DNA of 64,000 nucleotides. Origin: Paramecium tetraurelia. Its lineage: Eukaryota; Ciliophora; Oligohymenophorea; Peniculida; Parameciidae. The translations under genes were made by a program, and so were the position numbers. A model generated the notes under the pieces. That model was given only the letters and a program-made list of their open reading frames with translations. It had not been told where the DNA came from and ran no database searches. Each line of letters opens with the position of its first letter. Position 1 is the first letter of the stretch. The DNA is taken from the NCBI RefSeq assembly GCF_000165425.1, contig NW_001799155.1:441572-505571 (forward strand), given 5' to 3'. Positions 1 through 64,000 of this stretch are shown in pieces.

Positions 1-1640
1 TTATTTAGTTCCAGCTATTCATACACGAATTTTATTAAACAATTATTTTTAGCGTCAATAGAGTATAAATAAACAGAGGATCCGAATGACCTGCCACAAA
101 ATTAATTCCTTATGGAACAATCTTAAGAATTTTTACTTCATAGTTTATTTTATAATTCAAGCAAATTTATTTAAACTTTTCTACTTTCCATACAGTAATT
201 GAACTTATGAAATCTACTTAATTTTAATATTCCTGTTATTAGAAAATCCCCTTTTGGTGAAAAGCAATAGAACTAATATAATTTTTAATTCTTTAACAGT
301 CTAAAATTGAACAAGATCTTTCTAGTCTTGAAAAAAGCAAAATTTACAAACTGGTTGAACACATCTAGGACAAATATTTTGATTTTATGAAAATTCAGAT
401 AGAAAATATATTTTGATTACAAATTAAATTATTAGACAAAAATTAACCAAATATTAAGTTGCTATCATTTGAATATCTAACCTTAATTTATTTATCGTTT
501 AATTATGTGCATTTTTTCTAATGGTAATTTAATATTCACGATTTATATGATGTTTACTTGCTTGAAGCAAATAATTACCATATCCTAAAGAAAACGGTTT
601 ACATTTTGAATTATAAACTGCTTTAGATAAATTTTCTACAAACTTAACTTATCAATATTATTAAATATATCTTTATTTAATTGAAGTTATCTTTAAATTA
701 AATTAATAAGTTATTAAAGAAGATAGCCATATCGATTATTTAGGTTATAAATTCATTTCTTAATTTTTACTATTTTTCTATTTTATTGATTCTTAAAAAC
801 TATAGTTTATTCCTATTTGCAATAACTAATATTTCCGATGATTAAAATTAAATGATTTCTCCAGTAAAATCTTCAAAGTTATGAATGATTTAAAGATTTT
901 ATAACTCCAAAATTTGCAATGAAGGAGTCAAGCTTGCCAAATATTTACTATCTGGTGAAAAGCAAGTACAATTTTAATTTTCTATACCCTATAACTCATT
1001 TTTATGAATTGTTGGATACACCTTTAAGACTTATACCTAATTACTAAGTTTTAGAGCAATTTCTTACTTCCTAGAATTAAAGGCACAGCTCAGAATTACA
1101 GATTGTATTTGAGAGTTTAAGTTATTTGGTAATTAACTATTTAATCAATATCATGGATAATTATGCTATTTACAAAAGTTATTTTAGAATAAACTCACAA
1201 TACATTCTAACATCCAAGAATTCTCTAATTAGTACATGGAAAAATAGCAATTACTATCATGTGAAAACTATATAAATAAAACATTATAGAAATTTAAACA
1301 TTTAAAACCTAAATCATATACACTAATTTCTCTTAAAAACCTTTGTTCCTTTTCTAATAGCAAAACAACCATATCTTCATTTTGAGAACAAAAAATTAGA
1401 GAAAATGCTTCTCTAAAAGACAAAGAGAATTTTCTTTTTTTTGAAAATTCCATAAGTATATTTGATTAACATAGAATAAGAATTTAAGGTTGATGGAAAA
1501 TTGAAAAAAAATCAATTTTATTTGTTTCAGGACGAGTCAATACAGTTTTATGCAATTGTGTCGCTATATTTTATTTTTGAACTGATCCGTCAGTGTATAA
1601 AGTAAATATTCTATTTGAATCTTAATCAGAAAGAAATATA
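1..1640 (-). pseudogene. 3' fragment of a gene-C-like NACHT-WD40 gene (first debris block)
   Basis: This stretch aligns base by base, with many substitutions and small gaps, to the 3' part of the intact gene at 31160-43795 (roughly 31370-32960). It would encode the last WD40 blades and the C-terminal tail. It is open to the left of the window. It has no continuing NACHT or N-terminal region: near 1640-1670 the similarity switches abruptly to the spacer that lies upstream of gene C (about 44130). It is therefore a truncated copy left by an internal deletion. The frame is interrupted by small indels relative to gene C. No function is expected. Confidence 0.7.
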
Positions 1641-2275
1641 TTTTTATTTGTTATCGAAAACTTCTACTCTTCATACTCCTTATATATTATTCTCTATGAT
1701 TCAGCAATCCTTTATATTATGTTAATTTAAAATTTAGACGAATTAGATCTGAAATTTTCTCAAAGACAAAATTAGCTACATTATGTAGAGTAAGCATTTT
1801 ATAAGTGGATTATTTAATGTTTGATGATTGCATGCTTATTTGAATCAATAAAATTATTGAAAAGCATCCCTTATATAAATATTGATTTTGGTTGTAAAAA
1901 ATAAATTCATTGATTAGATAACATTTAATTTCCTGAATTAACAAGAATAATATGATTTTTAGTAAAGTATCAAAATTTGTTGAACATGAAGTGGAATCAC
2001 TAATGAAATACAATAACAATTCTTTTAAATAATTGAGATATCAACCATTTCCTTATATAGTATTTTCTATTGGGAAAGAAAGTATAATAATGTTCAGTCT
2101 ATGATAGCCATTCAAGAAATTTGATTAAATAAACAATTACAATTGTTTATTCATAGAGAAAGTATTAATCCAATTTAAAATTAGAGGCATCATCATAAGT
2201 AAATTAATCTGTAATAGATGATTTATTAAATATAAACAACCAAAATTACAAATTATATTAAGTTTCAATCATTTT
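1641..2275. repeat. Diverged copy of the gene C / LRR spacer
   Basis: AT-rich sequence without a gene. Several blocks match the non-coding spacer at about 44130-44920, for example the stretch beginning TTCTCTATGATTC (1691) and the stretch around GTTTGATGATTGCATGCTTA (1818). This shows that the debris block once had the order gene C, spacer, LRR gene, as still seen at 31160-46806. Confidence 0.6.
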
Positions 2276-2770
2276 TATGATCTATCATTTTATTTATTGT
2301 TCGAATAATATTGACTTTTGGATACTCATTTCTTTTTCTTACAAGAAGACATCTGATATTTCAGGAATAAGATCTATTGAGATAACCGGTAGATTGGGTA
2401 ATGCCTAGATAATTAATTCAATAAAATACTTTGAGTATTCCTTCCAATCCTTGTTTTACTAATTATTAAGTTCCAGAATTCAAGTTTATTACATGATTAA
2501 GTAATATAACTAATTCATTATCAGCAAGATATAAAATTTCTCCTAATCCAAGTTATTGTTATTTGTAAGTAAGTCAATCTACCTACTGAATCACTAATAT
2601 AATATCAGCTGATCCAGAGAGTATGACAGTATAAATTTTTGAAAAAGGGAAGTAGCAGAAATGACTGAGTCACTAATCTAGGAATAAAGGACAAGTCTTA
2701 AAGTTACAAATTTATCTTGGAATGTGAAATTAGATTAGATAACAATCCTGCTTATAGGATTTAGGAATCA
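2276..2770 (-). pseudogene. 3' fragment of the AMN1-like LRR gene (copy 1)
   Basis: Strongly similar to the 3' half of the intact LRR gene (about 45255-45780), covering the last LRRs and the TINKMTDP region of the C-terminus. The last codons and the polylysine end are missing at the left edge. The copy carries gaps that break the frame. It still holds the equivalent of the second LRR intron, here ending in TAG. Similarity stops near 2770, so the 5' half of the gene is absent. A nearly identical fragment lies at 17345-17950. Confidence 0.7.
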
Positions 2771-3244
2771 AAATACTATTGGATAGAAAATCATATATCT
2801 AAAATAATTAAAAACTAATAGAACAGCTGCCCTCATATTAAGAAAACAATTATTTTGTATTGTTAAGGTGAATCAAAATCTATTGATGAATTTTGGTTTT
2901 GATATAATCCTTTTAGACATTAAGAATGAATCTTCGCAATCTTTTGCTAACAGAACTTCAAATTATAGAATCAGTATAAATCTTGATTTGATTGCCTAGA
3001 ATGTATCTAAAACAATAAATAATCTAATTAACGGTTAAAACTTAGCAATCATAATATCAAATATTTCGACCCAATCGAATTCAACAGAAGTCTTATGGAA
3101 GGATTCATTATTATATAGTTGAGCTTTAAGACTAAAATTGATAAATTTTTATTAGAACTGTCAGAACTGTTATTATCTGTATTATTATGATGGATATTTA
3201 TATAAATTATATATTATTTTGTATATTTTTAATAATATTCTATA
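2771..3244. other. Non-coding stretch downstream of NACHT-WD40 copy A
   Basis: No gene recognised. The sequence is almost identical to 17951-18402, downstream of copy B, so it belongs to the duplicated block. It does not visibly match the intact LRR gene; it may be a more decayed part of it or another spacer. Confidence 0.5.
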
Positions 3245-6200
3245 TCATTCTCTTGCTCCTTTTTATCTGAATAGTTAAATGATTGATTTGTCATTTTAAG
3301 TGATTTTTGAATCCTTTACTATGCATTAATTGGCTAATAATAAAGATTATCTGGAAAACGATTTATAACAAATTAGTCTGAAATCTTTTTTAATATTTTC
3401 AACTACTTAAATTTAACTCTATTCTTGATTTTCATCGTTTTGTTTTATGTTTTAATCATTCTTAATTTATTCAACTGAATATAAATTTATAGATCCATCA
3501 GAAATTGCAGCTGCAAAATCAGTTCCATTAGGACTGAAAGTAAAACTATTCACTTAATTATTCTAATTTTCTATTTTCTAATTTTCTTCAAATTTATTTA
3601 AATCCATATCATTAGAGTTTGTTAAATCCCGAAAATAAATTGTACCAGTTTCACTACCAACAATCAATTGGGTTCCTGAAGGATTGATACTGAAAGTAGG
3701 ACATTTTTCGAGACTTTTTAATGATACCTACCTAATCACAGTTAATTTCTTTGAATCTATAATTTTTACTATTAATATGAGAGCATCATACAATATAGCA
3801 AATATTGAATCCACAGATGCTGATACAATTGATTTGGCTTCATTATCTTTTATGACTCCTTCTAATTTGCTCTCTATAATATCCAAGGTAGGAGTAAACA
3901 ATATAGGACTCCCACTTATTAGTGTAATTAAATTTTAAAAATCTGATGAATATATAAGGCCATTTACTTTTTTATCATTTAACTCTAATGTATGTAATTA
4001 TTTAATCCTAATTAGTTATTATGAGTCTTATGAATTGTAAACTAAAAACTTTCCATTTGCTGAAATACAAAGATTTTTTTTGCCGTAAAATTATAGATCA
4101 TAAACAGCTACTTATTAACATTTTCCATCATTTATAAATTTCCATACCTATATTTTATTATCAAATACACAAACATAGTATTGTTATTTTGAAGCAAATG
4201 AAAGGCTTCTCAGAGGTTAAACTTAAAAACTGTTGTAAAGTAATTTTATATTATCTAATTCTCTGATATCTAAAATATTGATTTCCTTTTGATTTCCTAT
4301 TATTAATGTCTTTAAATCTATAAGCATAGCATTGTTTCCAGACCATTTATCAGTTTTTAAAATTTGCTTTTCCGTTCTTAAGTCCCATATTATAAAGCCT
4401 TATTAATTTAATTATACAATATAATCTCCATCTTAAGTGGAGGTAAAGTCTAATGGCTATAATTTTTCATCTATTAAAATTTTACTTTATCCAGGATTCA
4501 AAAAGCAAATCCTTTTCTTTCCATATTCACTATAGTTTAAAACTGATAAATGCTTAGGAGAGAATATATAAATATCACAACTGTCGATTTACCAAATATT
4601 TTTTAATTTTAATTTGAAATCTTCTTAAACAGAAAAAATACAAATTTTTTCTTTTTAACAACAAACCAGTTCATTGCCTTCATTTATAAATTATAAATTT
4701 TTAGTTGATTGTTTTTGAATCAAAGTAACATCTTTAATAATTGATTTCTCATAATTCCATAAATAAATTTTATAATCGCTTGTAGCCAAAGCCACTAAAC
4801 TTTCATTTTAAGAAAATGCTGTAATGCCATTATAATTTTGAATATCTATTTAATACTTTTATTATTTATTGAGATTGACTAAGAAAATTTGAGTATTCTT
4901 ATGGGAATAAACTATAAAATTGCATGACTTAGAAAACTATAAAAAGTAATCTAATTATTAAAATTCTAATTTAGTAACAATTTCTTTTTATTTATTTTTT
5001 ATGTCCCACTTTAATATCTCACAACTTTCTGAAGCTGTATAGAGAATGTTTGAATCATCTTTGCTAAATTCAAAAAACTTAAGAGTTCCTTCAAAATCTA
5101 AATTCACATCTTCTTATTTTTTAGAAATATCAACTATAATGATCATAGATCTTTACCTTTAGTAAATAGCTAAATATCGATCTTCCTATGATATAATAGA
5201 CTGTTGAGAATTGTTAAGATTCTTGATTTCAGATTGTATTTCTCCAGAAATGCAGTCTATTAATTTTATTTAATCTTAATCCATTAATATAAATTAGTTT
5301 TAACTGTTTGATAAATAACAGCTCTAAAATTAGATTTTTAGATCAACTAAAGGCATTTACTTTTACATTTAATTAAGATTTGATATGATAATGGCATTAC
5401 TATTTATTGATACCAAGTAATCTTGGTAATCATATTTAATTATATTAATTTAAATAATGGGTGGTTCTATTAAAATTTTCGATTACTTTTTCCAACTATT
5501 ATTTGTTTTTTACCAAATAATCATAATATTTTTATTATCTATTGATAATAATTGTCGACCATAATCCCATGATCTAATCATTACAACTTCAAATTAATGT
5601 CCTTCAAGAATATCAGTTTAGTCAGTTGATAAATTATGAATTTTAACTAGATTATCATAACCTTAAAATATATAATCCTCATCATCTGACAAACAAATAG
5701 GATTGATCCCATATTAAAAGATTTCAAATTTTTTATCTTTTTAATCTATTTTATTCAAACTCCAAACTTAAATTTTCGTCACTATTTTTTATTTACTATC
5801 TTTTTATTTGCCTCCATCATTTGAAATAGTAGCAAAACAACCTGATGGAGAAAAATGTAAGAAATCTGGAAATAAATATAGCTCATTTATTTTATAGAAT
5901 AAAGTTGTCTCCTAAGGAAATTTAACATCCCACAAACATATTGATCCATCAATACTTCCTGATGCCAACCATTTAGAACAAAAAGAAAATTCTAAACATT
6001 TAACAGCCAACTTATGTTATTTTAACATAATAATAAAGTTTTTTTCTATTAAATCCCATAAAATAATTGAGCAATCTCCACTACATGAAGCAATAATAAG
6101 ACCATCTTTTGAGAAGGCAACTTAGTTTACACATTGTTAATGTCCTTTTGAAACATTTGATTATTCACTTTATTCAATATTCCATAATTTAATTTATTAG

Positions 6201-9200
6201 TCATCACTTGCAGAGGCCAAACATTATCCATCAGGAGAAAAAGATAATTAATTAATCTTCCCTGTATGACCTTCTAATACTGCTATTTTCTTTTTAGCAT
6301 TCACATTCCATAAAAATATCTTTTAATCTTTGCTGCCAGATGCTAGTAATTTCATGTTCTATGAGTAACTGAGGCATCTAACATTGTCATTGTGATCTCC
6401 GAGTAAAGTATTTTCTTTTTTATTAAGATTAATCAGATATATACTTTTATCACAACCATAACTAATGATATTTTAATCAATTTGTGCTAGGCAATTTATT
6501 ATCCCTTAAACAAATTTGTGAATTTTTTTTTCAAAAAAATCAAATCTATATGTCTTAATATCTGAAGAATATCCAGATATAATTTATGAATTATCAGAAG
6601 ATATTAAAATAAAATAATTATTTTCACCTTTTTCATTCAATTAATTTATACTTACTATTTCGGCATTTGATAACCAATTCAAATTCATTAATTTGAGTCT
6701 CGTTGATTCCTTAACTGATATATAACCAAATGAAGGTGTCACTGATACTTCACCTACATCAAATCCGCCCTGGAGAGAGCAGAGAAATTTTAGTTATTTA
6801 TTTTCATCAATGGAACTTATCACTTAGTTAAAGTCTTTTTAGTAATGCAATAAATTGCCATTCCTAGAAATTTAGATTGGGAGTATCTTATTATCATTAA
6901 TAATTGTCAAATCTTTATAATTTTTAATGTCATAAAATTTAAAGCAATAACCTTATGAATATCCGTCACTAACTTATTGATAATTACAAGCTATTAATTA
7001 TCCATCAGAAGAAATTGCGGATTATCTAAATAATTCATAAAAAACTTCAAATTTTGAAGATATTAGATCAAAGATCCCTGAACCCTCCTTATTTCGGATA
7101 AATATTTTATTATTGCAATCAAAAGAATTTACTTGAAGTATTTTACTTTTTGGAAACATAAATTTAATTTTTTATTGGGTTTTTATTTCTCTAATTACAA
7201 AATCAGAATTCGATATGTAACATATATAGTCATTGTTACTTGTCCAAGAAAATGAATATAAGTTTTTAATTTGTATAGGTTTGAATCTCATATATATTTT
7301 AGGGGTCTTAGATATTAAATAGTCTTATTGTATTTTCACATTATAAAATTAGAACCTAATCGTTTTTGCCGAGTTTGAGAGAATAACTTTCTTCGCAAAT
7401 AGTAAAACTAAAGATTTCCTCTTTCGAACAAATATTCTACTTAACAATATTTGATTTATTTGAAATTATGCAATGTAAACCATCTTAAAAGAACTCTACA
7501 TGATTAAGTTTATAATCGATACAAGCTATTGATTTCTACTATTTACAATCAAAAATTTCGATACCATTATAATCTTTAGTAACAAGGTATCCATTTTTTA
7601 ATAATTAACCAAATTATTTTGAAGTAGGAATTATTCCTTTTAAAGTGCATTTTGAGAGAGGAGTTATTTTTAATTTTCTCTCCATAAGATATATAAGATT
7701 TTGATCATTATCAATTAACAATAATTAGCTGATTACACTTTAAGGTTTATAAGCATTAATCATCTCAATTTTATTCTCAAAATATCTCCAAACCCTTATG
7801 TAATTCCCACCAGTCACAAATAAATTACCATTCTTAGAGAAGCTAATACTATTATATGCTGAATCTAAAGGAAGTTTATTATTAACAATTTTCTCTCCCG
7901 ATGTTTAATTCCAAAATATTATGTTTTTATCGCTTAAACATACTAAAGATATTCCATCTGGGCAAAATTGAAATACTAGAGAGCTGTAATTTTAATCCTC
8001 AATTTCCAAAACTCTTTCTTCATTCTTGCTTATGTTCCATAAAATTATTTAATCCTAAATAAATCCTTAAATAATAGCCAAGGTATTATTGTCATATGAT
8101 ACTAAAATAGTTCCCCTAGAGGCCTTATATTAATCAAGTATCTTTATTCCAGATCCATTAATTTCATCTTAAATTCTTATTTTATCATCATCGGTCTAAA
8201 TAATTAATAAGGAGCCATCAGGAGAATAGATAATTTATTCTATTTCAATGCGCTCATCTATTTCTTTGAATTTCTAACATTCATAAGGAGCTTTGCTAAT
8301 ATTCCAAAAGTATAAGCTGCCATCCCCAAGTATTGTAGATAGTATTGGCTTGCAAGGAGAAAAAGCCAGAGCAGAAATTTTTTTTTAATTTTCAATTTAT
8401 TTATCTATCAGTTTTTTTTCTTTAAAATCATATAAAGATATTTATTTGGATTAGCTACTTATCATGGCCATTATTTAATAATTAGCTTAGAGTGAAAATT
8501 GTGTTATTTAGATATTATTGAAATAATCTTATTCTTCCGATTGATTGAAATACTAATTTTTATCATCATAAATAATAATTTCATTTTAACATTGTTCAAA
8601 TATTAAATCCTAATTATAAAATGAATTTTTTTATCTATTACTAAGAATTACTTCCTGGAAAGTGTTCAAATCCCAATATCTTACTTTTTTTCCTTTTATT
8701 ATTAATCTCTATTCATTACTAGTAATATCAATTTAGGTTATTTCTTAATCAAAATATATACTATTAATAATAGCTTAAGTATTAAGATCTAATATTAATA
8801 GTGTTTAATCTTAAACAATAACAGCAAAATTAGAATTAGGGAATAAGTAAACATGATAGGAATACTATATATTAGCAAGATAGGCAGAATCATCATACTA
8901 AAATTCTCCATAGGCTAAATAGTTTTCTGTTCCAATGACTATTTCTCTTTCATTGGGTAAGGTTAAATATTAGATTTAATATTCTTTAAACGATAAAACT
9001 TAGCATTTACATTTATCTTTCAAATCCCATAATAATAGTAAATTTGTACATGCAGATACTAATCTATTTCCTGCCTTACTAAAAGCTAAGGCCTGAATCT
9101 TTCCGGTATGACCTACCAAAATCCTTTCAACCCCAGCTTTTAATTTTGCTAGTTTAATAGTAGAGTCTGCTAAGCCTAAAGCAATCAATTAATCATCTTA

Positions 9201-12200
9201 TGTCAAAGTGTAAACCAAGATTTCCTATTGACACTAAAATATAATATCCTTCGGTTTTTCTGTGATAACTTCCAAATTGCAAATTATTAAAATTCCTGAA
9301 CTATCAACTGAAACTATTTTTTTTCCATCTAAAGTGAATTTGACTCCTGTGACTGGATGGTCGTGATAATCTATGGTAGATATCAAAGACTTAATTTATG
9401 GATTCTAAATATCCCATAATTTTATAGTTTTATCTTTACTACCAGAAGCTAGAGTTTTGCTATCAGGTGAAAAGGCAATTGATAATATTTAATCTTAATG
9501 ACCATCTAATTGTTAAATGACTTTATAACTTTCCACATCCCAAAGACTTACTAAATTTCCTTTTCCATTTGATGCAATTAATTTACCATTTGAAGAAAAT
9601 TCGACAACTTTAACTTGTTCATCTTCTTTTAAAAATGGTTTTTCTTTACATCTTACATCTTTCCATTCAATATCTGTCAAATTAGCATAATTAAAATTAC
9701 AAGAATTAATATTAATATTAGTAAATTTAGATTTACTTAGATCTGCGTTACAAAAACTTAAACCTGAGATATTAGTATCAATTAACTAAATTTCTGAAAA
9801 ATTTTCATATCCTAAATAAACATCCAATTAAGATAATAAGAAAATACTATTTGAAGCAGCATATATATATTACTTATTTTTAGATAATTTAACAATATTA
9901 ATAAGAACTCTTTTTATGTTATCTAGACTACCTATTTTGTCTTTAATAAAATTTAATACTCCTTTAAAATGATCCTTGGAAATATTTAATTCAGGTTTAT
10001 TATATAATTATTTCATCCATCTTTCAATATATTTTGCATCTTAATTTTTCTCATTCAAAAATTAAGAGCCAGCTTAAAGCAATAAATCTATTATAAATTT
10101 AGCCACATAAAATTCTTAAATAGATTTGTGAGTAAAGGAATAGATACTTCCTTTAGCGTTTAAGAGAATACAACTTCGTATTAATTTATTATAATCAAGT
10201 TCCTGTTATGAATCATTAAAATAATCATCAAGCCAACCATCATCATTTTATTACCAGTTATAATTATTTGTTAATTTCAATTTTCCTTTTTATTAATACG
10301 TGATTTAAGATAGTTAATTTTTAGTCATATCTATTGCTAAATTAGATGAAAATTCTAATATATCTATTTAAAAACTTTCCCAATTTGAAATTTTACCTGT
10401 CTCTCTTAACTTTTGAATTTGTTAATCATGATAAAAATGAATAAAACTCTCATAGAACTCAAATATTGTCAACTTTTTCATCTTTAAGGCTTAAACTACA
10501 TATTCTATATCCTGACTAGAGATACTAAAAGACTAATTATCAACTAGTAAGTTTTAATTTTCGATTTTAAGAATGCTAGTTATTGAGTAAAATTAAAAAA
10601 ATTTTAAGCTTTCCAATTAATCTAAAAGTTCAGCAGGTTTTGTTTAGATTTTTGAAATTTCAAGTTTCTCAAAATATTAGATATTTTAGCTTTTTCCATC
10701 AAAAATTGTTTGGATTACTTAATTATTTTCTTTTTAATCTAAATTAATTTTGTAATTCTCTTATAAATATTTAGAAAAACTAGATTTTTATATAATACTG
10801 AGATAGCTCTAAACAAATCTATTTTTTAAATCCACCGAACCTTACTATTTCTTTGCCATATTAGGTAAAACTTAGACAATAATTTCAAACATGAAGGGAG
10901 TTGATAATAATTCAGAAATACCTACATTTTCTATGGCCTTTTCAAATTTATAAGCACTCCACAAAGATGACAAATCTTTCCTGAGGCCTGTAATCTATTC
11001 CTCTTTTAAATAATTAAATGGAGAATGCTATAAAATTTTGTTAATTAATTCTTCCCTCTAGGAATTTTCAAAAATTGATTCTGATTATTCTTTATATGAA
11101 CTTTAAATCCTGTTTTAAACTTCTACATTAACATAGTACCATATTTTTAAAAATTCATCTAAATTAAAGTTTTATTATGAAATCTATTTCAAGAAATCAT
11201 AAACTGCTCTTATTTTTCTCTTAACACTAAGTTCAGCATATTGAATTAAATAATTACTTTTTTAAACTGCATCGAAATCCTAGATCTATACTTCTTTTAA
11301 ATTCCTTATGCTATTCCCATAGAACCAAGTTTAATAACCCAAAGTGTTTAATATTTCTCTTCTGGTTGTGATGATTATCTTGACTTATTTTTAATTTTCA
11401 TCAATATTCAAATCATTAATTAACTTATTTGTAATAATGAGATTTTATTAGATACAATCTTATTTCATTTCATCATAACTATCAAGTATTAAAATGATAA
11501 ATTCTTTTTTATTTTAAATCGCATCTTTAAATTCTCTAAGTTAATATTTATCAAATTAATAATTATCAGATTCTAATGCTTATTCAAATAAATTATATTT
11601 TGGATTTTTTAAAGTTGGAAGTGATACAAAGATTGGAATCCATTTCGAATTAATTTCTCTTTATTTCCATAGAAATTCTTCAATTTTTCTAGCTGCTTTA
11701 CTTTTACCAGAACCAGCATTTCCTGAAAGTAACATAACATCATTTGATTTAGATTCATCCCAAATAAATTCATTGACTTCACCTGTGAAATCATTCCATT
11801 ATTCACTCATTAAATTGGTTATTGTTACTCCATCTTTGGATTTAATACTTTGCCCAGTAACAGGATCATATTCAATAGTTTTTAATTATACATATACAGA
11901 ATCTACTTCTGCTAATCTAGATTATAATAATATCTTTTATTTTCTTATTTCTAATAATTCATCATATCGTTTTCCTTTTAATTTACGAATATCATCACCG
12001 ACTTAATTTAAACTCTCTTATAAATTATCAATCTAACTTTTTATTTACTTCACATCTTTTGAGATATCCTTTAAAAATATTAAACTTATATCCATTTTCT
12101 CCGACATTTCAGTAATATTATCATTATATTGTTCAAGTTCTTCATAAGCTAGCTTTAGTTATTATTTAAGTTGCTCTTTAATTTATGAATTTCCTTCAAG

Positions 12201-15200
12201 TCTTATTTCTTATGAAATGCTTTCTATGCTGTTGATTCTTAATTTTATTTCTTATTTTATTTACTCTGATGTAGATTTGATATCCTAAGAAAAAAAAAGT
12301 TTTTACATTTCAATTAATTCCTTATTTTTCAATAGATTTCTGACTCTTTAATCTTTTTCAAAAACCCAAAGGTATTGAATCAGTTTTGATGAAAACTCTA
12401 CCATTTTGTCTTCTTTAATTCCTTACTATAACTTTATTAAATTAAAAGCTAAGCATTCTCTAATTTTATAATCATTGCTTAAAATCAAATACATCAAATA
12501 TCGACTTTTTTATTTTTACTTATTCGCATAGGTTATTGATTATATTTAAGTATAAAGGGTCTAAATTTTGAGGTATTTTATCCGAACTTTATTATCTTAA
12601 TTCAAAGAAAGCTAAAGTTTCTTATAAAGTTGATTCAACTTACTCAATTTATTAATCATTTCCTCTTTCAATTTAATGATCTTATTAATCATCCTCTTGT
12701 TTACTTTAAATGATACATTTGCAACTCTCTCTCTCTTCTTAACTTTATCCCTTTAATTTTTCAATAAAATTAATAATTGAAGTTTTAATTTAAAATTTGG
12801 ATTCTACTTGTTACATTTATGTATTGCAGTTATTGACATGAACTTAAATTTCTTCATTATCTGGTTATTAAAGTTAATTTATAATTAACATTAATAATTG
12901 TTCTAATAATTTCAGTAATTTATTAGTATCCTTTATCATTTTCAAATCTTTATCAACACAAAAATGACAGAAATCTAAATGCTTATTCTTTCTGATCCAA
13001 TTTTAGAAAGTCAATTTTTTGACATCTGCCAGACTATTATCAAACTCTCCTTAATTATTTTGAATTTCTCTTATAACATTATCATATTTTTCCATTTAAT
13101 TGTTTAAAGCCTCAAAGTCATAATATTCATTCTAATTTTATAAAACGATAAATTGAGCTTCTTGCATGAATTTAATAACTTATGATTTGATCGTTTTGGT
13201 TTATTAGCTTATAATATTTTCTTATTCATTTTGGATCATCTAATAATCTGTTTTTATTTATTAAAGGAGTTATTTTTTTTTATCTTTAATATTATTACTT
13301 CCTTTATCCAGGTCTTTTGATTTCAAAATATATTCTAATTTTTCCTTTTATTATGTTAACTACTTGATTAAAATTAATTTAAAATCTTAATAAAATTTTT
13401 ATTGTTCTTGAATGGCTAAACGTTTCTCCTTCTCTAAATTATAATCAAATGTGTTAATTTTATATTAGTGGATTTAGCAAAATTGTTTCATTAGTTTTAA
13501 TATTTAGAGACTAAAAGTACAATTTCTATAAATTTTCTCAATATCCTTTTTATTTGCAACTTTTTTTTGACCCAAATCAAATCTATCCGAAAAATTAGTA
13601 ACTAGTTATTACCTTAGTGTTTTAATCCATTAACCTGAACATATAGTATTTGACATAGCTTATATTTATAAAGGAGGAATTTTAATATTGTAATCATGTG
13701 TTTTAATACTTGATGCTGAGAAACAAAATTTTTGTTAAAATTCCTTTATATTTATTATGCACTATTATAATATTAATGATATTTCGGAATTTTATTAAGA
13801 ATTCAGGTGAATTTGAATCTAAAATTTGGAATTTACGTCATCTAAATCTTACTTTTTTGATATTGGATTTAAAGTAATTTCAGATAGATAACTCAAATAC
13901 TCTACCACTTTTAGAAAATTTGAAACAAAATCTTCCAAGAAGGCTTAAAATTTGACCTTAATAAATTCTTCAATACTCTAAAAAATCTACTTTAGTTTTT
14001 CTTAAACGTCAATCTTAAATTTATCAACGCAAGGTAAAAGCAACTTTAATTTTTCAAAGTCAATATTAGATCTTTCTATGACAAAAATGAGATAATATAA
14101 GGCCTATTTATATCCATCTAAAATTTATTTTCTAAAAACAATATAACCATCTTAGAGTAATTTGATTTAAAGCTATGTATTATCCTATTAAGTAAAATAA
14201 TCTGTAAATGAATCTTTCATTTATTAGTAAAGAAGAACTAATTCATCTAACTAAGAATTAAATCTTTCAATTTACTTTTCTATAAATAATACATCATTAT
14301 TTTGTAAAACTATTTCATAATCCTTTATAGTAATTTCGTGCTTATTTTTAAAGCTAAAATCTTTATAGAAATTCCAAAGGTTAATTTACTGAGAAAATTA
14401 ACCTTTTAATAGAGAATCTGATATTAATTTAAACTTGGGAATACTCTATTTTTCCATTAAGTTGTTTATTTCTTTGCTAAAATATTTTACTTGATTTTGA
14501 AATAACACTGCAGACCCTTAATTTCTATTCTATGGAAGACTAAGAATTAAGTTATTTTCAATTAAATTATTCCACATTGATTATTATTCTATTGGAGAAC
14601 CTTTAACAATTTCAAATTTATCGAGAATGGGTCTATATGCTAAAATATCCATTATCATTGATATCCAACTAAAATGAATGATCCAATTATCTGAATTTAG
14701 AATATATTATTAAAATGCATCTTTTAGTTATTTCAATTAATTATAGACTGAGTACTAAGATTTTAATTGCCTCACGATAGTCCATTTAAGAGTTTGGAAT
14801 AAATAATAAGTAGCATATACCTCTTCAGGATATAATACTTTGTCTTTATATTGTAAAAATAAAAATTTAGCTCCTTCAATAAGACTTGGGATTAAGTCTT
14901 CAGTAGGTGACATTGCCAAAGCTGACTAAGCTACATTTTTAACAATATTTATTAATAAATTTTTTCCTTCTTCTGAATTGGTTTGACAATTCATCAACAT
15001 TATTTTCATAAGAGTTATTTCATATTCTATTCCTGTATTCCATACATTTGCTTATTCAATGCTCAATTACCCTTTAAATTCCTCTACATCTTGTAATAAT
15101 TCTTATTGCATAGTTAATTCCATTTTTCGATCCTCATTCTGTATTTAAAATGAATATATAATTCTCAAAAAATCATTACAAATTTAAAGAACTTAATAAC

Positions 15201-15654
15201 ATAAAAACCATGAAGATCTTAAATATATGGGAAGAATTTTTAGCAATTCCCTAAAAGAATTCAAAGATTTTGTATATATTGATTAAGTTAAATTTTGGTT
15301 AACGCAACAAGTATTTAAATGTTCTCTATTATACATAAACCATTAAAATGCAATTATTACTTCATTTCTTTGTTAGGGATCAATTAAAAGTGAAGCTTTA
15401 TTATTGATAATGCTAACATAATTTTCAAGTTTAATCAATAAATCATTGGGTACACCAATAATTAACTTTTCTTCAACTTTTGAAGTTGGTTTTGATTATC
15501 CACAGCCTCCTCCTCTTAATTGAATTTCAAATTATTATATAGTTCCCTTAACAAAAGTTGCACAAAATTTTGACTTTTGTGGCTGAGGATTCAACACATC
15601 TGAAAAAAGACTGCTATTGTAGCTATCCTTGCAATTTACCAATTTGATATTCAT
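3245..15654 (-). pseudogene. Giant NACHT-WD40 STAND protein, copy A (two frameshifts)
   Basis: About 4,130 codons with TAA/TAG read as Gln and no intron visible. The start is the ATG at 15654 (MNIKLVNC), followed by a conserved RGGGCGQ motif and a long helical, Gln-rich region. A NACHT NTPase follows, with Walker A GNAGSGKS (11723-11700) and Walker B ILILDSYDEM. Then come a pentapeptide-like strip (near 9700-9830; NISGLSFCNADLSKSKF) and many WD40 blades (about 9650-3480) such as KTIKLWDIQ. It ends QKGARE before TGA. Against copies B and C it has an extra base in the run at 12481-12484, giving TGA at once, and another extra base at about 7263-7267. These make it a probable pseudogene, unless they are assembly errors. 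By family it would be an ATP-switched signalling scaffold. Confidence 0.8.
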
Positions 15655-15925
15655 GATACTTTTGAAATATTTATTTAAATAATAGAAAGAGTTTCGTTTT
15701 TATTTGTATTTGAATATAATATAATAGATATATTTTCCTAGATTTATTGTATAAGTTTATTAATGTTTGTCCTAACATTGGAAAAATAATTTAAATTAAT
15801 ATCTATTTTACAAATGAAATAAATTATATATATAAACAAGACATAAAAATAATTAACCAGATTAAAAACTGTCTTTAAAAACGAATTAATTTAATACTGA
15901 ATATTTTTTTATATATTCATTAATA
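15655..15925. other. Spacer upstream of copy A
   Basis: AT-rich spacer, about 270 bp, with no gene. It is weakly similar to the spacer upstream of copy B (30830-31159). It would hold the promoter of copy A, but I see no defined element. Confidence 0.4.
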
Positions 15926-17290
15926 AGCTCCTTTTTAGAGAAACAATTCAATACTAGATTTATTTTCTGATTATATCCTTAATCTTTGATAAAATGGGCT
16001 ATTGAGCAGTCAATAATGATAACTTGGCAGACGATTTATAAAAAAATATTTAAAATTTAGTGATATCCTCGTTTAACTTCAACGATTCAAAACACTATTT
16101 TAAAAAAAATTTGTTTAATTAACATCAATAGAATATAGATTAATAGAACCATCCAAAAGAAGTGCTACAAAATTAATTCTATTTGGACAAAACTAAAGAT
16201 TTTTAATTTATCGTTTATTTATCATTCAAGCAAATTTATTCAGACTATTCTACTTTCCATAAAGCAATTGAACTTATGAAATCTACTCAATTTTAACCTT
16301 CTATTAATAAAAAATCATTTTTTATGACAAAGTAATTCAGCTTATACAATTTTCAACTCATTAACAGGCAAAATTGAATAAGATCTTTCTTGTCTTGAAA
16401 AAGAAAAATTTAGAAGTTGGTTGAACAGATCAAAGACTAAAAAATCTAATTTGATTTCTTTAATTTTTTTGAAACTTATAGAATCAAAAATTGTCTAGTC
16501 AAAATAACCACTATCAAATTGCCATCATTTGAATAGAATATCTAACCTTAATTACTTACCTGTTTAATTATATGCATTTTTCTTATTTGATATTTTTAAT
16601 ATTCATGATTTCAATGATGTTTTGATTGCTTAAAGCCAAATAATTACCATTTTCTGAGAAGAATGGCTTACTTTAGGAATTACAAACTGATTTAGATAAA
16701 CTTTCTACAAACTTATCAATATTATTAAATACAGCTTTTTTTTTAAAATCATCTTTAACTTAAACTAATAAGTTATTAAGGTGCCATATCAATTATTATT
16801 TTATAAACTTAATTTCTTGACAATTTTCTCTATTTTATTGATTCTTAAAAATTAAAGTTTATTCCTATTTGCAATAATTAATATTTCCGATGCTTAAAAT
16901 TAAATGATTTCTCCAGTAAAATCTTCAAAGTTATGAATCATTTAAAGATTTTATAACTCCAAAATTTGCAATGAAGGAGTCAAGCTTGCCAAATATTTAC
17001 TATCTGGTGAAAAGCAAGTACAATTTTAATTTTCTATACCCTATAACTCATTTTTATAAATAGTTGGATACAGTTTTAAGACTTATACTTAATTACTAAG
17101 CTTTTGACCCATTTCTTATTTCTCAGAATTAAAGGCACAGCTAAGAATTAAAGATTTTATTAGAGTGGTTAAATTATTTGGTAAATAACTATTTAATCAA
17201 TATCCTGGTTGTTTAAGCTTTTGACAAAAATTATTTAGAATAAAACTTACAATACATTCCAACATCCAAGGATTCTACTTGTTAATTGTT
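15926..17290 (-). pseudogene. 3' fragment of a gene-C-like NACHT-WD40 gene (second debris block)
   Basis: Aligns to gene C from its stop region (31160) to about 32510, that is the final WD40 blades and the C-terminal tail; it is also close to 1-1250. Gaps such as those around 16440-16520 break the frame. Near 17290-17310 the similarity changes to the 3' flank of the LRR gene (about 45130). The deletion endpoint therefore differs from that of the first block, where similarity to gene C runs about 450 bp further. It is a decayed remnant with no expected product. Confidence 0.75.
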
Positions 17291-17344
17291 TCCTCTAATT
17301 AGTATAATATATTTATAGTAAAAAATAATATATCTTATTATTAT

Positions 17345-17950
17345 ATTATGAATTATATCTTCCTTCTTTTTTTGTTTTGGTTCCTTGCATGAGAACACTT
17401 TCTAGGAGAAGAGGCATTCTTAATCGATCATCCTTAGGATCTGTCATTTTATTTATTGTTCGAATAATATTGACTTTTGGATACTCATTTCTTTTCTTAC
17501 AAGAAGACCTCTGATATTTCAGGAATAAAATCTATTGAAATAAACGGTAGATTGGGTAATGCCTAGATAATTAATTCAATAAAATACTTTGAGTATTCCT
17601 TCCAATCCTTGTTTTACTAATTATTAAGTTCCAGAATTCAAGTTTATTACATGATTAAGTAATATAACTAATTCATTATAAGCAAGATATAAAATTTCTC
17701 CTAATCCAAGTTATTGTTATTTGTAAGTAACTCAATCTACCTACTGAAGAATCACTGATATCAGCTGATCCAGAGAGTATGACAGTATAAATTTTTGAAA
17801 AAGGGAAGTAGCAGAAATGACTGAGTCACTAATCTAGGAATAAAGGACAAGTCTTAAAGTTACAAATTTATCTTGGAATGTGAATTTAGATCAGATAACA
17901 ATCCTGCTTATAGGATTCAGGAATCAAAATACTTTTGGATAGAAAATCAT
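17345..17950 (-). pseudogene. 3' fragment of the AMN1-like LRR gene (copy 2)
   Basis: Similar to the 3' half of the intact LRR gene (about 45180-45780), including the end that in the intact gene encodes a MQRPKKKKK tail. Relative to the intact gene it carries frame-breaking gaps, for example in the stretch after CTCATTTC near 17485. The intron equivalent to 45380-45404 is recognisable at about 17563-17590 and ends in TAG. The 5' half is missing. Confidence 0.7.
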
Positions 17951-18402
17951 ATATCTAAAATAATTAAAAACTAATAGTACAGCTGCCCTCATATTAAGAA
18001 AAACAATTATTTTGTATTGTTAAGGTGAATCAAAATCTATTGATGAATTTTGGTTTTGATATAATCCTTTTAGACATTAAGAATGAATCTTCGCAATCTT
18101 TTGCTAACAGATCTTAAAATTATAGAATCTGTATAAATCTTGATTTGATTGCCTAGAATGTATCTAAAACAATAAATAATCTAATTAACGGTTAAAACTT
18201 AGCAATCATAATATCAAATATTTCGACCCAATCGAATTCAACATAAGTCTTATTGGAAGTATTCATTATTCTATAGTTTAGCTTTTAGACTAAAATTGAT
18301 AAATTTTTTATTAGAACTGTCAAAACTGTTATTATCTGTATTATTATGATGGATATTTATATAGATTATATATTATTTTGTAAATTTTTAATAATATCTA
18401 TA
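17951..18402. other. Non-coding stretch downstream of copy B
   Basis: Near-identical to 2771-3244 and part of the duplicated block. No gene seen. Confidence 0.5.
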
Positions 18403-21400
18403 TCATTCTCTTGCTCCTTTTTATCTGAATAGTTAAATGATTGATTTGTCATTTTAGGTGATTTTTGAATCCTTTACTATGCATTAATTGGCTAATAATA
18501 AAGATTATCTGGAAAACGATTTATAACAAATTAGTCTGAATTCTTTTTTAATAGTTTCAGCTACTTAAATTTAAGTCTATTCTTAATTTTCATCGTTTTA
18601 TTTGATGTTTTAATCATTCTTAATTTATTCAACAGAATATAAATTTATAGATCCATCATAAATTGCTGCTGCAAAATCGGTTCCATTAGGACTGAAAGTA
18701 AAACTGTTCAATTAATTATTTTAATTTTCTATTTTCAAAATTGGTTTAATTTTATCTAAATGGTCAGAACTTGCTAAATCCCATAGATATATTGATCTAA
18801 ATTAATTGCCAGCAATTAATAGAGTTCCTAAGGGATTTATGACTGAAGAAAAACACTAATCTTCACATTCAATTTTTCTAATCATAGTTAATTTAGTTTT
18901 ATCTATAATTTTAACAATTAATATGTAATATCTGTATGAAATGGCAAATATTGAATTGATGGATGATGAACTTATTGATAGTGCTTCGCTAGCTGTCATT
19001 ATGCTATCTAATTTACATTTTATATTTTCTAAAGTTGAAGTAAACAATTAAGGACGTCCATCTATTATTGTCATCAAATTTTAGAAATCTGATGAATATT
19101 AAAGTTCATTTATTTAATCATTGATTAACTCTTCAGTATATAATTATTTGATCCTAATTAAATTTTATGAATCTTCTTAATTGTAAACTATAAAATTCCC
19201 ATTTGCTGAAATAACAGGATTTGATTATTTAATATATTATATATCATAAACAGCTACTTATTAACATTATCCATCATTTAAAAGTTTCCATACTTTTATT
19301 TTTTTATCAAATCCACAAACAAAATATGCCTATTTTTATGCAAATGAGAGACTTCTTATAGGTTTTTCAAAATAAATTGATGAAAGTAATTTAATATTAA
19401 GTATTTCTTTAATGTCTAAAATATTGATTTTATGCTAATTTGCTATTACCAATATCTTTAATTCAATAAGCATAGCATTAGTTCCAGACCATATGTCAGT
19501 ATTTAACAGTTACTTTTAGTTTTTTAAGTCCCATATGATAAAGCCTTATTAATTTAATTATACAATATAGTCTCCATCATAAGTTGAGTAAAATTGTAAA
19601 GGCTGCTATTGTTCATCTTATAAAATCTTACTTTATCCAGAATTCAAAGAGCGGATCCTTTTAATTCCATGATAACTATAAAAAAAAACTGATAAATGCA
19701 TGGGACAGAAAGTATATCTATCACAATTCTCTATCTACCAAATATTTTTTAGTTTTAATGAAAAATCTTCCTAAACAGAAAAAATACAAATTGTTTCTTT
19801 TTAACAACAAACCAGTTCAGTGTCATAATTTATAAATTATAAATCGTGAATTGATTGTTTTTGAATCAAAGTAATTTCTTTAATAATTGATTTCTCATAA
19901 TTCCATAAATAAATTTTGCAATTTCTGGTAGCCAAAGCTACTACAATTTCATTTTAAGAAAATGCTGCAATGCCGTTCAAATTTTGAATATCTATTTAAT
20001 ACTTTTATTAATCATTGAGATTGACTAAGAAAAGCTAGGTATTATTAAGAGAATAAACTATAAAATTGCATGGCTTAGAAAACTTTAAAAAGTAATCTAA
20101 ATATTAAAATTCTAATTTAGTAACAATTTCTTTTTATTTATTTTTTATGTCCCACTTTAATATCACACAACTTTCTGAAGCTGTATAGAGAATGTTTGAA
20201 TCATCTCTGCTAAATTCAAAAAACTTAAGAGCTTCTTCAAAATCTAAATTCATATCATCTTATTTTTTAGAAATATCAACAATAATGATCATAGATCTTT
20301 ATCTTTAATAAATTGCTAAATATCGATCATCATATGATATAATAGACTGTTCAGAATTGTTAAGATTCTTGATTTCAGATTTTATTTCTCCAGAAATGCT
20401 GTCTATTAATGTTATTTAATCTTAACCAATTAATATAAATTACTTTTAGCTGTTTGATAAATAACTACTCTAGAATTAGATATCTATATCAACAAAGGGC
20501 AATTACTTTTACATTTAATTGAGATTTGATATGATAATAGCATCACTATTTATTGAAACCAAGTAATCTTGGTAATCAAATTTAATTATATCAATTTAAA
20601 CGATTGTTGGTTCTAATAAAATTTATGATTACTTTTTCCAACTATTGTTTATTTTCTACCAAATAATCATAATATTATTAGTATCTATTGTTAATAATTA
20701 TCGACCATAATCCCATGATCTAATAATTACAACTTCTGATTAATGTCCTTCAAGATTTTCAGTTAAATCAGTTGATAAATTATGAACCCTAACCTGATTA
20801 TCATAACCTTAAAATAAAATGTCATCTTCATCTGAAATACAAATGGGATTGCTCATATATTTAGAGATTTTAAATTTTTTATCTTTTTTATCTATTTTAT
20901 CCAAACTCCAAACTTAAATTTTAGTAATTGTTTGCATTCTACTATTATTAAATATACCTCTATCATTTGAAAGTGTAGCAAAGCATCCTGATGGAGAAAA
21001 ACATAAGATATTTGGATATAAATACAACTCATTTATTTTAAAGTATAAAGTTGTCTCCTATGGAAATTTAACATCCCAAAAATATAGTAATCCATCATTA
21101 CATACTGATGCTAACCACTTAGAACAAAAAGAGAATTCTATACATAGTACCTCTTAAGTATGATCTTCTAACTTAATTATAAAATTTTTTTCTAATAAAT
21201 CCCATAAAATAATTGAGTGATCTTTACTACATGATGCAATAATAAGACCATCCTTTGAGAAGGCAACTTAGTTTACACATTTTTAATGCCCTTTTGAAAT
21301 ATTTGATTATTCACTTAATTCTATATTCCATAATTTAATATATTTGTCATTACTTGCAGAGGCCAAACATTATCCATCAGATGAAAAAGATAATTAGTTA

Positions 21401-24400
21401 ACAAAATCTGTATGACCTTCAAATACTGCTATTTTCTTTTTAGCGTTCACATCCCACAAAAAAATCTTTTAATCAATGCTACCAGATGCTAGTAATCTCA
21501 TTTTCTATGAGTAGCTGAGGCATGTAACATCTCTATCATGTTCTCCTAGTAGAGTATCTTCAGATTTATTAAGTTTAATCAAATATATCTATGTATAACT
21601 ACCAACACTAATAGTATTAGAATCAATTTATTCTAAACTATTTATTGTTCCAGAAACTTTTCGGGAAACATTATTATCAACATTTAAATCCAGCCTATGT
21701 GTCCTTAGTTATGAAGATTCTCCAATAATGATTGATAAGTTATCAAAAGATGTTGCAAAAGAATTTTAATTTACAAAATATTGTATTTTTTAACTTATGC
21801 TTATTATTTAGGCTTATGACATCCAATTCAAATTTATTAATTTGAGTCTCTTTGATTACTTAATAAATATAAAACCAAAAGCAGGAGTTACAGACACTTC
21901 ATCTACATCAGATCCACATTGGAAAGAACAGAGAAGTTTTAGTTATTTATTTTCATCAAGAGAACCTACTATTGCTTAGTTATGCTCTTTATAGTAATGC
22001 AATAAATTGCCACTCTTAGAAAATTTGATTGGGAATATTTTACTATCATTAATTACTGTCAAGTCTTTTTTATTTTGAATGTCATAAAATTTAAAGCAGT
22101 AACTTTATTAGTACCCATTACTAGCCTATTAATAATTACAAGCTATTAACTATCCATCAGAAGAAATTGCAGATTATCTAAATAATTCATAAAAATATTC
22201 AAATTTTGAAGATATTAGATCAAAGATACCTGAACCCTCCTTATTTCGGATAAATATTTTATTATTGCATTCAAAAGAGTTTACTTGAAGTATTTTACTT
22301 TTTGGAAACAAACACTTAATTTTTTATTGGGTTTTTATTTCTCGAATGACAAAATCAGAATTCGATATGTAACTTATATAATCATTGTTACATGTCCAAG
22401 AAAATTATTCTAAAGACTAATTTGTATAAGTTTAAATCTCATATATATTTTAGGGGTCTTAGATATTAAATAGTCTTATGGTATTTTCACATTATAAAAT
22501 TAGAACCTAATCGTTTTTGGTGAGCTTTAGAGAATAACTTTCTTCGCAAATAGTAAAACTAAAGATTTCCTCCTTCGAATAAATATGCTGCTTAGAAATA
22601 TTCATATTAACTGAAATTATACAATGCTAACCATCTTGAAAGAACTGTACATGATTAAGTTTATACTTGATATTAGATATTGATTTCTACTATTTCCAGT
22701 CAACAATTGATATACCATCAGATTAATCATTAGTAACAATCTATCCATTTGTTAAAAATTAAACAACTTTTTTAGAGGTAGGAATTATTCCCTTTAAAGT
22801 GCATTTTGAGAGAGGAGTTATTTTTAATTTTCTCTCCATAAGATATATAAGATTTTGATCATTATCAATTAACAATAATTTGCTGATTACACTTTAAGGT
22901 TTATAAGCATTAATCATCTCAATTTTATTCTCAAAATATCTCCAAACCCTAATGTAATTCCCACCAGTCACAAATAAATTACCATTCTTAGAGAAACTAA
23001 TACTATTATATGCTGAATCCAAAGGAAGTTTATTATTAACAATTATCTCTCCTGATGTTTAATTCCAAAATATTATGTTTTTATCGCTTAAACATACTAA
23101 AGATATTCCATCTGGGCAAAATTGAAATACTAGAGAGCTGTAATTTTAATCCTCAATTTCCAAAACTCTTTCTTCATTCTTGCTTATGTTCCATAAAATT
23201 ATTTAATCCTAACTTTGTCTTTGATTAATAGCTAAGGTATTATTATCATACGATATTAAAATAGTTCCTCTTGACGGCTTATATTAATCTAATATCTTTA
23301 TTTCCGATCCATTATTATTTTCATCTAAAATCCTTATTTTTTAATCATTAGTCTAAATAATTAATAAAGATCCATCAGGAGAATAGTTGATTTATTCTAT
23401 TTGAACGCCATCATCTATTTCATTGAATTTCTAACACTAATAAGGAGCTATGCTAATATTCCAAAAAGATAGGCTTCCATCTTCAAATATTGTAGATAAT
23501 ATAGGCTTGCAAGGAGAAAAAGCCAGAGCAGAAATTTTTTTTTAATTTTCAATTTATTTATCTATCAGTTTTTTTTCTTTAAAATCATATAAAGATATTT
23601 ATTTGGATTAGCTACTTATCATGGCCATTATTTAATAATTAGCTTAGAGTGAAAATTGTGTTATTTAGATATTATTGAAATAATCTTATTCTTCCGATTG
23701 ATTGAAATACTAATTTTTATCATCATAAATAATAATTTCATTTTAACATTGTTCAAATATTAAATCCTAATTATAAAATGAATTTTTTTATCTATTACTA
23801 AGAATTACTTCCTGGAAAGTGTTCAAATCCCAATATCTTACTTTTTTTCCTTTTATTATTAATCTCTATTCATTACTAGTAATATCAATTTAGGTTATTT
23901 CTTAATCAAAATATATACTATTAATAATAGCTTAAGTATTAAGATCTAATATTAATAGTGTTTAATCTTAAACAATAACAGCAAAATTAGAATTAGGGAA
24001 TAAGTAAACATGATAGGAATACTATATATTAGCAAGATAGGCAGAATCATCATACTAAAATTCTCCATAGGCTAAATAGTTTTCTGTTCCAATGACTAAT
24101 TCTCTTTCATTGGGTAGTGTCAAATATTAGATTTAATATTCTTTAAACGATAAAACTTAGCATTTACATTTATCTTTCAAATCCCATAATAATAGTAAAT
24201 TTGTACATGCAGATACTAATCTATTTCCTGCCTTACTAAAAGCTAATGCCTGAATCTTTCCAGTATGACCTATTAAAATCCTTTCAGCCCTTCTTTTTGG
24301 ATGAATTAGTTTTATGCTAGAGTCGTCTAATCCTAAGGCGATCAATTAATCATCAGAAGTAAAGGTGTAAACCAAGATTTCCTATTGACACTAAAATATT

Positions 24401-27400
24401 ATATCATCTGGTTTTTCTGAGATGCTTTCAAAATTGCAAATTACAAAGATTCCTGAACTATCGACTGAAGCTATTTTTTTTCCATCTGAAGTGAATTTGA
24501 TTGCTGTAACTTGATAATCATGATAGTCTATATTAAAAATCAACTACTTTATTTCTGGATTCTAAATATCCCATAATTTTATTGTTTTATCCTTACTAGC
24601 AGAGGCTAGAGTTTTACTATCAGGTGAAAAGGTAACTGCTAATATTGTATCTTGATGACCATCCAATTGTTAAATGACTTTATAACTTTCCACATCCCAA
24701 AGACTTACTAAATTTCCTTTTCCATTTGATGCAATTAATTTACCATTTGAAGAAAATTCGACAACTTTAACTTGTTCATCTTCTTTTAAAAATGGTTTTT
24801 CTTTACATCTTACATTGTTCCATTCAACATCTGTCAAATTTGCATAATTAAAATTACAAGAATTAATATTAATATTGGTAAATTTAGATTTACTTAGATC
24901 TGCGTTACAAAAACTTAAACCTGAGATATTTGTATCAATTAACTAAATTTCTGAAAAATTTTCGTATCCTAAATACACATCCAATTAAGATAACAAGAAA
25001 ATACTATTTGAAGCAGCAAAAATATAGTTCTCATTTGTAGATAATTTAACAATATTAATAAGAATGTGTTTAATGTTATCTTGGTTACTTAATTTCTCAT
25101 TGATAAATGTTAATACTCCTTTAAAATGATCCTTTGAAATATTTAATGCAGGTTTATTATATAATGATTCCATCAATCTGGTAATATATTTCTAATCCAA
25201 ATTTTCTTCATTCAAAAATTAAGAACCAGATTAAAGCAGCAATTCTATAATGTATTTAGCAACATAAAATTCTTAAATAGATTTGTGAGTAAAGGAATAG
25301 ATACTTCCTTTAGCGTTTAAGAGAATACAACTTCGTATTAATTTATTATAATCAAGTTCCTATTATGAATCATTAAAATAATCATCAAGCCAACCATCAT
25401 CATTTTATTACCAGTTATAATTATTTGTTAATTTCAATTTTCCTTTTTATTAATACGTGATTTAAGATAATTAATTTTTAGTCATTTCTAATGCTAAATT
25501 AGATGAAAATTATAGAATATCTATTTAAAAGCTTTCCCAATTTGAAATTTTACCTGTCTCTCTTAACTTTTGAATTTATTAATCATGATAAAAATGAATG
25601 AAACTCTCATAGAACTCAAATATTGTCAACTTTTTCATCTTTAAGGCTTAAACTACATATTCTATATCCTGACTAGAGATACTAAAAGACTAATTATCAA
25701 CTAGTAAGTTTTAATTTTCGATTTTAAGAATGCTAGTTATTGAGTAAAATTAAAAAAACTTTAAGCTTTCCAATTAATCTAAAAGTTAAGTAGCTTTTGC
25801 TTAAAATTCTGATTTATTTAGTTACTCATAATATTTCATTTTTTGGCTTTTTCCATCAAAAGTTGGTTTGATTACCTAATTATTTTCTTTTTGATCTAAA
25901 TTATTTTTGTAATTCTCTTATAAATATTTAGAGAAATTAGATTTTTAGATAATATTGAGATAACCCTAAACAAATCTATTTTTTAAATCCACAGAACCTT
26001 ACTATTGCCTTGCCATATTAGGTAATACTTAGACAATAATTTCAAACATGAAGGGAGTTGATAATAAATCAGAAATACCTACATTTTCTATGGCCTTTTC
26101 AAATTTATAAACACTCCATAAAGATGACAAATCTTTCCTGAGCCCTATAATCTATTCGTCTTTTAAATAATTAAATGGAGAATACTCTAAAATTCTCTTG
26201 ATTAAATCTTCCCTCTAGGAATTTTCAAAGATTGATTCTGATTATTCTTTATATGAACTTTAAATCCTGTTTTAAACTTCTACATTAACATAGTACCATA
26301 TTTTTAAAAATTCATCTAAATTAAAGTTTTATTATGAAATCTATTTCAAGAAATCATAAACTGCTCTTATTTTTCTCTTAACACTAAGTTCAGCATATTG
26401 AATTAAATAATTACTTTTTTAACCTTTATCAAAATCTTAGATCTAAACTTCTTTTAAACTCCTTATGCTATTCCCATAGAACCAAGTTTAATAACCCAAA
26501 GTGTTTAATATTTCTCTTCTGGTTGTGATGATTATCTTGACTTATTTTTAATTTTCATCAATATTCAAATCATTAATTAACTTATTTGTAATAATGAGAT
26601 TTTATTAGATACAATCTTATTTCATTTCATCATAACTATCAAGTATTAAAATGATATATTCTTTTTTATTTTAAATCGCATCTTTAAATTCTCTAAGTTA
26701 ATATTTATCAAATTAATAATTATCAGATTCTAATGCTTATTCAAATAAATTATATTTTGGATTTTTTAAAGTTGGAAGTGATACAAAGATTGGAATCCAT
26801 TTCGAATTAATTTCTCTTTATTTCCATAGAAATTCTTCAATTTTTCTAGCTGCTTTACTTTTACCAGAACCAGCATTTCCTGACAGCTACCGATAACATC
26901 ATTTGATTTAGATTCATCCCAAATAAATTCATTAACTTCACCTGTGAAATCATTCCATTATTCACTCATTAAATTGGTTATTATTACTCCATCTTTGGAT
27001 TTAATAATTTCCCCAGTCACAGGATCATATTCAATGGTTTTCAATTAAACATATACAGAATCTACTTCTGCTAATCTAGATTATGATAATATCTTTTATG
27101 TTCTTATTTCTAATAATTCATCATATCTTTTTCCTCTTAATTTACGAATATCATCCCCAACTTAATTTAAACTCTCTTATAAATTATCAATTTAATTTTT
27201 TATTTACTTCACATCTTTTGATATATCCTTTAAAAATATTAAACTAATATCCATTTTCTCTGACATTTCAGTAATATTATCATTATATTGTTCAAGTTCT
27301 TCATAAGCTAGCTTTAGTTTATTATTTAAGTTGCTCTTTAATTTATGAATTTCCTTCAAGTCTTATTTCTTATGAAATGCTTTCTATGCTGTTGATTCTT

Positions 27401-30400
27401 AATTTTATTTCTTATTTTATTTACTCTGATGTAGATTTGATATCCTAAGAAAAAAAAAGTTTTTACATTTCAATTAATTCCTTATTTTTCAATAGATTTC
27501 TGACTCTTTAATCTTTTTCAAAAACCCAAAGATATTGAATCAGTTTTGATGAAAACTCTACTATTTTGTCTTCTTTAATTGCTTACTATAGCTTTATTAA
27601 ATTAAAAGCTAAGCATTCTCTAATTTTATAATCATTGCTTAAATCAAATACATCAAATATCGACTTTTTTATTTTTACTTATTCGCATAGGTTATTGATT
27701 ATATTTAAGTATAAAAGGTCTAAATTTTGAGGTATTTTATCCGAACTTTATTATTTTAATTCAAAGAAAGTTAAAGTTTCTTATAAAGTTGATTCAACTT
27801 ATTCAATTTATTAATCATTCCTTAATTCAATTTACTATTTTTACAAACCTATGTCTTTTTTACTTTAAACGATGCAGTTACAACTCTATAATTAACTTTT
27901 TTCCTTTAAACTATCAATAAAATTAGTAATTGAAGTTTTAATTTAAAATTTGGATTCTACTTGTTACATTTACATATTAAAGGTATTGAGATGAACTTAA
28001 ATTTCTTCATTATTAGATAATTAAAGCTAATTTATTATTAATATTGACAATTGTTCTAATAATTTTAGTAATTTATTAGTATTCTTTATCATTTTCAAAA
28101 TTTTATCAACACAAAAATGGCAGAAATCTAAGTGCTTATTCCTTCTGATCCAATGTTATAAAGTTGATTTTTTTTCATCTGCTAGAATATTATTAAATAC
28201 TCCTTAATTATTTTGAATTTCTCTTAAAATATTATCATATTTTTCCATTTAACTGTTTAAAGCCTCAAAATCATAATATTCATTTTAATTTTATAAAACG
28301 ATAAACTGAGCTTCTTGCATGAATTTAATAACTTATGATTTGATCGTTTTGGTTTATTAGCTTATAATATTTTCTTATTCATTTTGGATCATCTAATAAT
28401 CTGTTTTTATTTATTAAAGGAGTTATTTTTTTTTATCTTTAATATTATTACTTCCTTTATCCAGGTCTTTTGATTTCAAAATATATTCTAATTTTTCCTT
28501 TTATTATGTTAATTACTTGATTAAAATTAATTTAAATTCTTAATAAATCTTTTATTACTCTTGAATGGCTAAACGTTTTTCCTCTTCTAGGTTTTAGTCA
28601 AATGTATTTATTTTGTATTAGTGGATTTAGCAAAATTGTTTCATTAGTTTTAACATAGAGAGACTAAAAGTACAGTTTCTATAAATTTTTTCAATATCAT
28701 CTTTATTTGCTACTTAACTTTGACCCAAATCAAATCTATCCGAAAAATTAGTAACTAATTATTACCTTAGTATTTTAATCCATTAACCTGAACATATAGT
28801 ATTTGACATAGCTTATATTTATAAAGGAGGAATTTTAATATTGTAATCATGTGTTTTAATACTTGATGCTGAGAAACAAAATTTTTGTTAAAATTCTTTT
28901 ATATTTATTATGCACTATTATAATATTAATGATATTTCGGAATTTTATTAAGAATTCAGGTGATTTTGAATCTAAAATTTTGAATTTTCGTCATCTAAAA
29001 CTTACTTTTTTGATATTGGATTTAAACTAATTTCAGATAGATAACTCAAATACTCTACCACTTTTAGAAAATTTGAAACAAAATCTTCCAAGAAGGCTTA
29101 AAATTTGACCTTAATAAATTCTTCAATACTCTAAAATATATACTTTAGTTTTTCTTAAACATCAATCTTAAATTTATCAAAGTAAGGTAAAAGCAACTTT
29201 AATTTTTCAAATTCAATAGTAGATCTTTCCATGACAAAAATGAGATAATATAAGGCCTATTTATATCCATCTAAAATTTATTTTCTAAAAACAATATAAC
29301 CATCTTAGAGTAATTTGATTTAAAGCTATGTATTATCCTATTAAGTAAAATAATCTGTAAATGAATCTTTCATTTATTAGTAAAGAAGAACTAATTCATC
29401 TAACTAAGAATTAAATCTTTCAATTTACTTTTCTATAAATAATACATCATTATTTTGTAAAACTATTTCATAATCCTTTATAGTAATTTCTTGCTTATTT
29501 TTAAAGCTAAAATCTTTATAGAAATTCCAAAGGTTAATTTACTGAGAAAATTAACCTTTTAATAGAGAATCTGATATTAATTTAAACTTGGGAATACTCT
29601 ATTTTTCCATTAAGTTGTTTATTTCTTTGCTAAAATATTTTACTTGATTTTGAAATAACACTGCAGACCCTTAATTTCTATTCTATGGAAGACTAAGAAT
29701 TAAGTTATTTTCAATTAAATTATTCCACATTGATTATTATTCTATTGGAGAACCTTTAACAATTTCAAATTTATCGAGAATGGGTCTATATGCTAAAATA
29801 TCCATTATCATTGATATCCAACTAAAATGAATGATCCAATTATCTGAATTTAGAATATATTATTAAAATGCATCTTTTAGTTATTTCAATTAATTATAGA
29901 CTGAGTACTAAGATTTTAATTGCCTCACGATAGACCATTTAAGAGTTTGGAATAAATAATAAGTAGCATATACCTCTTCAGGATATAATACTTTGTCTTT
30001 ATATTGTAAAAATAAAAATTTAGCTCCTTCAATAAGACTTGGGATTAAGTCTTCAGTAGGTGACATTGCCAAAGCTGACTAAGCTACATTTTTAACAATA
30101 TTTATTAATAAATTTTTTCCTTCTTCTGAATTGGTTTGGACAATTCATCAACATTATTTTCATAAGAGTTATTTCATATTCTATTCCTGTATTCCATACA
30201 TTTGCTTATTCAATACTCAATTACCCTTTAAATTCTTCTACATCTTGTAATAATTCTTATTGCATAGTTAATTCCATTTTTCGATCCTCATTCTGTATTT
30301 AAAATGAATATATAATTCTCAAAAAATCATTACAAATTTAAAGAACTTAATAACATAAAAACCATGAAGATCTTAAATAAATGGGAAGAATTTTTAGCAA

Positions 30401-30829
30401 TTCCCTAAAAGAATTCAAAGATTTTGTATATATTGATTAAGTTAAATTTTGGTTAACGCAACAAGTATTTAAATGTTCTCTATTATACATAAACCATTAA
30501 AATGCAATTATTACTTCATTTCTTTGTTAAGGATCAATTAAAAGTGAAGCTTTATTATTGATAATGCTAACATAATTTTCAAGTTTAACCAATAAATCAT
30601 TGGGTACACCAATAATTAACTTTTCTTCAACTTTTGAAATTGGTTTAGCTTATCCACAGCCTCCCCCTCTTAATTGAATTTCAAATTATTATATTGTTAC
30701 ATTATCATGAGTTTCAATTAGTTAATAAAATTATGAGTTTTGTGGTTATGATTTCAAAATATTAGAAACAGGGCAATTATTTTAGCTATCCTTATAAATT
30801 TACAAGTTTGGATCGAATACGTTATTCAT
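18403..30829 (-). pseudogene. Giant NACHT-WD40 STAND protein, copy B (at least three frameshifts)
   Basis: Nearest paralogue of copy A; the 5' half (about 25200-30700) is almost identical while much of the WD40 half has diverged. The start is the ATG at 30829 (MNNVFDPN), followed by the same RGGGCGQ motif, helical region, NACHT, pentapeptide-like strip and WD40 blades. From Walker A to the TGA at 18403 the frame is whole. The 5' half is broken: an extra G at 30138-30139, an extra T at 27318-27320 (TGA follows), and a 2-base insertion plus substitutions at 26884-26895, just before Walker A. At the position where copy A has its first frameshift (near 27643) copy B is in frame. This is a probable pseudogene with separate lesions from copy A. 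Confidence 0.8.
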
Positions 30830-31159
30830 GATCCTAGAAATATTTTTAATTTAATTATAAAAGATTTTTCATAATTATTGATATATGAAAAAATTATAAT
30901 CATAATTTATTACTAGATTTATTATAAGATTCATTTTCAAAATTATTGTTTATCCTAACCTAACTTTTTACCTCAATATGTAATTAATTAACAAAATAAT
31001 TTTAATTTAATATCCATTTTCAAATATTTTTATAATATATAAATAAATTAATAAATAATGGTTAAATATATGATAAAATTAAAATAATGAACATGATATA
31101 GGAATTGTCTTTAAAGAATTATTTGATTTTATTACTGAAACATTTCATATATATTATAT
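30830..31159. other. Spacer between copy B and gene C
   Basis: AT-rich, with no gene. It should contain the promoter of copy B and the 3' flank of gene C. No specific element recognised. Confidence 0.4.
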
Positions 31160-34100
31160 TCATTAACAAGCTCCTTTTTAGAGAAACAATTCTATAATAG
31201 ATTTATTTTCTGAGTTTATGCTTGACTTTGATAAAATGGACTATTGAGCAGTCAATAAGGATTATTTGGCAAACGATTTATAACAAAATATTTATAATTT
31301 AGTGATATCCTCGTTTAATTTCAACTATTCAAAACACTACTTTTTAACAAAATTTGTTTAATTAGCATCAATAGAATATAAATTAACTGAGCCATCCGAA
31401 AGACCTGCTACAAAATTAATTCCGTCTGGACAAAACTTAAGAATTTTTACTTCATCGTTTATTTTATCATTCAAGCAAATTTATTAAGATTGCTAGACTT
31501 TCCATAGCGCAATTGAATTTATGAAATCTACTTAATTTTAACCTCCCGTTAATAGAAAATCGCCTTTTGGAGATAAAGCAATAGAGCTTATATAATTTTT
31601 CTCTCCTTTGATAGTCCAAAATTGAACAAGATCTTTTTAGTCATAAAAAGCATAAATTTACACGCTTGTTGAACACATCAAGCCTAAAAATTTTTGATTT
31701 AATGAAAATTCAGATTGGCTGACTTGAAAATCTAATTTGATTTCTTTAACTTTTTTGAAACTTATAGAATCAAAAAGTTAAATTGTTTAGTCAAAAATAA
31801 CGACTATCAAGTTGCCATCATTTGAATAGAATATCTAACCTTAATTTATTTACCTGTTTAATTATATGCATTTTTCTTATTTGATATTTTTAATATTCAT
31901 TATTTCAATGATATTTTCATTGCTTAATGCAAAATAATTACCATTTCCTGAGAAAAATGGTTTACCTTTTGAATTATAAACTGCTTTAGATAAATTTTCT
32001 ACAAACTTATCAATATTATTAAATACAACTTTTATTTTATTGAAATCATCTTTAACTTAAATTAATAAATTATTAGAGTAGATAGCCATATCAATTATTT
32101 TGTTATAAAATTTAATTTCTTTAATTTTTACAATTTTCTCTATTTTATTGATTCTTAAAAACTAAAGTTTATTCCTATTTGCAATAACTAATATTTCCGA
32201 TGATTAAAATTAAATGATTTCTCCAGTAAAATCTTCAAAGTTATGAATCATTTAAAGATTTTATAACTCCAAAATTTGCAATGAAGGAGTCAAGCTTGCC
32301 AAATATTTACTATCTGGTGAAAAGCAAGTACAATTTTAATTTTCTATACCCTATAACTCATTTTTATGAATAGTTGGATACAGCTTTAAGACATATACCT
32401 AATTACTAAGTTTTAGAGCAATTTCTTATTTCCTAGAATTAAAGGCACAGCTAAGAATTAAAGATTGTACATTCCAACATCCAAGAATTCTACTTGTTAA
32501 TGTTTCCTCTAATTAGTAAAGGTATATTGTGCAATCATGGCAAAATAGCAATTACTTATCATCATGTGAAAACTATATGAACGAAACATTATATAAATTT
32601 AAATCATCAAAAACGTTGATCATAGACACTTATTTTCCCTTAAAAACCTTTACTCCTTTTCTAATAGCAACAGCAATTATATTTTCATTTTCAGAACAAG
32701 CAATTAGAGAAAATTCTTCTTCAATAGACAAAGAGGAACTTTCATTTGCTTGAAAATTCCATAATTCTAATTGTGAGTTTGACTAACTCTAAAACATTAA
32801 GAATTTAAGATTGATAGAAAATAGAACAAGATCAATTTTAACTGTTTCAGGAAGAGTCACTATAGTTTTATGTAATTGGGTTGTGACATTCCATTCTCGA
32901 ACTGATCCATCAGTATATAAAGCCAATATCCTATTTGAATCTTAAGCAGAAAATTAATATATTTTTAATTTATTATCTTTAACCTCTAGTTATTTCTTAA
33001 TAGCTGGATTATTAATTTCCCATAAAGTAATGACATTATCGTATTTTTCTTTACTTATTTGTTGAATATCTTAATAACATGCTAAATATTTATTATCCCT
33101 AGATATTTATGGGGATTTAAAATTTTATGATCCTTTGAATTCATATATGCATTACCAATTAATTGTGTCAAATATTTAAACTTCTTAAGATTTTAATATT
33201 GCTGTTTGAGCTAAGTCAATCGAAAAAGCAATCTCTCGTTATTCAGATGAGTCAAATTTTTAGTTTGTCTTCTATTCAACACTTTGAAGCTTTGAAAAAT
33301 CATGAAGCAATGTTCTAAAATTGTTTGAAACAGCATCCGAAAATAGTGGTTGTTCTTAAGTAGTACAATCTTTAGCTTAAAATAAAAATTAATTATTTGG
33401 AGATAGTAAAATATATTTTGATTCTGACAAATAAACCCATTTTTTGAACCAATTATTATCCTTGTCTTTTGACCAAATATATAATAATCCTTAGCCTTCC
33501 AAACATAAGATTAAACGACCATCTTGTGAAGGTATTATTTAAGTAACTTTTGAATTTTATTCTAACACTTATTTTTTTTTAGTTTCTACATTTAAGATTG
33601 TCATCTAATCCTTATTTTACTAAATATAAATAAATTCATTTTATTAATAAAAACAATATTACTTTAAATTAGTATTTAAAATTATAGGCTTGTCTTTTTC
33701 ATATTGCCCAATTTACTTGAAATTCCATTGTTATAGGTTATCAACTTTAGAGAAAGAGGCAAACAATTATTCTTTTGGTGAAAAACTAAGGGAATTTATA
33801 GGAAAGTTGAACTCATCTATGATGTAAAGCATTTTGGTTGCTTATGGATATTCAATATTCCAAAAGATTATTGTTCCATCAATGCACCCTGAAATCAAAT
33901 ATCTTGAGCAATAAGAGAATTACAAGGAGGTAATAGAATCCTTATGTCCTTTTAATTACGTTATAAGCCTCTTCTCCTTAAGATCCCACATTATAATAGG
34001 CACTTCAGCATCTCCGCCTTTTATGCTACCCGAAGCTAATAAAAAACCGTCTTGAGAAATAGCGAGTGCACTTATCGAATATTAATGGGCTATTTAAGCT

Positions 34101-37100
34101 TCCGAGGACTCATTTTACTTTATATTCCAAAGCCTAATTAGTTTGTCATCACTTGCTGAAGCTAGAATACTACCGTCCTATGAGACTGAGATGGCATTTA
34201 TTTTTTTTTAATGTCCTTTCAGAGTTCCAACAATCTTTTTTGCTTTTACATCCCAAAACATAATATTATTCTCTTCTGTACTTATTGCTAACCATTCTTA
34301 ATAAGGCAGATATGTCATGCAATTGATGTCTTTCTTAGTTGTTCCAATCAGAGTTTTAGAAGATTATGATGTTGAGAATAGCATGATTTAGTTTTTATTA
34401 TTAACAAACACAAATGAATCTTTTCCAACTGCTTTCAAATAAGATCTAGAGAATCCTTCAATCTTTAAATTTTCTATTTATTTTATTACAAAATTGTTAT
34501 TCTCCAAAATAGACATTTACACATAATCATTAACAAAGCAAATTAATTCTTCATCAAAGCTTAATTAGAAACAATTGTAATATAATTTACTCCTTATCAA
34601 TACAATTTATTTTGACTTTTAGGTGTCAATAATTCGAAATGTTTTTTTCTCCTGATCTAAAATGGCTAGAAGTAATTATTTGTTAGATACTCCCTATCTT
34701 TAAAATATTTAAGCTTATTTTATATAAGGATCTTTAATTGCATAATTCTTCTCTAACTGATATTGCATTCCTTTGCATATAATTTTTTGATTTTTTGTAA
34801 TTGAAAATATTCTAATCATATAATATGAGCTTAACGAGAAATCATACCCACTGTTTGTAAATTTAATAAAGCAATCAGAAATTTTATTCTATAAATCAAA
34901 AGTGTCAATAATATTTAAGCTACCATTAGAGTATTCAATCAATAAAATTTTTGATTCTGCTTACACAATAATAAAATTGTTTTCTTAGCATAATGCTACA
35001 GCATTGACGTCTCCATTAAATGGAACCATTTCTTTAGTATCTAATTATAATAGAGAGAGCTTTCTTGAATAGGATAAAATAATAAGGAATTACGATTTAA
35101 TGGACATGAGCAATTGTTTAATGTACTGATCTTAATTGATTGGAAATGCAAATAAAATATTGAATATATCTTTGATATTAATATACTGTCCATCTTTAAT
35201 CCCTGCTCCAAGTTATTCATCTTCTTAAATAGAGAATGAACTAATTCCTTCATGATAGCCGCAAAGTTTAATGTTGTGTAGATCACTGAGTTTCCATATT
35301 CTTACATAGTTTTCACCTTACAAAATTAATATTTCATTCTATAAATACAATTAAGGCATAGCCTTTTCATTAATCTTTATTCCAGATATCTATTATCCTT
35401 TTTCACAATCCCAAATTTTAATCATTTAATCATCACATTACAATAAAACATTTTATTTAGCATTGAGAAATTTTAAAGATTTTGTATTTTAGCTTACTTT
35501 AAAAGAAAAATTGCATTCTTCGAATTCATTGCTAAATATATTTACCTCTAGGTTTTATGATAAAGCAATCATATCATTGGAAGATATTGCACCACAATCA
35601 AATTTCTATTCAAATGTTTATTCCAATTAAAAGCAATCTAAATTACAAACCAATAATTCTGAATTTGCATTTAACATAATAATTTGTTTATCATCATTAA
35701 TAAAACTAAACTACTTAATTGGAAATTCAAACACTTAAGATCCAATAAACTTTAATGTAATATCAGAACGTTTCCATAATTCTACAACATTCCTTTGAAA
35801 TAAAGCAACTAAATCAGTATTCTCAGAAAAAGTTATCTATTCAAAATCTTTTAAATAAGTGTTCTTTTTTTCAATTATCTAAAAAGTATTTAGATCCCAT
35901 AAAATAAGTTCGCCAGGACTTCCAGAGATTATAGATTTTTAATCATGAGTGAACATGAATTTGATTTTATCGTTCCTATGACCTTTTAACAATGTTTATC
36001 CATAATTCTGATTTTTGTTTTAAACGACAATATTTTGATTATGATTGAGGCAAAACCCTATAAAATTATTATCTTATGAAAATGAGACGTATGCTTCTTC
36101 TTTAGATTCTTCAACTCTTAGTAGATTATGTTCTACATCATAGATTTTGAACTAACTTTGAAATACCAACACAAATTATGAGCCATCTCTGGAATAATTT
36201 ATGGATTTAATTATTAAATCACCAAAATTAATTCTTTTTTACACATTAAAAGGTTTAGAGTCTAAATTCCAAAATAGTAATTCATCTTAATATCCAACGG
36301 CAAGTTCATTTTTAGTTGATGAAAACTAAACAGCCTTCACTTCTTTCTTTTGGTTTTCGAGTGATTCTTGAATTTATTAATTTTTATCCAAATCATAAAT
36401 TTTAATAGACTAGTTCTCTGATGTAACGTAAGCTACAATCCAACTTTATGGTTTAACATAAAAGTGATCAACACTTAAACTAAATTTTCTAATCTCTAAT
36501 TCCTTCTGAATTTTCTATGTATTTAATTTTAGTATTCTTTAGAAACTAGGCTTTAACTTTTAATCCTATTTAAGATTATTTATTAAAACCTTTGAACTGT
36601 TGTCATATGAAATATATAATTTTTCAAAATTATTTGATAATATGTAACTAATCCAATAATTTGAATCCCAAAAGATTAAACATATCGTTTTAAGAGTTGA
36701 AACTTCCAAAATAATGAATTATTTGACTACTTATTCAGCTTTTAAGAAAAAAGCCAATTTAAAGCCATCTTTAGAAAATTGTAACTGATTTGGTTGAAGA
36801 TCAAAATTAATTGAATTAACCTATGATCCTGAAGTTGGTTCAATTATATTTAGTTTCTTTTCATAAACCACTGCAGCTATATTACCTTAAGGCGATAGTT
36901 AAATTTCAAAACATTAATCCTTTTCTATTTAACTTTAATTCTCATTCTAGATTAGTTCTCTTGAAAACAAAAATTCTTGTGCCCCAAAAATTATTTATTT
37001 ATTATCTTATCCAAATATAATTGAATATACTTTAATATTTTAATTGAAGTTAATTATTATTAATTCTTTTTTAGTATTCTCTTATATATTCCAAACAATT

Positions 37101-40100
37101 GCTTTACTACTAGTAGTTATTGCAAAATAAATCCCATCATGACTAAATGTAAAATCCATTATTCTAATCTAATTTGAATCAATAACAGGTTCAAGCGACG
37201 TTTAATCATTCGTTATGTAGTTAATTAAATCAACTTATTTGTTTTGTTTTATAACTGCAACCATTGGTTCAGTTGGATGCAATGCAAATTATGTGATTAA
37301 CGCATTATTGAGATTGAAAATACATTCTTCACTTTGACCATCCTTTAATAAATCTAAGATTTGGAAATTTCCATCTCCATCTTAAGAATATAACCTTTTT
37401 GAATCCTGAGAAATTTATACTTTTATGACTTTGTTTTTCATTTCATCCACAATTTCACTTTTTAGAGGATTCTTTATATTCCATTTTCTAATAGTGCGGT
37501 CATCACTTCCTGAAAATAGTATTGAAGAATCTGATGAAAAATATAGAGTATTAATTTTGGCTGTATGTCCTTCTAAGTCTTAAATAAATCGATAAGTTTC
37601 TGCATTCCATAATTTAATTTGATTTTCTGTACCTACTGATGCGATATACTACCCATCAGGAGAAAATTGAACTTCTAAAACTCCACTATTATAGCCTTTT
37701 AAAAAGGGTTTTTCTTTACAAATTACATTTAACCATTATGCGTTTGACAAGTTAGCAAAATTTAGATTGCATGAATTAATTTCAACATTTTTAAATATCG
37801 ATTAACTTAAATCACAATCGAATAAACTTAGCCCAGAAATGTTTGTATTTTCCAATTCGATTCTGTTAAAATCTTGTGATCCCAAATAGACATTCATTTA
37901 ACTTAATAAATACATGCTATTTGATGCTGCTCTACAATAAACTTTATTCCTAGAAAGTTTTACTATTTCAATCAATTATAAGTTCATGTTTTGAACATTG
38001 ATTAATTTTTCTTTAATAAAATTGATTACACCCCTAAAGTTATCTGTGGAAATGTTGAATAAAGGATCATTAAAAACAGATTTAATCAAAATCTTTTGAT
38101 TTTTAGATAATTCAACTTTCCTTTCTTCTTAGATATTAACATCAAAATTATCCAAAGATGTTAAAAGATCAAAAATATACTTTGCAACATAGAACTCTTA
38201 AATTGATTTGTGTGTAAATGAAAATGTAGTTCCTTTAGCACTTAATAAGATGCAACTTCGAATTAATTTCTTATAATCATCTTCCATATCAAAATATTAA
38301 TTCAACCAATCATCAATAACTTATTCAATTTTATAATTACTTTTTAGATCAAGCCTACCTTGTGGTTTATAACCAATTTATGATAACTCTCTCAAAGTCA
38401 TATCAATGGCTAACGAATAAGAGAATTGAAAAATGTCACATGAGAAACTCTCGTAATTTGATACTTTACCAAGTTCTCTTTGTTTTTGAATTTACTGCTC
38501 ATGATAAAAATTAATAAAACCTTCATAAAATTCAAATACTGTGAATTTTTTCATTTTTAAAGCGATTATCACAGAATTAGTAACTTCAGAGCTTAATTTT
38601 ACTGTATTACCATCAAAAACAATATTATCTGCATCACGATGTAATGTGCTAACTATTGAGTAGTTTTGAAAAAACTTCTGATTTTCTAATTTATCAACAA
38701 TTTCATCTACTTTTGCTCTCTAAATTTTTAATTCAAGCTCTTCATCTTTCTCCTTTTCAGAAGTTTATTCATCATCAAGTTTTGATATGTCTTTTTGTTC
38801 ATTTCCAACAGAAGGTTAATTCTCTTTTCTATAAAATTCTTGTGCATTTTATGACAGTTTTATTTATTTTTATAAATTCATAAAATTTTTAATAAAAATA
38901 TCTTTTATCTAAGTAGACCCTGAATATCTTTTTGCCATATTAGGCAAAACCTAAACAATAATTTCTAGCATAAATGGAGTAGTCAATAAATCTTGGATCT
39001 TGATACTTTCAATAGCTGTTCTAAATTTATTAGCACTCCATAAAGCTAATAATTCTTTTCGTAATCCTGTTGTTTATTCTTCTTTCAAAATTTCTAAGCT
39101 TTTATGAGTTTTTAGCCTATCAATAACTACATCTTCTTCCTTATTTTGAAATATTCTATCTTAATTTCTAGAAAAAGATTTATTAATGCAAACAATCACT
39201 TATTAAGAAATCAAACCCCAAATAGTTAGAAACTCTTTCAAATCAAAGGACTATCCAGAAATTGATTTTACAAACTCATAAACTTCTTTTATTTTCCTTT
39301 TAACACTCAATTCAACATATTAATTTAGATATTCCATTTGTTGCTACTCATTAAAATTTTATAACTAAACTTCCTTCAACTTTATTAGACTTTCTCCGTA
39401 AAACCATGTTTAATATCCCGAGACATTCAGTATTTCTTTTCTTGTTGTGATTATTACTTTCATTTACCTATTTACTTTATCAATATTTAATTCTTAAATC
39501 AATTTATTTGTCATAATTAGATTTTATTAGATACAATCTTATTTCATTTCATCATAACTATCAAGTATTAAAATGATAAATTCTTTTTTATTTTAAATCG
39601 CATCTTTAAATTCTCTAAGTTAATATTTATCAAATTAATAATTATCAGATTCTAATGCTTATTCAAATAAATTATATTTTGGATTTTTTAAAGTTGGAAG
39701 TGATACAAAGATTGGAATCCATTTCGAATTAATTTCTCTTTATTTCCATAGAAATTCTTCAATTTTTCTAGCTGCTTTACTTTTACCAGAACCAGCATTT
39801 CCTGAAAGTAACATAACATCATTTGATTTAGATTCATCCCAAATAAATTCATTGACTTCACCTGTGAAATCATTCCATTATTCACTCATTAAATTGGTTA
39901 TTGTTATTCCATCTTTGGATTTAATAATTTCCCCAGTAACAGGATCATATTCAATGGTTTTCAATTAAACATATACAGAATCTACTTCTGCTAATCTAGA
40001 TTATAATAATATCTTTTATTTTCTTATTTCTAATAATTCATCATATCTTTTTCCTCTTAATTTTCGAATATCATCCCCAACTTAATTTAAACTCTCTTAT

Positions 40101-43100
40101 AAATTATCAATTTAATTTTTTATTTACTTCACATCTTTTGATATATCCTTTAAAAATAATAAACTAATATCCATAGCATCAGATAATTCTGAAATGTTAT
40201 CTAAAGATTCGTCTAGCTCTTCATATTATTATTTTAATTTTAATTGAAGTTTTTCTCTTTTTTAAGAATTTCCTTCAAGTTTAATTTACTGTTGTAGGTT
40301 TTCAAGCTTTTACATTCTTTCTTTCAATTCATCTTTCAAAGAACCTGATAAATTATCTAAGTCTTATGAAAATAATTATTTTTAAATTTAAACTAGTTCT
40401 TTGTTTTTCAATAAATTTCTAACTTTTTAGTCTTTTTCAAATACCCACATATGCTATATCTATTTAGTTGAGAACGAGCTTATCTATTATTCTTGAATGC
40501 TTTATTATAGTCTTATTAAATTGTATACTAACCCCTCTCTGACCTTATTGTCAAGATTAAATTTAATTGAATCAAATATCTTTTCCTTGATTTCATCATA
40601 TGTATTTTTCATCTCTTGCCATATACAAGCATTTACTTCATCAGGTTTTAACCCTTTTGAGTATTCTTAATTGGATTTCAAATTGAAAAATGCCAAAAAC
40701 TCAGATAATTTTAGATTCACGATTAATCGCCATTCAATTTATTGATTTTCAATTGAAAATTTAGCATTCAATTAATTAATTTATGATATAACTTTTAAGT
40801 TAAAAAACTTTTCGCTCTTTTCCTTTAGATTATTTATTGATGCATTAATGTTTTGTTATTCTTAATTTTATAATTGAACAAGTTGATCTTTCAGTTTATT
40901 TTACTCCTCATTTGATTGCTCTTATAATATGATTTATTGGATTTTTGTTTGTTTCTGTTTCTAAATTTGTTTCTATTGATGAATTAAGCTTAGTCCAAGT
41001 TATAATAATTTTTTATAAGATTTAAAATAATTATTACTTTGCTTAATAAGTGTTAACATCTATTCGTTGTGATTATTTATTTAGGCAAAAAATTATAGAG
41101 ATTCATCTCTCTACTCATAGACTTCCAATTTTTTTTCATTATTATTATTATTAAAATTATTGACAGCATCTAAAACTTGATCATACTTTGTTTAAAGATT
41201 TTCTAAAGTCGATAGTTCTTCAGGATCTTTTTAAACTTAAAGGATAAGAAATTATGCTTCTGCCAAAAATTTTAATATTTAATCGCATAATTCTAAATTT
41301 TGTTAACTTTAGAATTCATTTATAATTTAGTCAAAATCAGCTTAAATTTAAGCCACCAAATTTTTACAACTTACTTTAAAATTTTAATCCTCACCTTCTT
41401 CAGTGTTTGCATTGACAAATGTTGATAATTTTGATTTTTATTACACCAAAATCTAAGCAATATTGGTTTTAAAATTTTAGTCTTCCTATTCATTTGATGA
41501 TTCAGATTGCCTGGTGAAATCTTAAAGTTAGGACCTTATGCTCTTTAAATAATGTTTTTGTACATTTAAGAATTACTTTAAGAATGATAAAATTATTATA
41601 CAGAATTTGCAGTTAATGAAAACTTATTAGGCATTTTCTAGAGTAATGAATTGTTGATTGAATAAGTTAAATTTTGAATCGAAAACATTTTTTAGTCTTC
41701 CAATTACTTTATTGATCCATTATCCTTTGCAATTGTATTCAATTATTTCCCAAATATTGGTAACTTATAATGGTATGGCTTTTTCAATTTTCTCTTCTTT
41801 TGAAAGATATTTAGAAAAATGTTGTTTAAAGAAGTTCAAGCTCAAAGTAAATTGCACAAAGTTTTTATCAAAAGTGAAAAAGAAATCTTAAAAATAATTA
41901 ATTTCAAATAAGTTCATTATTTTATCCAAATCTACTTCATTTTTCATTGCTAAAAATAAGCTTGCTTCATATATTTAACTTGCAAATTCAATGACATTAA
42001 AGAATAAATTTAATAATTAGTCAATAAATTCAATTAAATAAATTTTCACAAAATCATTAATTTTTGCTTAATAATCTAATAAAACAGATTTATTTTTTTA
42101 AATTGTGATTTAATTTAGATAAGGGGTAAGCATATTTATTTTAGCAGCTTCAAATAATGATAATTCAAGAATATAATTTGATAATAGAATCAATTTTTTA
42201 TAGATTTCTAAAAATTATTTTAAAGATACTTTTTAATCATCCTAAATGATTTAAATTGAAATATAAGAGTCCTATTTAAAATAGTTTTGAAAGGATTGTA
42301 TTATTTGTTGATTTACTGAGATTAATTCATCCTTTTAAGACTTCAGATTATTAAATAATTTTTAAAGTACCTCTTATTCATAATTTGCTAATATGATTTC
42401 ATAGTCTTATTATGATTTCTTACTTTAGTTTTTGAACTAAAAATTTTTATAAAACTCCCAATGATTAATATTATGAGTAAGTTCTCCTTTCAATAGAAAT
42501 TAAGAAAATAATAAAAACTTTTTCTTCCCATATAACTCCAATAAATCTGTTGCTTCGAAGTCATGAACTTAACTAGATTAATTTTAAAAGAATGTTATAA
42601 TAGCTTGATTCTTATCGTAAGAAACACAATGTATTAAATCGTTTTCAATAAGAAGATTCCATTTATTTAATGATTAATTTTTTTGCTTTTTCAAAATAAT
42701 AGACTTATCGATAATAGGCCGATAAGCAATTATATCAAAAATCATTTAAATCCAACAAAAATGCAAGATCCAATTATTAGAAGTTAGTATATATTATTAA
42801 AAAACATCTTTTAGTTATTATATTTATTTGTAGACTGATTACTTTGATTTTAATTGTCTTATTATTGACCATTTTATTAATTAAAATAAGTAATATGTTT
42901 AATAGGTTTCTTTAGGGTACATAGTTTATTCAATTCCTTTATTTAAAAGATATCGACCTCCATTAACGATAGTGGAAAGTAGATCTTCTGTTGGAGAGAA
43001 GGACACAATTGATTTACCTGCTTCCTTAAAAAAGTCAATTAATAAATCAGTTCCTTCAGTTGAATTAGTTTATGAGTTCATTATCATAATTTTCATTATT

Positions 43101-43795
43101 GTTACTTCAAATTCGATCCCGGTCTTCCAAACATTTGCTTATTCAATTTCTAATTGAGTGTTGAATTCTGATAACTTCTATAAGTAATCCTATTATACTG
43201 AAGCTTCAAAATATCTTTTAGGATTGTTTAATTAGAATGCATACATAATCCTTAATAATTCATTACAAATTTATAAAATTTAATAGCAAATAAATCCAGA
43301 AATTCTTAGGTAAGTTGCAAGCACTGTCAAAATATTATCAAAATTTTCTTAAACTAACTCATAAATTTTGTCAGTTTCTTTTTGATCTATACAAAAATAA
43401 TTCAAATGTTCTCTGTTATGAATAAACCATTACACTTTCATTAATAATTCATTTCTTTTGGTAGGGTCTCCTATAAATTTAGCTCCTTCTACTATTATGG
43501 TAAGGGTGTCACTCAGATTTGTTCTATAGTTGTCAGGTAACGATGATGAAATCATTAAATTTTAGTCTGCCTTTACTTTCTTATCAATCACACAATCTAC
43601 TTTTGATTATCCGCATCCTCCACCTCTTAAATTAATCGTATTCTTGTAGTAGATTTGCTTTTAAGAATTTTGACTATCGATATATGATACATGTATTAGA
43701 AAGTCTTATAAAGCTTAGAATAGTATTTCAATCATTTCTGTATGTATTTCTCTATTTTAAGTTACCATTAATTCATTCATCAATGTGGCTAACAT
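31160..43795 (-). CDS. Giant NACHT-WD40 STAND protein, gene C (intact)
   Basis: A 12,636-nt frame, an exact multiple of three, giving about 4,211 residues with no intron needed. I read it through from the ATG at 43795 (MLATLMNEL) to beyond the NACHT without a TGA, and sampled the WD40 part. Layout: RGGGCGQ at residues 57-63; a long helical, Gln/Lys-rich region to about 1,300; NACHT with Walker A GNAGSGKS (about 1332-1339) and Walker B with LDSYDEM (about 1411-1417); a helical linker; a pentapeptide-like strip (about 1965-2020); then WD40 blades to the end, for example DDRTIRKWNI. No signal peptide or membrane segment seen. Family knowledge: STAND NTPases oligomerise when ligand releases autoinhibition by the WD40 part. 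The trigger and the N-terminal effector are unknown. Confidence 0.85.
39515..40180 (-). repeat. Conversion-like tract over the NACHT motif, shared by copies A, B and C
   Basis: This block is nearly identical to about 11440-12105 in copy A and 26600-27265 in copy B, although gene C is strongly diverged from both on either side. The sub-block 39688-39885 is identical to 11609-11806. The right part (about 39900-40165) shares variants with copy B rather than A. The tract covers Walker A and the residues just before it. Confidence 0.8.
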
Positions 43796-45172
43796 TTTAA
43801 ATTTTATGAAAATAAAGAAAAAATCACAGTCACAAATAAAAAGATTCGATTATTAAACTTAAATCATATTTTTCAGTTACTTTTTGTATATTTAATTTAA
43901 TCAAATATATAATAATAATCAACAATAAATAACACACGCTTAATATATTTTATTAATAACTTGTATTTCATACTTTATTATTTAATCTCCCATAGTGAAA
44001 AACCTGATTTTAGAAGAGCAATTAGACTAATTTAGTTAAATATAATGAGTTATAAAATAGATTCTTATATTTTTGTGTATAAACAATATTGAAGAAACAT
44101 ATAACTTACAAAAATATATATTGTATTTCAATGTTCACTCTTCAATATAACATTCTCTATGATTCTCCGAGACTTAATACTAATTCAATTTAAAAATTAG
44201 ACTAATAAGCTCTAATATTTTTCTCTAAGAGAAATAGGCTAATTATATAAAATAAGCATTTTAGAAGTACACTATTTTATATTTGATGATTACCTGCTTA
44301 TTTTAAGCAATAAAATTATGCATAAGCACCCTTAAATAAATATAGATTATTGATTGGAAAAAATAAATTACCAGAATATTCATTCAGATAATGAAAGTTT
44401 ATTTTCAAAAGGCATATTCATTGAATAGATAAACAATTTTAATTTCCTAATTAAGAAGAATAAAATGATTTTTCATAGGGAATTGAGTTTGTTGAAAGTG
44501 AAGTGGAATCATTAATGAAGTACAATGAGAATTCCTTATAATGATTTTTATGCATCTTTCATTAATAAATGTAGGTATTAGCCAACAGTTATTATAGCAA
44601 ATTAAAGAAGATTTCATTTATTCTTTTTTTAAGATATTAAAATATAAAATATATGTCTATAGGAATTTGTATTAGATCATGAACATTACAGAAATTTATA
44701 TTCAGATATATGTAATCAAATATTTATTTCTTGTGGAAATAAAAATGTAATAATGTTCAGCCTATGATAGCCAATGCAGAAATTCGATTAGATGTGCAAT
44801 TAAATTAATTATTTAATAGTGAAAATCATAAATTCAAATTTTATATTGGAGAAATCATCATAAGTAGATTAATCTGTAATAGATGATTTATTAAATTTAA
44901 ATCTACCAAAATTTCAAATTAAGCTAAATTCTGATTGCTTAACTTTTTAATATATATAATGAACATTTTGATTGATTATCAATTAAAATTATAAATAATC
45001 TATTTATATATATAAACTTATAAAAATTAGTCATATGTTGGAAATAATTAAGATGCAGACTTAAAATAAGGAAGTATTTTTTTAATTTTCACTCTTTATT
45101 AGCCAATGTCAATATAAGTAAAAATAGTAAAGTTAAATATAATATATTTATAGCAAAATATTAATTATATTT
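43796..45172. other. Long spacer between gene C and the LRR gene
   Basis: About 1.4 kb of AT-rich sequence without a gene I can support, unusually long against the 12-70 bp gaps further right. The part at about 44130-44920 is duplicated in diverged form at 1641-2275. The right end flanks the LRR stop and has a diverged copy near 17310-17345. It should contain the promoter of gene C. Confidence 0.5.
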
Positions 45173-46806
45173 TCACTTCTTCTTTTTCTTTTTTGGTCTT
45201 TGCATGACAACACTTTCTAGGGGAAGAGGCATTCTTAATCCATCATCCTTAGGATCTGTCATTTTATTTATTGTTCGAATAATATTGACTTTTGGATACT
45301 CATTTCTTTTTTCTTACAAGAAGGCATCCGATATTTCAGGAGTAAAATTAATTGAAATAACCTATAGATTGGGTAATGCCTTGATAATTAAATAAATAAA
45401 ATACTTTGAGTATTCCTTCCAATCCTTGTTCTCCCAATTTACTACAATTATTAAGCTCAAGCATTTCAAGTTTATTACATGACTAAGCAATATAAACTAG
45501 AGTATTGTCAGCAAGATATTGAATTCCTCCTAATTTAAGTTATTTCAGTTTGTGTAAGGAACTCAATCTGCCTACTGAAGAATCACTAATATTGGTTGAT
45601 CCAGAAAGTATGAGAGTATGAATGTTTGTACAAAGGGAAGTAGCAGAAATGACTGAATCACTAATATCTTTTGTAGGAATGAAAGACACATCTAATAGTT
45701 CCATATCTACTTTAGAACGGGAAATTAGATCAGATAATAAATCTGCTTATAGGTTTTCTACTGTTGCTATTTAAAGTTCTTATAATCTACATCCACTTTA
45801 AAGTAGATATTTTGTAAAGTTACTTGTTAGATTGTTACAAAATGAAATATTAATTCTTTAGAGTAAAGGAGCATTTTAGAGAGGCTCTAATGAGTAGTCA
45901 GTTATAGATTATAAATTGCTAGCACATTTGAAACCCTGCAAATATTTTGAAGTAAAATCCAAAAAGTTTCTGATTCCAATTTCTGTCAATTTTTGACATG
46001 ATGACACATCAATGTATTTCAAATTTTTACATGATTTTGCTAATTCCATTAAAATATCATCCTCTAAGTCTGTATTTGAGAGGACTATCTCTTCAAGATT
46101 GATAGCGAAGTATCCAATTTTGCTTATTTGTTCCATCTTCAACCATGTGTGATTATGCAAATTCAAGAATCTTAACTTAGGAGTTAATACTTCTTATAGA
46201 TTCTACTCAGAAAGTATTGAGTTTGGCAATTTCTATTTTATAATTAAAGTATAATACCTTTAAATGTCTGATGTCTTCATTTTCATAAGACTAATTGTAT
46301 ACAACATCCCCAACTTGACGAATGTTTCGAGTAAAGTTTTCATTCTATTCCTATTTGAATTGACTATTGATTGGTTTAATATTCAAATAAGGATCATAGT
46401 CCTTATAGGTTTAATTATAAATAAGAGCCTTGGATTCAGGCTTTGCGGTTGTTAACTACTTAAGGGTCTTCTTAAATCCTGGAGGTGGGACACCGACATC
46501 TTCAGGAATTACAGCTTCCTTTGTTAGCTGATAATTCGTAAATGGTTTTATTAGTTGATTATTTTATTATTCCTAATTTTAGAACTTGAGTAATACTTTT
46601 TTGCGTTTCTAATAGAGAAAATCAAGATTGTCATCGTATTCTTTTGGTTTTGGTTTAGGCATAAATTAAGGATTCTAAAGTACACGAGGGTAGTTCATGG
46701 AACACCAACCAAGGAGACTACTATGCTGATTGAAAGCAGGAAACTAAACACGCTCTATGTTCTTATTGACAGTTTCCTTTATAGAGAACTCTTTATCATT
46801 TTTCAT
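45173..46806 (-). CDS. AMN1/F-box-type leucine-rich-repeat protein
   Basis: With introns at 46233-46257 and 45380-45404 (25 nt each) removed, the gene gives 527 residues and ends MQRPKKKKK before TGA. The start chosen is the ATG at 46806, in frame with a second candidate at 46662 (MPKPKPKEYDDN); the codons between them look coding. After a charged N-terminal region of about 190 residues come cysteine-containing LRRs of the AMN1/FBXL class, for example LKYIDVSSCQKLTEIGIRN and LEMLELNNCSKLGEQGLEG. No F-box seen. Family members act as adaptors in ubiquitin ligases or as ciliary LRR proteins; which applies here is unknown. The second intron ends AAG, whereas the decayed paralogues keep TAG. The ATG lies only 12 bp after the stop of the upstream gene. 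Confidence 0.85.
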
Positions 46807-46818
46807 TTAATAAAATAA

Positions 46819-48036
46819 TCAGACTGTTATATTCTAAATTAAACTTGGGAAATCGTTGTAGTTTCTATTAAATACTTGGATTACTTCTGTTAAGATGTCA
46901 CTTTATTAAGTTCTAGAGTTTAGAAATTACAGCATACCTAATCTTAGTAGCCTCAACATATCCATTGTGATAATCAACACAAGTTCGTTCCCAATCATCC
47001 TTTTGTTTTCTCAGAAGAGTAGATTTCTATGCTTAATCAATGATATTACATCAGTATTGAATCTAATATCATTATTCAATTCAAGTATGGTTTGATTGAT
47101 TATTAAGACTCGAGCTTTGAATGTTGCAATAGTAGCTTATAATCTTCTGTTTTAAATAACTATTCTTTCCTTTTAGTTTTAATAGTCTTGTTCTCTTGCA
47201 TTGTCTTCCAATAATTCTTTCTTCAAAAGATCGAATATGCTTTCAATCAACTCATCAATTATCTCTTATATCTTTGCTACTCCTTGTTAATTTGCCTGAA
47301 TTCCAGGGTCTCTATTGTAAAATAACTAGAATTTTACTGTGATGTTTCCAAAAGCAATTCATACAGCAATCCAATTCCATTTGATTGTTTTTTTAAAGAC
47401 TTTTAATGTGCTTCCAATTCATTGAACATAAATTATGAAAATTCAAGGAATGAGTATGTTCCAGCCAAAGGATCCCATTTCTTTGTACTTAATTTACTAA
47501 TTATTCTTTTTCCTTCTTGCAATGCACCTATCATGGTAGTTAATTCATCTCTTCTTGCTTCATATTATTACTATATTTATTTAAAATATTTATAATACTC
47601 TTGTTAAATCTCTTTACTCTGTTAAATCGGCAATACGCTAATTATTTCGATCTTCTATTTCTTATTTATCCAATAATTGTCTCTATTTATTTTTTTATTC
47701 TTAAACGAATAATGGCAATGTTTGTTAATCTTTTGCTAATTAATATTCGGATGAATCTATAACGAATAATATCTCATCGTATTTGTCATCACAGAATTGT
47801 GTGTGATCCCTTGACTTCTATCTCTCAACATCCTATTCTCCATTTATTCTCTCCTTCATTTAAGTGAGGAGATCAATTATTTTATCAACACTGCTGTTTC
47901 CTTCCAATTGAACCTATATTGTTTGAATTATAGTCTTTCCAAATTCACTGTTTTGTAGAGATTACAACAGTGTTTCACTCTCACTCAAACTACTTGCAAA
48001 TATTACAAGAGAACATAATAATATAAGCTTATGCAT
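46819..48036 (-). CDS. Trichocyst-matrix-like secretory granule protein
   Basis: Four introns (47571-47598, 47312-47337, 47027-47049, 46913-46937) are removed to give exactly 372 codons, 371 residues. The N-terminus MHKLILLCSLVIFASS is a clear signal peptide. It is followed by a pattern typical of the trichocyst matrix protein / granule lattice family of ciliates: LLQSLQNSEFGKTIIQTIQV, then VDKIIDLLTQMKERINGEQ, scattered single cysteines (DHTQFCDDKYDE; ERTCVDYHNGY) and long Gln/Glu-rich coiled-coil stretches. Known members are sorted into dense-core granules, cleaved, and form the crystalline trichocyst core that expands on exocytosis. No processing site is certain. The length fits the family. 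The first exon could alternatively be read 28 codons longer only by running into TGA, so the introns are well supported. Confidence 0.8.
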
Positions 48037-48700
48037 TATTATTAATTATTAAAACGGATATGTAGTATAAATTGTATTTTGCATTTATAATTCATAATCA
48101 AACCCACCTGAAGATCATCCCCAAACATTGACATCTACTATCCTTCAACTAATACTTTAAACTACCTTCATAATCTATATATTAAGTTGTATTCTGTGTG
48201 AAAAAGAAGTGTATTTAATGATTGGAAATAAAAAGTCTAGTTCATTTAAAAATGTTCATTGATCCTCAACTTTAAATTATTATAAAAAAGTTAAAGAATT
48301 CCAATGCTATATTAATGTCAATCTCAAAATATATTTATCTTAAGTGTTGTCATTTCTTTGATTGAATTAAGATTGCAAATAAAGGATTTGTTGTTTTAAA
48401 TTTAAATTATAATTTGATTAAAATCAATATAGTTTCAATTATATTTTATGGATCTGATTGTAAATTAAAATGAAAAAAACCAGGATTATATAAATAGACT
48501 AATTTAATAATATTTTGTATTATAATTATTGTCATAAATAAGTATTACAAAATTACAAAATTACTAAATAATCATAAAACACTCTATATTAATTAGCAAC
48601 CTGCTACTTTAGAGCAACAATAAGTAAATATAGCTATTTGTAAAGGTTTATAAAATAATATTGATGATAAATTAACTAATTGATATTTTAAACTTGGTAA
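48037..48700. other. Spacer between the HTH-like and trichocyst-like genes
   Basis: About 660 bp, AT-rich, no gene recognised. A less AT-rich patch lies around 48105-48170. The left part should hold the promoter of the trichocyst-like gene. Confidence 0.4.
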
Positions 48701-49536
48701 TCATTCCTATTTTACCTTCTTCTTCTTAGTTGAATTGTTCTTCTTGACAAATGCTCTCAAGACTCCAACCTTCTCATTTTTATGCTCATTAAAATTAAAG
48801 CCGAATTTTCTTCCATATCGTATCTGCAGTAAATAATCATCTAAACTCTTTTTAGAGATATTAACTTTTTGAGCAGCCTCCTCAAGAGTAAATCGCTTAC
48901 TCCCACCATCTATTGTAATACCCTTAAACATATTGATCACAATATTACATTATAATATTCCCTCCATTTTTAAACTTTTTCAATAATGTATCCAATTCTC
49001 CTCTCCTTTGTTCTTCTACACTGCTTTTGATTCTCCTATCCTTAATTTTACTGTTATTATTATTGTTCATTGCCTTCCTACTCTTTCATTTTATTAACTT
49101 TCTCATTCATTTCCTCGGACATCACTAAGTGAATGAGTGAAATCCCAGTCTGAATGCACTTAATGCGTAATTAGTTCGTTTATTTAATTTCATTCAATGA
49201 CATCACATAAGAATAATGCACAGGGTCCAATCCACAATTTATATACATTTCACAATTGAAACTATAATAGGAAATTGTGCGTCCCTCCAATTATATGCCT
49301 AATTCCTTAAGTTTGCTTGTCAATTTGAAGATATTGATTCCATTGGGCTACTAAATTTTACTCAGATCAAACTCTGGGAAGTACTCAATATAATTCAACA
49401 TTGGATCCCTGCCATCTATTAATTCAACATATAGTTTGACCTAAATAACAATAATTATTTCAAATTTTACTGCTATTGATTCCACATCAATTTCACGACT
49501 ACTAGTTGAATTCTCTTCACTACCATTATCTGACAT
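48701..49536 (-). CDS. Small protein with HTH-like C-terminal domain, ciliate-type family
   Basis: One 26-nt intron (48923-48948) joins two exons into exactly 270 codons, 269 residues; the intron ends AAG. The start is the ATG at 49536 (MSDNGSEENSTSS). The N-terminal 150 residues are unremarkable (VKLYVELIDGRDPMLNYIEY). A Gln-rich, charged linker follows. The C-terminal region FTLEEAAQKVNISKKSLDDY has the spacing of a helix-turn-helix, followed by a conserved-looking basic block (RYGRKFGFNFNEHKNEKVG) and a lysine-rich end. From memory, similar C-terminal blocks recur in ciliate hypothetical proteins, but I cannot check this here. DNA or RNA binding is a guess. It is divergently arranged with the helicase-like gene across about 350 bp. 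Confidence 0.75.
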
Positions 49537-49885
49537 CCTTGAATATTTAAATTAATATATTTTATTATTAGAAATTAATGACCCTTTTGTTAATTCATTA
49601 TGCTTAAGATAGACTTTTATTAATATCTCTGAAATCTTGGAGAGTCAGTCTCATTGATTCAACTTTTGAGATAGAGTATTTTATCTTAGCTTATAAATAC
49701 ATAATAAAAATAGATAGATTGTTATAAATGAATAATAAATGCAATGTATTCTCTTATTGATTTAATCATTCTGTTTCCTTTTAAAAAGGTTTTAATTAAA
49801 TTTAAAGAGCGAAAATTTGTTAATAGTATATTTTGGATATTTTACATTATATAATAATAATAAATATATGACATTACAAAAAGTA
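49537..49885. promoter_or_regulatory. Divergent intergenic region
   Basis: About 350 bp between two divergent genes, so both promoters should lie here. The sequence is AT-rich with no recognisable element. Confidence 0.4.
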
Positions 49886-52145
49886 ATGAAAATTAAAATT
49901 AAAATGATAAATGATTAGTTTGAAAGTTATTCAATAGATAGAATTCAGGTAAGAACACCAAAGAACATTAAGGTATCTCGAGAATATATGGAAAAGGTCA
50001 TTGAGTCCTTGAAGCAACACCAAAATGCAATGTACATTATTTAAGTAAATTTTAGATTGGAACATGTTAATGGAAAAGGAAGGCTGTTTTCATTATTATG
50101 TCCAGCCCTTGCATGGTTAAAACATAGAAAAGACAATTCAACATAATAAGAAAATTTAGAAAGAATTAGAATTGTTTATGCATATCATTCCACATTTGAT
50201 AAGCAATATTTAGAAGAGCAATTGAAAAAAATTGATTATAAGCCTAAGATCTCTTAGATTAAACAATAGGATAACATCTAAATTAACGATGAAGATGACC
50301 TAATTCTTATAGATTAATAAAGTTTGCATAATTCTGATTTAACTGCTTTTCAAAATTCAATACTCATTATTGATGATGCTGATTAGCTGCAGGATATCAG
50401 ATGTCTTGGAAAGATCGAAAAGAGTACTATTTATAAGGCTGTAGATGAATTGAAGGAATTAATCAATGAAGTACAAAAGATGAATATGCAAGATTAAACA
50501 AAATTTTATTAAGAATTTGAGCCTCACACAATCGAAATAATTAAAAAGAAACTTTTATAATTATACGAAAAATTTGATGAATGCAAGAATTACTTTCGTT
50601 TAAAAGGGCATCCGATTATTAAATTTATTTAAGACTTTGTAAGCATATACGGTAATAAAAACTATGTCCAATATTAAATTAATTGTGTTTAGAAAAATTA
50701 TCTAACTTGTTCAAAACTTGCGAAATTATCAAAATTAAAAGCGTTTGCTGATTGTTTCAAATTCATATAAATAGCTGTTATATGTTATGAAGAGAATTAT
50801 TATGAATAGCCTAATTACTTATTTAAAGCAATTACTGATTAAATTAATATGCAAGATAATATAGTTGAAATTTAAGTGAAATAATACCTAACACATCTTG
50901 AGAAACGATTTGAAAAATTATAATTTTAGTCCATTATACTATCATCTAATTGTATTTTACCGACATATTTACCATATTTTCACATTAATCATACATTTGA
51001 CAACAGAGAATATATTAAAACAGTTTTAGTTGAAATACAATATTAAAGTCATCTATTTAAAAATCTGTTTATGAAACTTGAAAAATTTGTAAAAAGCATA
51101 CCAAATGGAATTTTGGTTATTTTTTCTGGTTTTAATTAGGTCGAGCAATTTAGACAATATTGTTTAGAATAATAACCTAATTTTTTTGGGGTTATTGAAC
51201 AATATAAAAAGGTGTTTTGGGGACTTGATAAAAAAACAAATGAAATAGCAGATTATATTAAAAGTTCAGAAAAAGGAGCCATTTTATTTGACTCGTATGA
51301 AAAAATCTTTAATAAAAATTATCATTTTCCAGGTCACCTTTGTAAAGGTTTAATTGTTGCTCAATGGAAAACTCTCAGTCAGAAAATGCCTGAGTTCTAA
51401 TTGTTTAATGATGACATATAATACTATCAAAACAGGTACTTTGATAATATATTAGGAAGATCTTTACTTTATGAAAACGACAAAGGGTATTATATGTATT
51501 TATTATAGAGTTTTAATAATATTCTGTTACTAAAATTAAATAAAATAATTGAAATGGTGGATAAGAAATTAAAGTACCTTAGAATATGACGAAGATTAAA
51601 TCGCTGAGTGGTTTAAGAATGGTTAGAATTCTTAAAATGATGATACGTTAATAGAATCGTATTATCCATAAAGGGAATAAACTACAACTGAAACTAATAT
51701 ATAATATTAAAGGAGAACAAAATAGTAAGATTTGGATAAGGAAGATAAAATTGTATAGATCTCAGAGCATTCATAAAAAATCAAAAGGACAAAAGATGTC
51801 AATAAAAATAAAAAAACTTAAAGATAAAAGTAAGGATACTCAATAAAAAAATAAAGTAAAGCATAAATTGAATCTAATAATCAATAAAAATAATAAGAAA
51901 TAGAAGTGGAATAGCAGGAAAATTTGATATAATGGAAGAAAGATGAGACAGAAGAGAAATAGGAAATTAGTATTGACAAGGAAAAGAGTAAGAATGCTTA
52001 AGAGCCGACTGCAAAGAAGAAAAAAGAAGCATAGCCAAATTTTAAATACTAAGCAACTATGGACTAATTTATAACCAAAGGTCGGAGTGCTTAAAAAACT
52101 ACTGCGAGAGATAGCTCAGATAATAATAACATGGGCTAGATTTGA
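49886..52145 (+). pseudogene. Degenerate RTEL1/XPD-family helicase homologue
   Basis: Starts at 49886 or the in-frame ATG at 49904. Removing a 24-nt intron (50031-50054) gives VIESLKQHQNAILEHVNGKG followed by FSLLCPALAWLK, which aligns with the RTEL1/FANCJ N-terminus around Walker A. The Walker A Gly-Lys-Thr has become GKGRL, the DEAH box has become IDDAD, the motif V Gly-x-Asp-Phe is missing, and motif VI reads ILGRSLLYENDKGYY without its arginines. It probably cannot hydrolyse ATP. At 51584 a TGA follows KYLRI; one base on, the frame continues as YDEDQIAEWFKNG, matching the end of the family's helicase core, then a Lys/Glu/Gln tail with KKKK and QATMDQFITK, a PIP-box-like end. No intron explains the shift. 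It is either a frameshifted gene or a sequence error. Confidence 0.7.
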
Positions 52146-52214
52146 ATATAAATAATTTTTTATTAAACGATGTAGTATTCTAAAATGAATTGATTATATA
52201 TAAATAAAAATAAA

Positions 52215-55200
52215 ATGTCGGTGAACTAAATAATTGAATAGGTGCTTCAAAACATGATCGACATTGATAACCCAGATTTTAGACTGTCTAAGCAGTAGAA
52301 TATTTTGGAACTGATAGAAAGAGATGAATTATTGGTGATGGAACGGTTGTGGCCTTAGAGAAGAGTGAATATGGTTGAGTTTATAAAGATAATGATATCA
52401 GTGGTGCATCATAAATAATGTGAGTTATTGTATTTAGTGATGGGTTTGATTGAGTTGTTTAAGGACATAGTGGCAACTTGTCAATAGAATGAATTGTCAT
52501 TATCGGATGTAACAAGTTATGTATGTTAAGTGGAACCAATAACTAACAACATAGTGCCTTAGATGCTGATACCTGAACCAAAGAAGTTTGAATTGAATAA
52601 GACCAGGATTAGAGATATAGACGTGGTAAATATAGAGATTTAGTTAGAATGCTCCTCGGATCATAGGATAGGCAGATGGTGAGATATGTCACATCGTGAA
52701 TGGTTCATTGATAAATGATGCAATCAGACACCATAACAACAATGTACACACAGGACAGGTGTGTATGAAATAGATTGTGACACTGGACAGTTTGGACTCC
52801 AAACTAAACATCTATAATTTAGATGGCACTCTGAAGAATTAAGTGAAAATTAATTAGAGTGAAGACAAGGAGATAATAATCCTGAGTTTTGCTTGGTCGG
52901 ATAGATAATAGAGAGTAACAACTAGATGAAATATTATTATAGATTGGATTAACATTGAAGTCTCACTCCTTATGCATGTACGAATGTGACTTTAAGACGT
53001 ACAGAATATTTCCAACTGTATATGCTTCACAAGATTATCAAACCAACATTTGGTATCTTGAGAATCAGAATAAATGGATAACGACAGATGCGACATTTAA
53101 ATTATATGAGTGGGATTTGCAGACCGAAAATGTGGCTAACATCTACTCTACAAATAAGATCACAGGGTGTATCATCGATTGTGTCGAGGTAGTTCATATG
53201 AAGATGATTGCCACTGCTTCCTTAGATAAACAGGTGGTTGTCTGGGATCTAAATACCAAGGACATCAAGATAGTTGTGTCTTTGAAGGAACATGGAGGAA
53301 TCCACAGTCTAGTCTATTCCTATTACTATCAAATATTTGTGACTTGTGGGTACTCTACTTATATAAATGTTTACGAAATCAATCCGAAATTTCATGATGT
53401 AACAATGATAGGCAAATTGAGTGGACATACATCTATGTTGACTTCCATTCAAATGATTGGTAAAAGTCCTGTCTTAATTTCTGGGGATGATGGAGGCACT
53501 TTGAGATTATGGGACATCAGAACCTTCTCTTGTCTGCAGTCACTCAATTTTGGTAGAAAAACCTAGATCACCAAAATCTTAGATCTCTCGGATCAATCAA
53601 TGATCTGTTTCTTGGGTTCCAGAGTCAATTTGCTTAAATTGGACATTCGAAAGAAGGATCAATCTGATAATTATGTTATCAAAATTGATTTTGATCCCCA
53701 AAGAGATGAGTTGATTGTTGCCTCTAAAAAGAACATTATCTTTATGGATATTTATACTGGAAGGATGAAAAGAATCCTCAATGGACTGTTAAATGAGTTG
53801 GAAGATGAAATTACCCAATTTCGACCGCTTAATTATTATAATAAATTCATTCTATCAGATTCGAAAGGGAATCTCAAAATCTATTATCATACTGGAGAAT
53901 ACTTTGCTCAACTCAAAGGACACTCAGATGTGATACAATTGAAATTAGACATCCTCAACAAACTTATTATTACATCTGGACATGACAGTGTTCAAATTCA
54001 AAAAATGAATGCTGAAGTCTTAAGAGAAATCACTCCCTTTAAATCATAGCAAATAGAGATCTCGGTTCATCATTCTCTACTATTGGCATCCTACATGAAC
54101 CATCTCTACATTTTTGACTATGAATTCATCAAATGCCTAAGTTTTCTCGAATTCGACGGGGATATCACATCCATCATCTTTATTGCTAATTACCCTCTCT
54201 TCGGAGTTTCAACTATAACTGGCAAACTTTACCTTATGAAATTTGTTGTGAAAGATCACATCGAAGTCAAAACGTCCATCTATCAAATCTACGAAGTGGC
54301 CAACTGCTCAAACTATGTTACCGAGGAAGGAGAACAAGAATTCATCACCAAAATTGTCTTAAGCGTTAAAGAATCAGAATTAGCTATGGCAACGAGTGAA
54401 AACAACATCGTCAGATTGTAACTCAATATACAACTTGAACCAACTGAACCTGTCCATGAACGCATAAATTACAATCCCCTTAGAAAAGCCAAAGAGCAGG
54501 TCCTAATCAATGATCCCATTCACATCTAATGCCCCGAAGGAGTCTAAAAACTGAAACACATTATCACATTTAATGCCTCTAAGAAATAAATCACCAGCTT
54601 ATCCTATTTACAATTGGACGAGAGATTTCTGCTTATTACATCAATCGATGGAATCATTAAGATATTTGATCTCAATGGAGAGTTGATGGCAGCATACAAT
54701 ATAAATCACCCATTGCCAATTAAGTGGGAAGTTAGATATACGAAGCAATCAGAACTCAAAAAAAGAATCATCTATGGATTCAAAGTTATTGATATTCTTA
54801 GAAAGTAATCCAAAACAGAAAAAGAAGCTGAAATATATAGTCTAACAGATTCATTATAGGTTAAGAGGTAGAACTCATTTTCCTTATAAAATCTAAACAA
54901 AAAACCATTAATCATGAAGGATGAGTTTAGTCCAAGGGATTTAAAATTTGAAAAGATTAGACACTTGTATCAGAATGAAGTTCAAGGACCAACACTTAAA
55001 TAAATGGAAGCACAAAGAAGATTGCAAGAAGTCTAAAATATGTTCAAGAATGACATCAGAGATCCTAAGTTAGATGAAGTGTTGAAACTAAGGGAAAAAG
55101 AAAGATAAAAGAATTTAGATAGAGCTGCCAATCTTAATTTCTTGGATCCTGAATTCAGAGACAAAAGCATCTTGAATCAAAAATTGTTAAGCAAAAATGA

Positions 55201-55687
55201 CTATCTAAAAGAATTTAACACCAAACTCGAAAATAACGATTAATCTTCAATTCTACAAAGGTAATACCAATCTAATCAAAACCAACAATCCCAAGTTAAT
55301 CTTCAAGTTCAAACCAAAAAGAAGCAGAACTCATCATCCGATTTTTATAAATATGCAGCCTAAAGACATTTGCTAAATGAGGCCAGTATCTTGGAATCCT
55401 TCACTTCATAGAATACTCAATTAAAACCAATCAACAAATAATTGATTAACATCTAATCTACTTAGATTTCATAATTAAAATCCTTTGGATCTCAGGATTT
55501 GACTTGGCATGGATAACATAGGAAACAATAGAAGGATTTGTCATAGGTCCTAACAAGTCTTAATATCAAACTGAGACAAAGCAAGAATTCCCTTGGAGGA
55601 GAGACTATTTTGAGAGACATCACAAAGTCAGACATCACATTTGAAGATTAATTAGATGAATTCACTAAGAAACACAAACTAAAATGA
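52215..55687 (+). CDS. WD40-repeat protein with coiled-coil C-terminus
   Basis: Three exons with introns at 52626-52647 (22 nt) and 52915-52942 (28 nt) give 1,140 residues. The start is the ATG at 52215 (MSVNQIIEQ), 69 bp after the helicase-like gene. The N-terminal 130 residues are helical and reminiscent of an EF-hand-like module without clear calcium loops (LLYLVMGLIELFKDI). WD40 blades follow from about residue 150 to 790, for example IATASLDKQVVVWDLNTK and ISGDDGGTLRLWDIRTF. The last 300 residues are charged, Gln-rich and probably coiled coil (RRLQEVQNMFKNDIRDP). This layout resembles ciliary and cytoskeletal WD40 proteins of the WDR49/WDR64 type, but I cannot assign it. Codon use is less AT-rich than in the NACHT genes. 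Its stop is 44 bp from the convergent CK1 stop. Confidence 0.85.
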
Positions 55688-55731
55688 TTGTAAAGTGATA
55701 ACAATTAGTCTTTTTATTAATATATAAAATA

Positions 55732-56942
55732 TCAGTTATAGTTATAATGTAGGCTTGAATGTTTTTTGATAATTGATTTAACTTTATTATCAATTGGGTT
55801 TTTTTTATTATTACTTTAACTATTTTATGTATTAACATTTTATTGTGGTTTGAGCACCGAAATCTTATTGATAGAATGAATGGATGAAGTCTTTGTTTTC
55901 ATAACTGACTGCCTGTTGTTATTATATTAGGAGTAATTAATGTTCTTATTCACATTATTACTTTGTAATTAATCTTGTTCTTATGATTATTAATTCTTCA
56001 ATAGAATTTTTTCACGATGAGTGTCTTCATCATCCCAATCATAGATGTATTCAATTCTTAATTCATTTTCCTTCATTATTGACATGAATAAATTTTTAAG
56101 ATAGTGGTAATCTGGTTTTTCATCAAATTTGAGATTCTTGGTATATTCAACATAATGCAATAATTATTTGGGATAATTCTTACATAAGGTTTCACTTGAT
56201 GTGGCTAATTTCTTCTCCATAATTCTGTCATATTTGTCTTATTAAGTATTTGCTCTTAAATTTTACCAAGGTAATGTGCCTCTTAAGAAGTACATTATTA
56301 CGTATCCAAGAGATTCTAGATCGTCTCTCCTAGATTGCTCAATGCCTAGATGAGTATTTATGGATGCATATCTGGCAGTTCCAGTTAGAGCCTTGTTATC
56401 CTTATATGGAATATGCGTGTCTTTGTTGATGTACTTTTTAGCCAATCCGTAATCGACCATGTAGACTCTGTCTTTGTGTGATTTGCCCAATAAGAAATTG
56501 TCGGGTTTGATGTCCCTGTGTAGGAATTATTTGCTATGCAGGAACTCAATGCATTCTAACATTTAGAGTGCTAGTACAGTGACTGATTGCAAGGAGAAGA
56601 GGCGATTATTGTCTGTGAAGATGTCTTCGAGGCTTTTGCCTAACTGTTCCATGACCAAGAAGTTGTAGGCGTCTTGTTGGTAGTAGCCATAATATTTGGG
56701 TATGCCAATAATAGGGGAGTTGTTTAGGTATTGATAGAGCTTGGATTCAAAGAGCAATTGGGGATGTTTGGTGTCGGATCGCTCTATTTTGATTGCATAA
56801 TCTTGTCCATTGGCTGTGGCTGAGTAGATTTCACCGAATGCTCCAGCTCCCAGTTTTTTGAGTAGCTTATATTATCTAGGGGATAGGAGTAGGCTTACTT
56901 ATTTAAGAGGAATTCACTCATATCCTTAATAGTATATTCCAT
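55732..56942 (-). CDS. Casein kinase 1 family protein kinase
   Basis: A 23-nt intron (56876-56898) is removed to give 395 residues. Ser/Thr kinase of the CK1 family: Gly loop [10 protein letters not shown] (residues 23-32), ATP lysine in YAIKIE (Lys44), catalytic loop HRDIKPDN (134-141), DYG in place of DFG (156-158), and the CK1 hallmarks [20 protein letters not shown] and [16 protein letters not shown]. The kinase domain fills about 300 residues; the tail is Asn/Gln/Ser-rich. CK1 kinases phosphorylate pre-primed or acidic sites and act in trafficking, cell cycle and ciliary functions; the specific role here is unknown. The ATG at 56942 is chosen; Met8 (56921) is an alternative. It is divergent from the importin gene with only 21 bp between the start codons. 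Confidence 0.93.
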
Positions 56943-56963
56943 CAGTTAATTAATTATTAAATC
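56943..56963. promoter_or_regulatory. 21-bp divergent intergenic gap
   Basis: Only 21 bp separate the CK1 and importin start codons (42 bp if CK1 starts at Met8). Any promoter elements must overlap the 5' ends of one or both genes. Confidence 0.6.
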
Positions 56964-59900
56964 ATGGCTGAATTTTCGATTGATAAAGTGTGTCAAGCAA
57001 TCCAGGTTTTCAATTAAGGACAAGTCGAATAGGCTGATAGTTTTCTGAGGAGCTTCTCATAATCAAATGAGGCTTGGGGAATTTGCATTCAAATATTGTA
57101 ATCGAATCCAGACCCATCATTGGTGTTTCAATTGTTGCGTATTTTGCAATCCAAAATTCTGTATGACTTCAGTACTTCTAATCTAATCATTCATTAGTTT
57201 CACTCACTCCCTCCGAAGTGCAGCAAATCTATCAGAATTGCATCCAAATCATACTTCACTACAGCGTATAAAATTAAAAATCAACTAGAATATAATGTGT
57301 ACTTATGTTCATCTATTTATACTTGTACACCTACTCACAGCAAACCAAATCGATACTAGAGTAATCACATTATTAATCATTTAGAGTCATTGCCCAAATC
57401 CTTGATTACTCTCAAAACAACAGTCCTCATCAGAAGTTTCTATTTGATGTCTTGGAGACCCTCCCTGAAGAATTGACCGAAAACAAAAAGATCATCATAG
57501 ACGATGAGAAGAGGAAGTTAATTGCTCAAGACATCAAAAACAAACAAATGCTAGACATCCTAACCTACCTCCAAACTCAATGGAATGCAGTCCCAGACGA
57601 TTCGATTAAGTATCACATTCTGAGATCTTATAAAAAGTGGTTGGAATTCATGAAATCTAGTATCACAGAAGAAGAAGTAATTAAATTTCTTAAATTAGGC
57701 TATTCAATTTATGCAATTGAGCTGTCAAACTACCCTATTCAAAGGTACACTCGATTCCATAAATAACGAGGAATTGTAGAGCAAAGCAGTAGAAGCAATA
57801 TGCACATTTGTTGGTATTATCCCTAAAACAATATGTGAATAACCTCAATTAGAACCTTAGGTTTTACAAGTGTTATTCGATGAGATGTATAAGACATTTC
57901 CAAAATGCAAAAAGGCATTGGATGAAGAAGCAAGTGAAGAGATTCATAACTTAGTTAAATTATATTCTAAGGCAGGTAAGAAATTTATCCACAAAATTCT
58001 ACTCAACGCATAATTGGAACCATTTATACAGACCCTCCTTTGGGTGTTCTGTCATGACAATTCATTTACTGAGAGTGACATCCTGACTGATTTTTGGATT
58101 AAAATGATCAAGACCATTAGGATTATGAATGATTTGTAATTGTAGAACAAGTTCTCATTAACATTTGAATAGCTTATCAATGGATGTGTTTAAAAGAGTA
58201 AGGTGAATAAAATACTGTTGGCTGAGTATGGCATTTCCCCTCAGATTAAGGATGAATTTGAGTAGCAATTGGATACAAGATCATAAATGAAAGAGATCAT
58301 GGAGGAATTAGTAACTATCATACAACCAAATCTAATTATTCAACATTTGGGAGGCATATTAAAGACAGAAAACTTTCCTCAAATGAGTGAAAATGGTTGG
58401 ATTACGTTCGAAGCCTGTATGAATTTAATCAGCGGAATTATTAAATAAATTATATTGAAGAATGACTAGGTTGGAGTTTAATACTTAATGGAGATTATCA
58501 AGTTGTATTTGGACGTGTATTAGTAGTAACCATTAGCCAGCAACAATTTCATAATGAAATCAGGTATGAATTAATTCTAAGTTAGTTTTCAAAACAATAT
58601 CTTAAGGTTGTGCTTAGTTGATTTCCTCCAATGAATTGTTGCCATCTCTATTTAATTTCATAACAATAGGAATTCATCATTAAGTATCCTCTGTTTAAAA
58701 GAAAGCAACTAAAGCATTCTAATTGATTTGCTAATAAAATCAAAATTTTGTGTTGCTTCATTTGAATCAATTTTTAGATCTCATATTTAAATTGCAATCA
58801 GTGTAATCTATAACTTTTATCATTTAGATCTAACTATGACAATTTAATAAAAGGAGTAGCAAATGCAATTTGTTCAAGTTAAGAGACAATGTAAAATTAT
58901 TATTTAAAGTTGTGTTCAATCTTTGCTTAAAATTTGGTTCAATTGTAATAGTAAATCGAAGAATTGTTAGTGAAATCTGTTGGATCAGATACGCTGGAAG
59001 ACAAGATTAAACAATTCAGTAAAAACATCTCTAGTTTGGCTTTTGTGAATAGCTAAATTCCTGCAAATGAATCGAATGAGTATTTAACAGTTAGAGTTTT
59101 AATTGTTAATGTTTATTAATAACTTTGGCCAATGTTAAAATTTGGCATGGAGAGAATAGCCATATTTGAGCATGGAGTAGCTGAGAAAATAGTGAGATAC
59201 ACAAAACACACTTTTAGAAAAACCTTTAATCAATTTTCTGTTGAGTTACTCACCTAGGTCTTTTAGAGTTTCTTGAATGTCTATAGATAGGTTCCAATAA
59301 CAGCTTGTATCTATGTAGCAGAGGTATCAGCAACTGTATTTTATAAATACCCTGAATATCGTAATCTGTTGTCAGAGGCCTTTGAGAATCTCTGCAATAT
59401 TACATTCCAACATTTGCCTCAATTGTCAAGTTTCGAAGAGAATCCTGACTTGACAGAAGATTTATTTGGAATGCTTGTAAGATATGGTAGATACACACCA
59501 GTGTTATTGTTACAAAGTTCAGCATTATAAACAATTTTGTAATTGACTTTGATGGCAATTGGATTGGAACATGTAGGTGCTGCGAAAGTATTTTACTCGT
59601 GGTTAGAAGTGACTTTCTTGATGTTGAAACCCCAAGATGAAGCATTCAAAGTGCAAATCCCTTAGGAATATAAAGACAGTATTAATTAATATATAAATGA
59701 TTAGAATTCCAATAAATCATCACTCCATTTATTCCTCAATTCACCTCAAAGTTATTTGAAGCTCTGAGAAAGGGACCGACTGATGAAGAAGTAGAAGATT
59801 ACATTGAGGATTGCATCGTAGCCTTATCCAAACTCTCCTTCATTGAATATCACAAATTGTTGAGTTAGGTCTTGGAGGAGGGACCCTAAAACATCTTGAC

Positions 59901-60009
59901 TTAATCCGAGAAAAAAACATGGATAGAAAATAATTAGGATGTTGAAAAGTAATAGCAATTTTTACGATTGTACACAAGGAGATGTATTTAGAATGCTTTA
60001 AGAGGGTGA
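56964..60009 (+). CDS. Importin-beta family nuclear transport receptor (transportin-3/Mtr10 type)
   Basis: Starts MAEFSIDKVCQAIQVFNQG at 56964. The first 70 residues match the importin-beta N-terminal repeat of transportin-3/importin-13 (EAWGICIQIL; LLRILQSKILYDF), and FLFDVLETLPEELTE is a characteristic segment. The rest is helical HEAT-type sequence ending LRLYTRRCIQNALRG. Supported introns: 57172-57197, 57677-57698, 58564-58585, 58803-58827 and 59679-59704; removing them leaves exactly 975 codons. A further 24-nt intron at 57361-57384 is likely, and the structure at 57266-57360 is uncertain. Family members carry SR proteins or tRNA through nuclear pores in a Ran-dependent way. The length is close to the 920 residues usual for transportin-3. 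It converges on PPME1 with 68 bp between the stops. Confidence 0.88.
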
Positions 60010-60077
60010 TAAAAATGTAAAGTGTAAAATTAATTATATATTTATTTTATGGTAAGTATTTCTAATGAACATATTAT

Positions 60078-61469
60078 TCAATAATATTTCTATTAATATT
60101 CATAATTCCCAATGATGGGATGAAACTTTCCAATTCCAACTTGCTTAAGTTTCTCGACTTCTTCCATAGTAGTTGGGATTCTGAATTTTAATATGAAATC
60201 ATGGAAATTATAGGCAGTGCTTTTGGGATCATCTTCCTAAATGCTATGACCAGTATTCTACAACACAATCAGTCTAAACTTTCCTTGCATCTAAGCCACT
60301 GTGAGATCCTTGTCTAATCTCTCTTTCTCAGCCAACATTAAAATCTTTGGTATTCTAATTTGCAAGAATTGATTAGTTAATCCTTCAAACCATCCCATCC
60401 AAAAAGGTGCAGTCTTCAATAGATCAACTCTCCAATCCAAACTTATCAAATTCCCATTCTAATCTTTGACTTCTTTCAATTAGGCTGGCATTGATACTCT
60501 GGCTGAAGACAAAGTCATCAAAGTTGAAGTATTCAAACTCCATTGAATTGCTTGTTCATAAGATTTAAAATGTTTGGGTCTGTTATTTACAATTTGTTCC
60601 ATAAATGGTAATGCTTCAATTGCACTGCCTTCCACCACATCGATCACTATCAAACCTATTGGATGAATATTCATCTTAGATACCCTAAACCTTGTCTGCT
60701 TTTTATGAAGTTATCAATAAATTTGCTGATTTAGCTGCTATAGCTCCTCCCATAGAATGGCCAACTATTATCACTGTCTATTTTGGCCATTATGTAGTCA
60801 CGTAATCGAATATTTCAACCACATCATCCAATAGCTACTAAACACTTAGGTTTGGATTCTCAAATTCAATTTTCGATTGCCCATCTATTATTTTAGTTAG
60901 ATTTTTTTACGTCCTCTAAAATCAAACGAAATCAAGGTTGCATATTGTTTCACTTCGTTTGCCAAATTCGCAAAGGACATTGCAGAATGCCCAGCTCCGT
61001 GTAAACACAAGTATATGGGCGCTTTATTTTTTCCAGCGATGTATATTGGTGTTCCCTATTGTATTGTAACTGCCTTACATTTGGATGAAATATCATCTCA
61101 TCATAAAACTCATTCCAATGCTGAGGAGAATAATCATGAATCTTCTTAGTTACTTTTGCCTATTAAGGATTTTAATGATGGGCTTATCATATTTGTAATC
61201 ATACAATGAGTAATATTATGATCTGCTTTTATTGGTTATGGTTTAGATCCTTGTAACTTAACAGGAATCGTATTCTTGCTATGAGTTATTTGATCATTCA
61301 CTTTACTTAAAATCTACATCAAATTAATCTTATTCCTCCTCCTTCTCATCAGCGTCATCCTCATCTTCGTCTTCCAATATTAAGATAAAATACTCTGCAT
61401 CTATTTCTTTGGGACTGGTGGTTTCTGCTTTTGCTACCCTTTTAGAGTTTATTTAAGCAAATCACTCAT
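60078..61469 (-). CDS. PPME1: Protein phosphatase methylesterase 1
   Basis: Alpha/beta hydrolase that removes the carboxyl methyl ester from the PP2A catalytic subunit. Introns at 61279-61306, 61056-61078, 60885-60910 and 60656-60683 restore a chain that matches PPME1 throughout: HDYSPQHWNEFYDEM, LCLHGAGHSAMSFA, nucleophile elbow IIVGHSMGGAIAAKS (catalytic Ser), VIDVVEGSAIEALPFM, RPKHFKSYEQAIQWS, SSARVSMPAQ, ERLDKDLTVAQMQGKF and the catalytic His in LQNTGHSIQEDD. The end is HPIIGNYEYQQKYY. The insert that is acidic in the human enzyme is short here. The N-terminal 80 codons are unresolved: an acidic frame (LEDEDEDDADEKEEE) looks coding but does not join the ATG at 61469 by a simple intron, and an extra intron before AKVTKKIHDYS is likely. 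Confidence 0.9.
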
Positions 61470-61812
61470 TTTAAATTTTATTTTTAATAATATAAACTAA
61501 CAATATTAATAGGCAAATACTTATAATTGTTTATTTTTTAGAAATAACTATGAGAATCAATTATCAATCCATTGTTTTTATTCCAGAAAATATTATTACT
61601 TTTATATTGATATTCTAAATAATCTGTTTCCTTGGATTTCTGGATTCTATAGGATATAAAATTGTATTAATTGCAATATTAGATCTCAAACAAGGTTGTA
61701 ACTATATATCATAAGTTCAACATAATTATTTAAAATTGTAATTTAAATACTGATTATGATTATTTTGAACAAGAGTTTTAATAATAATGAAATTGGTATT
61801 AATAATTTAGAG
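61470..61812. promoter_or_regulatory. Divergent intergenic region between PPME1 and the MFS gene
   Basis: About 340 bp of AT-rich sequence between two divergent starts. No defined motif seen. Confidence 0.4.
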
Positions 61813-63189
61813 ATGAATAAATATAATTACTAATACAGATGGAGTATGTTGACATTTTGCATTTGGATTCCTATGGGGAATTATTACAATTATGATATTC
61901 CGACATCGTTATACAATTCTTTTAAGAGTTATTTGGCTCCAATACTCTCTGATAATCAATTCGAATTTTATTATGGATTGCTGTTTAGTATTACCTCCTT
62001 TGTCAATATATTCACTCCTTTCATCAGTGGAAGTACTATTTCATCAAATTAGTTAAGAATTAAGAGATTAATATGGAAATAGAATTGCCTTATTCGTTTT
62101 GTTATTTCTAGTCTCTTTGGGATAATTCATCTTCATCCAAGGCTTCATTCACTATAACCTATACTATATCATAATTGGTCGAATCCTCATCAGTATAGGA
62201 ATTGAACCATGTGGAGCCATCCAAACTAGTCTGCTTTCCTAATACTTCAAATTCGACCATATTGTATATTCAAATCTCTTATTAGGCCTTAGTTGTTGGC
62301 TTGTGTGAGCTATTTGCTTCTTTTGGAACCATCTCGGTGATGTATTTCGCACCCAAACTAGCCGCTCAATATGATCTGATATTTGCAATATAGAGTGGTA
62401 GCTTTGCAATTGCAATGAGCGTAGTATGCTGTATCATCACCATCGTTTATGATTTGAATGCAGAATATGTATAATAGGAAAATTAAATTTAAAATGTTGA
62501 AGTAAGTAAGCAAATGAAAGCATAAGACCACTTCCCTTTTATATATTGGATGATCATTCTCTACAACATGTTGCTCTTTGGATCTTTACTCACTTTTAGC
62601 AATTTTTCAGTCGGAATATTGACTGAACGATGGTATGCAGATGATGAATCCGCAGAAGAAAAGGCAGGTAAACTGATGGCCATTATGTGGGCGATATCTT
62701 CTTTTCTCACTCCCGTGTTTGGTTACTTAATTGACAAATATAAGAATAGAGCCATATTTGTAATCCTATTGTGCATATCATTAGAATATTTGTGCATCCT
62801 GTCTTGGTTGTTTCGGTTTGGTGTAACTTTGGTATTATGCACCTTTTATAGCAATTAATTTATTGGGAATTTCTTATGCAATTATGTGTGCCAGTGTTTG
62901 GTCCAGCATTGTCTACATCATTGATGAAGCAAGTCTGGGTACAGGCTATGCCTATCTATTATCGTCATGCAATTTCTTATTGTCCATTTTGCCTCTATCT
63001 ATTAGCTTGATTAAAATAAGAACAGCAAGCTTTTTCATTTCAGTGATGATGTTGGCTGTCTTAATTTTTATTACAGTCTTACTAGGAATCTACATTTATA
63101 TCGTAGATAACTAAGAAAACAATAGTCTGGATGGTAAAATACTACCCATCAATTAATCATATGACCAATTAGAACAAGAGGAAATTTGA
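61813..63189 (+). CDS. Major facilitator superfamily transporter, MFSD1-like
   Basis: Introns at 62033-62057 (ending AAG), 62264-62285 and 62821-62851 are removed to give 432 residues from the ATG at 61813. Around 10-12 hydrophobic segments are visible. The loop between the second and third segments reads GKLRDQYGNRIALFV, the MFS Gly-x-Leu-x-Asp-x-x-Gly-x-Arg signature, and the loop in the second half reads GYLIDKYKNRAIF. The arrangement and an ELFASFGTISVM-type segment resemble MFSD1, a lysosomal dipeptide carrier, but the substrate cannot be read from sequence. A charged loop of about 35 residues separates the two halves. The C-terminus is short and hydrophilic (SYDQLEQEEI). The first intron is placed on frame and motif continuity. 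Confidence 0.85.
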
Positions 63190-63743
63190 GATCTAAGATA
63201 TTAATCAAATATTATCATTAAAAGTGATTTAGAATTATTATATTAAACTATTCATTAGAATTATGAATCATCATTGTTTATTCTTTGATTTTCTCGATTT
63301 AATTTAGATTTTGACAAGTATTATTTTGATTTAAAGAGTTTTATTTTAAAGAGCATTTTGAATCTGAATTCTCCTAAATTTATAATGAGTTGCAACAAAT
63401 GAACTTGAATTAAGAAAGATATTCTGATATCCTTTTTAGGTTTCTAAGATTCTATTGAATGAGAATTTCGACTTGTTCAATTAACTTTCATAGAATTTAA
63501 TCCATTAATTTATATGAAAATAACTGTGATTATATTGTTGTTAGCCTCAATTGAATCTTTTGGTAAAGATTAAATACATTTTATAATAAACTTATTAGGG
63601 ATATCTATACTTCTAAGTTGATTTTAAGAGTAGATAATTTATTAAAATTATTCTTAATTTTTATAATGTGTGTATATATTCTTATATTCATTTTTGAGGA
63701 CGACCTAAATATATAAAAATATTGAATTTAATAATTTACATTC
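63190..63743. other. Intergenic region with a possible signal-peptide mini-ORF
   Basis: About 550 bp, strongly AT-rich, no clear gene. The only item of note is a 35-codon frame at 63514-63621 that begins MKITVIILLLASIESFGKD, which looks like a signal peptide. It could be a very short secreted peptide or the remnant of a lost secretory gene. The right end should hold the promoter of the PH-domain gene. Confidence 0.35.
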
Positions 63744-64000
63744 ATGAATCAGACTCCTTCAACAATTGATATTTCTGAAATACTCTAGGATGAAGAACAA
63801 CAATACCAATCCTACATAAGACAGGAAAGCACCATGGAAAAGAAACTGTAGTACTCAATTTCAGCTAATAATCAAATAAAGGGCATTCATTTATAGGATA
63901 TACATAACAAGGAAGGATGGCTAATGAAAAAGAGTCCCAAGTTACTTGTAGGATGGCAAGTAAGATTTGAATTTTATGATTAAATCTATAGAAACGATAC
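63744..64000 (+). CDS. PH-domain protein, 5' end (truncated by the window)
   Basis: Starts at the ATG at 63744 (MNQTPSTIDISEILQ) and runs off the window. After about 60 hydrophilic, Gln-rich residues it reads KEGWLMKKSPKLLVGWQ, then a 32-nt intron (63960-63991), then KRY. The join gives WQKRY, the standard beginning of a pleckstrin homology domain. PH domains bind phosphoinositides and bring proteins to membranes. In ciliates this N-terminal context also occurs in oxysterol-binding-protein-like proteins, but nothing further can be seen here. Confidence 0.75.

What the first reader, a model, noticed from the sequence alone, without database searches (positions are those of the whole stretch)
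3245..43795. Tandem cluster of giant NACHT-WD40 STAND genes in a ciliate
Three genes of about 12.5 kb each lie head to tail. Each has a NACHT NTPase (GNAGSGKS, LDSYDEM) and a WD40 region of over 2,000 residues. This is the architecture of fungal HET/NWD and animal NLR-type receptors. Two copies are decaying and one is intact, the birth-and-death pattern expected for recognition or immunity-like receptors. A role in self/non-self or pathogen sensing is inference only.
Basis: partly seen in the sequence, partly recalled or inferred. Interest (0 to 1): 0.8.

Follow-up and report, generated by a model that had tools for sequence, protein, structure and literature searches.

The report
Ciliate NLR-like receptor gene array
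A Paramecium-type genome carries a family of giant proteins built like the immune and self/non-self receptors of fungi and animals; the genes found here are one tandem array of that family, and some relatives elsewhere in the genome have sensor repeats that vary at the same few surface positions as a known fungal recognition system.

Summary
Three head-to-tail genes (A 31160-43780, B 18403-30829, C 3245-15654; minus strand, code 6) encode a helical N-terminal module, a NACHT NTPase, a pentapeptide-like cap and about 2,200 residues of WD40. The array is larger than reported: D and E lie upstream on the same contig, and broken 3' tails of an A-like gene sit between units. 'Two decaying copies' is only partly right: B and C have a few frame breaks but evolve under purifying selection (dN/dS 0.32-0.46), and a ~0.68 kb NACHT tract is 92-100% identical between A and B or C.

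At least 32 NACHT loci of this family were found; 26 have the cap downstream, 23 the N-terminal module upstream. At four of them the WD40 part contains closely similar 42-residue units, shared with proteins bearing a different, cysteine-rich N-terminus. In 57 units, variation is highest at or near positions equivalent to those under diversifying selection in fungal HET-D/HET-E. The window's own WD40 repeats lack this pattern.

Best reading: a ciliate NLR-like STAND receptor repertoire, probably for non-self recognition. Ligand, output and expression are unknown. New variant of a known kind.

The parts
31160..43780 (-). Gene copy A, one open frame, 4,206 aa from the modelled ATG, no intron needed
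42713..43537 (-). Part of the N-terminal module of A used as a probe (275 aa); 23 of 32 NACHT loci have it 2.6-3.4 kb upstream on the same strand; no Pfam family above cut-off; predicted helical at low confidence
39311..39820 (-). NACHT domain of A: Walker A GNAGSGKS, Walker B-like ILDSYDEM (motif names recalled)
   Evidence: (52.1 bits)
39498..40175 (-). Homogenised tract: A versus B and A versus C 92-100% in every 60-nt window from 40175 down to 39557; A-B median over 87 windows of the whole gene is 57%; read as gene conversion
37694..37930 (-). Pentapeptide-like cap between NACHT and WD40 in A
31163..37753 (-). WD40 region of A, about 2,200 residues, divergent blades
18403..30829 (-). Gene copy B; frame breaks at about 30139, 27320 and 26892 (the last about ten bases from the Walker A codons)
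26281..26996 (-). NACHT of B (two pieces either side of the 26892 break)
24799..25014 (-). Pentapeptide-like cap of B
3245..15654 (-). Gene copy C; frame breaks at about 12484 (or a 28-nt intron) and about 7267
11124..11837 (-). NACHT of C
9642..9857 (-). Pentapeptide-like cap of C
15926..17312 (-). Broken 3' tail of an A-like gene between B and C (frames change several times)
80..1399 (-). Second broken A-like 3' tail, below C; an N gap ends just outside the window

Best explanation
The window holds a tandem array of giant STAND receptors of NLR type in a Paramecium-like ciliate. Shown: conserved N-terminal module, NACHT NTPase, pentapeptide-like cap, WD40 propeller matches; an expanded family (at least 32 NACHT loci); tandem duplication with leftover 3' tails; a homogenised NACHT core with diverging arms; purifying selection on B and C. 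Shown in relatives: the cap plus WD40 part is a module shared by NACHT proteins and by proteins with a cysteine-rich N-terminus, and at four NACHT loci its WD40 units are closely similar except at a few positions, among them those that diversify in fungal HET-D/HET-E. Inferred: the WD40 propellers bind a variable protein partner (microbial, or from another strain), binding frees the NACHT to exchange nucleotide and oligomerise, and the N-terminal module carries the output. The array A-E would be a branch whose WD40 repeats have left the shared repeat pool.
For: NACHT and WD40 models. Walker A GxxGSGKS, with no TGA in the core, in 29 of 29 loci whose DNA I held; the other 3 of 32 were not read. 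Family counts: 32 NACHT, 57 caps, 26 NACHT-cap pairs and 23 N-term-NACHT pairs. 140 matches to a 30-base WD40 word against 0 for the reversed pattern. NACHT and WD40 units lie in one open frame at C138 (1,551 aa) and C222 (1,196 aa). The four positions equivalent to fungal codons 7, 9, 25 and 27 rank 2, 3, 1 and 6 of 42 by entropy; 54 distinct combinations in 57 units. pN at these sites 0.589 against pS 0.242 in framework codons outside the search probe, ratio 2.43 (unit bootstrap 2.06-3.15). Framework codons of units are as alike between loci (0.863) as within (difference -0.005), which suggests exchange between loci. Homogenised NACHT tract.
Against: The window's own WD40 units are not closely similar and not specially variable at those sites. 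dN/dS of B versus C never exceeds 1 (highest 0.68, a 326-codon slice). Within the four variable codons pN/pS is only 1.15 (1.03-1.31), and synonymous change is raised there too, so local hypermutation or saturation is not excluded. Unit positions 1, 2 and 8, which are not among the four fungal sites, vary strongly as well. At C108 the frame changes between NACHT and WD40, and one NACHT piece outside the 29 (C111) holds a TGA. No known effector domain in the N-terminus; the fold model is poor (mean pLDDT 41.9). The TEP1 second-propeller model passes its cut-off in A and B. No expression, ligand, polymorphism between strains or phenotype could be examined.
Confidence: 0.6

Rival explanations
1. 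Constitutive scaffold: giant WD40 proteins that organise RNP, cytoskeletal or trafficking complexes, in the manner of TEP1 (NACHT plus WD40; vault and telomerase association recalled), with duplication a by-product of recombination.
For: Large WD40 proteins are often scaffolds. dN/dS 0.32-0.46 indicates conserved function. The TEP1 second-propeller model passes its cut-off of 89 bits in A (96.6) and in the B frame 18403-26898 (144.3).
Against: Several unrelated propeller models also pass their cut-offs in A (THOC3 337.5 against 305, WDR3 285.5 against 154, EML 215.6 against 90), so the TEP1 match is not specific. No TROVE or other TEP1 N-terminal domain matched the N-terminal piece of A or the B piece scanned. 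An expansion to 32 loci and variable positions in relatives do not suit a scaffold.
Confidence: 0.15
2. Recombination-driven repeat family with little function: similar WD40 units spread by unequal crossing-over, and variable positions merely reflect loss of constraint or local hypermutation; the array is on its way out.
For: Broken 3' tails, frame breaks in B and C and in E, frame-shifted units in C10 and C210, raised synonymous change at the variable codons.
Against: Framework dN/dS 0.40; B-C purifying selection; Walker A kept in 29 of 29 loci read; the variable positions include the fungal recognition positions (ranks 2, 3, 1, 6), whereas 39 ordinary WD40 units of the window rank them 8, 9, 3 and 26, a milder tendency in the same direction for three of the four.
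Confidence: 0.15
3. Receptors for an internal or conspecific cue (mating reactivity, nutrient or stress signalling) instead of defence.
For: STAND proteins also serve as ordinary signal switches (established knowledge, recalled); nothing here identifies the ligand.
Against: Copy number, module sharing and variable sites resemble biotic-conflict families more, though mating recognition could also diversify.
Confidence: 0.1

Closest known systems
Podospora anserina NWD/HNWD family (HET-D, HET-E, HET-R), PMC1805685 (passages seen)
   Same: NACHT followed by WD40; multigene family; in relatives of the window genes closely similar 42-residue units shared within and between loci; variation at the equivalent four positions, each pair flanking a conserved residue (placed by the paper in the d-a loop and the b-c turn)
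   Different: No HET domain; N-terminal module of over 1,000 residues and a pentapeptide-like cap; window copies themselves have degenerate repeats; a cysteine-rich non-NACHT class shares the sensor; no allorecognition shown
Fungal NLRs with high internal repeat conservation, PMC4986451 (passages seen)
   Same: C222 (0.905) and C138 (0.873) reach that paper's threshold (85% identity over at least 100 residues) in runs of three units
   Different: Ciliate host; the other arrays read fall below it (C108 0.76, C52 0.68, C10 0.77, C219 0.83, C210 0.80), and the array in the window shows no such repeats
TEP1 / APAF1 and animal NLRs (recalled)
   Same: STAND NTPase with C-terminal repeats; TEP1 propeller model passes its cut-off, as do others
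   Different: No TROVE, CARD or PYD among the matches of the scanned N-terminal pieces
WD40 family duplications in Paramecium bursaria (PMC7702705, passage seen) and WD40 repeats in Paramecium genomes (PMC5405496, PMC3464196, passages seen)
   Same: Expanded or repetitive WD40 genes in Paramecium
   Different: The passages seen mention neither NACHT, nor the cap module, nor hypervariable positions; the papers were not read in full
Bacterial NACHT proteins with diversified sensors, PMC10907252 (passages seen)
   Same: STAND NTPase coupled to a diversified sensor
   Different: There a lectin-type domain is diversified by a retroelement; here WD40 units, and no such element was looked for

Membership tests
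STAND/NLR-like receptors | NACHT or NB-ARC NTPase with Walker A | tested here: met
   52.1 bits in copy A; Walker A GxxGSGKS in 29 of 29 loci read, of 32 found
STAND/NLR-like receptors | C-terminal superstructure-forming repeats | tested here: met
   WD40 models across residues 2050-4246 of A
STAND/NLR-like receptors | N-terminal effector or signalling domain | tested here: inconclusive
   Conserved module, helical in a poor model, but no known family above cut-off
STAND/NLR-like receptors | Ligand-induced oligomerisation and immune or death output | not testable with these tools
   needs biochemistry and mutants
Fungal HNWD (HET-D/E/R) | HET domain at the N-terminus | tested here: not met
   No HET match at E up to 0.1 in the N-terminal piece of A or in the B piece 27301-30144
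Fungal HNWD (HET-D/E/R) | Closely similar WD40 units, in the window genes | tested here: not met
   No WD40-sized tandem DNA repeat in 1-44000; loosely found units of A differ throughout
Fungal HNWD (HET-D/E/R) | Closely similar WD40 units, in related NACHT loci | tested here: met
   At the 85% threshold 2 of 4 NACHT-linked arrays: C222 0.905, C138 0.873; C108 0.76 and C52 0.68 fall below
Fungal HNWD (HET-D/E/R) | Diversifying selection at the four interaction-surface codons | tested here: inconclusive
   Variability at the equivalent sites is clear; pN exceeds framework pS 2.4-fold, but pN/pS within the same codons is only 1.15
TEP1 | TROVE and TEP1 N-terminal domains | tested here: not met
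   No match in the scanned N-terminal pieces
TEP1 | TEP1 propeller | tested here: inconclusive
   Model passes its cut-off in A and B, as do several other propeller models
Bacterial NACHT/Avs defence proteins | Match to a defence-system model | tested here: not met
   0 PADLOC families for window 37540-40180

The most novel reading that the evidence does not exclude
Paramecium runs an NLR-like recognition system with a genome-wide pool of interchangeable WD40 units. Hypervariable surface codons, including the same ones as in fungal HET-D/HET-E, are generated and shuffled among NACHT receptors and a second, cysteine-rich receptor class that share one pentapeptide-WD40 sensor module; the window's array is a branch that has left the pool. 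This would be independent evolution, in a single-celled organism, of the fungal non-self recognition design.
Probability: 0.4. Interest if true: 0.88.

Novelty: new variant of a known kind. Interest (0 to 1): 0.7.

Why it matters
NLR-type recognition is studied mostly in animals, plants, fungi and bacteria (recalled). A ciliate family with the same engine, and relatives that vary at the same sensor positions as fungal allorecognition receptors, would give a single-celled model in which to test how such repertoires arise without multicellularity or cell fusion. Paramecium is a laboratory organism where genes can be silenced by feeding (recalled), so the idea is directly testable.

Tried and rejected
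Subtelomeric location: 13 of the 28 NACHT loci outside contig C153 lie within 10 kb of a contig end. I fetched 20 contig ends. Telomere-like repeats were clear at C50 and C217 and sparse at C10 and C15 (two motifs each); WD40 units were at C138, C222 and C191; three ends were N (C53, C52, C111); the other ten had at most one motif and no WD40 units that I recognised. So the clustering is at least partly assembly breakage in WD40 arrays, and I do not claim it.

N-terminal myristoylation: a GGGCGQSK stretch looked like a start, but in B and C it is preceded by variable sequence with earlier ATGs; dropped.

Fold of the N-terminus: mean pLDDT 41.9 with 3 sequences, so no fold search was made. Solved structures: no match for the NACHT piece up to E 0.1. 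Defence library: none.

Positive selection inside the array: not seen. Units more alike within than between loci: not seen.

The gene-model script deleted the Walker A of B as a false intron; I disregard that model at this point. One search read minus-strand loci in the wrong orientation and its alignment is void; one search replaces it. Of 60 WD40 units located, 3 were dropped before counting (frame-shifted or off register). The mapping of fungal codons 7, 9, 25, 27 to unit positions 3, 5, 21, 23 rests on the text of PMC1805685 (conserved codons 8 and 26) and the WD40 consensus as I recall it; I did not see its figure. The 30-base probe covers unit positions 24-33, so their conservation is partly by choice; one search leaves them out of pS. 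One search gives the ranks outside the probe in rising order, which makes them 2, 3, 1 and 6 of 32 counted from the most variable; its printed tail count is for the wrong direction and is not used.

Since several other propeller models pass too, I left the odds as they were.

Full report
What was checked. The window is contig C153:441572-505571 of a 69.07 Mb assembly. Mixed CCCCAA/CCCAAA repeats, many at contig ends, together with code 6 fit Paramecium; that this telomere mix is typical of Paramecium is recalled. No call names the species.

The array. Under code 6 copy A is one frame at 31160-43900, 4,206 aa from the modelled ATG at 43780. B (18403-30829) and C (3245-15654) are alike at 90.8% over 13.1 kb; A is far from both (A-B median 57% over 87 windows of 150 nt). 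On the same contig, outside the window, lie D (same strand, 3' half, next to an N gap) and E (opposite strand, modelled at 4,093 aa with one frame break). The cap search finds all five copies. Between the units sit broken A-like 3' tails (15926-17312 and 80-1399), as unequal crossing-over would leave.

Domains. The NACHT of A scores 52.1 bits against a cut-off of 26.7. WD40 models match in all three thirds of residues 2050-4246. Between them lies a pentapeptide-like cap (25.5 bits in A, under its cut-off of 38; a second pentapeptide model passes its cut-off of 20.2 in L036 and L081), whose homology to the caps of other loci is clear in alignment. The N-terminal module has no Pfam match above cut-off. 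Its fold model is helical but poor (mean pLDDT 41.9, pTM 0.30, 3 sequences). Several whole-propeller models pass their cut-offs in A, among them THOC3, WDR3, EML and TEP1, so none of them names the protein.

State of the copies. B and C differ by five frame-breaking gaps in the coding region, near B 30139, 27644, 27320, 26892 and 22419; the whole alignment has 22 gaps, 10 of them in frame. dN/dS is 0.41 over 938 codons of the N-terminus, 0.32 over 596 codons of the NACHT part and 0.46 over 2,190 codons of WD40, rising to 0.68 in one slice of 326; the WD40 part read off frame gives 0.82 and 1.04. So both lineages were coding for most of their separate history. A tract of about 0.68 kb over the Walker A to Walker B region is 92-100% identical in 60-nt windows between A and B and between A and C. 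This, with synonymous sites included, points to gene conversion of the engine while the arms diverge.

The family. A 240-aa NACHT probe gives 35 matches, which merge to 32 loci; 26 of 32 have a cap 0.9-2.2 kb downstream on the same strand, and 23 of 32 have the N-terminal module 2.6-3.4 kb upstream. Counts are lower bounds. Of 57 caps, 26 follow a NACHT, 10 follow a cysteine-rich module (22 matches in the genome), and 21 follow neither, one of these being D, whose NACHT would fall in the gap. All 29 NACHT loci whose DNA I held keep GxxGSGKS without a TGA in the core; C10, C39 and C111 were not read, and a C111 piece holds one TGA. In a tree of 28 of the 29, the array copies form one group (98/94) with C191 as neighbour (99/99); C108, C138 and C222 lie in a five-row group (100/100) with C169 and C206; C52 was too short for the tree.

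Hypervariable sensors. A 30-base WD40 word occurs 140 times with up to two mismatches, against 0 for the reversed pattern; the first 100 places were listed, and none of these is on C153. Units are mostly 126 bases (42 aa) apart. At C138 and C222 the NACHT and the units share one open frame; at C108 the frame changes between them; at C52 the units lie downstream of the NACHT on the same strand. I read eight arrays out of about thirty contigs with listed matches: the four NACHT-linked ones, three not linked to a found NACHT (C10, C219, C210), and one unit at the start of C191. C219 and C210 have a cysteine-rich N-terminus without a Pfam match to it, then the same cap. Mean DNA identity of units within an array is 0.75-0.85, and 0.81-0.92 over framework codons. 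Of 60 units 57 were kept. Positions 21, 3, 5, 2, 1 and 23 are the most variable, then 8, with 54 different combinations at 3, 5, 21 and 23; positions 1, 2 and 8 are thus variable beyond the four fungal ones. [quoted passage not shown] the spacing here is the same (conserved V4 and D22). The rank sum of the four sites is 12, reached by 4 of 111,930 choices of four from 42. The four sites have pN 0.589 against pS 0.242 in framework codons outside the probe (ratio 2.43, bootstrap 2.06-3.15), but only 1.15 against their own pS (1.03-1.31), and synonymous change is raised at those codons. So variability is shown; positive selection is likely but not proved. In 39 ordinary WD40 units from the window the four positions rank 8, 9, 3 and 26. 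Units are no more alike within than between loci (433 of 500 label shuffles reach the observed difference), which suggests one shared pool.

Reading. The architecture, expansion, module sharing and variable sites together fit NLR-like receptors better than a housekeeping scaffold. The array in the window is a member of the family but not of its hypervariable branch. The sensing and signalling steps are inferred.

In print. Ten searches of the held open-access library showed, in the rows listed, no title on NACHT-WD40 receptors in ciliates; in five of them fewer papers were listed than matched, and one of 20 was not listed. Passages seen in related papers: WD40 duplications in P. bursaria (PMC7702705), WD40 repeats in Paramecium (PMC3464196; PMC5405496), LRR, WD40 and P-loop NTPase domains among young Tetrahymena genes (PMC6564038), and a coral-dinoflagellate paper whose NACHT passages shown concern corals (PMC4083563). 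Subscription journals and preprints were not searched.

Noticed in passing
L078, L079, L080, L081 (contigs C219, C210): A second protein class with a cysteine-rich motif (APHxCxxQRKLCxxCxxxH) carries the same cap and variable WD40 units; no Pfam family fits its N-terminus.
   Followed up: partly
contig ends C138, C222, C191 (L061, L059, L070): Assembly contigs break inside arrays of similar WD40 units, so family size and repeat number are probably underestimated in this assembly.
   Followed up: partly
window 1-44000 versus 52001-64000: The array is clearly more AT-rich (22-26% GC in 2-kb windows) than the stretch from 52001 on (30-35% GC).
   Followed up: no
window 43560-43650, 30660-30680, 15500-15520 (minus strand): A conserved LRGGG(C) stretch follows about 50 variable residues at the N-terminus of B and C; the LRGG recalls a ubiquitin-like C-terminus but may be coincidence.
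   Followed up: partly
window 26880-26900: Copy B alone has a two-base insertion and nearby substitutions about ten bases before the Walker A codons, inside a tract otherwise almost identical in A, B and C; an assembly error is possible.
   Followed up: no
window 45336-46382, 49886-51589, 52886-55687, 55732-56913, 57654-59767, 61953-62924: Flanking frames look ordinary: LRR protein, helicase C-terminal piece and transportin-like pieces (both below cut-off), WD40 protein, protein kinase, MFS transporter.
   Followed up: no
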